This document shows, piece by piece, positions 1-64,000 of a stretch of DNA of 64,000 nt. A program made the position numbers and the translations under genes. The notes under the pieces were generated by a model. That model saw nothing but the letters and a program-made list of their open reading frames with translations, searched no databases and was not told the origin of the DNA. Position 1 is the stretch's first letter; each line of letters starts with the position of its first letter. This DNA comes from Deuterostichococcus epilithicus (lineage: Eukaryota > Chlorophyta > Trebouxiophyceae > Prasiolales > Stichococcaceae). The DNA lies in contig JAVTLE010000016.1 in NCBI GenBank assembly GCA_033439295.1, positions 2,356,001 through 2,420,000 on the forward strand. The letters are read 5' to 3'.

Positions 1-1437
1 TGTCGCAGGGCATCCAGCCGGAGGTCATCATGCTCGACTGCTACGACGGCCAGGGCCGCATTCCCGCCAACCTGACAGGCGCGGCGGCCCCTGAGCCTTG
101 ACCCACCTTCTAGAGCCTGTCACGCACACCCGCCTCGAATGGACTGCCGCCCTGCAGCTGGGCACACGTGGACTACCTTCTGTGCGTGGCGACGCTCGCG
201 CCGACCCCATCGGGCCGCCGGCGCCCTGCCGCCGGCTGCTGCCCGGCAGGCACGCCATGCGTGCGACCCCTGAGGATCCCTGCAGATGCCCTCCCCCGCG
301 ACTCCTGCAACGAGTCCTGCACCGTACTCGCAGGCCCGGTGTTTCTGGGCGCCTGCGTGCGGGCGTTGAGGCCAGGCGGCCTGCTGGTGGCCAACCTGTT
401 CAACAACGATGTCGGGTCGCAAGCCCGTCTGCGCTTTGCCGCCTACGCGGAACAGGTGCATAAACAATTGTCAGGCTCTCGGGTTGGAGGCTGGACCATA
501 TTCTGATGCCAGACTTGTTGGCTTCGCTCTCGCGTCTGGGTGCGTGCGGCGGCGGCCTGTGGGCTGCACTGGGCGTGTGTGGGGACGAAGGGTTGGCGTG
601 TGCCCAGTACGCCGCCTGCTGCGGAGCGTGATCTGAGGGCTCAACCCGGGGGGCAGGCAGCCGCCGCCGGTCGGCTACCTGCTGCAGCGTTCGACAGGGT
701 TGCTGTACCCGCCTGATAGCTTTCTGACTGGGTGCACGTACGGTTCCCCAGGGTCTTTGAGAGGCACCTAACCCGAACACATGTACCGCCTGTGCTACCA
801 GGTGCAAGCCATCATTGGCGCCGGCAACGTGTACAGTGTTAAGGCGGTGCAACAGGAGGTTCGGTCGCAGCCTTCTCGCCCTCGCCAAATTCAGCGCCTT
901 GATTTCAGAGGACTCTGGATCATCCGACCTGCATCTGTGACCTGCCCGTGTGGCCTGCACAGCTGAGTGGGCTGAGTTGAAACTGGCGTCCCACTCATAT
1001 GCAGCAGAGGAGTGAGCGCCAACATAAACAGGGCTCTGACCTTGCGACGCGATGTGCAGGTGAACGTCATCTTGATAGCGGTGAAGCCGGGGGGCCCTGA
1101 CCACGCCGCCGCGCCGCGGCAGTCGTTTGCCGGCAAGCAGATCGCCCAGGTGGGGCTGTCGCCTCGTTCCCTATACCCGGAACAGCAAGGCAGGGCTGTC
1201 ATCCATTGGCTGGGTACTGCGCGTGTGCAGGCGGCCACGCGCTAAAGGGCATGCATCATCGAGTCAGTGAGCGCACAGATGCACCCTTCTGCTGGACCAA
1301 TTGTCTATGTACCTGAGCAGGCGGCAGAGGCGGCGGGCGAGGAGGCTGGCTTTAAGTTCAGTGCCGCGGCGGAGCTGCAGGACTGTTTCCACGTGCACGC
1401 GGACAGCGTAGAAACCTTCCGGGAGACCAGGGCGTGA
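1..1437 (+). CDS. Spermidine-synthase-like SAM-binding protein, 3' part (gene begins before window)
   Basis: The five visible exons join in phase: 1-78, 334-455, 802-858, 1060-1149 and 1321-1437, ending in TGA. The first two give VIMLDCYDGQGRIPANL and then FLGACVRALRPGGLLVANLF. This is the pattern of polyamine aminopropyltransferase-fold (Rossmann, SAM-binding) proteins, in which an acidic DxYDG segment is followed by an LRPGG-VANLF strand. Exon 4 gives VNVILIAVKPGG, typical of the last core strands. The C-terminal exon is Ala/Glu-rich and looks like the usual family tail. The first intron seems to use a GC donor (CTGACAG|GC at 78/79), because only that joins the phases. The substrate cannot be told from this part: it may be a true spermidine synthase or one of the many plastid 'spermidine synthase-like' methyltransferases. 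The N-terminal half lies outside the window. Confidence 0.65.
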
Positions 1438-2435
1438 ACACCAGGGGTGTGTTATCGTCAGCCAGTCGGCGGCGTGGGTGTGGAGTCTGAGGCGTGGCAG
1501 GCGTGGAAGGGAGTGGGAACACGCGACTGCTGCGAACGGCTTTGCGTCTTTGCGCAATTTGCGCACCAGTTTTGAGCCAGATATTATGTTATATCTATGC
1601 TTTGACGTGCCCAAATTGTCTAGGCAGGTACATATCTGCTTGGTCCATGCTTTGATTTCAGAGGCTAAGAGAATCATGCATGACAAGCAACTAGAATCAT
1701 TGAAGCACACCTCTCCGAAAACTGCTAGCGGTAACCGCAGATGTTGACGGTGCGCTGAGTACTTCAATGTGCAAAACGGAAAACTGCAACAGAGAAAAGT
1801 ACAAAAACCAAGGTTGAAAAACCATCGTTCCAGTTGGAACTCAGCCGCCGCAGAATACATAGGCAGCCGATGAGACTCAGACGGGGTGAGATGCCATGCC
1901 ATGCCATGCGCGCCTGCCCTACAGCCATTTCCCCCCGAGTCCTGCCCCCACTTCTACTTCTGTTGCTGATCACGAGTCGCACTGCTGCTTCGTGACGTTT
2001 TTGCATTGGATTCAGCTCCTTTGACGACCTCTCGTCGACGGCCGCAACACTGACGGCGCCGTGTGGCAGGCGCCGACCAGCCACTGCTGTTCATGATGGG
2101 CAGTCGTTGGTGTCCGGGGCACTGCGTCCCCGCTGGTGCACGTGCCTTGTGCAGGAGAACTCCTGGAGTTGGCCCCGCTGCGGTGGTGCGGCAATACCAG
2201 CGCGGCAGCCTGGCAGGCTCCTGAGCTCGTCTGATGTGGGGTTGCAATTGCAGAGATCCCGCCCATCGCGGCCGCCTGCGAATCTGGCTCGCAAGTCTCG
2301 ACGCACCGCAGGCCGCCGCTGCAGTGAAGCGTTCACCGCTATGCACAGTCAAGAGTCTGGCTCGGCGTCAGTCAGCCGCCGCCCCCCCAGGGGCGGCGGC
2401 AGCGTCCGGCACCGCAGCCGGACATGCGCTGCACC
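1438..2435. other. Intergenic, tail-to-tail between genes 1 and 2
   Basis: About 1 kb between the stop of the plus-strand spermidine-synthase-like gene and the stop of the minus-strand coiled-coil gene. It should hold both 3' UTRs. Base composition drops around 1540-1830, which is AT-richer than the genes. Open frames here are short and look like nothing known. Confidence 0.5.
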
Positions 2436-4731
2436 TCAGTAGCTCTCCGCAAGGCGGCAGGACGCCAGCTCGCGCAGCAGTGGGCTTCCGGCAATGGGCA
2501 TCGGCATGCCGCAGGAGCCACCCTGCAGCATGTCAGCGCGCAGCCGCTCCAGCGTGGCCACCCGGAGCGCCAGCTCCCGATTGGCGGCGGCCAGCGAGGC
2601 ATTGCGTTCCTCCAGCGCCGCCACAGTGCCGTGCGCCGCGCTCTCAGCCTGCAGGAGCAAATGGAAAGGAACCAATGAGTTTTCATTGTACATGTGTGTG
2701 GCTGGTTGTGGATAGATGCAGCAGGAAAGCACAGGATGTGAGGGCACCAACGGTGGCGGCGGAGTCTGATCCCATGCAATGGTATCAGCCATGGCGTGCA
2801 ATCTGGCCTGCTTCCTCGTCCGCTTTCTCGTCCACCCCTGAGCTTCGGAGCGACGGTTTCAGCTTGCTCAAAGCCGAGCAGATGNGGCGGGGGGGGGCCT
2901 CGAGCTTGGCAGTGGTGGCGGCATCGGCAGCGGTGCGGCTCTCCGCCTGCCCACGCCGCGCGACATCTGCGACGTGCCCCAGACGGGCCACGTCAGTCAG
3001 CAGCGCGGCGCACCGCTGCTGCAGCGCCAACCGCCCGGCGGCGGCGCGGGCGCGGTCGGCAGTCAGGTCCCGCACCACGTCCGCGAGCGACTCACACTCC
3101 TGCGTCTGCGCGGCGTGAGGAGGAACGAAGGGTGAGGTTTTCTCGAAACTCGCACTCCTGCGTCTGCGCGGCGGCGATGAGGGCGCGGGAATCGGCAACA
3201 GCAGGGGGGTCGCATAGGGTTTGGTCGACGGCATTCCCCTGCCCTGGCAGCAGGCGCGAGGCAGGGGGTGAATGTGCCCCTCGTGCCCTCTTGCGGTGCG
3301 AAGATGAAGCCGATGCAGAAATTGGGCCCCCTCATGGGCGCTTCCAGGGCAGGCTGATGTGCAGGCTATTGGGCGAGGAGGGAGACCTCGACTGTCTTAG
3401 CCCCCCTCCACCTGACACTGGAGAAGAGCGTGCGGGGCCCACCTTGCGGTGCAGCGCGCGCAACACGGTGATGTAGGACACCTGACTGTGCTGCAGCTCG
3501 CCACGCAGCCGTGCCACCGCCGCCTGCTGCGCCGCGGCAGAGGGCTGCTCCGGCACCTCAACCGCCACGGGGCCTGCGGGGCAAAGTGAGTGGCCATTCG
3601 CAGGGCTTCGGGACAATGATCGGCTGGAACGAACCATGAGCCAGCGGCAGCCAAGCAGACTGCGCCAGACAGCCAAGGGTGTAGACCTGCTTTGGCGACG
3701 AGGGGCGCAGAGGCGTTTGACCGGCCGCAGCGTGTTGCCAGCACTGACAGCATGCTCGGGTGCTGCATACATATCCTCGCCTGCCACCGACTCCGCGGCA
3801 TGCGTTCTGGGTGAGTGCGCAGTGATTCTGGGAGGAAGCACTGGACTGAGACCCCAGTATTTGCGGGTGTAAATCCCGTCGTGCCGCGCATGCAGAGTGC
3901 ATGACAAGCCTGCGCACATTCGAGCATCACACGTGATCAAACTCCAGCTCACCCTCGGGCAGCAGGCGCCTGAGCTCCTGGGGCAGCGGTGGGAGCGGCG
4001 CGTCCGCATCTGCATCGTCAGCGGCGGCTGCGGCCTGGGCGGCGGCCGACCGCAGGCCGCCGATGCTGCAGTCCGCCAGCTCCACCTGCTGCTGCTGCTT
4101 TTGCGACGCGGCGTCCGCACTCTCATCCCTCTGCGCAAAAGGGCGCGACACAGTTCCAGCAGCAGGCAGTTTGGAGTAGTTCAGGCAGTTTGAGGATTCC
4201 TGACAGTGGCGCTGCCGTGCGCACGGGAAGCGCAAGGTACAGGGAGACACTGCATGCATCAGGTGTCGTGCGGTGCAACGTCAAGGACTGAAGCGAACGT
4301 TTTCGCATGCAGGTGTCACACAGCCGCAGGGCAAGGATGCAGGCCACCTGCCAATGGCACTTGCAACGCATCCACAGCAGCGGCTGCGGCGGCGCTGTCG
4401 CCTCGTCGCCGCCCGCCGCCGAGTCCTTGGCCTGCGTGTCGGCTGCCCCAGCACGCGCGGCCGCAGCTGGCGCGGCTGGCATATGCCTTCGCCTGCTCGC
4501 CGCACAACCCACTGCCGGCGGACCCGACTCATCGTTGTCCTCGTCGCTGCTGCTGTCGCTGCTGTCGCAGCTGCCGTGAGTCAAATCTGGCAGGCTGCTC
4601 ATGCGGTATGGCCGCCGCTGATCCCCAGCTGTGGGAGTCCGGGGAACTGGATCCCACTCGGCTGGCTGCGCAGAGGGCATCGGCTCGGACGCCGTGCGGG
4701 CAATGGCCAGCGCCACGCTGTGAGGCGGCAT
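2436..4731 (-). CDS. Coiled-coil protein of unknown function, about 370 aa
   Basis: A minus-strand gene of five recognisable exons: 4348-4731, 3953-4130, 3443-3573, roughly 2890-3105, and 2436-2648. The ATG at 4731 opens a Ser/Asp-rich, low-complexity N-terminus with an acidic run (SSDSSSDEDNDESG) that looks disordered and phosphorylatable. Exon 2 has a short Gln run and an Ala/Asp-rich segment. From exon 3 on the protein is heptad-rich: LRGELQHSQVSYITVLRALH, then VVRDLTADRARAAAGRLALQ, then LEERNASLAAANRELALRVA. These are long coiled coils. I do not recognise a family; a scaffold, cytoskeletal or basal-body role would be a guess. The donor of exon 4 cannot be placed because the sequence there has an N (2885) inside a G-rich run. 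A decayed copy of the start of exon 4 lies just upstream in intron 3 (3145-3173). Confidence 0.6.
3145..3173 (-). repeat. Ghost exon: decayed copy of the acceptor and 5' end of exon 4 of the coiled-coil gene
   Basis: Read on the minus strand, both this segment and the true exon 4 start (3105 downward) show CCGCGCAG followed by ACGCAGGAGTG. The copy keeps the 3' splice site and the first codons, then diverges. It lies in the intron immediately upstream, in the same orientation, about 58 bases away. Confidence 0.7.
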
Positions 4732-6260
4732 CGCCCTCGTCTCGACAGCTCACAGGTGACTCTGGGCGATGGCAAGCCAGACGCCCGCCCGGGGCCGGTG
4801 GCCCCGCCGCGCGGCCCTCAAAGCGCCGAGCGACAAGAATCCAGTTCACTGCGTTGGCCGTGCGACCGTCTTAACCGCTGACCTCAATCCGACACAACCG
4901 CTGACCTCTCCAGTGTCCTGGGGACACCTTCCGAAAGAACACGTTCCGCACAATAGAAGTCTCGCAATCGAGGTATGACCCAGAAGAGTTCTACCGCACG
5001 AAGCAGTCAGCAACAGCAGTCAGTCGTGGCCAGGCCTGGCGGCACATGGTGACAAGGATCCCGAAAAATGAGACGGAGTCCGCTCTGTGTCGCTCTCGAT
5101 CTTGTCAGCGCATGTCGATGAGCCTTGGAGTCATATGGTCGTCGGTCGAAAGTGAGCACGACAGCACGGTGAGCTGGGGCTTGCCGCTCATGAAGCAGGA
5201 GGCCACCAGAAAGTCACCGATTAGTTACGCATCTGTCTTGCGCTTGAGTGCGTGGCATTACGTGGCGCGTGGTCCATGTGTGGGGACTCGAGCAAAAGAT
5301 TGCAGTCGCGTCCGGGTTTTACAACAGCATCGACTGCCTGTGATGGTGAGTACGCACTGGCGTATTGATCTCGCGGCGACCCTGCCCACAGCACCCGGCA
5401 AACGCAGCAGCGTACATCTACTCAGCGACCTGCATGAGCGCGGGATAGCACGCAGGCTGTGTGCGGCGGGGGTGTCCACTGCTTTCAAAGGGAGAGGCGC
5501 CACCGGTGGCGGTGATTGCAGTGTCAGGTGACTCTCGCACGTCCCCTGTCGACCTCGAAGCCCATATGGCCCTGCCTCTAGTCAGGTTCACCACCGAATC
5601 TTTCAGTCTAGGAAGCACGTCTGGACTGCTGAGCGACAGGCCGCCGCCTCGCAGTGCGGCCGGCAGCCGCACTGGGCCCGGAATGTGCCTGCACATGCGC
5701 CCGACACACACTTGCGCCGCATGTGTTCCGTCTTCTGCGTGCTGGCTCACTTCTGATGGCACTTCTATTAGGCACGTGCTTTTTATGCGCCAGCCAACAG
5801 ATCGCGCACCTCGGCGGCCCCATGCCCACGAACCGGCATAGATGCTGCGTCCGCTGTCTCGATCCGACAACTGCCTGGCGCTCTGCGCAAGCATTTGGAC
5901 GCTGGCGTCGACGCGCAAGGCTGCCCAGATCGGCGAGGATGCCAAAATCGGACGGGACGCGCGTCCGGGCAAGACCGTGATGAAGCATATCCTCTAATTG
6001 TATGTGTGAAAAATGATCAGTATCATGATCGGCGTGCATGGCGGCGCGGACCAGCTGTGTGTGGCTGCTTGCAGGCGGATCCCCCCCGCCGGTGCTGCCC
6101 CCCACATGCTCAGGCCCGTTCTAGCCCGACGGACGCCGTGCATGGCTTTTAAACGCTAGGATGGTGATCCTTTTGATGTATGTGCGGCGCCTCCCGTGCA
6201 GGGGCTGGCGGGATCTATCGGAGGACCAGCCCCTCGCAGACCGACCGATTTTAGGTCAGC
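4732..6260. other. Divergent intergenic region, about 1.5 kb
   Basis: Lies between the start of the minus-strand coiled-coil gene and the start of the plus-strand ankyrin gene, so it should contain both promoters and 5' UTRs. Open frames exist on both strands (a 184-codon one at 5418-5972 minus) but show no recognisable domain, splice structure or composition bias that would support a gene. No TATA-like element stands out. Confidence 0.4.
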
Positions 6261-9200
6261 ATGGCGCGCTTCCTGCGGGACGTTCGCGATGGCAATATCG
6301 CAGCGGTGCAGCGGGCGCTGGGCAACAACCCCAGCGCCATCCGCGCTAAGGAGCCTGGGGTGCGGTTACATAGCGCTCGTTATGCTACCGCCGTCCCGCA
6401 TGCAGGCTGTTGAAAGGCATTACAGGCGGCAATGGTCACACTGCCTGCGCACCGGCTGTGCAGTCAGGTCGCCAGCACGCATGCCATCTATCGACCTGCA
6501 AACGCGCTGCATGACCATTTCGGCCAACGGACCATGCTCATGTTGTGGCTGCAGACGGAGCGGACAGCGCTCCACATCGCAGCACACAACCGGCAGCCGG
6601 AGATCATTGCAGAGCTCCTGGCGGCCAATGCTCCGCCGGACTCAAAAGATGCGCAAGGTTGCGTGCCGCTGCATGTGGCTGTGGCCACTGGCGACGCGCA
6701 GACCGTGGCGGAGCTTCTAGGGCGAGGCGCCAAGGTGCAGCCCTCTCGAGGTTTTCTGCCTGGGGTGCTCTTGGCAAAGGAAAGCAGGCAACCAAGTGCA
6801 GCCGCCAGGGCACTGCTGCGTCTCGACAGATTTTGACAGCATGCCTCCGTGCCTCACCCGGCCTGGGTCTTCCAGCCGCCAAACTACGTGTCCTGCCGCC
6901 GCCGCAGGTGGCGGTGCGCTTCAAAAACAACCTGGGCTACACACCGCTGCACCTGGCCGCGAAGCTGGGGCACCTGCGCGTCACGCGGGAGCTACTGATG
7001 GCGGGCGCGCGCGCCGACCTCAAAGACCAGGTGTGGGCGATTGAGAAAGGCCGATGCCACACTGGCGCAGACGCACTGCCAGCCGACGACGAATGACCTT
7101 CATGTGGCGTGCTCATGCATGTTAGCGCCGTCCTCTGTCCGAGACATCAGCTCCCGACACCGAACAGTTGGACCTGTGCCGCCATGCACCCGGCACCCCG
7201 GCTCAGGTCCCCGTGCAAACTGCTTCATGCTGCAAAACTCGTCAAACCTGTGATCCTCCAATTCACCGCAGCGGGGCAAGACGCCGGCGGACCTGGTGCC
7301 CCGCGTCGGCAACAACGACGAGCTGATCGACCTGCTGCGCACGGCGGCGGCGGACAAGACAAGCTCTGGCGCCAGCGCCATGGGCGGCATGGGCAGCCCG
7401 CCGCCGGCGCCGCGGACGCCCGCCAGCCCAGCCACCCGCAGCGCCGCCGCGACGCCCACCACCGCCCGCTCCACCCTCAGCACCGCCGGTGCGCAAAACC
7501 CTCTATTTCCAAACCCTGAATGAGCTGCGCAGCACCGCAGCTGCACCGCACCGCGTCGCAAGGCGGGCTGCGCAGCAGCGTGTATGTTGCATTACGGCCC
7601 AGTCTGCTGTGACGGCAGCCACAGGCGTACAGCTGGAAACGATCGGCAGCGCCAATGTGAGCAGGGGGCACAAGGTGCCAAGACTGATGGTCACTGCTGC
7701 TCTGCTGCAGCGCGCACGCCGTCGGTGGCCGGCAGCGTGGGGGCACCGCCACGGCGCACGCCGCTGGCGGCACGGGCGACGGCAGCTTCGGCGACTCGTG
7801 CCGGCGGCGCCACACCCGCCACCGCTACACGCAACCTCGGCTATGCGTCCAGCCTGCAGGTGCCGCGTCTGTCGCAGGCCGGCAGGCACACAGAGGCGGC
7901 CAGCGCGCAAGCGCGGCGCCCTGCAGAATCCGGGGCTGCTGCATCTAGCCTTTGCAGCGTGCTTGCCTCTAGCGCCGTGCTAATGAGCCGGGCGTAACAG
8001 CAGTCGCATCTCCTCAAGCATCTACGCTGCGGATGGGACGCATGCGGTGCAGCGTCTGAGCTTGGCAGAGCTGGTGCAACATCCTAAGTGCATGACTCCT
8101 TGTGTGCAGACGGAGGTGGTGCAGGACCAGATAGAACAGGCGCGCGAGGCACAGAAGGGCGCCGACAAGGCCATCCGAGCGCTCACGGCAAAGGTGCGTG
8201 CTCCTCCTTGAAGGATGGCCTTCCCTGCTGCCATTAGCCGACCCAAGACTGGGATGTGAGGCCGGCAGAGCTGCAGCTACGGCGGGGCTGCCCGCCAGCT
8301 TCCGCAGTCTTGCACACGACGAACGCACCGTTGCTGTGGGTCACTGTGGGAAGCGGCATCTCCAGTCGCTACCCAGTGGACAGACGGCCTGGAACAACCG
8401 CCACGTGCTGCTACCACAGATGGACGAGCTGGAGGCATCAGTGGACACCCAGCGGCACGCGGTGGAGGCGGCGCAGCGCATCGCCGCCGACACCCGCGAC
8501 CGCCAGTCCTCCAGCGTGCAGGAGCTGCAGATGTCGCTGGTCAAGTGCGCACCGGCCTTTGCTATTGCAGCCCCGGTATTTGCACCTCGCAGTCGTGCTC
8601 GGCTGAGGTCGAGCCTCGTGGCTAACCGGTTGCTGCCCCGTCTGCACGCACCGGTGCCGTGCCAGCAGCGTGGTTCAGGAGCCCTGCAATGCTTGGTCTT
8701 CACTCGTGTACATTTCCCTGCCATGCCTGCTTGATGAGCATGGAAAGAGCGCCCACAGCCTCCAAACATGCGTGCGGCGGGTGCGGTGCGGCAGCTTTAC
8801 TGCCGAGCACCTCGCCTGCCCGCACGAGTTCCCTGTGCAGTCCTGCTGCGTCAACCAACCCCCAAGCCGGCGCCTGTGCTCTGGCCCTGCAGGCGGCAAG
8901 AACAGCTGACCGCGGAGATGCGCATGAAGCTAAATGCGGTGGAGGGTCGCCTGGAGGGGCACGTCAACGCGCAGGACGACCTGCAGATCAAGGCGCGCAT
9001 CTTGCACGTCACTCTCCACGAAGGCTCTGGCACCCTCGCGTAACAATCATCTATTCTCGCGGACCCTGCGCCAGCGCGCCTGGAGTGTACTCGTAGGGCA
9101 TCGAGCGGGCCCAGAATCTGCAGCGGGAACGCGGCAGTCCAGAACCGTGCGCAGTCACAAAAGTGAAACAAGTCCGCCTGTGCGGGCACTGACATGAGGC

Positions 9201-12200
9201 CATGCTTCCCTCACACAGGTCACGGACTTTGAGTCGCGGCTGCGGCTGGCGGAGACGTCCAACAAGGGCCTCGTGAACGGCGCGGCTGCTGGTGCAAGCC
9301 CCGACGTTCTGCGCAAGGTGCGACACACTGGGGGGCACCGCCGCCCGTCCATCAGCTCCAAGCGACATGCGACCGACAGTGGAGCTCATGTCCGCGCCAC
9401 AGACCGGCGGGAGTCTTCCGCGCAGGGTTTCTCAGCCAGGGTCGTCTGGGCAGAAGCCGCAGTTGGCGCCCTTCAGGCTGGGTTCGAAAACCTGCTTTGA
9501 TGCACCCTCGTACCAGAGGACTAGGCTCCGGTACGACACCAGCTGCGCCCGCCTCTGCCGGCACTTCGTAGGTATGTGCCCGCAGTCAGTGCAGCAGGCA
9601 GCCAGGGCAGGCGGCGGCATTCTCTGGTAGCAGCGTTCCCTGGGTCCTGAGCAGCCGCGAGACCATCACCACGCCAGACCTTGGCAGGCCCAGCTTGCCC
9701 TACCGTACATGGCGCTGCCACTTTGGCTAGGCACCCGATCCTGCGGCTGCGCGCCCACAGATGCCTGCTTATGCCCTTCAACAACCCCAACATGCGGCCC
9801 CCCTGCAGCAGTTGGGATGGGCTTAACCTACAGCGTCCGCGCAGTGATGGGCATACATCTGGCTGTACCCTACCCAAAATCCCTGCAAGACAATCGTTCA
9901 TTAAACCCTCGTTCATGCGCTCGCACCCGCAGCTGGAGCTGCTGGAGCGGCAGCTCAAGCAGGAGCGGGCGCAGCGGCAGCGCGACCTGCAGACGCTGGC
10001 GGACCGGCAGCGGGACGCGGCCGCGATGTCGCCGGCGTCGCCCATGACCCCCGGCCTGGGCGACGACTTGGGCCTCGACGACGGGGGCCTCACGCCGCGC
10101 TCGGTACGGCCGCCGCCGCCGCCTCTCGACCTGGTTGCTCTATTTGTCGCTACACTTGCAACACCTGCAGCTTGCATGCCTAGCGATCCAAGGAAGACGT
10201 TTCAGTCAGTGCCGCCCCCCGGCGACGGATGAGGCGCGTCAGCGCCGGCGACGCGACGCTGCATACGCCCGTCGTGGTGTGAGCCCTCCACGCAGTAGGC
10301 CGGCAGTGGACGGCACCTCACTGCTGGGGCCATGCTTCACATCTGCTGTCCAACAATGTCGCACCCGGCCTCTGCCTCCTCGCCGACACCCGGCAGTCCG
10401 GGGCCCCGGTGGCGGACAGCATCGAGCCGGCGCCACGAGTCGTCGCACACGACCTTCCAGGGCCTGCTTGGCCTCGGCTCCGGGCCAAAACCCTTGCGTC
10501 TCTCGCAATCCGCAGCCGCTGGGCGGCGGCCCCATGGCGGAGGGCGCGTCCGCTCGCGTCGTGCGCAAGCAGGCGGAGGTCATCGAGAAGCTGCAGCGCC
10601 AATTTGCGACGCTGGAGTCCCGCTTCGTGGACTACCAGGAGGCGCAGGCCGCCATGGCACAGGTGTGCTTTGCACAGAGCTTCCACCGTACTTCTACCGA
10701 AGTGCTGCTCACTGGAGCTGCGCAGAACAGCAGCGGCGGCTTCGGCGACCGTGTGCACCACCGGGCCGCCAAAAGGCACCGGTGCTCATGCTTTGGCATC
10801 GTGCACCGCTGGACTTGCTGTGACATGCGTCAGTCACAGCCGTGCACACTGCTGGCAGCAGAGGCAGGGACGCCAGGGGCGCCTCGGCGACGCCAGCCGT
10901 CGCTGCAGCGGCGGTCCCAGTCCATCCTCACTCGCTCGTATCATTGCCACCACAACGCACGCCTCTCGCGGTCTCTCAACGGGGTCTAAACCCTAAATCC
11001 TTGCTGCAGGCGGAGATGGAAACGCCGGACTTTATGGTCGCGCTGCGGGCGCAGCTGGAGTCTGCCGCCTCCGAGTCCGGCTCCGGCAAGTCCGGCTCCA
11101 ACAGCACCTCCGCTGGCGCCGTCTCCTCCGACATAAGGTGCCTGCCCCGGCTTGCCTGCGACATCCCGGCTGCTGCCGCTGCCAGCCCGACACTCACTGG
11201 GCCCGCAGTCCTGTCTGTGCTGGGCGGAGCGCGCACAGCTGTCGTGAAAAGAATTTCCGATTGCCCTGGCGAAGCAGAGGGCCAATGGCGACCCTGGCCG
11301 CCGCTGCACTGGTGGCTTCTGCAGCCCCCAACACCATCATTGCATTACCTGTGATCTGCAATTCCCTTGGCAGCCCCACCGGGCTGCCGGCGCGCCGGGC
11401 CTTGGGCATAGGTCGTGACTCCCGGCACCTGAGCCACCGTCCCTGGGCGCCGCAGGAGCTCGGAGAATGGTGTTGCCGGCGGCGGCGGCAGCGGCAGCGG
11501 CGCCTCCTCCGCCGCCATGGGCGCGATCGTTGCGGCCCTGGAGGGGCTCACCAAGGAGGTGGGCAAGGTGCGGGTGCGCACCGCGCAGCTGGGCGAGCGC
11601 AGCCACGCGACCGAGGGGCGGCTGACCTTCGTGGAGGACCAGGTCACCAAGATCCGGTCCAAGATGAAGCAGATCCGGGTGCGCAGCGGTTTGTGGTACA
11701 GTATTTGGGGTTTCAACACCCCTCATGGCACTGCTCTTTCTGTGTCGCGTGCTGGTGGACATCTGCTGGCTAGCTGTTCTGCTCCCGACACCCAGTCTGC
11801 AACGCATCTTGTCGCCCCGATGGCAGCCGACGGCGGTCAGGCATGTATCTCAGATGAGCCATGCAGAAGAGCTGGCCGGCATCAGTACCTGCCCTTGCAG
11901 GAAGCTGTTGCTGTCTGTCGTCCAATGGGACGCCTGCCACATTGGACGCCTGCCAGCGGCCTGGCGCCAGCTTATGACGCACCCATGTGTGCGCGTGCAG
12001 CAATGGTTCACGCTCACGGACCAGGGCGAGAGTAAGGCAGTGCGCCGCTCGCGCAGCGGCATGCTCACAGAGGCCTCCACGCAGCGCATGCCAGAGCGCC
12101 AGGTATGCTTCTCCTGCTGCCCCTGATTGCTAGCCAACCATCGCCTGTGATGTCAGACGTCAGAGGCTGCTTGCTGTGGTGCCGAGCGGCGCTGTGTTGC

Positions 12201-12320
12201 ACCCCCCAAGTCCTGAACTATCTGAGACATTGGTGCTCGCTGCAGAACATGCACTCGGGGCCATCCAGCCTGCGCTCGCAGCGGTCGTTGGGCAGCGTAC
12301 AGAACATGCACTTTGAGTGA
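6261..12320 (+). CDS. Ankyrin-repeat protein with long C-terminal coiled coil
   Basis: The ATG at 6261 starts MARFLRDVRDGNIAAVQRAL, a typical ankyrin cap. Exons 6261-6359, 6555-6734, 6908-7030 and 7272 onward encode about four ankyrin repeats: RTALHIAAHNRQPEIIAELL, CVPLHVAVATGDAQTVAELL, LGYTPLHLAAKLGHLRVTRE, then GKTPADLVPRVGNNDELIDL. A Ser/Thr/Pro/Ala-rich linker follows (7330-7860). Then many short exons carry heptad-rich coiled coil, at about 8110-8193, 8420-8544, 8893-9007, 9219-9317, 9933-10103, 10510-10660, 11020-11138, 11460-11680, 12000-12105 and 12250-12320, ending NMHFE and TGA. Phases close for the exons I checked. The architecture (N-terminal ankyrins plus long coiled coil) suggests a cytosolic adaptor or cytoskeletal linker; the partner is unknown. 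A TGTAA at 13069 could be its polyadenylation signal. Confidence 0.75.
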
Positions 12321-14185
12321 GGCAGGAGGCGGTGCGGCGGCGGGCGTGGATGCCGGCACGGCAGCGAGCAGTCAGTGCAGCACAGCGACTCACCTGCCGG
12401 CTGCGCTCGCTGCTGCACAGCCAGCGGCAGGACTGCACCGTGGCCTGCGTCGATGGCAACGCCGCTAGTCCGATTGGCTATTTTGACCGCCTCCGGCGCG
12501 GCGGCAGCAGCGAGCCGCGGCCCAAGACACCTCGAGGCGGGCGACCGCAGGCGGCCGCGGCAGCTCTGGAGTAAGGCGATGGAGCTTCAGGATTGTGGCG
12601 AACGCTCTACTGCCAGGAGCACTGACTGCACCGGCCCTGAGCTGCGGTCGCCGTTCGCTCGATTGGATGTCTTTCATGCATGGATGTCAAGGCAATCATG
12701 GGTGGCACAGTTCCCCACTGACAGCAAGCGGGGGGCGGCGCGACACAAAGGCTTAACTCATGCCGAGCGTCGGTACAGCGGCACAATGGGCAAATTGCAC
12801 ACTTGCAGGTTTCATGTTGTTGGGATCGCATAAGGGTTCAGGCGCCCGCTTCATGTTTGGTGGATGGCCTGAATCGCAGTGGCGAGCAGCGCCAAAGCAC
12901 TTGACGACCGAATTTTATCACACGGCCAGCCCGCGGATACCGCTCCGGCCGCGTGTGCTATTGTTGCAGATCCCTTGACCAATTTTCGTTTCGTGGCGAC
13001 CGCCGCTGCCGCCACCACCAGCATTGGTACAAAATTTGAGCATTGCGTTTCTTGAATTGCCTGGCGCTTGTAAGTAGGCCCGTTGTGGTGACTGGAACCG
13101 ACACCCGGTATCGTGGCATGCCGTGTCTCGCGTGTTGGAGATCTTTCCCCTGCTATGTCAGTCCCTACAGTTTTGCGATCGGATCATTCCTCCTGACACA
13201 CGTAGGGCTCATTTTTGAGGCGCGGCGGAGGATTACGCCAGCTGCACCTTGTACCTTGACGAGCCTGGTCAGCACGCCGGTGGCGAACAGATAGGGCGCG
13301 ATAGGCGTGCGCTTTCATTTGCTGGACAGTCTGCTGCGCTCGTCAAAGCTCGCAGCAGCTCTAGTAGGCTGACCTGCGAACCGAGACCGTCAGCAGGCAG
13401 TTGCCTGTTCTAGCAGGTGAGACGGAGGAGCATGCATAACACATAAATCGGCACTTCCCGCGCGCAAGGCAGTGCGAGCAAGTGCACCCCTCTATTGGAC
13501 TGATTGATCAGTGTTACACTGGACGCGGGGCATGCAGCACCCTGCGGATGAGATCATCTCCAGGCTCGGTACCTCGGCGGCCGTATCTCGTACAATCTGA
13601 AAGGCCACCAGCTGCGGGCACAAAACGTCAGTTCATCAGCAGCGTTCCAACAGCCGATCCCGCTGCAACTGCAGTTCTCGACTAGACATCGCGTCTCAAG
13701 AGGCTGCCCCTCTGGCCGCAACGTTTGCTTTATGTCTGCAATTCTGCACTAGTTGTTTTTTCCGGGTGCGACACCTCGGTGGGCTTATCGTTGAAGTTTA
13801 AGCCCATTACTTGAAGTCGTACTCAGCTTCTTGAGCCTGTAGCTCAACGACGTGCTGCTTGCGCGGTCGCAGCGACAGTCTGGGGTTCTGGTGCTTGACA
13901 GCTCGTGCATGTCGCATGCCAGGGGCTCGGAACGGGCTGGCGCAGCTGCTCCAAGGCGCCGCGACTTGCAGGCTTCGTTCGAAACGGCGGCGGGGTCGGG
14001 CGCGCTGACCAGCGGCCTCGCCTGGTGCCGCTGCCGCTGCGCCGCCGCCCATGGCCGCTTGGCGGCAGCAAGCGTTACACTTCCTGGGACAGCGGCGGGC
14101 TCCAGCGGCAGCAGGGCAGGTCCATGGGCCCTTCAAGGTGACTCAGACAGGTTTCCAGCCTTGACCCAGCAGCCGCACGGGCAGC
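12321..14185. other. Intergenic, about 1.9 kb
   Basis: Between the ankyrin gene stop and the GRDP gene start. It is AT-richer in 12900-13800. A TGTAA at 13069-13073 may end the ankyrin transcript. A plus-strand stretch at about 14048-14142 could be an extra 5' exon of the next gene (it opens MAAWRQQALHFLGQ), but I could not join it with confidence. No other gene seen. Confidence 0.4.
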
Positions 14186-17100
14186 ATGTGGAGCCAGGCG
14201 CTGGGGCGGGCCCCGGCGGGGCGTCTCCCTGAGGCACGGCGCGCAGCCAAGGGCGAAGCTGCCAAGGTGGCGTTCGAGATACAGCTGGGCTGCAACATCG
14301 AGGCCTCCGCCGCGCAGCTGCTGCAGCTGCTGTTCGAGGTGCGGCACACGTTGCGGCACAGCGCAGCAGCCAATGTGCACGTGGGGGATGGTGGAAGGGT
14401 CGTCCTTGCGTGCCCACCTGCCTGATGCTGTGACCGCTTCACCGATGGGCTCTGACATCGTAGAGGGTGACGCCTAGATACTGCACACCCACGTGCTGCC
14501 ACGGCAGCAGAGCTCAGGCCCTGTGGCATGCCTTTGCCGCCGCTGTGGCTGCCGCCCCTTGGCCGCACCGGCAGTCCACCCGTTCCCACCGCCTGCCGCG
14601 ACCATGACGCGCCCACTGCGCTGCCGCAGGTGCACAGCTGCAAGCTGCTGCTGGACCCGATGGTGGTAGCCAACGCGGTGCGGCGCTACGAGTTGTGCTG
14701 GCTGCCGCTGGTTGCCACGCATGCGGCCACGCGGGCACGATCGGTTCTGGCGCCGCCGCTGGATGTCGCATGGGTGTGGCTGCTGCACGTGCTCGACCCC
14801 GTGAACTATGCCGAGGTCAGTGTCGATGAGATGCCAGACGCCCCAAAGACAAACTTTTTCGAGATGCATGAAGCTTGGTTGGGATCGGAATGAAAAATCT
14901 CACGCGGTCGCCCGCTGAAAATTGTGCTGGCAGGCAGCGGGAGCCGCTTGTCCATGAACAACTGCCATTGGTGCACAGCGCGGACAGCAGGCAGGGGCCT
15001 GGGAACATGTCGCTTGGGCCGCCTGGCTGCGCAACGAGATCATGTTGGTGCAGGTGCAAAAGTGCTGTCTGTGCAGCCAGGCGTTTTGCTGCGACCGGTG
15101 CAGGACATGGCGAAGCTGCTCAGCAAGTCGGTCATGCGCTGGTGGCCGGACGAGATGGTGCCGCACAACCGGCCGGCCGACGCCATTGCGGAGGCACGTC
15201 GCCTGTGGGAGGCTGCTCAACTGTACGAGCCCTTTGACATTTCGCATCAGGTCGCCGCCAAATACGGTGAGGTCTTCCTACCCATTGCCGGGGGGGCCGA
15301 GTCGTGTGCTGCTCGAGCTCGAGGCCCAGTGGAGGCTGCTCGAGCGCAAGGCGGCAGACTCCTATTTCAGTGACGGCAGCACTGCCAGACTTGGGGCCCC
15401 CATGCTGCAACTACGCTGCCTGGTTGGACAGCGCCAAAACACGGGCATTGCGCCGCCGGCCTCATCTTGCAGTCCACGTGCACAGCAGCATGGCAGGAGC
15501 GAATAGAGGGCAATTCGCACTGGCGTTCCCGCGCTGTAGGCGCCATGAAGGCGTACCTGGAAAAGTTTGGGCACGAGAGTCAGCTGGGAACGGACTTCCA
15601 GGCGGCGTCCGCGGCGCTGGCGGACTTCATGTATCAGGTGCGGCGCCGACCATCGGACATATGTATTCTGGGCACACCTGTGTGGCCCCACAAGCGCCGC
15701 AGCTTTGTGCACGAGAGGCGTACCGGGCCGCTGCTGGCGGCAACACGATGACTGCGGCGCCCGCCTGCTGTGCTGACGCCTGGCATCCCAATCGACACCT
15801 GCTGCCGCCCCTGCAGGTGGCGCTGCCGCACTACAGGGAGGGCTGGTTCCTTGCGCGCGCGGCGGAGCGCTACAAGCGCTTCCTGCACCTGCACCGCCTG
15901 CACGGCCGCACCACGCTCATCCCACCACCCGACATCGACCTGTGCTGGCGCACGCACCAGGTGCTTCCTTTGCGTAGCCACCCCTGCCTGAAAACAGAAC
16001 TGACAACAAAAACAGCCTTGCAACGGGGACCCGCCTTGGTCGCCATGCCTGGCAGCAGCGCAAAAGGAATGTAGTTGATTCTGAGAGGCCTCTTGCCACA
16101 GATATATTGATCTCCTTCGCATAGTTGTCTCCGCGGAAATCTTGCGTAGGGCGCAGAGCGCAGGCAGCCTGTGGTCGAACACCCAGAGGCTTTGAGGAGT
16201 AGGTGTTCCTCACCAGGAGGCAATAATCTCCGTTCTTACAGGTGTCGCACGTGGCGTACAGCGCAGACAGCATGGCACTGTTTGGCGACATCTACCTGCG
16301 CGACGATGGCCAGCTGCACTGGAAGGCGGGCATGCTGGACTTCAACTTCCAGCTCACCGAGGTGCCGCCCCACCCCGGGGTCAAAACCCCTCTGCTGCTG
16401 GCAGACCTGCGCCATCTTTCTTGAAAGTCAACGACCCGACCCTGCACCCCCCCCCCACCCCCGAGTCTGTTGGATGTCTCGTGTGGCTGTCTACCAGCAT
16501 GAGACAGGGTAGCGCACATGTCGGGGCTGGGGCCGCGCCATGGCGCCTGTGGGTGTGGCGGGCCGAGCATGGGGGCAGCCAGCCGGCGGCCGGTGCCGCC
16601 TTGACAGATGTGCTCTGCTCCGGCATCTGGCGAAGTTGACCAGGACTGCCTCCGAAAGTTCCCTCCACACCCTCTTCCCACCAAGTCCCCTCTCCAGCGA
16701 CTCCTGAAGGAATTCCCCGCTTGCGCACAGGAGCTGTACCGTACGGCCTTCGGCGAGGCGCTTGCGGCGGACGGCTGCATGTTCCGCGGCACCCCGCCGT
16801 CGCTGTGGCGCACAAATCCGCACCCCGGTAGGCAGTACTGGTTACAGGAGCGACTAACTCCAACTTGGTATTCCCCTGCTCTGTAGCAACCGGCTTCCAA
16901 CCCCAGCACTTCTCGGTCTTGGCCGAGCACCCCACTGCAGCGGGTGCCGCCGTGTGACAGCAGGCGGGCAGGGCCAGCAATTCTGCCGCCCGCTCAGGCG
17001 CGCGGCATGTCTGCTGTCGTCTCCGGGTGCGGCACGGGGCACCTGCGAGGACGAGCGGTTGTGCGCACGATCTGCTCGCTCAATCGCTCGGGTCCCTGCA

Positions 17101-20100
17101 CACCACACCGAGCATTGGTCGCGACGCGTGCAGGCGAGGCGGAGTGGGGTGGCGCGCCCTGCAACGCGGAACACGGCGCCGTGCTGACGGCCTCCGGCAC
17201 CCCCGCCTGGGCCTTCGCCCTCAGCGAGGACGCCCCCACCCCGGCGGCGTGGCCCTCCCTGCCGGGTGCGGCGGCGAGGCACGGCGCGGCCGGTGCCGGG
17301 CAGCATGGATCCGACCAGTCTGAACACTTGCAACACGCTGCTCGAAAGCCTGGTGGTGCAAGCGCCTGCGCCTGAGCGTGCCCTGATGCAGGCTGAGCGC
17401 TGCTGCGAGCACAGCCTATGGTAGCTGCGACACTGTAGGAGTCCTGCAGTGCAAGGGGTGTTGAGAACTTCATTCCTTATTCAAACCCCCCCTTGCACAG
17501 TGTCCCCCCTGGCCTCGACCTGGCCTGCTTGTGCGTGCAGAGGACGGTGTGCTCATCGTGCTGCGCGCCAGCCAGGGCGGTCCTTTTGCCCGGGCCATGA
17601 GCCTGGTGCTGCACTACAGCGACACCAGCTTTGATGACGCCAACGTGGTGGTGCGGCCCCACGACCCTTCCGCGCCAGCACCTTGCGCCTGTTGTGGCGC
17701 TGCCGCGCACTGATGCGCTGTCAGGGTCCCAGTCTGATCATGCACCGAGGTATGAAGCGCATGTAGGCTTTCATGCTGGCAGGTCATGCCAGCTGTTGCT
17801 GCGACGCAGCACAGCAGCACAGTGGCTCCTGGCTATCTGACTGCCGCTCATGCAGGCGACTGCCCACGTGAACTGGCACTCAGTCAAGCCAGCCCGCAAA
17901 GGCCTCTCGTTGTGTGTCTCTCTCCTTCCCTCCGGTGCTCTCTCAATTTCCAACGGTCAGAGGGGAGGCTCTCAGTTTAGGGGTGTATACCATGTTGAAA
18001 GACCTTGAGTAAGGTTGAAACACCCCAACTGAACTCCCCGTGGTGACCGGCTCAGGTGCTGGACGACGAGGGCACCGCCTTTGCGACGGGCCACCTGGTT
18101 GGCAGCGAGCAGCTGCCGGTGCGCGCGCTGAGCGGCCACCACGGCGGCGGCCCCGCGCTGGCGGGCGCGCCCGGCGAGCGCGCCTTCAGCATCGCCGCGC
18201 GTGAGCGGGACTGGGGCATCGCCATCGCCACACAGCAGCCGGGCGACCCCGCCAGGTGCCGTTTGATTAAACCCTGAACCCTCGATCCGGAGCTGCTCCA
18301 GCCTTGCAGCCCTCTCAGGTGGCCCCCCCCTGCCTCCTGTGTCTCGCCTCCGTTTGCGTCCTGTGCAGCGGGCAGCCGCTTGGTCGACTCCCGGTGCTGG
18401 ACCACTTGGTGCTCTGGCTTGAGCGAGACAGCGCCAGCAAGCCTTCAGGGTCGTGTGCGCCGCGCTGGGTCCCCCCTCAGCCAGACCATGCCATGACTCC
18501 AGCCGCTTCTGCCCAACTTCATCTGCATCCTCTGTCCCCAGTACGTCCAGCTGGTGAACACCGTTGGTGTCCTACAACCTGTTCAAAACATTTATTTTGA
18601 TTCCCCCTGCAGGCCGCTGACGGGGGACGAGAAGAAGGACGCAAAAGCAGGCGGCATGCACCTGCGCCTGTTCAGGCGCTTTGCCTCGGACGGCACCTCC
18701 ACCCCCTTCCGCTGGACGCGCACCAGCCTGCCCAGCAACGTGCGCGGCGGCTGGCTGCCGTCCTCTGACTGCCGTGTCGTGAGCTTGTCGGCTCTGAGAG
18801 CGGCTGCCGCTGCCGCTGTCCATTGTGCTGACACCTTTGTCAGCTGATGTTACTGTGCCAAGTTCACTGTGCCAAGTTTACTGCGCCATTTCGAAATGGC
18901 CGATGTGCGTGTGCTGCGCGCAAGCAGGCGGGCGTGCTGTGGGAGCTGCTGCACGGCGCCGCGAAAACCAGCCTGCTGGGCAAGGCCAGGCGGCCGCCGG
19001 ACCACCCCTGCGACATCTCCGTCACCATTGGACCCCAGGTGCGCCGCGCCCAAGGGGAATGAAAAGGGTTTTCGTTCATTCCCCTTGCCGCGCCCCGCCT
19101 GCTCGTCTCATCTCCGCAGGCCCACCAGCACTGCTGTCACCTTTGCGTCCGCTCCTGCGCCAATTTGTGACATCAGGCTTGCAGACCGACGCTGCCTGTG
19201 GCGCCCCGCTTATGGGCGCTCTTGCTTCGCCGCCGACCCAACACGACGGTGCAGCGATGCTCGGCTCCGTCCGGCGCAGGGCATGCCGACGCGGGTGGTG
19301 TGCGGCCCCAGTGAGGACTGCGCGGTGGCGCTGGCGCTAGCGGGCGCGCTGGCGCTGCAGCGCACCATCCTGNNGCTGCAGGCCGTCGGCGGGCTGCTGC
19401 TACGAAGCGCCAGCGGCGCGGCCGGCGCCGCGGCCTCCGCGGTGAGCGCTTGCTGCCTTTTGCCATTTGCAAATAGTTACAAGTTTATTGAAGATTGGAA
19501 GGAACTCGCCAGCCGTTCAAGCGCCCGTCACCGGCAGTGCCGCGCGCCATTCGGCGAGGACGATGCTGCGCTGCGCGGGAAAGTGCATGTGCAGCGCGAC
19601 GTTCCAACTCGCTGCCTTTGGCCATCTGGGCTTGGGTCAGTCACTCACTGGACGGTGATCACCCGATCCTGGAGCCAATGGCCCTGCACGAATGGAATAC
19701 TGACTCGGCACCCTAGCCCCCAGCTGGCCTGCTGCGCAGTAAGTCACTGACCGGCTCTGTATTTCCTGCCCGCAAAACTCTGATTCGACAAAGCGCTGGC
19801 CGTGGGCGGCTTCGAGGTGCTGGACGCGAGAGCATTCATCTGGCTGCAGCACGACCCCCATTCGGCCTTGTTCTCATTTGCCGCAGCACTGTCCGACCAA
19901 ATCTGCACCCTGTATCAATCTGTCGCAGCACTGACCAACCAATCCCTGGACCCTGACCGTAGGCGGCGTCGCCGGGCGGCTTCAGTTGCACGAGGAGCAG
20001 GTGTTTCACTGAGAGACGACCAGCCCTTCACCGAAATGCACCAAAGCCCTGAACTGAACCAGCAAAGTCTCCGCTGCAGACGACGTCGCCGGGCGGCTTC

Positions 20101-23100
20101 AAGCTGCTGGACGAAGAGCAGCTGTTCCACGCCGCGCGCGCCCGCATGGCCTTCCCCAAGGGCCGGCGGTCCACCCCGGAGCGGCCGCCGCGCACGCCGC
20201 CGCCGATCCGCCCGCTGCCGGCCGCCCGGGCGGTGCCAAACCCGCTCGCGCTGCCGGCCCCGGCGCCGGCGCCGGCTGCTCAGCCACTTGCCGGGTGCGC
20301 GTCGGCTGATGTCGATGCGCCAGCTCAACACCACATGTTTATTTCGCAAGGCATGCTGGGTGCTGCACCATAGAGCCCCCTCCTTGTTCGGGCTGCCGCA
20401 CCCTTCTTGTTGATGCCCCCTCGTAATGCGCTGCAGGGCCGGCAGGCAGCACCGGTCAGTGGCCACGATGAGCGCTTCCAGCGTCGCCGACAGCTGCGCT
20501 GGCTCGATGGTGTCCGCGCTCGCGCCATCATGTGAGGCCTCCTGCCCGCTGGCAGCACTTAGAAACGTCCTGCATGCACTCCGTGCCGGCCGCCGGCTGA
20601 CGCATTGCCATCGCCAGCATCTCGGCCAGCTCCTGCTTTCCAGCCGAGGGGCAGTCTCTAGCAGCCTCCGGCAACCTCCGGCAGCTGAAATATGCTGTGC
20701 CCTGGCGCACCCCCAGTGGCGCCGCCAACGACGCCGGGCCGCNTGGGCGAGGCGTCGCNGCCGCNGGNGGCCGCCGCCGGCAGCAGCATCAGCGGCATGC
20801 GCGCACAGGAGTGGGGCGCCATGGGCGTGCCGGTGGCGGCGCTGGAAGTCCTGGGCGGCGAGGACGCCGCCGTCCTCACGGTGAGGCGTCCAAAAGCTCC
20901 AGGTTTAGAGGTGGCTTAGAGGCACAGCCCCGACGGCAGCCCCTGCTGCGGACATTTGCACCCGCCCTGCATGGCGTGGACGCCGCCGGCCTTGCAATGA
21001 GCTGCCCGGACTGCCGTACCCTGAGCGATGGCGGTGCAGTCGCCGCCAAGGGGTGCCTACACCACGGCCGTGCGGCGCTGGTCAGTCTGCTGTGGCAGCT
21101 GCTGGCAGTCACCCTGGATGTGCACCAGACGCCGTTGCATCAGAGACCAACACATGACTGCAATGCACACGCTCCTCTGTGGTTGTTCAGGCAATTGTTC
21201 AAGGACACGTCATCCAAACTTCGTGTTTCAAGTTATTTGAGTGTCTCTTCTCACTCGGTAACTGTGACATGCAGCTTTTGGAGGCGTTGCGAACGGGCGC
21301 CGGCGACGATGAGGTCACCGCCGCGCGGCACGCGCTGCTCACGAAGGTGGCGCCGGAGCTAAACCCGGGCCTGAATCCCGGGCTGGATCCAATGTCCGAC
21401 ATGCCGTCGCCGAGGCGGCTGCAGTCTGGTGGAAACAGGAGCAGCACCGGCAGCGCTGACGGCGGCGGCAGCCAGGCGAGCCGCCTGGGGCAGGAGCAGC
21501 CGCTGCAGCAGCAGCCGGAGCAGCGGCAGCCNCCGTCGCCGCGGCAGCGGCGAGNAANTNCNGTGGCGGCGGCCATGAACTCGCTGGCGAGCGCGCCCTC
21601 AGTGTTGGTGCAGCCTGCAGGAGAGGGTCCGGGCGCAGAGTCTGCGGCGGCGGCGCCGCCCCCANCAGCGGACCCCCNGCAGCGGCAGTCATTCAACTTT
21701 GATGGCCCCGCGCGGACGCCGCCAAAGCCGCTGACGGCGGCGCCGCTGGCTGAGGCGACCGGCGTGCCGCCGGGTCAGACGCCCTGGGACGTGGCGTCGG
21801 AGCACCTGACGCCGCGCACACGGGCGAGCCTGATCCAGCGCGGCGGGGCGGCCGCCAGGATGCCACTGGCGGGTCTTGCGGACGCGACTCCGGTGGGCGA
21901 CGCCACGGAAGAGGCGCCCCTGCCGCCGTCGCCGCGGGCGGCGGCGCTGGCGGCCGAGACAGCGGCAGCACTGGAGCGAGCGGCCAAGTCCGAGGCGGCT
22001 TTTCGGCGCACCGAGTGGGAGCGGTCACCGGGGCATAGCGACAGGGTGCGATCGCCACGGCGCAAAGGGCAGTCGCCCCACAGCCCCAGGGCCCCTGCTG
22101 CAGCTGCGGCGCCCGTGGCGGCTGCGGGGCGGCGCCGCCGCCGCCCGATGTCGGTCTCAGCGCCGACGCCAGTATGCAGGCTCTCCTCCACAGCAACTCG
22201 CACAGCAGCGGCAGCACCCGCCGACGTGACAGCCGCCGCGGCGCCGCCAGCGACAACGCCAGCAGCGGCAGTGGCTTCGTGTCGCTTAGCTCAGCGTCGT
22301 CCTCGCAGGCGACGTCAACGCACGCCGATGTTGAGCCGACGCTGTCGCCGCGCGTAGACAAGATCCCGCCGACGAAGCCGAGGCGGCAGCCGAGGCGGCA
22401 GCCGCNGGCTGCGGCGGTGGAACCTCCGCCAGCCCCGCGGCAGCNGGGGCNNGGCGCGGCGACAGCAGCTGGGGCGGAAGTCGCTGCGCCGGGCGCCGCC
22501 GGTGCTGCCGGCACCGTCGAGGCGGCCTGCAGGGACACTGCGCCAGAGCAGCTTGACCCTGGCTCCCAGAATGACGTGGAGGACTACAAACACCCCGCGG
22601 TGAGAATGCTGCTGCCCCTTCGCGTCCTCACGCTCCCGCCGGCCTATCAGCTGGGCAAGCCAGTCGGGTTTGTCCACCATGCTGGTGACGGCCACCGGCG
22701 TCGTGGTCGCCCAGTCCATGCTGCTCCCCAACGGGGGCTGCCTGCTCACTTTTACGCGAGCCGGGCCCGCCCGCCCGCCTGACAATGGCGGAGGGTAAGC
22801 TGGACCTGAGCAGCAGAAGCATCGTTAATCGTAATCCGCAAGCCCATGTGCCAGTCCCCTGCTCTGCTGTACAGGTGGTGGTGGAGGAGTACGCTCCGGT
22901 ATCGTCGGCACGCACCAAGTTCAACGTCGCCAACGACAAGCCGCTGACGCCGCGCAACAGCTGGACCGGCGGCAGGGATGGCTCACCGGCGACGACGGCC
23001 ACGACAGGGCCCTCGCCGCGCTCCGGGCCGAGCCCCCGCCACCCCGCGGCGGTTAGCGGCTCAAAGTGCTTGTGCATCACATACCGATGCAGATCGCAGA

Positions 23101-24792
23101 AAGGATGCAGATCGCAAAACGATGCAGCAGGACGATGCATCTGCAGTCTCTCCTGGAGTGGACAGGAAGGAGGGATGCTCATGCCGAAGAACTTTTCTGA
23201 ATGTTTCCTGTAAGGTTCATGCAGGTCGAAGCGGACTCGCTGCTGGCGGAGGCGTCGGCCACGCTGCTGCGAGTCAGCGACATGGGGCGGCCGCGCACGC
23301 CTGCTAGCCCTGGTGCGCCAAACGTCCTGATGCACTCCGCAACTGCCTGAGCTGACACAGACAAGTCAGCCCCCCCTCCCCCCACCCCACCTTCGCGATC
23401 TGCTTGGCGCTGCCACTGTTGCTAGCTGGCGGGCTGGGTGGGTTGTGGTCACAGCGTGCAGAAATCCTCTCGCATGATGGCAGAGCACATACAGCGTCCT
23501 GGTGCAGGCGGGCGGCTGAGCAGCCGCAGCCTGCCTACGGGGCCATCGCCGCCGGGCACTGGCCGCAGCATCGCCAGCGAGCCGCTGCCGCTGAGGCCCA
23601 TGCTGCGAGGTGCGCTCGCTTGCATTGATGCTCGACGGCTAGCATGGCAAGCTTGGTAACTTACAGACCTGGTCTCAATATGAGCTGAACAGCTACAGCT
23701 ACAGCTACAGCTGCAGCTGGCTACAGCTACAGCTACTAGCTACCTGCAGGCCTGCGGTCTTGCGGCTCCACTATGCCTTACTGCCTTGCTGTAGCACGCT
23801 GCTTCAGAGGCCCCTGCAAATGTGCATCGCGACACCAACCTCTCGAGTTGTGAATCACCAACATCTGTGCGGAGTCTTGCTGGGCTCACGATCCGCTGAA
23901 AAGCACTCGGCCAGACGCGGGCTTCCGACCCGCAGGCCGCAGCACGTCAGACCGCACGGAGGGGCTCGATGCTGCGCTGCCGGCCGCCGTGCGGCCGTCG
24001 CAGTCGGATACGGCCACCCGGCTGGCGGCAGGGCTGCCGGCACGGCCGGCGCCGCCCGCCGGCAGCCGCTCGCCGCAGCAGGCCCGCGGCAGGTCGCCGC
24101 AGCTGGGCGCCGCCGGCAAGGGCGGCAGCAACGGCAGCCCGCTGGTGGGGCCTGCCTCTGGGGCCGCCACCGAGGCGCTGCTGCAAAGCATCCGCAGCCT
24201 TGCGGCAGATCTGGACTCGCCCACAGGGGCGGCAGAGGTGGCGCCGGCGGCGGGGGCAGCGGGGGCGGCAATGCCGCCGACGCCGACCCGCACCAAGAGC
24301 ACCCGCTTCCACGTAAGCCCACTGTTGTGCCTTTGCCCTGACATGGTGACCTGTCCCGGGGGGGGTCATGGCCAGNGCNCGAGGCTTCCTGAGGGACCTG
24401 GTCGAAGGCATCTGACGGATCGCCTGACCTGTCTTTCGAAGGCACCAAGACTTCGAGAACCATGGCTGGCTGTTACTGCACTCGGGACCGGAGCATGGCT
24501 GCGTGCGCCGGCCCACGACATGCATCTCGTCGCAACGGCCGGAGCCGTCGCTGTTGCAGCGCCCTCGCGCTGTTCACTGCACATCCCTCCGACTACCCTC
24601 ACCTTTCCAATGTTCCAAAAAATTGCACAGGATTGGGAGGCTCGGACGTCACAGCGCCCAGAGCAGGTCCCGCCGCTGCGCAGCCCGGCACGCCGCGGCG
24701 GCAGCAGCTCGGCGGCGGCGGCCCCCGGTGAAGACTTCCAGACGCTCGAGTCGCTGCGGGCACAGTTCACGCGGCCGCCCGGCGAGACGTAG
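14186..24792 (+). CDS. Glycine-rich-domain-protein-like (GRDP, DUF1399) protein with very long disordered C-terminus
   Basis: A gene of about 20 exons. Exons 14186-14338 and 14630-14815 give VVANAVRRYELCWLPLVA and PPLDVAWVWLLHVLDPVNY, the first DUF1399 module (RYE-WLPL ... PPLDV-WVWHCH). Exons 15104-15250, about 15520-15637, 15817-15960, 16242-16361 and 16731-16827 continue it, with a second signature RYKRFLHLH ... PPPDIDLCWRTHQ and then MFRGTPPSLW. Later exons (about 17140-19440) carry DGVLIVLRASQGGPFARAMS and LDDEGTAFATGHLVGSEQLP, like the C-terminal beta-rich part of plant GRDPs. From about 20080 to the TAG at 24792 the exons are Ala/Pro/Ser/Arg-rich and disordered. In plants GRDPs act in development and stress; the function in algae is unknown. 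The first module has LLH where the family usually has CHR/CHL. Ambiguous bases cluster here, and the long exon near 22.1 kb changes frame, so the tail could belong to a separate gene. The start is the first ATG in phase. Confidence 0.7.
19801..19840 (+). repeat. Ghost exon A: decayed copy of the start of the GRDP exon at 20080
   Basis: GGGCGGCTTCGAGGTGCTGG here matches GGGCGGCTTCAAGCTGCTGG in the true exon (20091-20110), followed by weaker similarity (GACGCGAGAGCATTCAT against GACGAAGAGCAGCTGTT). Same strand, in the upstream intron. Confidence 0.6.
19957..20011 (+). repeat. Ghost exon B: second decayed copy of the same GRDP exon start
   Basis: GTCGCCGGGCGGCTTCA is shared exactly with the true exon at 20086, then CGAGGAGCAG against CGAAGAGCAG. 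An AG acceptor-like CCGTAG precedes the copy. The flanking words GCAGCACTGTCCGACCAAAT (about 19883) and GCAGCACTGACCAACCAAT (19926) are also duplicated, so the copying reached into intron sequence. The copy reads into an in-frame stop soon after. Confidence 0.7.
23691..23742 (+). repeat. ACAGCT-type microsatellite
   Basis: An intronic run of imperfect ACAGCT hexamers (AACAGCTACAGCTACAGCTA and onward), broken by GCAGCTGG and resuming. It is in an intron of the GRDP gene just after the exon ending near 23610. Confidence 0.85.
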
Positions 24793-25998
24793 GTCAAGTC
24801 GATGTGCGGGGGCGGCTGGCGCGGGGGTCGGCACGCAGCGGGCTCAAGCCATGACCTCCTGGACACGCAGCCCTGAACACGCAGCGGGCCCCCCGGCAGG
24901 CGCAGTTGCTGGGGTCGATGGAGGCGGTGAACTCTGTGCCGCTGCGTCAGCGGCAGCACACCACATTGGAGCGGCGCAGCGGACTTTTCAGCCAACCTGC
25001 TGCAGAGACAGCGGCGGCGGCGCGGTGGCAGCCGAAAGCTACGATTTGAGCATGGTAGCGGCAAAGCCGCTCAGACCACAGCGAATGATCGTCCGCTGTG
25101 CACAGCTTAGCAGCATCGGCTGGGAGCTTGCACAAACCGGCGGCATCTCAATACATTGCGACAGACTGCGGCAGGCGGCGCCGGGTCCACAACGTGATCC
25201 TGCCCCACCGCGAGACAGCGTGGCGGCGGCCTGATCTGCGGATTTTGGAGTGCGGCAATGACATGAAGCCAGAGTTCTGCGCGCACGAGGCAGGGCGATT
25301 TGATGAACACAATTTTGTGATGCAGACGCAGCTCGAAGATATAGACCTGCCGGAGATTGGACGAGCGGCTGCTTCTCAGTTGACACAGCAGGGTTCTATC
25401 GAAGCTTCTAACCCAGCAGCGTTGGCACAATTTCACTTCAGTTGACATCGGAGCATTTGGTTGATGCACTGTGGCGTGCGCCACAGTGCTATTTGCTTGC
25501 GGCATCACTAATTTGCGAGTGCAAACACCAATCTGGGTGTGGCAAGTGGTGACGCCAGCGGGCAAAGCTTTTGGACACGGGTAACTTGAGATTGATGGTG
25601 ATAATGGTAGATCCTGGTGAACAAGTCAACACGAAGTCGTCTGCCTACCCAGCGGAGCTGGGTGCGGAGCAGAGTGCACGCGATCAGCGGTACAACTTGC
25701 AATGGTCCGCGTAATCACCCTGCAATGTTGATCATTTCAATGCTGCGCGCGTCTTGTTCAGGAAAGCTCGGATGCTTGCCGAGTCCCTTGTATCCGCCTC
25801 CGAATGCACTGGCGGGACTACACCAGCACAGATGCCAGCACGATCGCGTTGCCATCCTTTCTGAAGGTGTATTTCCGACGATTTGAACGCAGTTGGAATC
25901 TTCTTGTGTTGCGTCGCCTTGCGGCAGTTGTTTCGCAGTTGGTGAAGGGGCAACCTCCTGATCAAACTCCTGCACAATCCCTCCCATCACGCAGCACG
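24793..25998. other. Intergenic, about 1.2 kb
   Basis: Between the GRDP stop and the start of the molybdopterin adenylyltransferase. The first 300 bases stay GC-rich (3' UTR of GRDP); from about 25250 to 25990 the sequence is AT-richer, as expected for a promoter and 5' UTR. No gene or RNA recognised. Confidence 0.4.
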
Positions 25999-27500
25999 AT
26001 GACTTCGACGGAGGCCATGCCGCATCAGCAAGGCGGCAGTAGAGATTCTGTGGGTGATTCAGTCACATTTGGCGTGGTCACGGTCAGCGATCGAGCCAGC
26101 GGAGGCGTGTATTCTGACATCAGCGGCCCGGCAATTCTGCAGTTCCTGGCTGAAGCCGTGCATTCGGAGTGAGTTTTGATGGACTTTTCATGTCAATTTC
26201 GATTATGCTCATGGAAGGAACGACACACTGGCACAATGATGAAGTGTGCATGCCTGACACAATTCATTTGGCCAGAGCGCGCCGCAAGCATGCTGCTGAA
26301 TTGCTTGGCTTCACAGCGCTTCACCTCCGAGTTTTAGCGACAGGGACAATATTTCTTCACCTGTGCAGCAGCGTAGTCACCAACCATGTCTGCTGCAGAT
26401 GGACGGCTGAGTACCGGGTGATCCCTGACGAACAGGACCAGATCGAGGAGACACTGAAGGACCTGGTGAGGGTTTTGGGGGTTCATGAACACGATAAGAA
26501 TGGAGTCGTTGGCTCGAGCATCTCGCTGGGAAGCCCCAGCAGCACTGTTAGGATGCCGCACTCTGCACCTGCTATGCGTGTGTTGGAACCTATTTGAATA
26601 CAAGGCAGGAGCAAACATCCAGAGTTGAGCATACATTGCCAGCCTCGACAATGGCACGCAGGTCGACAACGTGGGCTGCAGCGTTGTGGTCACGACGGGC
26701 GGCACAGGACCCGCGCCACGGGACGTCACGCCAGAGGCGACGGAAGCGGTGCGGTTGCCGGCTTGGGTGTGGGTGGCTTAGGCCCCATGTGCTAGGTGCA
26801 CCAGAGCGCCGCCATGGAGTCGATCTTATGCGCTTGAGTCTGGGAGAAGAAGGGGCTGTCGTAATCAATCGCTACTTTGCGCAAATCTGGATTCGATGTC
26901 CTGTCCTCCTGCGAGCGCCACACGCTCCACGCTCTGCGACGCGCAGGTGTGCAGCCGCATAATGCCGGGATTCGGCGAGCAGATGCGCGCCATCAGTCTC
27001 AAGTGCGCCCCTGCAGGCACTGCACCGCCATTCTTTACCTCTGTGAAGGTGCAGCTGCTCTGCAGGATTGCAGCAACTGTTGCACTGAAAAGAGAGTAGA
27101 CTCGTAGCTCCTCCACTGTCTGCGCAGGCATGTGCCGACGGCTATATTGTCGAGGCAGACGGCTGGCATCCGCGGCAAGGCGCTCATCCTCAACCTTCCC
27201 GGAAAGCCCAAGGCTATCCGGGAGACCATCGATGAGGTGATAGCTGCACCATTAAAGCGCCTTGGCTCACTGCCACTGAATGCCACACTGAGTCGAGTCT
27301 GGTTTTCGGTGCGAAATGATGATGCGAGCATTTCCTTGCCACTGCTGAGTCCATGCTGCGCTGGCTGCATTATTTTGCAGGTCTTCAGGGCAGTGCCGTA
27401 CTGTGTGGACCTCATCGGTGGACCTTACATCGAAACGAACGAGGCGGTGGTGAAGGCCTTCCGGCCGCCGGCAGAGATCCGCAAGGAGCGGCCGTATTGA
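25999..27500 (+). CDS. CNX1G: Molybdopterin adenylyltransferase (MoaB/Mog type, CNX1 G-domain), 202 aa
   Basis: Activates molybdopterin by adenylylation before molybdate insertion, in molybdenum cofactor synthesis; the family acts in the cytosol. Six exons close in phase: 25999-26168, 26399-26465, 26662-26748, 26947-27002, 27128-27236 and 27381-27500. The protein shows the whole MoaB/Mog signature in order: FGVVTVSDRASGGVYSDISG, then WTAEYRVIPDEQDQIEETL, then VVVTTGGTGPAPRDVTPEAT (the MPT-binding GGTG loop with the following Asp), then PGFGEQMRAISLK, then ILSRQTAGIRGKALILNLPG. It has no attached MoeA (E) domain, so the G activity is encoded on its own, unlike the fused plant CNX1. The ATG at 25999 gives an 18-residue leader before the conserved strand with no obvious targeting signal. 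Tail-to-tail with the ClpF-like gene, 297 bp away. Confidence 0.92.
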
Positions 27501-27797
27501 GGAGTGATGACATGTGCGGCTGGTGTGTGTTCAGTGGTTTCAGTGCAATATTGTTGACATGATTTCGTACCCTTCACTGTGTTGATATTTTTGACTGGGC
27601 ACATGCGTTTTCGAACAGAATTGCATCCAAAGGACCCATGTCTGCCATACATGCGGTATTGTCATACCTATGTTGCAAGCATTGTTGTCAATGCCCCCAA
27701 ACGAAACCATTACGCAGCTACCATTGCGCAGCTCCAAAATTTACTAGGTATACCGCAATCCACCAAGCGCCACGTCTCAAGGCTGCTCACCGGCCAG

Positions 27798-29625
27798 TCA
27801 GGCGTCTGGTTTGATGGTGCCCCCGTCCTCGTCCCCTGGTTCAGTTTTCTCGCTGCCGCCACCACCATGCTGGTACTGCTGTGCCAGGTGGATCTTGGGC
27901 TTGTAACGTCCGTTCTCAAAGCCGTCGAAGTTGAGCTCGATCAGCTCGTTCGTCACAGGACTAGCCGCCTGTAAGTCCAAGCATCAGTGACTGCATTCTC
28001 AGACGTCCATGCTATGCTGACATGGCAGGTTTACGGCACAGGCGGCTGCAGCACGTTTCAACGCCTACCGGCGGAGTTACATATGGGTATATGTGACGGC
28101 CCATCAACTTCACGTGCACATATGCAAAGGCGTGCTGCGGTGGGGGTGCACAAGCACAGTTCTTCACCTCCGGACTCAAGACCTCTACATTCTCCTGGGC
28201 CACATAGGTGGTCGCATACTGGCTGCCACGCGACGACGGCCGGTCGTTAGTGTCCACAAGCACGTGATAGAACGGCTGCCTCCTGATGGCAGAGGGAGAA
28301 CACATGTCAGGCAGCCGTTCCAGGAAGCAAGGCTGCCATAGCACATGTGGTAGAGACATGGCCGCCTTCTGCACAAACAGCAGACCGACTATATACGTGG
28401 AGGCAGCAGGCTATCATTCAGGCAGGAATGCAGTCAGAGCCAAGTTGCACTGTTGGGTTGCCAGGCCAGCAGTGCAGATCCTTCAACGGCTGCATGCGGC
28501 CTGACCTGCCCTTTGATAGCCGGTCCACGCCCATGTGCTGCAAAATTGGTTTGTGGAGACGTTTTAGTGTTAGCATCAGCTAATCGCCATCTGGTATGAT
28601 TGACACTGACATTGGTAGTGCTTTGCAGCAGGAATGCCGCTGGCCCATGCTGCAATGCAGCATCTGCGCACCTGGATCCAGGTGTCCGGGGCATGGCAAT
28701 GGTCGTCAAAGCCTGCGGCAGCAGCACGCACGCTCCTGCTGATGTGATGTCACACAATTGAGAGTGCATGACGCGCGTGCAATCAGTTGCAGAGGCATTG
28801 CAAGCCACCAATTGCTGGCAAGTGGTGGCATTGCGCACACAGTGCACACGCCACCCACCAACAATGACGCCTCTGTAGTTGTATCGCCGATGCCGTATCA
28901 CCATGCCTGCAAACAGAACCGGCTCGTGAACAGGCGCCCACCTTGGGCGGCGGAGCAGCACGCCCTGTTCGCGCTCTGCATTCGACATGTGCTCAGCTCA
29001 ACAGTCTCCAAGACTGGCAGGAATGCACCCGGGAATGCGCTCCCAATGGGCATACACGACATCCTGTGCGCGATGAGACATCTGCTGCTGCCAGCACGAA
29101 GCATCCTTCTCACCGAGGCCGTAATGCACCGTGCGCGCCTCCCCGTCGATCTCCAGCTCCAGGTGGCGCTGCTGCAGCTGCAGGTTCGTCAGCGCATCCC
29201 GCTGCGCCGCGGCTGACTTGTAATCCTCCGCCTCCGCTGCCTGCCGCATGGCGGCCTCCCGCACCCGCACTTTGTCCAGCACCTGACGAGACGGGAATCA
29301 GACTTTCAGAGCGGATTGACCACTGACGCATGACTCCGCACCTGTCAAGATCACACAGAAAATTTCGGCAGGTGCGAATAATTGCTCATGCCGCATGGTT
29401 GATGTCCCTTGCATCTGACTCGCTGCACAACACATGCACGGAGTGTGCGTCCCTCGCCTCGCTCAAGTCGTCTTGGAGGGACGCCCGACAGATGCGCCGC
29501 TGCTGCCAGTTTGCTCTGCTGGGCCGGAATGCGCACGGCGGCCTGCTAAGCTGCATGTTGGGACTGACTGAGCCCCCTGCAGTGTGACTCGTCCGCATGC
29601 TGTTCTGCAGCATGCTCCTCGCCAT
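27798..29625 (-). CDS. CLPF: ClpF-like chloroplast adaptor: UVR domain plus YccV/HspQ-like domain, 253 aa
   Basis: Seven exons close in phase: 29440-29625, 29114-29282, 28859-28906, 28672-28712, 28506-28537, 28168-28282 and 27798-27968. Exon 1 is Ser/Arg/Ala-rich with few acids until RASLQDDLSEARD, as expected of a plastid transit peptide. Exon 2 is a UVR (UvrB/C) helix pair, AAEAEDYKSAAAQRDALTNL. Exons 3-6 assemble the hemimethylated-DNA-binding YccV/HspQ fold: MVIRHRRYNYRGVIVGFDDH, CHAPDTWIQHMGVDRLSKG, RRQPFYHVLVDTNDR, TYVAQENVEVLSPE. The tail ends in a Gly/Glu-rich stretch. UVR plus YccV with a transit peptide is the layout of ClpF, which works with ClpS1 to deliver substrates to the chloroplast Clp protease. 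Residue 62 of the first exon joins the UVR helix in phase, which supports the ATG at 29625; another ATG lies 4 codons later. Confidence 0.88.
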
Positions 29626-30318
29626 GCTCTCCGCACGCTGTGACGCGCTCTGCACTGGAAAAGGCAGCAGGCATCACGCAGCATCAAATTCGCGAACGGA
29701 CGGAAATAAATGCGCATTGCAGATGACCGGATGCATAAGGTATTGCGATATGACGTGTTGCACCTCTGCGTTTCTCTACGCGATGTTGCAGCTCAGCAGG
29801 GTGGACCAACTCTCACACCAGCAGCAGCCGAACTGCGTCACCGATGATTGCTGAAAGCCACTTGGCGACGAGTCACAGCATCTCAGGGATCAGCGTTTGT
29901 TGCAGCCAAGTGCTGCAGATCTCCTCAGCTTCTGAGCGTGGATGCCGGGACGCTCATGCGGTTCAAAGCAGGGTACAGCGGCTTGCGTTCAATCCAGTCT
30001 TTGCAACACATCAGCAATATTGACACGAGACCCGCTCAGCATGGCGCTTGCCCGCGCGCACATCATGTGCAGCCTGCCTGACTTGAGGTCAACGCCCATG
30101 CACATATCCAGGTGCGATCACGCTGGGTGCAACCCAGCATGGCTGCCTGTTTCATCATCTAGTCGTCGGGTTCTCCAGCACAGCAGCTGCCCCTAACCCA
30201 AGTGCGCTGGTGCCCAGCTCATGCATGCATGCTGATCATGTGTGTAACACTGTGTGCGCTGCTGCATGGCACCGCTCAGCCGTCATCCGTCGTTGACAGA
30301 CCAGCTGCAGGTTGTAGC
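29626..30318. other. Divergent promoter region between ClpF-like and HAD genes
   Basis: About 690 bp between two start codons on opposite strands. It must hold both promoters and 5' UTRs. It is AT-richer than the flanking exons. I saw no clear TATA box, palindrome or RNA gene. Confidence 0.45.
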
Positions 30319-33068
30319 ATGCTAGAACATGCGCTCAGGTGCTTCCGAGCGGAGCCCCATCAGGTGCTGCGCACCCGGCAGCCGCGACGGGCAGTGTCGG
30401 CCCGGAGACGTGCGGTGTGTGTGCAAGCCGCAGACCTCAAGGCGCTCATCTTCGACTGCGACGGTGAGTAAGTATACATCGAGAAGCACGAACATTATGG
30501 TGCCCGTCCGGTGGATCCGAGTGCCGCCGCACTGGCGCGCCAGGGCTCATGTGTTCAGGAGCGGCACGAGGGCGGTCGAACTGCCCCCCCCCTCCGGCGT
30601 TGGCATTACACTACAGCCGCGACCGAGCAGCCCTCCCCAGCAACAACTACAACCCAAGCCCCTCCCTCCCCTTCCCCTACCCTGCCAGCATCCCCTCCCA
30701 TCCCCAAACCAGCTCGATGCATTGTCCCCAATTGAAGTTTTGCCGCGCCGCGCATCTGTCTCATCCTTCCCCAACCCTGTACACCCAATGCAGGTGTCAT
30801 ACTGGAGAGCGAGGACCTGCATCGTCAAGCATACAACGCCGCCTTTCAGCACTTCGACATCCGCTGCGACGGCAGCAACCATGTCGTATGGTCGTCCGAG
30901 TTTTATGACGACTTGCAGGTGTGGGTATGAAGAGCATAGTGATCAGGAAGTCACAAGCAGGAATCAGTCGACACAGCTGCTGTCTCGCTGAACGCTCAAC
31001 TGGCTAGGATTTGCCATGCAGAACCGCGTCGGCGGCGGCAAGCCCAAAATGCGCGACTACTTTGGTGAGCGGCCTGTGCACTTTCTTGCTGGCATGGCTG
31101 TTCAAAGCCCCGCTCATCCGCAGCTGGACGTCCTGTGTGCCTGCACGCTGTAAGGGCCTGCCACACGAGCCGCCTGCTGTCAAGCGTACATTGCAGTACT
31201 GACCAGCGTCGCTTCCTACAACAGGCAAGAACGGCTGGCCGGCCTCCTCGCTGGCGCCAGAGGTGCCACAGACGGAGGAGGAGCAGGCGGCGCTCATCGA
31301 CGCGCTGCAGGACTGGAAGACGCTGCACTACCAGGAGCTCATAGGTGGGTGGAAGCTTTGCTGGCGTTTTGTGCTGGTGCTGGTGTGTAATATGCCACGT
31401 TGAGAGGCAGCTCGCTGCGGCATGGAGCAATCTGCAGCCTGGGCATGGGGCGGCATGCAGCGAGGGCCTGCCTGGCATTGTCCAGCTCATGGGACGAGGG
31501 GAGGGCATGCTGGCAAGGCTATTTTCTGGTAATGGGAAGAGCAGGTGCACGCTTCCTGCAAGGGCGAGCGGCTGCGCAGGCCCATGAGTGTGGGCACGCA
31601 ATTGGCCAGAGCCACCACTGCCTTCGAATGCGGAGGTTTTCCCCACAAAGCTGACATGAGCACGTCAGCGATGCGCCTGCATACAGTGGCAAGGTGCGGC
31701 CGCGGCTGGGGCTGCTGCGGCTGATGCACGAGGCGCAGGGCAAGGTGTACAGCTGGCGGTGCTCCGCCGCCCTCGCAAGAGTCTGGCAGTTCTGATGTGT
31801 GCGTCGCATAATCAGGCAGCGGCAAGGTGAAGCCGCGGCCGGGGGTGCTGCGGCTCATGGACGAGGCGCGGGAGGAGGGTTTGAAGCTGGCGGTGTGCTC
31901 CGCGGCCACCAAGTCCTCTGTCATCTTCGTCGTGGAACAGCTGCTGGGCGAGCACCGCTACAGGGTGCGTTCCCATGCCATCCGTGGGCGCTCGTCTCAG
32001 GATGCCCCTGTGCCTGCCATGCATTGGAGAGGCATCGAGACTTTCTGGTTTGAGTAACTGGCGGCTGCGGTGTCTACTTTGCCACTGCTTTGCTGCTGTT
32101 CCAGCCGCGGGCATCCGCCTCGGAGAGCGGGTGCTGGGCCTGCGCGGTATCGTTGCAGTTGCCCTGTCATGAGCGCCGCCGCTCTGAAGCACAGCCACGT
32201 GCCGAGGACAGCCGCACGTGCAGGCTGACTGCGCCGGTGGTTCATGACTCGCACATGAGGCTGCATGGGCCCCAGGCTGCCCTTTGCTGCGCCCTGCGCC
32301 CGGCAGAGCACTGTTGAGTCGTGGACAGCTGCCGCAGCCCCTGCGAAGTTCTCTGCAAGTGCCAAAATTGTGCTGCAGCTGTGGTTGTGTGCAGTCCGTC
32401 ATGTCCTGCGCTGCACAGGGACTGGACGTCTTCATGGCGGGTGACGACGTGCCGAAGAAGAAGCCGGACCCCTCCATCTACAAGATCGCCGCGGAGCGGT
32501 TGCAGGTGAGCAGGAACTCGAATGAACAAACCGTCCCGAGCGCGGCCATGACATCGCAGACGCCCAAAATGGTTCAGACATGCTACACATACATCGTCGC
32601 TTGGTGTGCTTCGAGCAGGCTGGACGTAAGTCCAGCTGTGCAAGAAAAGACAGCGGCGACATGCAAGCACTGCTCTTGCACCGCAGGTCTCGCCAGAAGA
32701 GTGCCTGGTCGTTGAGGACAGCACCATTGGCATGAAGGTCGGCGCTCTGGCTCATGGCTCATCACTTCTCACTGTCGTGTGATGCGTGGTGGCTCCGCGA
32801 TGCGTTGCAGGACGCCAGGAGTCGTCTTGTGGCGCAGGCACGCGGCGATGCATTTGTTGCCGCAATGCATACATGTTTCAGCCTCCCTGATTGTCTATGA
32901 CAGGCGGCGCTGGGGGCGGACATGCGGTGCATTATTACGTACACCTCTTCGACAGCGAAGGAGGCCTTTGAAGGCGCAGAGCGGATATTCGGTGATATTC
33001 CGGATGACCTCAGTGTCGCACAGCTGCGTTCGCCGCCAGCTGAGGTGCAGGATGCGCGGCGGCAATAA
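30319..33068 (+). CDS. Plastid CbbY-like HAD phosphatase, 294 aa
   Basis: Eight exons close in phase: 30319-30463, 30794-30918, 31022-31064, 31225-31344, 31816-31964, 32419-32505, 32687-32737 and 32904-33068. The ATG opens an Arg-rich, acid-poor N-terminus of about 45 residues that looks like a chloroplast transit peptide. The HAD motifs follow: LKALIFDCDGVILESEDLHR (motif I, nucleophile Asp and general acid Asp), LAVCSAATKSSV (motif II Ser), KKKPDPSIY (motif III Lys), VVEDSTIGMKA (motif IV). GGGKPKMRDYF and DALQDWKTLHYQELI are specific to the CbbY/At4g39970-type plant subfamily. CbbY-type enzymes dephosphorylate misfire products of Rubisco such as xylulose-1,5-bisphosphate; which sugar phosphate this one uses is inferred only from family. 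Intron 4 holds a decayed copy of the start of exon 5 (31684-31775). A TGTAA signal lies 56 bases after the stop. Confidence 0.92.
31684..31775 (+). repeat. Ghost exon: decayed copy of the first ~90 bases of HAD exon 5
   Basis: CAGTGGCAAGGTGCGGCCGC here parallels CAGCGGCAAGGTGAAGCCGC at 31817. GCTGCTGCGGCTGATGCACG (31711) parallels GGTGCTGCGGCTCATGGACG, and AGCTGGCGGTGCTCCGCCGC parallels AGCTGGCGGTGTGCTCCGCG. An AG acceptor (CATACAG) precedes it. Small indels and a stop shortly downstream rule it out as an in-frame alternative exon. It ends about 40 bases before the true exon. Confidence 0.88.
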
Positions 33069-33467
33069 TGCACCAAGTGTCGATCGCCTAGGCAGTCCCG
33101 GCATAGTTACAACCTGCCACCTGTGTAATGGTGGCACTGTATCGCGCAACATGCATGCATGCTTCTAGTGCTCGGCTGCTCGCCATCACTCAGCTACAGG
33201 GCAGGCACCCGTTCAACGACCCTTTGTCAACAGCCAAAACCAAGCGGCCTAGCGCCCGTCGCTCATCAAATCACCTCAACACACCCCACTGCGTTTGCTC
33301 GTGACAGGTCTGCTGCGGCTACAGCGCGCTGCAAATCATCGCCAGAGGCTGGTTTCAAGAAGATCCAATTGCTTCGTGACTTTTCTGCTTTCGTGATTGC
33401 TGAATCAGTCATTGTTGGCCAGCCCCAAAGCTTCAGGCACCTGTGAGCCCGTCAGTTGGCTGTCACC
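33069..33467. other. Short intergenic region between HAD and proteasome genes
   Basis: About 400 bp holding the 3' UTR of the HAD gene (TGTAA at 33124-33128) and then the promoter and 5' UTR of the proteasome gene on the same strand. Nothing else seen. Confidence 0.5.
33124..33128 (+). promoter_or_regulatory. TGTAA polyadenylation signal of the HAD gene
   Basis: TGTAA is the usual chlorophyte poly(A) signal. This copy lies 56 bases after the TAA stop at 33068, a normal distance, and before the next gene. Confidence 0.55.
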
Positions 33468-35325
33468 ATGGCACGGCAATTATCACAGCAGGAGAATTCG
33501 ATGTTCGACGCTGCCAGCATGTCACAGCAGGCCGTGCAGCTAGGGGTGAGTGATGCTGCTTGACTCGCCTCCTTGAATCTTGGTGATGAGTACTCTTTAC
33601 GGGTAAGAGCTTTTTCGAGATGCTGACTTAGCCGGTGACGCTCGCAGACGACCATCATGGCGGCGAGCTACCCAGGGGGAGTGGTGCTGGGCGCGGACAC
33701 TCGGACGTCGACAGGCTCTTACGTCGCTAACAGGGTCACCAACAAGCTCACGCAGCTCGCCGAAAAGGTGTGCGCATTACCGCTCACAGGTCAACTGCAT
33801 GTGAAGCAGTGTCTGCACCTGTGACTGCAGTCATGACTGCAGCCTGCGGTGCAGTTGTCCCCGGTCCTTCACCAGTCAGTGTTCTTGCTCCGTTGACAGC
33901 CCCCGCTCAGGCTGATTGGCGATGCGTCTGTCTGGAATTTGAGCATCACCGCCATGTGTGAATCTGTGCAGGTGTTTGTGTGCCGCTCGGGGTCGGCAGC
34001 GGACACGCAGGCCATTTCGTCCTACGTAGAGCACTACATCCAGCAGCACCAGATGGAGCTGGGGTCCGATGTGGCTGTCAAGACGGCAGCCAACCTGGCG
34101 ATGCAGCTGGTGTACAGCAACAAGGTGGGTTCTGGTACTTTATGGGACGGGAAGCTGCAGACGGGCCGACCAGTCGGAATCCTGAGCACATGCACTTGGG
34201 GCTTTCCGCCGCCACTGGCGTGTGCTGAGGCCGGCCTCTTTGGCAGTCGGCAAGCACGCTTGCGACACTTTACATGGCCGCAAGGACTGGCGCTCGGCGC
34301 CGGCCAGGCCCTCGTGGGATGGAGACACAGCTAGAGAGCGGCCACGCAGAGCCCGGCGAGACTCTGCCTGCATCTGGCAGGCGGTGTGTGTGCTGAAGCC
34401 AACGAAAGTCTCAACCTGCATCTGTCATTCGCACGCAGAATGCGCTACAAGCGGGCATGATCATCGCGGGCTGGGACGCGCACGAGGGCGGCGCGGTGTA
34501 TGCATTGCCGCTCGGTGGCACCCTCCTCAAAGTGCCTTTTTCGATAGGTTCGTGCCCCCTGTCATGCTGCGACTGTCCCGCGCTCCCAGTCATGCGCTCA
34601 ATTTCGGTTGCCTGCGGTGCTCAGCCTGCAATGTGCAGGCCGCGCGGCCTGCCGCACATGCGTGCTCCCTGTCACGCAGCCCCTCCACTGTCCTTGCCAT
34701 CCGCGAGGGCCAATGGTGCTGAATCGGCCTCTTCAGTCGGAGATTTTTCGTTGCTGCATGGCGCACTGACGAATGCCGCCTCGCTCGCATGCCCAGGCGG
34801 CAGTGGCTCGGCGTACATCTACGGCTTCTGCGACAAGAACTGGCGGCCGGATTTCACTGAGGAGCAGTGCCGGGAGTACGTCTTGAAGGCGGTGACACTG
34901 GCCATCGGGCGGGACGGCTCGTCCGGCGGTTGCGTGAGTGGCACTGGGCCCTGTCGTTGTGGTGCCCTTGGGATGCTCGCTCTTGCGAGGCCCGCCCTTC
35001 TCTGTTGTGGCGCGGATGGTCGCCGTTGTCATCACGGACACGGGTATCCGGCACGTCGGCGCGGTAGACGACGCGAAACATCGTCCGCAATGCTCAGAGC
35101 TCACCATGCAGCCTGTCGACCCAGTACCAATCAGAACCCGTACGACCTGAACCCGTACGACCTGACCCGTACGACCTGCAAGCTGACCAAATTTTATTGA
35201 CGCTGCAGGTGCGCACGGTGACGGTCAGCGAGCAGGGCGTCAAGCGGGAGTTTATACCCAACACGAAGCTGGAGCTGCCAGGCGAAAAGGCCGCTGCGCC
35301 AGTGGCTGTTGGCGTGGCTGCATGA
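33468..35325 (+). CDS. PBA1: 20S proteasome subunit beta-1 (caspase-like active site), 237 aa
   Basis: Forms part of the inner ring of the 20S core and cleaves after acidic residues. Six exons close in phase: 33468-33545, 33648-33767, 33972-34124, 34439-34547, 34797-34933 and 35209-35325. Exon 1 encodes the 26-residue propeptide ending in Gly. Exon 2 begins exactly at the mature N-terminal Thr: [20 protein letters not shown]. Thr1, Asp17 (GAD) and Lys33 (VTNKLTQL) are all present, so the subunit is catalytic. [20 protein letters not shown] and [20 protein letters not shown] are beta-1/PSMB6-type. The short Pro/Ala C-terminal tail after [11 protein letters not shown] is usual for the plant subunit. 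Intron 5 has a small tandem repeat (35135-35178). Confidence 0.95.
35135..35178 (+). repeat. 15-base tandem repeat, three units, in proteasome intron 5
   Basis: AACCCGTACGACCTG occurs twice back to back (35135-35149, 35150-35164), then ACCCGTACGACCTG (35165-35178) lacks the first base. The units are otherwise identical, so the expansion is recent. It sits about 30 bases before the 3' splice site. Confidence 0.9.
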
Positions 35326-36050
35326 ATGGCGCGCGGAGGCTGCTTTGTAGTCAATGCAATGCGGGGCGCCGGTTTGGCCACTCATCGGCGTGCAGAGGAC
35401 AGAGCATCGTATAGTGTCATGCATACTTAGTCAGGATGCAATGCGCTTTGCCAACAGTCTGCCGATGTATGCTCAGCAAGTTGCGTTCACCTCGAACGCA
35501 ATACCACAGAGATTAGTCGTCGTTCGGCCAGTCCGAGAATGTGAGATGTCGTTTCGCATTTCGAGAGCTACACCGCGAGCCTGCTCCAACTATCTGCACG
35601 ACAGTAAGAAGATTACTCGCGAAAGTAGAGTGGGTCACTGGTGAAGCAGGCCGGCTGTGTGGTGCGTTTGCACCGACTCATCTTGGATCCTGCACGCATT
35701 CCCCCAAAACCACGAGCGAAGAGATGGGTGCTACATCCCGTGAAGGACAGGAGGTTTACTGAATGAGTGCCAAATAGCTTGTGTCCATCAGCCTTCAGCG
35801 TGCAATCATCCTGGAACACGGCCTCAAAACAGCTCCGGCGGGACCCATATGTCATCAGGTGAGTCACTAGCAGTAAGAATTTGCCGGCATGTGGTTGACA
35901 ATCGCAGTATTCAAAGCTACCTAAACAGCTGTTGTCTACACAGCGTCGAGTGCTGCATCTGCTATCACAGTGGTGGCCTGGGTTTGCTTCAGGGGTTGCC
36001 GGCGTAAGCACGCTCTGCGGAAGCAGCAGTACGCTCCAGCCAATCAGGTC
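35326..36050. other. Intergenic and possible 5' exon of the glutamate-receptor-like gene
   Basis: About 720 bp. It holds the proteasome 3' UTR and the promoter of the channel gene. A GT donor at about 35851 and an AG at 36046-36047 could frame a 5' intron, which would place an extra N-terminal (signal-peptide) exon near 35780-35850, but no convincing coding exon is visible. Confidence 0.35.
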
Positions 36051-39000
36051 ATGGCGCAGAGCTTCTTGAGAGTGGCAGCCGCTGACCGGCCGCCCTTTGT
36101 GTTCGTGGACTCCGCCCGACACGGAAACGCCAGGTGCGGGTCAGCGACGCTCATCCCCCTTCATTTGAACCGTGCAGTGCGAATCCCAGACTCAGCGTTC
36201 CTTGCAGCGCCCGCAGTACATGCTTGATTCGGCAGCACGAACGATCACGCAGGAGGATCCACTTGCAGGTTTTACGGACTCCTGGTGGACCTGCTGCCGG
36301 TGCTGCTCTCATATGGTGCCGCCGCTGCGGACAATACCACTTTGGAGTATTATGCTGTGCCGCCGAGCGGCGGCCAGCTGCAGAACGGCACGTGGACAGG
36401 TATGGCGTAGCATGGTTCTCACAAATGAGTACAAATTGAGGGGAAAGTCTTTTGTCGGGAGGATGCCAAAAGCCTGTGAGTGATCCTGACCAGTCCTGCA
36501 AAGTTGATGTTGCCTGCGACTGCAAATTACGGCGACTGCAGGCATCATGGGCGAGCTTGTCAGCGGGCGGGCGGACATTGCCGCGTTCCCGCTTTCGTTG
36601 ACACTGCCGCGCCCCTCTGCAGCGGACCTCAGCTACTCGTACCTCAACGGCGGAATCGGCATCCTTGTGAGACGGCTGCTTGTTCGAAACCAGCCGTAGT
36701 TATCAGTTTGTGCAGCTGTGCTGTGCTGTGCATGCTAGCTGTTCTGTGCAGGAGGGATGCACCCTTAGGGCTTCGTTGTGCTCAGAAACTCTTCATAATT
36801 CTGGTGCATCAGCATCGCCCACCATGGCTCAAAGCGGCTGACGCAGGTGTCCAGGACCCGGAGGGGCACTGATGCGCTATCGTTTCTGAAGCCCTTTGCG
36901 TGGCAGCTTTGGCTGGCGATCATTGCGGTGATGCTTGGCGTCGCGATCGTTGCTGGCATTCTCGCCCGCCTCAGCCCGTTGGGCCGGTTCGAGGTACGAT
37001 CAGCAACCCACGGTTCATTGCTGTGCATTCCTCTTTGGCCTGCTGTCTTGCAGACAGTTCACCAGGACGAGACTGCCATGAGGGCTGATGAGCGGAGTGC
37101 CCTGAGGCCTGCTTGCATGTTGCCGCATGGCAGGTGAAACGTCTGCGGCGTTTGGACGTGGAGCATCTGTCCACAGCGGAGTACGTCGTTGAGGCAGGTG
37201 CGAGAACATGGGTTTTGCAAGCTCAAGAGCAATTGAATTCTGGCAAGAAGTAGGCAGCATGGCAGTGCCTCCAATATCTGGCAATGCTTGATTGGTGATG
37301 ACGGCCATGGCGGTCGTGAACCTCTATGGGGATGACGGCCATGACGGCCATGGCGGTCGTGAACCTCTATCCTGCTCGTCAGACAGCACACTCCCTTCAC
37401 GAGGTCGTTGACTCCGTCCTGGACTGCTTTCGACACTGCAGCGAATGACAGCGCCCTAATGGAGGCGGCAGCCACACAGCTTGGCCAGGTTGGGCGGGTG
37501 TTGTGGCATTCCGAATGCATGCTATGCGCTGGTGGAGACGATGCATGGAATTTTGCTATGGCAGGAAGCATTATGCCTGCTGTGTGCGCAGACGCACTGA
37601 GCGTACAGGACCTAGGCGTCACCTTGCAGATTCATGTCGATCGCGCAAGTTTTGCCGTGCGCAGATGCCGCAGCCGCGCAGCCGCAGCTGGGCGGTGCGG
37701 CTAGTGGTCCTTGCGTACGGTGCCTTCTGCGTGATAATTTTGAGCTCGTACACAGCGAGCCTGGCAGCCTTTCTGACGGTGGGTCGTCGCTCGTCATCTT
37801 TCATCACGCACGAAGGGTGTGTGCCTGTCGTCATGGCAGCGTTCTGCCTTTCCGCTTCTCTGTAATCACACACCTTTCATGCACAAACAGCAGTGCCACA
37901 TCATCTTGGCCGCGTCATCACTGTGAACGCACGATGTTAAATCTATCAGCGGCAGCGAGTCCCACAGTATTCTATTGGACACCATTCTGCAGGTCAAACA
38001 GCTCGAGCCGACCATTGACAGTCCGCTAAGCCTGCTCCGCGCTGGCGGAACGTTTGCCGTCAGCGGCGGCGGCTCGACGCTGTCCTACTTCCAGACTGCG
38101 CTTGATCCGGTCGCGGCGGCACTGGCTCCCAGGTGCTGGAGTGATACGATTCGCATCGATTGGTCGATCGACTTCGCCTTCGACTCCTGTGTGGTGCACA
38201 GCAGCTCGGTGTCCAATCGGAGGCGACAACCGACCAGCGCCTGATCGCAGGATGCGAGTGTATGAAAGCACCCATGCGGCAGTCGCCGCCGTGCGGGCTG
38301 GAAAGGTGGCGGCGTACCTGACGGATGAGGCCACGTTGACCTACTTTGCGCAGGTGCATTGGCTTCCTGAATCACGCTCCAGTTGTTGGCCTGCAGTGTA
38401 GGCGCCGCAGCACGCGCGAGCTGCGCATCACACCCTGCGCATGCCTGCCTGCAGAGTAAGCCCAGTGCCGACATCGTCCTCTCTGGCATGGCACAGGCCT
38501 CTGGAGTGCATATCTGGTGACGGCGATGTGTTTGTTCTCGATGCAGTCGCTGCCGTGCGATGTGGCATTCAGTTCGCATTCGTTCGGTCCAAACAGCCTG
38601 ACGCTGGGCATGCCGAAGAGTTCGCCGCTGCTTCAGAATCTCAACCTCGCCTTGCTGGAGGTGAGCCGAACAGAACAGCCCCGTGCCCTCTCATCCACGG
38701 CACTGCTTCCTGATCTGGCTGCATACAGGCATGTCATTGGCGCTGAGGCTGCGTGCACTGTGGCAACAGCATTGTGGGCTATTGGTGCAACGCCGCACAC
38801 AGCGATGCATGTGACCGCTGCTGGTGGTGTGCAGGTCGAGAGCAACGGCGTGCTCGATCAGCTTATCAGGTGCGTGCAGGCTCGCATGCCGCGAGCAGCC
38901 GTTTTGCAAGGTGATTTCCATCGCATCATGTGTTGCTCGCGAGAGTCATGTCCTCAAATCAGCACGAATGCCTCTGGACTGCAGGAAGTGGACCACAGAT

Positions 39001-39912
39001 ATCGATCAATGCACAGGCGACACAGAGGTGCCCGGCGGCAGGATGCCTGCATCGCCACACAATATAACCTGGTCAAATTGCACTGCACCAGCTGTGTATC
39101 AGTGTTGATTGCAATACGGACAGATGTTTTGTGCTTGCGCTGGACACAAGGCCTCAAAAGTCACATGCCCAAACGCATGTCCTTTGCCACGCCTCTGCAC
39201 CTCAACATGCTTGCAGCAGGGGACGGTGGCTTCATGAAATGTTCCTCTCTCACTGAAGGTGGACACCAATCGTCTGGACGTGAAGTCTTTAGTGGGCTTG
39301 TTTTACATGCTGATGCTGGCGGTGGCGATGGCGCTGCTCATCGCCGCCGCAGAGCGCATTGTCCCGCACGTGCTGGCGGCGTGCCCAAACGCCGTGAGGC
39401 GCCTGCAGCAGCTGCGGGCAGCAGGTGGGGCTGAATCAAACTCTAAAAATAAAGGAAAAATACAAGCTCCCCACGGTGCGCGTTGGGCGCCTGCAGATGC
39501 GCGGCGACTGATGCCACACAGATGAACAGCAGGCAGATCAACAATCTGACGGACTTGACTGGACTGTCCCCTCAGGCCGAGGCGTGTACTCTCTCTCCCT
39601 CCAGGGCACCGGGTGACCGGGATTTGCCTGCCCAGGGCCACGCGGTACGTGCCGAACCACAGCTTCTCGCAGACGCCGCTGGAGATCAGCCGTTCCTTTC
39701 GGCCTCGTGGCAAGAGCTTTGGCGGACCCATTTGCACGGCGCCCAGCGCCACGTCGAGCGCCGAGGTCGACGCAAGGCAGGCGCTGGGTGGGATGTGCCC
39801 TAGGAGTTCCAAGGTCTCCTTCGTACCCTCGTCGGGAGGCACAACGCCCGACAGCTCGCACCGCGGCGGCGAGTCGGCGGCTGAAGATTTGTATGCTGAG
39901 GGCTGCCTCTGA
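36051..39912 (+). CDS. Ionotropic glutamate receptor-like ligand-gated ion channel, about 539 aa
   Basis: Fourteen exons close in phase (first 36051-36133, last 39605-39912). Order of parts: S1 ligand-binding half with RPPFVFVDSA, RFYGLLVDLLPVLL and GIMGELVSGRADIAAFPLSL; TM1 (FAWQLWLAIIAVMLGVAIVA); a short pore-loop region (ALMEAAATQLGQMPQPRSRS); TM3 with LSSYTASLAAFLT, the family's SYTANLAAF gate motif with Asn changed to Ser; the S2 half with VKQLEPTIDSPLSLL, VAAVRAGKVAAYLTDEATL and LGMPKSSPLLQNLNLALLE; TM4 (LVGLFYMLMLAVAMALLIAA); then a Ser/Pro-rich cytosolic tail of about 115 residues. There is no amino-terminal LIVBP domain, so it is shorter than plant GLRs and closer to prokaryotic-type or small algal receptors. 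The ligand cannot be told. A signal peptide is expected but not seen, so the true start may lie in an upstream exon. Confidence 0.85.
37296..37370 (+). repeat. Tandem duplication in an intron of the glutamate-receptor-like gene
   Basis: GATGACGGCCATGGCGGTCG followed by TGAACCTCTAT (37296-37326) is repeated at 37331-37370 with an internal extra ACGGCCATG. Identity is almost complete, so the duplication is young. It is intronic, between the exons ending 37197 and starting 37442, and does not match any exon of the gene. Confidence 0.85.
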
Positions 39913-40240
39913 GCGGCTGCGAGCTGTATCAGTCGGATTTATATCCACCGTGAGAAATACATGTACATTGATGGGTGGTCGTGTGGCATGTAAGAGTGTG
40001 ATTCAAGCATGCCGCAGGGTTTTTGCTGCGCAGAAATGACACCTTCACACTGCTGTTCGGAGCATTCGCATGGTGACGTCGTTACTTGCCTCTTCTAGAA
40101 ACAGTCATAGTCTCATGGCGCTGTGCACTACGGCTCGAGGCAGCCTGCTTGCATCCGATCCAAAGGCAACGCCTCTTAGTGCAACTGCAACAGCCGGAAC
40201 CTGCCCTTGAGTCGCATCTCTAGCGCAGCATCTGAAGATC
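39913..40240. other. Short intergenic region
   Basis: About 330 bp between the channel gene stop and the SETD6-like start, same strand. A TGTAA at 39989-39993 is a likely polyadenylation signal for the channel gene. The rest is the promoter and 5' UTR of the next gene. Confidence 0.5.
39989..39993 (+). promoter_or_regulatory. TGTAA polyadenylation signal of the glutamate-receptor-like gene
   Basis: TGTAA lies 77 bases after the TGA stop at 39912, as expected for a chlorophyte 3' end. Confidence 0.5.
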
Positions 40241-42442
40241 ATGGCTGAATCCAAAGGTGCTGGCAGCAAGCGCAAGAAGCAGAAGCGGCAGCAATCCGAT
40301 GCACCCGTGGCGCCGGCCACACCCAAAGCCGCACTTGCAGAGTGGTTGGACTTTCAGGGTGTGGAGTGGGACGCCTGCACTCTGGCAGACACAGCAGTCA
40401 TGGGACAGGGCGTGCTAGCAGCCCGCGACATCGCAGAGGGAGAGGTGGTGCTTTCGGTGCCGGACGACGCCGTGCTGATGCCTGACGACTGCTGCATCGC
40501 CCAGGTCCGTCGTTGCTGCAAGACTGGAGAGTTTCATATTGTTTCGTTTGCGGCCTGCCAACGGGGATACCAGATGGCAGATGCTCCGGACCCAATGGAG
40601 CCTCTGCCTGCGGCTGCATGTCAACGTAGCAGACGTTGCTATGCTCCAGGACGCATTTCAGCTCAGTACTCGACTGTTGGCTGAACGTGCTGCGATCGGC
40701 CTGGCAGGAGCTGCAGGCCGCAGATCTGGGGAATGGCGGCCGAGGCGGCGCACACGGAGAAGCGATCGCGCTCGTGCTGGCGGTCATGGCGGAGCGCTCT
40801 GCTGGGCACCGGTCCAGGTGCATGCGAGGCATGACGCTTTCTCTTTCGTTCTGCTTCCTGTTGATTCTCACGAAGGACGGATTCAAAGAGGAGAATATGG
40901 CACAAAAGCACGGCTCGCCTCGCTCGCTCTCCAGAGCCAGTCTGTGAGCTTGTCACAGCAAGCAGGGTTGTCGATGGACAGCAGCCCGTCGATCCAGCAT
41001 CAGACTGACATGGTGTCCGCTGGCACGCACACAGGCATGCGGGCTACATCCGGTCGCTACCGCAGGCGCTGCCCGGCATGCCGCTGTTCTGGCAGCCAGA
41101 ACAGGAGGCAGCGCTCGCCGGCACGGCGGCGGCGGACAAGCTGGCCGGCAGCTTTGGCATCAGTGAGGCGGCGGCTAGCGGCGCAGCGGGCGGCGCAGCC
41201 AGCGGCGACGTCACAGTTTGGCACTCCATGGCAGAACTGCCGACTCGGGTGTGTGCACCAGTTGTTGTTCCGTTCGACATTCACTCGTGGTGGGGCCTGG
41301 TAGCAGCTCGTGTCTCCAGTGGGTTGAGTCAGGAGTGAAGTTGCCAATACTGGCAGTATTGGCTGGTAGTTCGTATGCTGCAGTGAGTGGCCTGTACCGC
41401 TATTTCTCATTCAAGAGCGCTGATCTTGGGGGCCGCACTGGTCAACAAGTCAACCACAGCGCTGTGTCTGCGCACGGTTGTAGGTGGACGAGGCATGGCG
41501 GGACATGGTACAGCCGTTCGTGGCGCGCAATGGGCGCTACTTCCAGCGCAGGCGGCCGTCCGACCCCAACGCCTACGACCTGTTCCTATGGGCGGTGGCG
41601 GTCGTCGCTGCCTACTCCTTCGAGCTCGGCGACGACAAGTTCCAGGTTCCTAAGCTCTTGACAGGCTAGAAGGTGTATGAGGGACTCTCCAATGCCTCAG
41701 CGGGTGGCGAATTTGTTGCGTTGCACCCAGCAGCCCTGGCCCTCAACGAAGCAGCAGAATACGAAAAAAGTGGAGTAGCCCAATTAGCGCATGAAGTCTT
41801 GAGCATTCGCAAGGCAAACCTGCTGATTGCCCCGTGACCGCAGCCGTGTACCAAAGGAGAATTGGCACCGCTCGGACATGGGCGAGGGCGGAGCGTCGGC
41901 GTGCATCCCGAGCGCTGTGTCTGTGTGCTGCGTCCGCAGGCTATGGTGCCGCTGTGGGACTCGCTGAACCACATCACTGGGGAATGCAACGTGCGGCTGC
42001 ACCACGACGAGGAGGCGGAGAACCTGCAGATGGTGGCTACCAGGGACATAGGAAAGGGCGACGAGCTGATCAACAGCTACGGGGACCTGGGCGACGCGGA
42101 GCTGCTGCGGCGTTTCGGCTTCGTGGAGTCGCGCCCCAACCCGCACGACTGCGCCCAGGTGGGAGTTCAGAGCAGAAATGTGCTTACATCTGGCACCCGG
42201 TCGCAATCGTGGTCCTCGGCGCCCGGCTCTACGCCCGCCAGGTGTGGCAGCAGCAGCACTGACAAGCTGCAGCGACGTGGCAGAAACGAAAAGCAACTTG
42301 CAATGTGCGATCAGGGCATCAAGAGGACATCAACTTTCCGCTTGGCTCCCTGAACTTGGGTGCCATAGTGCAGATTCCATGGGCGGCGCTGTGGGCGGCT
42401 GCGGAAGTAACCGTCGCTGATGACCAGCTGGATGCGGGGACT

Positions 42443-42479
<37 letters not shown>

Positions 42480-43523
42480 CGCCGCCGCCGCCTTCCGCCA
42501 AGAAATTGAAGCGGCAGTGGAAGCGTCTGCTGAAGAAGCAGGTGTGCAGCCACAGGCAGCAGCGTGTGTTTTTTGCATAGCTTGTCGGTGACTGGGAATC
42601 AGCCTCGACTGCTACCTGTGTCTGCATGCAGCCCCTGTGCGAGTAAGTCACAGCACCATTCGAGATTGGCCTGTTGTTGAGTCCGACGAATCATGGCTGA
42701 AAATTCGACATTAAACCCACAACACATATCCTGCAGGCGGTGCCAGAGGACGGCTGGTTCCGCATCCCACTCAGCGGCGAGCCGCCGGTGCAGCTGGCGC
42801 TTGCGGCGCAGCTCGTGCTGGTGGACGTCGCAGAACGAGCAGGCGGCTCTACGTCCAGCGCGGTACATTTCGCAACCCCTGACGGCGCACGCTCCCGCGA
42901 CAACTGTGCAACCGGCAGCTGCGGCCACGCGCATGGGCACGTGGCGGCGGCAGCGACAGCGGAGGACCATGCAGTGGACGGCGACGTGGCGGTGGCGACG
43001 CCTGGCAAGCGAGGGGCGAGGAAGGCCAAGCGGCGAGGAGGCGCCGCCTCCTCGTCAGCCGCGCCACCGTCCGCCGCGGACGTCCTGCGGCTGCTAGCGG
43101 TGTTGCGCTCGCAGCGCCTCGCGAGGTGGGGTTTGCGGTCCGGGGGACCGCATCGGCTGCTGTGTCTGGGTGCTGCTGAGAAGTGCTCCAGGAGCTGCAT
43201 GCATTCTTGCACAGCTGGTGTGCATGGACTTTGCGAAGCGCATTGGAGCCCATTCGGGTGCGGACCAGGGTGATGGCAACTCTGATCGGCAGGGCTACTC
43301 CTGCTGCAGATACCCGGTTGACGGCGGGGCGGCGGGAGGACCTGCAGCAGATGTTGCAACGGCACTGCAACAAGACCCTGCCAGCGCAGGCTGGCGTGCG
43401 GCGGCTGCGGCCGTCGTGCGCGGTGGCGAGCTCAAGTGCTGGGCCGCCTTTGGGGACTGGCTCGCAGCACGGGATGCCGACGCGGTCGTTGCCGGCATGC
43501 TGCTTGAGGGGGGCATGTGCTGA
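40241..43523 (+). CDS. SETD6/RKM4-like protein-lysine methyltransferase (SET plus Rubisco-LSMT substrate-binding domain), 595 aa
   Basis: Eight exons close in phase: 40241-40504, 40708-40817, 41035-41248, 41484-41645, 41940-42158, 42326-42541, 42737-43125 and 43310-43523. A Lys/Arg-rich N-terminus (KRKKQKRQQ) may be a nuclear signal. The split SET domain follows: GVLAARDIAEGEVVLSVPDD, then YIRSLPQALPGMPLFWQPEQ, then VPLWDSLNHITGECNVRLHH and VATRDIGKGDELINSYGDLG, where LNH and NSYG are the SAM and catalytic motifs, then AELLRRFGFVESRPN. IPWAALW and EDGWFRIPLSGEPP belong to the LSMT substrate-binding domain. The combination matches SETD6/RKM4, which methylate nuclear or ribosomal proteins; the substrate here is unknown. 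A run of eleven Gln (42443-42475) interrupts the linker, and exon 7 carries a Lys/Arg-rich insertion. Confidence 0.85.
42443..42475 (+). repeat. CAG repeat (11 units) coding poly-Gln
   Basis: Eleven uninterrupted CAG codons in exon 6 of the SETD6-like gene, followed by Pro codons. Pure codon runs of this kind are prone to length change between strains. Confidence 0.95.
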
Positions 43524-44082
43524 GTATAGTCGGCGGCCATCGCCAACAGGCTGCACTGCCGTGGTACCAGAAGAGCGATTGCGCATGGCATCAGAGACGC
43601 TCTTTGACTCAGCTGATGAGGACCAGGTCCAGGGCCACCCGCATACAACAAGGTCGAAAACGGCGGCTGCTTCTTGGATCGACATGCTGACCGTGATCGC
43701 TCAATCGTGACATTCTCGGTGCATCATTTGCTCCTTGAGACGAACATCCTGTGCTTCGCGTCCGTCCGTTCTGCTGGCCAAGCTGCTGCAAGGAACGGAT
43801 TGCGGTGGCCTGTCGACAAGTCAGATCGCCACATCTGGTGAGCTGCCCACCTGCCTTTGCGGATGAAACCCCAAAGCGCATCGCCCGAAGCATCGCGAGG
43901 ATCATGCCGTAATGCTGAACGGCTCAGCTGGTTTACAATGTTCCGACCATGGCCTTCTTAATGAAATGCAGCGGTGCTGAGAGCGCGGTGTGCTTCATGC
44001 CCTTGCCTGCTGCAGGTTTTCACCCGGCTTAGGGTCCTCTGCCAGCAACTAGGGGTAGGAATATAAGAGATCAAGCCTCGCA
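43524..44082. other. Intergenic, about 560 bp
   Basis: Between the SETD6-like stop and the next start on the same strand. It holds a 3' UTR and a promoter. No feature recognised. Confidence 0.45.
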
Positions 44083-46218
44083 ATGGCTCTGCTCCGCGCA
44101 CACCAGGATGATCCAGTTGTTGCGCCCGCTGCTGCGCCTGCGAAGCTGACGCCCAAGGCCGTCATCTCGGTCACCGGCAAGCCGACCTTCGCCAACCTGA
44201 TCACCTTCCAGGTAGCCTGCATGGATCTTCAGCAGCCTCGAAAACTGCATGTGGAGCGCGTGCCCGCGTTGTGGCTGTGCATATCAGTGCTCGCAACCTG
44301 GGCGCCATGTGGCGCTGCCAGCCGTTTACTGATAGCATGGTCAAGGGAGGCGGCCAAGGGGTGCGGCAGCTACAGACAGCGTTGGAAGCACCGCGAGCCC
44401 TATGCCCTGCCGTGCAGCGAGACGCGATCAAGGGCACGACCTTCAAGTTCACTGTTGCCGAGGCGTCGATCCGCAACATTAAGGCCGTCCGCGGCTACGT
44501 GGTGTCGGGGAAACGCACGGATGGTGCGACGCCCAGCACACAACACCTGCCCAGTCCTGCATTACCTCCGCACGACCGCCCGGCCTGTTATTCCGGTCGC
44601 ATCCGGGACACCCTGTGAGGCTCGTGCTGCGCATCCTGCTGAAGTGCACCCTATCTGACATGCGCCCATTCTGCTGCCAGGCTGGCTGACGACTGAGGTG
44701 GCGCACGACTTTGGCAGCAACGATACCAAACTCAAGGCCAGCACGAAGCAGGCGCGCCGCTTGTTTCTCGAAGCCGTCGGAACAGCCGCCTGCAGCCCCG
44801 CGTTCACTGTGCCGCAGCAGCGTCAGAGGGCATGCCCGGGACTCTCTGCACCCTTGTCCGCCGCCCAGAGCCGCCACCTACCGGGTCTGCATGCTGACAT
44901 TGCGGCAGGTGCTGGACGGCCGGGTGTGCACGGCCGACTTTACGCAGTTCGCCAGCAAGGGGCCGGCGGGCGGCGTCTTGGATTTTGGCGTCGAAGTCAA
45001 CAAAGGCCTCAAGCTCGCCGGCGGGTGCGACCTGGGGTGGCCTGAGAGACACAGGACGCGCCATACATGCCGCGTGCAGCGCTGCGTGCAGCATAGTACC
45101 CTCATCTGCTGACACTCATCTGCTAGTCTGACGAACTTCCGCCGCCACACAGCCTGACAATGTTCTATCATGTTCGAAGATAGGATCTCCAGCGAGGCCA
45201 CTTTCGGCACCCGCTCTCGTTGAGGCTGCAAAGCTCTGGCACTTGCTGGACACCTGGGCGGTTGGGGCAGCCCAGGGAATTTGCCCACGTCTCCAGGCGG
45301 ATGCTCCTTCAAGTCAAGCGAAGCTAAAAACCCTGAAACCTGCTGCCCAGGTACAACCTTGGCAACCAGCTGGCGTCGCTCAACGTCACGAAGAAGGTCA
45401 CAGATAAGGAGGGCGTGCTGACCTACACTGCCGCCGTCAACTCGCGGCAGGTAAATCAATCAGCAACTCCATTCAAAAGAAGAATCGTGGATGTGTGTGC
45501 GTGGGGCGGCATGCGCCTCTGCTGTCTCGGATGCGCCTGCATTCGGGCTGGCTGCTCTGCTTGGAGTCCCGCGGCATCGGCTTTCCGCCTCTGCCCCTGC
45601 AAGGGCGGCCTGGGAATGCTTTCCAGAACCGCTCAGTTGCGCCCGAACAGGCAGTCAAGCTGGGTGTGACGCGGAAGCGTGGGGATACCACCTTGGCTGC
45701 CACCTACGTCTTCCCCGTCCTGGTGCGGCCACAAAATCCCTGGAAAACAGCCTCGGGCGCATGTCGCCCTGTCCGCGATGCCAGCCGTGTACCGTGCGTG
45801 ATGTTGTCCAACGTCTGCATCAGGACTGTGAGACAACGTGCAAATGGTTCGTTGCGCAGGTCGGCGGAGAATACAAGCACAAGGATTTCAAGGTGCGGTC
45901 CAGCCGTGCCGATCCAGCACAGGGTCCTCATGGCATGGCAGCGGCACATGTCGCCGTGGCAGCCTGCCACATTTCTGTCGTCCAACCCTGGCACTGGCCT
46001 CTACACAAGAGCGGCCCAAGTGCCCAAGTGGCCAGGCTTGAACCCCCGACAGAGGGGCAGGCTTGTCTCTCGCCGTTCAGTTGCTCTTCACGCTTGACAA
46101 TGCCGATGGCGCATGCACACCTCATCATCTGCAGGTCGTGGCGACGGCGCCTATAACACAAGAGGGCGTGGGAGACGCCAAGATCGTGGCGTCGTACGAG
46201 AAGACATTCGTGATCTGA
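44083..46218 (+). CDS. Putative beta-barrel outer-membrane (envelope or mitochondrial) protein, 248 aa
   Basis: Eight exons close in phase: 44083-44211, 44418-44523, 44681-44751, 44909-45036, 45351-45450, 45627-45722, 45860-45892 and 46135-46218. The protein is a series of short alternating polar/hydrophobic strands: KGTTFKFTVAEASIRNI, TDGWLTTEVAHDF, GGVLDFGVEVNKGLKLAGG, NQLASLNVTKKVTD, VLTYTAAVNSRQ, AVKLGVTRKRGDTTLAATYV and DAKIVASYEKTFVI, ending on an aromatic/hydrophobic strand. This pattern, length and lack of helices fit a transmembrane beta-barrel such as a chloroplast OEP or a VDAC-like porin, but I cannot match it to a named family. Intron 3 appears to use a GC donor (GAAGCAG|GC at 44751/44752), since only this joins the strands in phase. 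Confidence 0.6.
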
Positions 46219-46932
46219 GCAGCTGTCCCACAGCAAACGCTGGGTGCACGCGCCGGCAGAGCCGGGCTGCCTGACTTTTGAGTCTGGCGTCCAAGGGTGA
46301 CGTGTTCAAGCTTGCCAGACATTGAGAAGCCTGTTGGATATCCTTCTTCACTCAGAGATTTTGGTATTTCAGTGTCAAGAGCAGGCGAAATCAGGCAGGC
46401 AACTCAGACAGCATTTCCGCTCCCAACTGCAGTGAAAAGAATAGGAGCTGGTGCGGCGGTAGGTCCAAACCAAAGCTACTGGTTCGCAGTGAGGCATCAT
46501 CACGCCGACCGATGCTGTTCAACTCATGCAGCAGACATCCGGTGTCTCGCTGCAGGTCCAGCCCGCAAGCGGCTGGTCCTTGCGCAGAGGTCGTGCCGGC
46601 ATCATGATGCCCGCAGCCCGACCAAAGCATCGCGCATCAGCTGAGCGTCAGCGATTGCGAGCGCCAAGCCGATGTTCTTGCCAAGCTGACGTCCATGCGC
46701 GGCGGCCGCAGAAATTGTCTCCGGCGGTGCACCACCACGGCGCGCGCAAGCTGACCTGCCACCGTCACACTTGCGGTGGCGTCGCTGCCACCACTGCCGG
46801 CGCCTCATGAGCGGCGGCTTGCTTCCCGCCCGCCTCCGGCCGCCACCGCCCAGCGGCAATTCACCCTCATCGCCGCACGGCATCCAAGCCCCCGCCGCGG
46901 GCACGTCATGCGGCTCCTCGCCACCAGCCACA
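46219..46932. other. Intergenic, tail-to-tail, about 710 bp
   Basis: Lies between the stop of the beta-barrel gene (+) and the stop of the Jupiter-like gene (-), so it should be two 3' UTRs. A minus-strand open frame reaches down to 46602, but it overlaps the coding end of the Jupiter-like gene in another frame and has no supported splice structure. Confidence 0.45.
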
Positions 46933-49243
46933 TCAGACGCCAATGATCTTGATGGGCTCCTCGTCGGCATTGCGGTACTGCAGGCTGATGTGCTCGTTGG
47001 GGTCGCCGAACACAATGCTGCTGCCGCCGCCCGGCGGCTTGCGCACCTTCAGCGACGACCGGTGCGCGTCCTGTGCGCAGCCATAGATGAAAGTTTGATA
47101 TGGTCGGTGAGCCACATGTGAAGGTGCCGGCGTCGGCAGTTCTATGTGCACGTCACGGGCGGGGGCATGGGGGCCGCCGCGCCGCCATTGTCAGCAAAGC
47201 CCGCGTCCCTGCGGAGGCTGCAGCTCCTAGGGCGTTCTCGCAGCAACCCTCAACCCCGAGGCGCACGATGAAGCGATCATTTGCACAGTGCACTGCGCCC
47301 ACAGCAAGGTGGGCGGGTGGACCGCACCTGCTGCGCGTCACCGAAGATGTCGCTGCCGCCGAGCTCTTTGAGCTTTGACTCCGAGAACGCCAGGCTGTGG
47401 GTGGGACCCTCCTTCACCTCCTCCGCAAAGATGTCGTTGCCCTGCAGGTGCGAGTTGGGTCCTGAGTTACGGGGCGGCAATGTGGGCGGCAATGTGAGTG
47501 AAGTGCGAACCGGGGTCGATGACTGCGCCGTTGGCAGGGTGGTCTGCGACTGCCCTCCTCCACCTCCTCTGCGATGTCATTGCCCTGCATCAGGGGCAGT
47601 GCAGCGCCCGGCGGGGGCACATCAGTGTGCCAGAGGCACGTGGACTGTGAGAGCTTGGTGCGGTCGCCCGCGGCGTCTCCAGGTTTGTCTCCGCCCTTTA
47701 ACTTTCACTGGCATGCCTCCGCGCTCGTGCCGCCCATTGGCATGCGGAGGCCAGCGGCACGACAGCACTGCCAGCTGTGGATTGCGCAAAGCGGCGCGCT
47801 GGTGGACACCAGCCGGCGCAGCCGTGCCCGCTGCGCCGCTCCCGCGGCATGCGCTCGAGGCGCTGGCCGCCTCCCCGTGTCTGGAGGCTCCGGCCTGGCT
47901 ACGTCTGGTGGCGGCCTCAGTCCTCTGTGCGCTGCTGTTGACCGGGCTCGAAGTTCCAGCACTGAGACGCGCCGGGGCATGTGTGTGTGAGCTTTTGTAA
48001 AATCACGCATGTGCATCAAAGGCCCACCTGCAGCGCGCGCTTTTTAGCCTCCGACACCTCCCGGATCTTGCCGTTGGGCGACGCCGAGAACTGCATGCGC
48101 GAGTCGACGCCCGGCGTCTGATCGGCGAAGATGTCCGAGCCGATCAGGCAGTGCTTCAGCTTCGTCTCCAGGCCTCTGTGAATGCAGCGACCACGGATGG
48201 CACTCCTCAAAAGTTTGCGCAACTTGGTACTAGGTGCGATTGGAAAAACAAGGCCCCGTGCTCTCGAGCACCAAGAAAATCGGCCGCCATGAGGGCTGTC
48301 ACCAGCGCACGGAAAAAGGTGTCATGCCGCAGAATAGGAGGGCGAGCATGACGGAGGGCAGGGGGATACTCACGGTCGCTGTGCAACATTGAAGCTGCCG
48401 TCCTCAAACTGCGGGCGGCAGACAGACCGGGGGTGAGCCGCTGAAACAAATCAACATGGACCAGGCACTTGCAGCGGAGCCGGAGATTCAAGTCTCATTG
48501 ATCCGGCACCTCGTTCAAGATCTTGCAAAGTGCCAACAATTAGTGCAGAAAGGCAAGCACTATTCAGATCAACTGGCGCAGGGCACCAGCTGGGCTGCCC
48601 ATCGCTGCCGCTGACCCCGTCCAACGTCGGTAAAGTCGTCTGTCTTTGAACGCATTTCACAGCAAGAGGCGTGCAGTAAGCCCAACACGGGCCACGTTGC
48701 GACTGCAGCTGGCTTGAGAACAAATGTCCAAGGACGCGATGCCCGCGCTGCCCCGACCTCCCAGCCGGAAATACAAGGTTTCCTTCGGATGCTGCTTTTG
48801 GCAATAGGCTGCGACCTACACAGCCATGCCAGAAGTGCCCATGCGAACTCCGAATTGCACGTGGACCTACCTTCGGTGACAGGCCCGCTGGCGGCAGCGT
48901 GGCGTTGTCTACGCCTTTGTATGGGCTTTTCCGTGTCGTGGGGTGCTCCAGACTGTCATCCGGGTATCCTCTGCGGGGTGCGCCACAACTTGCGTCAGCC
49001 TAAGTTCGTGAGCCGTCAAGGCGCTGTATCTCAGGGCCACTCTCCCCAGATGCTCGCGATGAACTCCTGTGTGCTCACAGACGCCTGTGCGACGCGTTTC
49101 CGTGCAGCAGCGAGGCTTGCGGCGCACCCGAAGATCGAGATGCTTTGCCTGCCACCACCGTGATTCCGCCACGAGTCTCGCGAGCCTGGCGAGTCTGTCA
49201 CAGATGGCGGCTGTGTCGGCGACAGGGAGCCGTTCTCGCTCAT
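46933..49243 (-). CDS. Jupiter/HN1 (JPT)-like microtubule-associated small protein, 224 aa
   Basis: Six exons close in phase: 49079-49243, 48374-48408, 48028-48175, 47621-47695, 47328-47441 and 46933-47070. The protein carries two Gly-rich motifs, HGGGRQSISIFG near the N-terminus and RKPPGGGSSIVFGDPNE near the C-terminus. They resemble the RPPGGGSNFSLG-type motif of animal Jupiter/HN1 proteins. Between them are repeated acidic motifs: GSDIFADQTPGVDSR, GNDIFAEEVKEGP and GSDIFGDAQQ, comparable with the SNIFG motif of the same family. It is otherwise polar and probably disordered. Jupiter/HN1 proteins bind microtubules in animals; that role here is inferred from motif likeness only. The 25-residue exon at 47621-47695 is the least certain: its donor was chosen by phase. 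Intron 4 holds a ghost of the start of exon 5. Confidence 0.62.
47550..47592 (-). repeat. Ghost exon: decayed copy of the acceptor and start of Jupiter-like exon 5
   Basis: Read on the minus strand the copy gives TGCAGGGCAATGACATCGCA, then GAGGAGGTGGAGGAGGG. The true exon gives TGCAGGGCAACGACATCTTT, then GCGGAGGAGGTGAAGGAGGG. One codon is missing from the copy. It lies in the intron just upstream, same strand, and keeps the AG acceptor. Confidence 0.85.
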
Positions 49244-49571
49244 GATTGCAGGCGCGAAGGGTGGGTTGTTCGCTGGAAACCTGAAAGTGGCAGTGTCGCA
49301 GCTTGATTGAGACTGCTCCCCTTGATGCAGAGCCGGAACGGGGGAATTCGTCGCTACAGGCCGGCGATGGTGTATCTGCTGCATTTAGTCCAGCAGGTAG
49401 ACCTACAAAACCTACAGTACACACTGTGCTGCCTGTCTGCTGCCTGTCTGCAGCAGCTGGCAGCACAGGCCGCGTTGCTGCTAGCGCTCCATTCAAGGAA
49501 CTGCGCCTTGCCCTCTGCTGCTCATGCAAGGCGGCTCTCATAGGGTGGTGCGGCCGACGTTCATCCATGCG
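49244..49571. other. Short gap between two minus-strand genes
   Basis: About 330 bp. It should contain the 3' UTR of the transporter gene and the promoter of the Jupiter-like gene. No gene recognised. Confidence 0.4.
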
Positions 49572-49649
49572 CTAAGGGTTGTGTGTCCGCCGTGGCGACA
49601 GGCTGCCGCCACTGGCGAAGCTGCCCGTCGCGAGCGTGTGCTTAACTGC

Positions 49650-49686
<37 letters not shown>

Positions 49687-52600
49687 CGTTGCTCGCGTGC
49701 CACCTGATGTGGTGAAGTGATAAACCCCTGAAAATCGCTGACGCCGTCCTGGGCTGGCGCTGCGTCACCATCCTGCGTGCTGACGGCTGCGTACTGGCTC
49801 TTCCGCTGGAGTCGATGCCGCTCATCATCCAAGGCGATTCCTGCGGTGCCAATGCATGACGCTCAGCCAGATGCACCGTAATGGTCAGTGCAGAGGTTTC
49901 CTCGCCACTCCTTGTCAGGTAGGTGCCTGGCACTGAGTGAACGGTACAGCACAGCTCCGTGTGGCTGCACCTGCTGTGGAGTCAAGGCGCGCTGCCTTTT
50001 GCCGGAATTTGATAACGGAATACCAGGCACCCCCCTGCGGTGACGAGGCAACAGCTCAGCAGGGCGAGGTGGTGCCAGGTAGCCTCGAGTGAAACCAGCG
50101 ACGCCGCCGCGGTGTGACATCGGTGCTGTGTGAAAGTCGTCCTACCATGACGACCTTGTCAGGGTCTCCTGACCGCAGCACAGGGAGAGGAGCAAAGGGA
50201 AACAGCAAAGCAGCACAGAAAAGGCAAAGCAGAGAGCGACAAGCTCACCATCATGTTCATAGAGATGCCAGTCAAGTTAAGGAGATGCGGCTCCACGCCA
50301 CCCAGCAGGAAAAAGCCCAGGGCAGTCGCCAGCACACCCTGCAGTGCATAGTTTGACGAGACGCAATATCGTCAGCTTGCGGACATCTTTGTTCAGAGGA
50401 CCCCTCGTGCGAGGCCCACGCGAACCCGCATCATGCGCCGCAGCGGCCCCTGGTGCGGCAACCGTTTGTTTGTTCCGGACGGTTTCTCGTGCAGTTGGCT
50501 CAGTGGACAGCAGGATGCTTGAAGCCCACCTTTGCGACTCCGACCATCGTGGTAGTCAGCTGCGGGACAGGGCAACAGATTTCAATGCTCCTGCCCTCCG
50601 CTCGGCAGTCCACACAGCTCATCAGCTCCACGCACAACAGCAACGTCCGCTGGTTGCCGAAGGGTGACATGCCGTCGGGTCAATGGCGCACCGCGCTGTT
50701 GCTCATAGTGCACAGGAACAGACTGAAGTTGAGCAGCACGCCCATGACGGCGCAGGAGGCCAGCAGCAGGCCGAAGTGCAGCGCGCCGACCGCGCCCGCC
50801 GCGTGCGCCATTGCAGGAACGACCCGCGCCACCTCTCCCGTGCTGACCACAACCTGCTTGATCCGCTCGCGTCACGGCAGTCAACTTCAGAAGCGTAATG
50901 CCGGCCCTTGCCTGACTGCAAGGGTCGGTCTTGATGAGAACAACTGCCCCTGTGGCGGGACGTGGCACAGGGCGGCGACATGGTTGCCGAGAGCAGTGAG
51001 ACGCAGGCATGGTAGCACAAGCGAGCGCAGGTCCACAGAACGCCACTGGGGGGCGCACCACGAGCAGGAAGGGGATGGACAGGGCCACATTATCGGACAG
51101 CAGCTCTCGTGTGAGCAGCGCAAACACACAGGACAGCTGGCGCACAGCCGCCAGGCGGGGTGCGCACCAGGAGCAGGAATGGAATCGACAGGGCGGCGTT
51201 GTAGAACAGCAGCTCCCAGCTGCTGATGCCCTTTTCCGCCCCCGACCGTTCCACCAGCAGCAGGTACCCCGTCTGCAGCCCACAGCTCATCAGCGCGCAG
51301 ACATATCTGCAGCAGAGAGGGGGGCAGAGGCGCAAGTTGCTGGGTATGTCGGGTTTGAAGGAAATTTATATGGTTTCGGTCCCTCACAGCGATCTCACGC
51401 CTCGACCCGTGCACAAAATACTGTCCGTCGCGGGAAGGTCGCGGGAAGGGGGCTGGAAGGCCTGGCCACAGACATGCGATGTTCTGAGACTGAGTCCTGC
51501 CGCGGCAGGCGCTGGGCTTGACACAGTTGTGCGAAAACATACGAAACACAGAATTTCGGCTGGCAGAAGCCTGCGGGCCCATGTTTGAGTGCTCACCCCC
51601 CCAGGTCGAAGGTGAAATCTCCAAGACCAGCGACCAGGCAGCCCGCCACCACCAGGACCACGCTGGTCGTGATGTCGCCCGGCGGCGCCTTTCGCTGTAC
51701 GACGGCCTGTTGCAACGAAAGACGGCAGCAGTGAGCGGTGAGCACAAGGTGAACTCGTTTGACAAGCAAGACTGTGCCGATTCAACCACAGAGAAATGAG
51801 CTGGCGTTGCGATACCTTGACGCCAAGGACCATCACCGGCGTCAACCGCTTCAAAGAATTGTACCTGCGGGTTGCCGCAACAGCGTTTTGCGATCTGACG
51901 CTGTGCACAGCTCTGACAAGCATCTGCGTCAGATGGCAGAGCTCAAGCAGCTGGAAGTTTGCAGCTGTGCCACAAACATGACAGCGAAGATCACACTCAC
52001 ATCGGAATGTTCAAGGCCGACAGTCCGACCAGCGCGAAACACACGTTCGCTGTGTACAGAATCGTCAAAGGCGCAAGCTGCCGCGCTTTGACCATTGAAA
52101 ACGCTGGAAATTGCAGGACGCCCGCCCACTGCAATCCGGACAATACATTGCTGTCGTGCACTGGTCTGCCCAAACCACGACATGCACGCCGCAAACTATG
52201 ATAGCCTCAACAGGGACAGCAGCCATGTCGCCAGCACCAAGGCTAACGGACCTGAGGCAAGCGCGATTTAAACAAGGGAGCCAAAAAGCGCACCCGAAGT
52301 GGCTGCACGATCATAATGGCGGCAACCATTTGGAGCAGCAGCACAGTGTTTGACAATCGAAAGTGCATCAGTGCCGCCTTGTTGACAAAGTTCATCGCGA
52401 TCGCAGTGGCTCCTGCAGGTCATCAGCCAACGTTGCGGCGTGAGGCAATGCATTGAAACGTGGATCACAGTTTGAAGCCTCCGGTCAGACTTGCTCGACT
52501 TCTGCGTCAGTGCAGCTCTGCGCGGGTGACCACAGCGTTGTCTGCATGCACGCCTGCGCACTCACCGTACAAACCGGCAGAGGACATCGCGGCGCACATG

Positions 52601-52981
52601 CGCATCAGCTTCTGGCGGGGCCTGGCAGGCGCCCCCGGCCCGTCCACCATGCTCATCACAGTGGTGTGGCCTCGTTCAGCGTCAACCTGCCGGAGACAGC
52701 CGCAAAGCTCGCCCGGGCGTGAGCGAGTTGTCAGGCATTCCAGGGTCGGTGCAGCGATTTCTATCGACTTCCACTACACGATGGTCCTCAGGCAGCAGGC
52801 ATGGCGGACGTGCGGACATTTATGGATCGGGGCGGCTCGCCTGGGTTTTGATGCCACCGGGGCTGCCCGGCGACGGCCCCCGTAGCGGGTGGACCTTGCC
52901 GTCGGACAGCTGCGCCGCGATGAGGCCCTTCAGTATGTCCTTTTCTTGAAACTGCTCGCCTGGGCGCATCGGGACCACCAT
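49572..52981 (-). CDS. GDP-sugar (GONST/GGLT-type) nucleotide-sugar transporter, about 455 aa
   Basis: A multispanning Golgi antiporter of the drug/metabolite-transporter fold. Twelve exons close in phase: 52895-52981, 52566-52686, 52294-52412, 52001-52128, 51816-51864, 51597-51706, 51168-51306, 50692-50853, 50530-50559, 50249-50338, 49971-50034 and 49572-49840. Motifs run in family order: MSSAGLYGATAIAMNFVNKA (TM1), PLTILYTANVCFALVGLSAL, NIPMYNSLKRLTPVMVL, GCLVAGLGDFTFDLGGYVCA, LLLVERSGAEKGISSWELLF, LFLCTMSNSALTTTMVGVAK, LGFFLLGGVEPHLLNLTG and GGAWYSVIKFRQK. These match plant GONST/GGLT proteins, which carry GDP-sugars; GDP-L-galactose, GDP-mannose or GDP-fucose cannot be separated by eye. 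The cytosolic tail is unusual in having eleven Gln. The first exon (52895-52981) fits by phase only; an internal ATG at 52656 is the fallback start. A ghost of exon 7 lies in the following intron. Confidence 0.88.
49653..49685 (-). repeat. CAG repeat (11 units) coding poly-Gln in the transporter tail
   Basis: On the plus strand this is eleven CTG triplets; read in the gene it gives eleven Gln in the cytosolic C-terminal tail, between REQR and EAVKH. Confidence 0.95.
51048..51112 (-). repeat. Ghost exon: decayed copy of the 3' end and donor of transporter exon 7
   Basis: Plus-strand text CGCACCACGAGCAGGAAGGG, then GATGGACAGGGCCAC and GACAGCAGCTC, parallels CGCACCAGGAGCAGGAATGG, AATCGACAGGGCGGC and AACAGCAGCTC at 51163-51215. 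Read in the gene, ELLSDNVALSIPFLLV mirrors ELLFYNAALSIPFLLL. The donor sequence (GTGCGC on the minus strand) is kept. It lies in the downstream intron, same strand. Confidence 0.88.
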
Positions 52982-53898
52982 GCCGCGGTGCGCCTGCGCA
53001 GCTGGCGGGCGGGTCAACTTGCGCTGGTGGAGCCTGGAGCTCTGGCGGTTGCATGCAGAAGCGCATAGTTGCCGGCGCTTTGACACGCGCCGTGCTTGGC
53101 TTGCTGGACTGCAGACGTGCCAGTGGTCTCATACAGCCCGCTCTGATCACGTCGCGGGACGTGATCTCGAGAAACAGCTCGTGTGCATGCCTCCAGCAGC
53201 ATATCTCATTGCACCATGCAGCTGAACAGCCTGCTGAGCAGCCTGAGTGGCTCTGCATTTCCGTTGCGTACAAGCACTGCCGTGTACCAGCCTTCCGCGA
53301 GCTTGGCATGAGAGACTTTGACGGCCCAAGCAGCGACCTACCCGTGCTAGACCATATTATGTACCTCCGGTGTTGCTACGCTGCCTGTCGTGACTGGGGC
53401 CCACCACCGAAGTTTCTCGTTTTGATCACCAGTATTTCACGTGCACGATCAACGTCGTAACAAACGTCGACGTCCTCGGGATTCAAGAAGGAGCCGATAC
53501 ACTGTCAAATGCTGAGCAGATGGGCCCATCAACGAGCTGTCGTCTGGCAAAACAGGCTGTAACCTATATGACTGGTCGGACAGTGTCCCGAGTTTCCCGG
53601 GAGTTTCCGCGTATATTTTGCCACGTGGAAAGTGAACACAGGATGAAGCCAGATTGGCTGGCAAAACCTTCAACACAGGATTTAGAGTGCCGGATTTGCC
53701 TCGCAACGCGACGTTGCACCTTACTGGCTTGCTGCCGCACCGGCAATTGCGCAGCTTGCCGGCGGCGAATGCGGAGGGACACGACGCTGGTTCTGGACAC
53801 ATCAGTGGCGCAGCTCGCGATGCGACGTTGCATAGAGGCTGTCTCGATATGCTGAGGGCATACTCTGCTGTGCCTGGCGCCTGGTGCTGCCGCAAGTG
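52982..53898. other. Divergent promoter region between transporter and SRPBCC genes
   Basis: About 920 bp between two start codons on opposite strands; expected to hold both promoters and 5' UTRs. Sequence 53380-53700 is less GC-rich. Open frames here show no recognisable domain. Confidence 0.4.
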
Positions 53899-56800
53899 AT
53901 GGCCAGCAGCCAGCCTCTGACCCGCATCCCTGCTGCCCGCCTCGCCCCGACCCACTGCATCAGCAGCCAGGGCTGCGGCGCTACTGCGGCGCATAGGCCG
54001 TTCGTTGGGCGTTCCGACGCATCGGGATGCGTCCATCGGCCGCTGCAGCATTGGACGCAGCGGCAGTGCCCTAGCAGCGGGCTCGCGCCCTCGCCCAGGG
54101 CGCGGCGGCGCCGCACCAGCCTCGCAGCGCGCGCCGTGCTCACTGCCTGGGAATGTGAGCATCTGTTCTTTGTCTTGTTGTTTGTCTGTTTGGGCGAGCG
54201 CTTCATGTTGATGCAGCAGCGCGTCGCGACACTTCTTGCCGGCATTTGGATGGGTATCCTGTTTGCAGCATGTGAAGGCGACATGCGATTGTTTGTCAGT
54301 CCTTGACCGTAGCGTGCTTCAACGATGGCGAGGTCCGGGTCTGCCACACCGAGAACCATAATTCACAGCGGCAGGTCATGGCGGAAATGCGCGTGTATGC
54401 TAGCGTCGATGAGGTGTGAGCATCACAACGCCTCTTGGTGTGCGAGAGAGACAGGCGCTGTGCATGCATCCACCACGCTCTCTCCTCCGACCATCCGCAC
54501 CATGCCGGACGTCATACTGCTCATGTCAGCCACTCCCGCACTCCTCCAGGTTGTGACTGCCTGCGCAAGATCAGCATCGCACCCGTACTGCGTCCCACCT
54601 CCACATACTGCTTGTCCAGGTGTGGAGGGTGGTGACGGACTATGAGCGGCTGGCGGAGTTTGTGCCGAACCTGGCGCACTGTGAGCGTGTCGGCGGGGCG
54701 CCGCCAGGCCGCATCCGTCTCCGCCAGCGCGGCTGCAGCCAGGTGGGATTGTGACGTTTTCTGGGGGGTTTTGGGTTCTGGGGTTTGGGCTTTGATACAT
54801 ACAGAGGCTCAGCACCTCGGCTTGCAGGCCGTGCAAGGCTGCAGCTTGCGACAGCATCAGGTCTGGTTTGGAGGTGCAATTTCCGACGGCAGCGGGCGGC
54901 ATACAGCCCACGGCTGGCTCCTGCTCTGACAAGCTGCAAGCCAGCCTTCTCAGCCCTCTAGCAATCCCCACTTGGCGCTGAAACGATTCGGCACAGAGCA
55001 GTCTGTTGCATTGCATCACACTGTTGGCCGATGCCCGTCCTGCAACTAATGCGGCGCAGGGCACCCTGTGGCGGCTGGAGGCGTCGGCGCTGCTGGAGCT
55101 GCGAGAACAGGTGCTGCCGGGCGGTGGCCGCACTGTGCGCTTCGCCCAGGTCGAGGGTGACTTCAAGGTAATACCTTAGTGCACATGTGTCTACCTCACT
55201 GACTGCACACCAACCTGCCCAAGTTTTCTCAAAGAGCTCAGCTGGGCAGGCAGTACGCTGCATGCCAAGGAAGGCGGCATGACGAGACCGGACACAATCC
55301 CGCATGCATCATTGTGTGCCAGCTTCTCGCATGCCACAGCTTTGCTGTTTGAGCGCCTCCCCACTGGCCTGTAATGAGCGTGCTTCAGACAGGACAGGAG
55401 CCTGCCGCTGGCGCGGTGCCGCTGCGAAAGGACTCGACACCCAACATCCGGCTTTCCTGAGGCTTCCGTGTTCCGGAACCGCAGGAGTTCTCGGGGCGCT
55501 GGGTAGTGGAGCCGTGCCCCCCGGGCGTGGCCGGCGGCCCCAGCCTGGCGACCCTACTGCGCTACGAGATCGCGGTGGTGCCGCACCTGTCCATCCCCTC
55601 GGCACTGGTCGCCCACGTCGTGCGCTGCGGGCTGCCGGCCAACCTGACCGCAATCGCCCGCCGCGCGGAGCAGGTAGGGTTCAGGGACTGCATTGTGCAG
55701 GTGTCGGACCGCCTGCCTGCTCAGCAAGCTCTTCCATGACAGCGCTTCCCCACGTGTGAGCTGAGTCGCAGTGGGAGACATGCCGCCTGGCGTTGGTCTC
55801 ACTTGAGCATGCTGAGTGAACCCTTTTGCAGTTTCTGTCACAGCGCTCCCAAACCTGGTCCACCACCGTGCAGATGGCGCAACGGCATGCCAGCGCGCCA
55901 AAGTTTGCGGCGCGGGCGCTCGCCGATGAGCCGGTGCAGCTTCCCGCCACGCCGCCGCAGCCCCAGCCGCCGCAGCAGCAGCTCGCCGACAACGAGCAGC
56001 TGCCGCCGAAAGCCACGGCGTGGCCCTGGCAGCGCCCAAAGTGAGCCCTGTCTGGCGTCGGCTGCAATTCCATGCCTGGCCCAGCACTGAATGCACCCAG
56101 CTCAACCTATCAGCCACAATTGGAGCATGGTCTGAGGCAGGACTGCTGGCACAGCACGAGGTGCTGGGGGCCTGTGCCGGGCGCCTGTGCCGGGCATCGA
56201 GCCTGGCTCACGAGCGGTGTCTCACAAGCCGGTCCCGGTGCTGCTGCAGGATATCGGCGCCGCGGCTGGCCGCAGGCGCACCGGCGCAGTACCTGGGCAC
56301 GACCAGCGTGCCGCTGCCGCCGGCGGCGCCGCCACCCGCGGAGCTCAGCTGGCAGGCGGGGCCCGACCCGCGCCCCGCGGCCCGAGCCCAGCTGCAGGTG
56401 CGCGTCTCTGCGCCCTGACTCGGCAGCCCCGGCGATCAGGGCCAACACCCGTCCTGTCAGTGCCGGCCGCACTCCTTTGTCGTGGCCGCTGCGTCCTGCT
56501 GCTGCAGCTGCACAGTGCAGACCGCCGGTCGAACGTTCTGGGAGCTGCCGCGCGTGTGCGCCCCAAGCGCATCCGCCCTCCGGCTCTGCACCCTGCCTTG
56601 TTCCGCATCCATCAACCCCTGGACCCTGTGTCGCAGGCCACATACCCGCCGTTTGCGGTGGGCACCCGGTCGGCGCTTAGCGGCAGCCCTGCCATTAGCG
56701 AGGTGCACCTGCGCCGCCTGGACCGCGACAACATCCTGCACCGCCGCGCCGTTGCCGAGATCTGCATCGACGCCTCGCCGCAGGAGGTGGGGTGCCCTGC

Positions 56801-59800
56801 CGGCGCAGCCATGCGCGCCCCTTTTGCTCAGAGGTCTCAGTCCTGCACTCGAACATCTCAAGCACATCCGAACATCAGTCTGACAGTCGGCAACAGTCGA
56901 CACAGCGACAGCAGGTCTCCTCGTCTGAAAACCCTAAAGTGAGATCCCGCTGTCGCCGCCGTCGCAGGTGTGGCAGGTGCTGACGGACTATGAGGCGCTG
57001 GTTGATGTGGTGCCGGCGCTGGCCGTCAGCGAGCGCCTTCCCCACCCCTCCGGCGACACCAACCTCGTGCGCCTGCGTCAGGTGGGACACAAGCAATACA
57101 CAAGTTGCATTTGATACACCATTCCTCCCTGCGCTTCAAGCCTTGCACGCCTGGAGACAAGTGGCGGACGGCCCTCCAATCTAGCCTGCACACTGACGGG
57201 CGCCTCGGCCGCCGTGCCCTCTGCCGCTGCTACGATGCACAACGTCACGTGTCACTTGACCTGAACCTCCTTGCGGCGTCCCATCCCGTCCGCAGATGGG
57301 CTGCAAGGCCATGTCGTACGTGGTGCTGCACGGGGTGGCGATGCCGGACTTGGACAACACACCTCTGTCCCTGCTGCAGTTGCCAACGTGCAGTCGGCGA
57401 CGAGGGCGAGGCCCTAGGCCCTGGCGACCATATTCTGGCGACTGCAGCAGTACTCTTGCGGTACCCCTGATTTCCTGCCGATCACGCCCTGCGCCCTGCA
57501 GCGAAACTCAATCAGTTCTGACGGCGCATCAAAACTCGTGCCCAGGTGGGCTTCAAGGCCATGGCGTACGTGATGCTGCACGGGGAGGCGACGCTGGACC
57601 TGCTGGAGATCCCGCAGCGGGAGCTGCAGTTCCGGCAGGTGCCCGGCGCCGCCGGCGACTTCCTACAGCTGCAGGGCAAGTTCATGCTGGCGCCCGACGA
57701 GCCCGCCATCGCCGCGGTGCGTCTCAGCTGCTGCTGACAAGAAGTCGAAGAGTATCGCTCCTGGTCCGAAGGAGTCGAAAGACATCGCTCCTGGTCCGAA
57801 CTCTCTTTTGTCTTCCGTGCTGCTGGCAACAACCCGTAAGCTGCAGGGGAGTCCCTGCTGGACGCTCGGCAAGCGCGCCACTCCGGCTGGGCGTCCCAGC
57901 GCCTATGCGCGATGCAGGCAGAGTGTCCTGTGGTCGGAGAGCCTTGTGCTGGCGAGGCGATGCGCGGGTTGTGGCAGCCCATGCAGGCGGCAGAGCTGGT
58001 CGGTCGAGTTTGCATGGTCTTCAACCTCTCGTGAAGTCTGCCACGTGTGCTCTCTCCTCGCAGTCGGGCGAGGCGGCGGGCGTGACGCAGCGACCGCGCA
58101 CGGTGCTAAGCCATGCACTTGCGGCGGCACGAGCCTCGAAGTGCAAACCTTCTTCATGAGGAGTGCACGTGTACACTCTGCCTCTCATGCAGGCGGGCGT
58201 GATGCGGCAGCCGCCGTGCCTGGTGCCGTGCAACGTGGCGGAGGCAGTGCTTCCGCCCCTGCAAAGGCATGCTTTTTGAGTTCAAGCTACACCAGAAGTC
58301 AAAGTGACGCGCACCCCCTCCAAACACGCCTGCAGGCGGGCGAGGCGGCGGGTGTCACCCGCCAGCCGCGCACTGTGCTGCGCTACGCTGTGGAGGTGGT
58401 GCTGCCCCGCGCGGCACGCCTGCTGGGGCTGCTGGAACCGGTGCTGGAGCGGGTCGTCTACGAGGACGTGCCCGCCAACCTGCTGGCGGTGAAGCACCGG
58501 GTGGAGACGCTGAAAGCACGGCGCCACGTCACGGCGCTGGAGTCGCAGGGTGGGTGCAGCTCTCTGCCTCAGACGTGTTTGAATCCAAACCCCTTGGATT
58601 CAGCGGGAACAGTCTTCTAACTGCGGCCGTTTCCCCCAAACTCCCTGAGGCCCCGCGAAAGTCCAAGCATAAGGCGGTGCGCTGCGTCGCGGCGCTGGAG
58701 TCGCGGTGCGCGGCGTTGCCCTCTTCGGCGGCGGCAGGAGACGCTTGCCTATCCTCCCCCTGGTGTTTTCCCCCAGGCCTTTGCACACCCGTGCATGCTG
58801 CGGGGTCGTCTGGAGTGGGAGGGGCAGTTGTGCAGGGAGCTAGCGCAGCGTCGCCAGGGGCCCTGGTCAGGAGGCAGGAACGCTACCTGCTTCTCGTCAA
58901 GCATGCGCATCCAGGCGCTGTTCAGGCCAGTCAGCCTGATCCCCGCGACCCGTGCTCCCCCATGCAGGCGAGCACACGCGGGCAGCCTACTGGCGGCGCC
59001 AGCTGGAGCGGCCCAAGCCAGCGGCGCTGGCGGCAGACCTGGAACTGCTGTGCGATGAGCTGCGCCGCTGCTTCGGCGACCTCGGCTATTTGCCCAGCCG
59101 CGCCGACCTGCGCGCCGCCTCCCGGTGGGTTCAGATTTCCATTAGCAATGAGGAAGACTGTTGGCTTAGCATTGAGGTCTCCTGGGCAACCTGCCCAGCC
59201 GCGCCGACTTGCGCGCTGCCTTCTGGTGGGTTCTAGGGCAAGCTACCATTCCTGGGGTGGGGGCAGTCAGCGCCGGTTGTGCAACTGGTAGCTGAGATGA
59301 GGCTCTTGTGACGGCAAGCACTGGCGATGGAATGTTGTCACTCGATAATGACAGACATGGACAAGGTTATCGTGGAGCACGACAGGCCCGGCGGTGGTGG
59401 CTTAGGGTGTCGATTGGAGCCGAGGTCTCCAAAGATGCTGCTGGCGGCGTGCTCTGCTTGAAAGGAGTTCCGACCCCTCCCCTGGGAAAACACCCACGCT
59501 CCTGCCCCCCTCTGCTGCAGGACGGACCTGGAGAAGGCCATCGCGGTGCACGGCGGGCCGGTGGTGGTGGCGGAGGCGCTGGGCTGGCGGCAGAAGAGCC
59601 GCGTGCGGCGCCCCAATGGCTACTGGGACGACTTGGGCAACATGCGGCGCGGCATCGACGAGTTCGTTGAGGACGCCGGCATGGAGGCAGGCGAGCGGGG
59701 TTTTTATTGTTTCGTATTGAGTCGTCCTTACCTCCTCAGGCTCTCTTTGCCGCAGCGGCGCCGGGCCGCTGCTGCGCTCCGCACCGCCGTCGTGGACATG

Positions 59801-60999
59801 CGGCGCGGATGGCATGTCCTCCTGCACGCTGGCAGCGTGGCCGGCTCGCCAGAGCCGCGCCCTGCGCCCGCGCACTGGCTTGGCGCAGCGTCAGTATGCC
59901 CACGCCGGCACGTTCGTCCTGCTGCTGATCTGCGAATCGTGATCCGGAGGACTCCGCCGCCTGCTGCAGGCGTCATGCCGCTGAAAAACGACTTCGTGCG
60001 CGCCAACCGGCTAGACCTGGCCAAGGCCATCGAGCGCTGGGGCGGCCTCAGCGAGCTGGCTTCGGTGCGCCTTTTGGTACATTCGAATGTCATCCCTTCC
60101 AGGCCGAGACACCGGACGGCCTGGCCCATGCTGCCCCTCCTGCGCCTGAGGTCCCGAACCTCAGGTCGACCGGTTGCTGTGCCGCTCTTTGCACCTTTGG
60201 CACATGCCCACGACCCCTCTGCATGTTGACGCCATGGAGGAGCAACTGCCTCGGCGCCGGGCCCTGGCCACTCTGCACGGTCTCCTCGTGGCGACCTCAG
60301 CACCAGCGATGGCGACCTCAGCATCGACAACAGCATCAACAACAGGCATCAACTAACGCTCGTGTCGCGCCGCGCAGCTGCTGGATTACCGGCTGGCCAG
60401 CGAGGAGCGTGGCAGCGCCGAGTGGCGGAAGCACATCGCCAAGGTGGCCGCCCAGACGGGGCTGTCCGGCAAGACGGTGCGCCTTTCCGCTGCCCTCGTC
60501 GTTCATGCACAGACACGCACCTGGCCTGCATGACGGGTCGAGGCGGCTGCCACGCCTCTGCCGGACCGCTGCTGCCGCGTCAACCAGTTTCTTGATGTCC
60601 AGGCCAGGCATTCCTGCGTATGCATCCGTCTTGTCGTTTCAAGGGAGGCACCAAGCTGGCTCCGATGAGTTGAGTTTCCCCTGCTCGCAAACCGTGCAGG
60701 GCCTGTTCGAGCTGGCGTCCCAGACGTACAAGCGGCGTGCGCCGCCGCGGCGGGGCGGCAAGCGCCGCACCGCCGTCACCGGCACCGTCGACTTCCTGGA
60801 CGCGCCACCGTCAGAGTCCGCCGCGGCGCTCCAGCTGGAGCAGCGGCTGGGCGCTGACGCCGCCGTTGGGGCGACGCAGCGGGCGCAGCGGGCAGGCGGC
60901 AGCGGTGTCGGCGACTCGCTGCTCATCGCCGGGCAGAGCGGCGACGCCGGCGCCGGCGCCGGCGCTGGCCCAAGCGCAGGCAGCCCAGGCCGTGCAGAC

Positions 61000-61039
<40 letters not shown>

Positions 61040-61245
61040 CTGGCGGAGCCCAGGCAGCCGATGGCGGCCGCGTGAGGATGGCGCCAGATCTGTACGGGGT
61101 TCCGGCGCCGGGCGGTACGCGACGGGTGCGGCGCCCGCGCCAGGCAGCGTCCTCCGACGATGACGACCCATCGACGCCGGGCCAGCACAGCAAGACGCGG
61201 CCGCGCCAGCTGCGTCGGGTGCGGCGGGAAATTGACGCCTGGTGA
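53899..61245 (+). CDS. Plastid SRPBCC (polyketide cyclase / lipid transport) protein with two START-like domains, 952 aa
   Basis: Sixteen exons close in phase, from 53899-54154 to 60700-61245. Exon 1 (MASSQPLTRIPAARLAPTHC and on, ending in an Arg/Ala-rich run) is a clear chloroplast transit peptide. Exons 2-6 make a first Coq10/SRPBCC domain: VWRVVTDYERLAEFVPNL, LWRLEASALLELREQV and VRFAQVEGDFKEFSGRWVVE. A Pro/Gln-rich linker follows (55930-56400). Exons 8-11 make a second domain: VWQVLTDYEALVDVVPAL, VGFKAMAYVMLHGEATLDLL, FLQLQGKFMLAPDEPAIAAV and AGEAAGVTRQPRTVLRYAVE. Exons 12-15 carry plant-type motifs, LGYLPSRADLRAASRTDLEK, GYWDDLGNMRRGIDEFV and RLDLAKAIERWGGLSELAS, known from At5g08720-like proteins. 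The last exon is basic and Ser/Ala-rich with a poly-Ser run. The ligand is unknown. Five ghost exons lie in its introns. Confidence 0.87.
57294..57412 (+). repeat. Ghost exon: decayed copy of SRPBCC exon 10 (5' two thirds, with acceptor)
   Basis: After a kept CGCAG acceptor, ATGGGCTGCAAGGCCATGTC matches GTGGGCTTCAAGGCCATGGC at 57546. By my count 47 of the first 54 bases agree. Similarity continues weakly through CTGCTGCAGTTGCC against GAGCTGCAGTTCCG. It would translate as MGCKAMSYVVLHGVAMPDL, so it keeps the frame for about 20 codons before small indels break it. It lies in the intron just upstream of the true exon. Confidence 0.92.
58059..58135 (+). repeat. Ghost exon 1 of SRPBCC exon 11
   Basis: Following CTCGCAG, CGGGCGAGGCGGCGGGCGTG matches CGGGCGAGGCGGCGGGTGTC at 58337, then CCGCGCACGGTGCTAAGC against CCGCGCACTGTGCTGCGC. 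Same strand; the acceptor AG is kept; about 275 bases upstream of the true exon. Confidence 0.88.
58189..58282 (+). repeat. Ghost exon 2 of SRPBCC exon 11
   Basis: After TGCAG, the copy encodes AGVMRQPPCLVPCNVAEAVL, to be compared with AGVTRQPRTVLRYAVEVVL in the true exon; three codons (GEA) are missing. It lies between ghost 1 and the true exon, so exon 11 is preceded by two independent or successive partial copies. Confidence 0.82.
58671..58716 (+). repeat. Ghost of the 3' end of SRPBCC exon 11, downstream of it
   Basis: GTCGCGGCGCTGGAGTCGC (58686-58704) matches GTCACGGCGCTGGAGTCGC at 58528-58546, near the end of exon 11. The copy lies in the downstream intron about 140 bases after the donor. 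It is short, so the call rests on position and strand as well as identity. Confidence 0.6.
59184..59236 (+). repeat. Ghost of the 3' end and donor of SRPBCC exon 12
   Basis: CTGCCCAGCCGCGCCGACTT matches TTGCCCAGCCGCGCCGACCT at 59090. Over 52 aligned bases without gaps I count 44 identities, including the donor GGTGGGTTC. The intron stretch between the copies also repeats a weak motif (TTAGCAATGAGG / TTAGCATTGAGG). Confidence 0.92.
61001..61039 (+). repeat. GCA/AGC triplet run coding poly-Ser
   Basis: Thirteen uninterrupted triplets read in the AGC frame give a Ser run in the disordered C-terminal exon of the SRPBCC protein. Confidence 0.92.
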
Positions 61246-62140
61246 GGCTTCGCAGGGGTGTGCGAGGGAGCATGCTGGCGTGTGGAAGGGCGTTAAGCAT
61301 GCTGCAGTGCCTGTGCTTGCAGCACTGCAGCCGCCCGGGTGGGTTGATGTTTCGGAGGAGCATCTGCTGGAGGGGATCTGGAGGGTCTTTGTTTGGAGGG
61401 GAGGTTGAGCTGGGACGGCAAGCCTGGTTTTTGGGGCAGTGAAGCGCGCACCGCCGAGAGTGTGCACAGCCCGCAGCTTGGCCAAGGAGGGAGGATGCTT
61501 GGCATCACTTCCAGGCACAGGTCACTATTGGCATTGCACTGGTTGGCTCTGTTGTCGTTACAGGATTGTGGCTGCGCCAGTGCAGCAGCATTGCAGAATT
61601 GTGCTAAACCAGTTGCGCCTCAGAATGTGGCATACCCTATTTGCACGGCCGAGCGTTGCAATGGTATCTATTCTGTTGAAATTGGTCGATTGTAAAAACC
61701 TCTGTCTGCAGCGCATCGCCAACATTCACATGTAATGCAGCAATGATTCAGGATCAGGCAGCAGTGCTGAAGGCGACCAGTCCTCAGGTTGTCAATGCTG
61801 CAGTGCTCCATCAGGGCAACCCCCATTCACGTGAATGCTAACGTGTCTAGAGTAAATCCTCGGCAGCTCCCGTCTGTTTTTGCTCGCCATGCTGCAGCCG
61901 TACCAATTGGGTCCCAACAGTTCCCTCAGCTGTCATACAGACATCGACAGGGCATGCGGTGGCGGCATCCAGGGGCTGGGAATGCTGTGCCGTTGACTCT
62001 GCCACCTCCCCTCGCCTGGTCTCCGCCAACAGCAGCCAGGCGCAGCGCTGGCACCCCCCGCCCCTTGCATGCTGCGTGACGGCCCAGATGGCCCGCACCC
62101 ATAAGACTTGCGCCTCGAAATATTTCAGCAATGAAGATCA
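61246..62140. other. Intergenic, tail-to-tail, about 900 bp
   Basis: Between the stops of the SRPBCC (+) and PLAC8 (-) genes. TGTAA occurs on the plus strand at 61691-61695 and 61731-61735 (possible SRPBCC 3' ends), and TTACA (TGTAA on the minus strand) at 61558-61562 could serve the PLAC8 gene. No further gene seen. Confidence 0.45.
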
Positions 62141-63186
62141 TTAGATGCCTTGAAAGCCAAACCCGGCGACCTTGCCGCCCCGCGCCTCCCGCCGCCTGCC
62201 GCGCCGCATGGCCTGCGCCGGCGGCGGCACCGCAAGCAGCGGCGGCCCTGCCGCCGACAGCACCTGCAGCTCCTCTGCGCGGGCCGCCCGCCGCGCCGCC
62301 CAGCCGTCGGCGCTCGTGAACGCATCCGGCGCCACGTCCATTATGGATAGGCCGGCGCCGTCGGCGCCCCGCACCGCCATCTCCAGCAGCTCCTATCCCG
62401 AGGAGTGAGGAGAATTGAAAAATAAGGGGAATTGTACAGGGATCTGGCCTTTGAGAGTCCGATCGACGCTGAACTGTAAGCCGAGTAGGCAGAGTGGTGT
62501 CTACAGGGGCACATCGCGGTTCAAGCCTGCAGATGTTGGCGGCGCGCCGCTGCAGCGCGTGAGGACTGCTGCATGCAGCTGTTCAGCAGCGCAGCATGGG
62601 CATCACAGCCAGACCGGGTGTGTGGCACCTGGCGGGCGGCTGCAGCGGCGCAGCAAAAGTGGATGCAGCAGTCGTCGGCGCCCTCCAGCAGCGGCCCTGG
62701 GCATGAGCGCGGCAGCTGGTACTTCTGCCGGATCGCGCCCCTGCAGTCCGCGAGAAAATACCAATGCAGCCTCTTGCCAGACACTGTGCATGAAGACGGA
62801 ATTCAAGCATCCTGATGCACCCGCTGACCGCCGTGCGAGCAGCGGCAGCAGCAGGCGCGGCACCGCGGCAAAAGGCGGCTCCATCATACGTCCTGACCCT
62901 TTGGGGCTTGAGCGCGAGCACCGGTGCTTGCAAGCATCGCAAGCTGCACTGCCTGGAAGAGACAACATGGGACGATGTCACTGTCGGCACTGGCATCAGG
63001 ACGCAATCAGCCTCACCGCAGCTGTGCAGCCCAGCAGGCGGCGGGGTTCAGTCCGCATAGGCCAGCTGCCCCGAGCAGCGAGCACCCACAGCTAAGGACG
63101 CCCGCCACGCAGGTGCGCTTCCTGTCTGCAGGAAAAGCATGACCAGGTGAGCGAGCGTCGCAGCGAAACGACCGTGTGCCGAACAT
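62141..63186 (-). CDS. PLAC8-family Cys-rich membrane-associated protein, 177 aa
   Basis: Three exons close in phase: 63017-63186, 62629-62740 and 62141-62392. They encode a Cys-rich hydrophobic stretch (TCVAGVLSCGCSLLGAAGLC), then GAIRQKYQLPRSCPG, then GADDCCIHFCCAAAAARQEL, then LEMAVRG. The order (hydrophobic helix, LR-KY-L, a DCC-H-CC block, Q-E-L) is that of the second half of PLAC8/PCR/FW2.2-like domains, which occur in membrane proteins for metal or calcium handling and organ or cell size. The usual first Cys block (W-gl-dC ... C-PC) is not found, so either an upstream exon is missed or the protein is shortened; some of the canonical CCPCC cysteines are replaced by Ala. The ATG at 63186 lies about 96 bases downstream of the U2 snRNA gene on the same strand. 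The C-terminal half is basic and Ala-rich. Confidence 0.62.
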
Positions 63187-63281
63187 GGTGCCGCTGCTGG
63201 CGAAGTGTGTGATATGCGCACTCGTGGGTACGTGTGCGGGGGGGAGGGGTCGCTGGAGTTTGGTTTTGGTGGTCGTGGGGA

Positions 63282-63487
63282 GGGCTGCTCGTTCGCGGCT
63301 GTAGTGCAGTGCCAACGCGTCCAAGCGAGCAGGCCCGGCCGGATAAGTCCGACATGGTGGAGCCTACCGCCCAGGAAAAATCATTTGGTCTACGCGTTCA
63401 ATGAACGTAACGGTTCAATGAACCGATTACCGGCGATCAAACTAAAAGGAACAGATACTACACTTGATCTTAGGCCGACAAAGGTAT
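63282..63487 (-). ncRNA. RNU2: U2 spliceosomal snRNA gene
   Basis: Read on the minus strand from 63487, the RNA starts AUACCUUUGUCGGCC, then has UAAGAUCAAGUGUAGUAUCU, the near-invariant U2 core with the branch-point-recognition GUAGUA. GUUCAUUGAACC and CGUUCAUUGAACG can form stem IIb-like hairpins. AAAUGAUUUUUCCUGG holds an Sm site (AUUUUU). At the 3' end CCUGCUCG (about 63329) can pair with CGAGCAGC (about 63284), enclosing a GCACUGCACUAC loop like stem-loop IV. Length, order and pairing all fit U2, which binds the intron branch site in the spliceosome. Stem-loop I looks shortened: the usual GGCCUUUUGGCUAAG appears as GGCCUAAG. The 3' end is set by the last stem and may be off by a few bases. 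Confidence 0.9.
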
Positions 63488-64000
63488 GCCTGACGCCTGA
63501 CTGTGCTGGCTCGGGGGCAGACTCCCCGGTAGATCTCGAATCATGGGTGAGGTATAGCTCCCCATCAGGCTGGCGCAGCTGAGCAGACGCCTTGCTATCC
63601 TTCGATGAGAGTTTATGGTACGCTCGCAGCGCTTATGGTACGCTCGACCATCTGGATCGAGGGCTGAAGCAATCGGGTCGGCGGTGGCCTGCTGGGCCCA
63701 GCGCTGCAGGCGTCGGCGGCGGCGCCGCCCGCCAAAGGTACAACGGTCAAGTTCGCCTGACGCATTGCGGATCGCCGCTAACCCTGCTGCGAGCCTGGAG
63801 GGATGGTCTAATAGTCTGAGATCATCCGTCAGAGACGCACGCAGACTGGCGATGTCGTGCGACCAGTCGCCATCCCCGGCGACGGACAGGGGACCAACGC
63901 CATTCGCCATGCCAGCCGCCGCCACCCCGCGCGCCCAGAGTGCCTCCGCAGACCCTGCAGCCGCCCACTCACGGTGCGTCCTGCACCAAGGGTCCTGCAT
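63488..64000. other. Upstream region of U2; no gene recognised
   Basis: A 14-base direct repeat TTATGGTACGCTCG occurs at 63613-63626 and 63633-63646, 126-160 bases upstream of the U2 5' end. A minus-strand frame is open from the window edge through to 63470, running into the U2 gene. It has no recognisable domain, and that it crosses the snRNA argues against it being coding all the way. It could hold the 3' end of another minus-strand gene. Confidence 0.35.

Follow-up and report, generated by a model that had tools for sequence, protein, structure and literature searches.

Introns of the green alga Deuterostichococcus epilithicus carry decayed, same-strand partial copies of neighbouring exons, mostly anchored near the splice junction

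Tandem duplications can come about through paired nicks, or when patch-mediated repair closes a break with filler, and in Rogers-type intron gain the start of the downstream exon is copied at the 5′ end of the intron, or the end of the upstream exon at its 3′ end. In potato, an RdRp gene is reported to have undergone a junction-crossing tandem duplication with intron gain (PMC4974935). Exonize, which catalogues exon duplications, counts degenerate exons among recognised classes of exon copy that are intronic, partial or inter-boundary; these are said to be more common than full-exon copies (PMC12343006).

The window, the whole 64-kb stretch of D. epilithicus DNA analysed here, had been described in an initial annotation as holding eroded exon copies, or ghosts, in its introns. 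All 11 positions listed there are same-strand partial copies of a neighbouring exon with 72-96% identity, scoring 20-53 over 26-106 aligned bases, while opposite-strand scores were 6-13. Each copy was compared with 3000 same-length pieces of sense-strand intron, which reached its score with a frequency of 0 to 0.0007; the pool includes the ghosts themselves, which probably explains the control maxima of 53 (31684) and 35 (59184). Two candidates, 59350-59406 and the weaker 57819-57880, lie beyond that list, and the features are as follows.

3148..3173, minus strand: ghost of an exon 5′ end with its acceptor; source 3090-3115, 25/26 bases identical, offset 58
19801..19835 (approximate), plus strand: ghost of the 5′ part of exon 20080-20294, a second, farther copy; 30 aligned bases, 90%, score 21
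19964..20009, plus strand: ghost of the 5′ part of exon 20080-20294 with AG; score 28, offset 117
31684..31771, plus strand: ghost of the 5′ part of exon 31816-31964 in a HAD-type hydrolase gene; score 53, 84% over 88 bases
47550..47590 (approximate), minus strand: ghost from an exon end near 47403-47447; 37 aligned bases, 92%
51048..51106, minus strand: ghost of the 3′ part of exon 51168-51306 (51059-51106), with the donor side down to 51048
57276..57381, plus strand: ghost of the 5′ part of exon 57546-57716, with the acceptor and about 18 intron bases; offset 250, 73% over 106 bases
57819..57880, plus strand: candidate ghost of the 3′ part of exon 57546-57716; score 22, several gaps, offset 171
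58060..58127, plus strand: ghost of the 5′ part of exon 58336-58549 with AG; offset 272, 74% over 68 bases
58192..58258, plus strand: ghost, a second copy from exon 58336-58549; score 21 over 60 bases
58679..58704, plus strand: ghost of the 3′ part of exon 58336-58549; score 20, 88% over 26 bases
59181..59233, plus strand: ghost of the 3′ part of exon 58968-59124 with the GTGGGTTC donor; 85% over 53 bases, offset 101
59350..59406, plus strand: candidate ghost of the 5′ part of exon 59521-59690; score 29, offset 171

Read without the ghost at 31684, the HAD-type hydrolase gene gave 347 protein matches, the best 120 of the 347 being listed. The ghost at 51048..51106, which scores 28 for the exon part alone and 37 with the donor side included, is among the few whose homology runs well into the intron. 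Six homologues were aligned among 26 found: the peptide of 57276..57381 corresponds to a gap in all six, and those of 58060..58127 and 58192..58258 have an alignable counterpart in none, the region there being a short variable linker. Judged by their homologues, the genes are those of a chlorophyte, perhaps one of the Trebouxiophyceae.

To place the window in a wider sample, a gene finder was self-trained on it and on 22 pieces of 10 kb taken at chosen, non-random coordinates on 10 contigs (one piece, L023, abuts the window), yielding 589 introns in 284 kb. The gene models are provisional HMM predictions of our own, and at least three ghosts were miscalled in them as exons. Introns longer than 1500 nt (3/589) were excluded, leaving 586, and the scan covered non-terminal exons; HMM gene ends are unreliable. 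At a score of at least 20, an exon matched its adjacent intron in 26 of 1172 comparisons, against 2/1172 on the opposite strand, 0/1172 for random same-strand introns, 2/1164 for non-adjacent introns of the same gene and 0/1172 after shuffling. At 16 or more the count was 60/1172, and the same controls gave 17/1172, 16/1172, 16/1164 and 12/1172, respectively; at 14 or more it was 109/1172, with 42-65 in the controls, so that 44-67 matches are in excess for the 586 introns, or roughly 8-11%. Run on this sample, the self-alignment check proposed in the initial annotation, with its shuffled and opposite-strand controls, returned a same-strand excess confined to adjacent introns. The effect persists outside the window, and the view that the process is not bound to a single gene family is supported. 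Chance or composition as the cause of the matches is ruled out by the four controls, and the ghosts are confirmed as real.

In a held-out 10-kb piece (L029, 23 introns), one strong match (score 37) lay 2 nt from the junction and a weak one (score 17) 34 nt from it, with 1/46 opposite-strand controls at 16 or more. Two paralogue loci (L027 and L028, 12 introns) gave no match at 16 or more, which says little. Introns with ghosts had a median length of 418 nt (n=25) versus 214 nt without (n=564), bearing in mind that longer introns offer more room. An annotation-free scan found 115 direct and 25 inverted repeats at a score of at least 22; filtering out low trinucleotide entropy, AAC microsatellites, the array at L017 8200-8950 and offsets above 1000 left 41 direct versus 0 inverted nearby repeat families, 24 of them exon-intron pairs.

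These results bear on three origins. Similar codon composition, faulty gene models or misassembly might be suspected of creating an artefact, given that the coding sequence is GC-rich and repetitive and the HMM models are predictions; against this, non-adjacent and random same-strand introns have the same composition but no surplus of matches, the annotation-free test agrees, the peptides of three ghosts are missing from protein homologues, and the copies differ by 4-28% and are therefore not assembly duplicates. We give this account almost no credence. Capture of RNA, cDNA or free DNA fragments at breaks could yield junction-defined ends, but the fragments should then land in either orientation and also far from their source, whereas inverted matches and those in non-adjacent introns do not rise above background; such capture seems highly improbable. 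A dispersed family of the introner or transposable-element type finds no counterpart in the 284-kb sample, in which non-adjacent and random introns show no excess of matches.

The copies are anchored and partial. The intron-side end lies within 8 nt of the near splice junction in 21/26, where 2.2 would be expected; of the other five, three lie 11-15 nt away and two, at 48 and 84 nt (both score 20), are possibly false matches. The earlier proposal that the duplicated unit always straddles an exon-intron border is borne out for most copies. The far junction is reached in 0/26 copies, which stop 55-185 nt short. Retention of the donor or acceptor, likewise proposed, is true in part: the ghost site is at least as good as the real one in 3/24, and ghost sites have decayed, their mean splice-site score being 0.2 against 5.5 at the real sites (24 copies). 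No ghost at 20 or more has a spacer below 30 nt (0/26); in two weaker matches, both with score 19, the spacer measures just 14-15 nt.

The arrangement does not follow Rogers-type intron gain, either for the 17 downstream or for the 9 upstream ghosts: all 17 of the former leave 73-539 nt to the far end of the intron, and just one of the latter (L021 5585) starts at the intron's first base. Remnants of intron gain were also rejected on spacer ends, with AG closing 0/17 downstream spacers and GT opening 2/9 upstream spacers (counted by eye). By-eye inspection of spacer origin and of microhomology at the inner ends gave nothing clear.

The flank, codon/indel, simulation, splice-score, random-placement and clustering tests used matches at most 15 nt from the near junction, a limit that removes 2/26 at 20 or more. 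Mismatches by codon position, 72/55/74 over 396/390/393 sites, are nearly flat, and 20/21 indels are not multiples of three; the substitutions and indels of ghosts look close to neutral. As had been anticipated, the copies appear to differ in age, divergence ranging from 4 to 28% in the window list; dating by paralogues was abandoned, the relatives of the one gene concerned being only 42-49% identical and too old. A function in splicing, also suggested at the outset, is unsupported in view of the near-neutral changes and decayed ghost splice sites. Coding alternative exons are disfavoured by the flat codon positions, the frame-breaking indels and the absence of the peptides from homologues, and tandem exon duplication producing mutually exclusive exons by the same codon and indel patterns and by the unreached far junction in 26/26.

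Synonymous changes make up 72/201 differences, somewhat above the expectation for random change, a share to which synonymous change in the real exon adds. This could speak for old duplications whose intron parts are saturated and whose ghost exon part is kept similar by gene conversion or by selection for a non-coding role, which would explain the lost intron-side homology beside an exon part still 80-90% identical. Upkeep by gene conversion was, however, rejected: mismatches are not clustered into conversion tracts, the longest match run being 13.1 observed versus 12.5 permuted (combined p 0.37). The flat codon positions, frame-breaking indels and decayed splice sites tell against such upkeep as well, and we regard old, maintained duplications as improbable.

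Past the junction, identity drops from 0.72 at 1-5 nt, a value that could partly reflect splice-site consensus, to 0.36 at 6-10 nt and 0.22-0.35 thereafter. Homology mostly gives out no more than some 10 nt beyond the splice site, with a minority extending into the intron. Flank homology fell below the 5% point of simulated whole-unit duplications in 20/24 copies by global score and below the simulation in 16/24 by local score. Flank similarity, the first six bases included, exceeded that of random intron pieces (p≤0.05) in 8/24 by global and 2/24 by local score. Counted from 6 nt past the junction, in matches scoring at least 18 and lying within 8 nt of it, 5/26 extend with a score of at least 5, versus 3.5% of controls; the best extension lies more than 20 nt from the junction in 8/26 copies.

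Intron-only pairs at offsets of 50-1000 were absent after filtering from the annotation-free scan, where 9.9-28.6 pairs confined to introns or intergenic DNA would be expected per 24 exon-intron pairs if placement were random; in the four intron-intron families and one intergenic family the offset never exceeds 43. Intron tiles examined at lower stringency gave 1/158 at 18 or above, which is a simple repeat (offset 34), and a further match at 16. The filter also removed the array at L017 8295-8860, whose direct repeats are spaced at offsets that include 104 and 146; it is the source of both intergenic matches in the tile scan and the sole intergenic locus at these offsets. The simple form of junction-spanning tandem duplication proposed in the initial annotation is unsupported, because flanks are too dissimilar in 20/24 and intron-only duplications are missing.

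A looser version deserves more weight: ordinary short tandem duplications may arise anywhere, those internal to exons being purged and those straddling a junction tolerated, since one site still works, after which the intron portions of both copies decay fast and the anchoring is a selection filter. This accounts for the same strand, the closeness and the straddling, and a known potato duplication spans an intron-exon border (PMC4974935). It also agrees with the intron-side homology of a minority (8/24 by global score, the five extensions, and L013, the one of three multi-copy loci tested whose spacers are homologous, as they should be after true tandem duplication) and with the short spacers of the two score-19 matches. 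The under-simulation flanks, the missing intron-only pairs, the tile result and the lack of spacers below 30 nt in ghosts at 20 or more weigh against it. Besides, four of the five extended cases are 17-21% diverged (the fifth, score 19, lies outside the simulation set), and therefore age alone fails to explain flank loss in less diverged ghosts. We lean against ordinary duplication under selection while treating it as a serious possibility.

The reading we tentatively place first, at somewhat less than an even chance, is that exon ends are copied locally, on the same strand and with anchoring at splice sites, and then decay; copied pieces mostly have their intron-side end near the splice junction, and the copying would therefore be anchored at splice sites. 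An exon-end piece of about 22-91 bases, often together with the adjoining splice site's first few bases, would be duplicated into the neighbouring intron without a change of orientation, landing mostly 32-189 bases from its source. Copies would then drift until no longer recognisable, and introns would therefore hold a layered record of past events. Template switching, the alternative mechanism of the earlier account, may be at work; the likeliest route would be a template switch over a short range, or templated repair, while the gene is transcribed and splice-site DNA or nascent RNA is engaged. That a splicing- or transcription-linked mutational process copies exon ends inward from the splice site, in sense orientation, into the adjacent intron is a narrower proposition, which we consider rather unlikely. 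We know of no enzyme that makes splice-site-anchored DNA copies, nor, as an established phenomenon, of a link of this kind between RNA processing and mutation.

Should mutation itself account for the anchoring, splice sites would shape where DNA duplicates. Splicing-linked copying, if true, would have its breakpoints set by splice sites and would be a steady source of intron length and spare splice signals. Even under selection on ordinary duplications, sampled introns with a copy of their own exon, at the frequency given above, would form an unusual archive of intron growth. Ghosts are also a hazard for gene prediction, as our own gene finder's errors illustrate. A literature search over titles and abstract openings, with the 2010 Chlorella variabilis genome paper outside it, returned no such account for green algae, and two exon and intron passages of the Coccomyxa genome paper do not mention ghosts.

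Among known systems, paired-nick or patch repair would fit the geometry seen here, direct repeats flanking a spacer: short duplications around filler would give a non-homologous spacer, though native intron and filler look alike in a single genome. To our knowledge such duplication has no tie to exon ends, and introns should show it too. The duplication model with a new intron between the copies shares with the ghosts a local, same-strand exon duplication that brings splice sites, whereas the ghosts sit inside existing introns near their source exon. The potato RdRp case is reported as a single event with a new intron and copied intron signals; the alga has many genes affected, needs no new intron and leaves the intron part mostly uncopied (PMC4974935). 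Exonize shares the type, intronic partial exon copies, and the parts of it considered here mention neither splice-site-anchored copying of exon ends nor green algae (PMC12343006). Introners, the subject of PMC9860276, resemble ghosts in being a genome-wide process that changes introns, but they are self-copying mobile elements, whereas ghosts are locus-specific copies of exons.

The analysed sequence comprised the window (C14:2356001-2420000 in a 46.8-Mb genome of 21 contigs) and 22 pieces of 10 kb from 10 contigs, at coordinates chosen by us, for a total of 284 kb; one extra held-out piece was added later. Gene models came from a hidden Markov gene finder that had learned its parameters from the very sequence it annotated, which predicted 589 introns (median, 217 nt) and whose trained donor and acceptor resemble [AC]AG/GTGNG and TGCAG/G, respectively. 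The homologues of two window genes include plant and green algal ones.

The initial annotation had pointed to 11 ghosts, that is, decayed, partial, same-strand exon copies in the intron adjoining their source exon. Aligned to the neighbouring exon, all 11 scored far above 3000 same-length sense-strand intron pieces (scores of 20-53, with a control frequency at the observed score of 0 to 0.0007) and reached just 6-13 on the opposite strand. A self-alignment of the kind it proposed revealed an adjacent-intron excess: with the predicted gene models of the 284-kb sample, 26/1172 comparisons of an exon with an adjacent intron scored at least 20, versus 2/1172 on the opposite strand, 0/1172 in random introns, 0/1172 in shuffled sequence, and 2/1164 in non-adjacent introns of the same gene. 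At equal geometry, a score of 20 was reached in 21/596 exon-adjacent intron comparisons, in 0/258 between an intron end and its own interior, in 0/158 intron tiles, and in 2/130 intergenic tiles, both from one repeat array in the sampled piece L017.

Seventeen of the 26 ghosts lie downstream of their exon and nine upstream, with spacers of 32-189 nt (median, 70) and offsets of 82-254 nt; two of the weaker matches, scoring 18-19, show shorter spacers (14-15 nt). Ghost-bearing introns are longer (median, 418 nt, n = 25, versus 214 nt, n = 564), and in some cases one exon is the source of more than one ghost (19801 and 19964, and 58060 and 58192, in the window; 3117 and 3299 in piece L013). Uniform placement expects 2.2 ghosts at 8 nt or less from the near junction, between source exon and ghost-bearing intron; the observed number is 21/26. 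None of the 26 reaches the far junction at the exon's other end, the copies ending 55-185 nt short. Their shared orientation with, and closeness to, the source speak against captured fragments as their origin.

At least three ghosts were miscalled as exons by the gene finder; in window 57276-58258, the following were predicted as in-frame exons:

57276..57381, same strand as its source, ghost of exon 57546-57716
58060..58127, same strand as its source, ghost of exon 58336-58549
58192..58258, same strand as its source, ghost of exon 58336-58549

Of 26 homologues found, six were aligned: the peptide encoded by the first is a gap in 6/6, the other two map to a linker region that is short and variable, and the real exons beside them do align. 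Ghost-derived false exons may be present in the public gene models for related algae.

Ungapped, annotation-free self-comparison (offsets 25-3000, score ≥22) gave 115 direct versus 25 inverted matches. Removing low-complexity matches, the L017 array, and offsets >1000 left 41 direct families and no inverted ones in the 284-kb sample. By gene-model class, these are 24 exon-intron (offsets 40-254); four exon with mixed, at least one being a ghost miscalled as an exon; eight exon-exon (six in L015, two in L003), by their look protein repeats; and four intron-intron and one intergenic, every offset ≤43, which look like short tandem repeats. The dropped array (L017 8295-8860), intergenic by gene models, is dense with direct as well as inverted repeats bearing TTTCTTG-like motifs; including it would add a single intergenic locus. 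Elsewhere, a long AAC microsatellite runs from 5769 onward in L023, which abuts the window. Inside a predicted intron, at window 37298-37370, a 30-nt sequence occurs twice without a mismatch (43 nt apart, leaving a 13-nt spacer) and seems to be a spaced duplication of very recent origin. In window 54617-57035, two stretches of one predicted gene share 75% identity over 71 nt (offset 2348), probably an internal domain duplication; homologues of this gene carry PF03364 and PF10604.

Plain tandem duplication combined with selection would also yield exon copies. With random placement, however, 24 exon-intron pairs should be accompanied by 9.9-28.6 pairs that are intron-only or intergenic, even allowing for faster decay where both copies drift; at offsets >43, none was found after filtering and one, the L017 array, before. 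Flank homology is scarce as well, and both shortages speak against this explanation. Past the junction, identity between ghost and real flank is 0.72 in the first 5 nt, which may partly reflect splice consensus alone, 0.36 in the next five, and 0.22-0.35 thereafter (24 cases). The whole flank, splice site included, is closer than random intron pieces (p ≤ 0.05) in 8/24 by global and 2/24 by local score, and extension from 6 nt past the junction scores ≥5 in 5/26 ghosts versus 3.5% of controls; therefore, a minority has some intron-side homology. When a full tandem unit was simulated, both intron parts drifting at the ghost's own rate, much more flank homology was predicted, the observed score falling below 5% of simulations in 20/24 (global) and 16/24 (local). 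These results lend no support to the simple form of the junction-spanning tandem duplication suggested in the initial annotation. As a separate case, a 45-nt repeat in L021 (5562-5714, offset 108) takes in the beginning of a 96-nt predicted intron together with the exon that follows. Tandem duplication giving rise to an intron would leave such an arrangement; alternatively, the repeat is a coding one.

In the 24 anchored ghosts, mismatches at codon positions 1/2/3 number 72/55/74 over 396/390/393 sites (126 nonsynonymous, 72 synonymous, and three stops), 20/21 indels are not multiples of three, and no mismatch clustering was found. Splice-site scores drop from 5.5 at real sites to 0.2 at ghost sites. 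Random change gives a somewhat lower synonymous share than that observed. Silent substitutions in the real exon would produce such an excess, and some ghosts may be weakly constrained. Copying tied to exon ends is the reading that remains, and we hold it tentatively, with plain duplication plus selection somewhat less likely; this weighting is cautious given the small sample, the minority of loci that look like tandem duplications, and an intron-decay model in which large indels may be underestimated.

Our literature searches turned up no description of such a pattern from green algae. Related events are on record: one tandem duplication across an intron-exon border in a potato gene (PMC4974935), and intronic and inter-boundary exon copies, recognised as classes by Exonize (PMC12343006).
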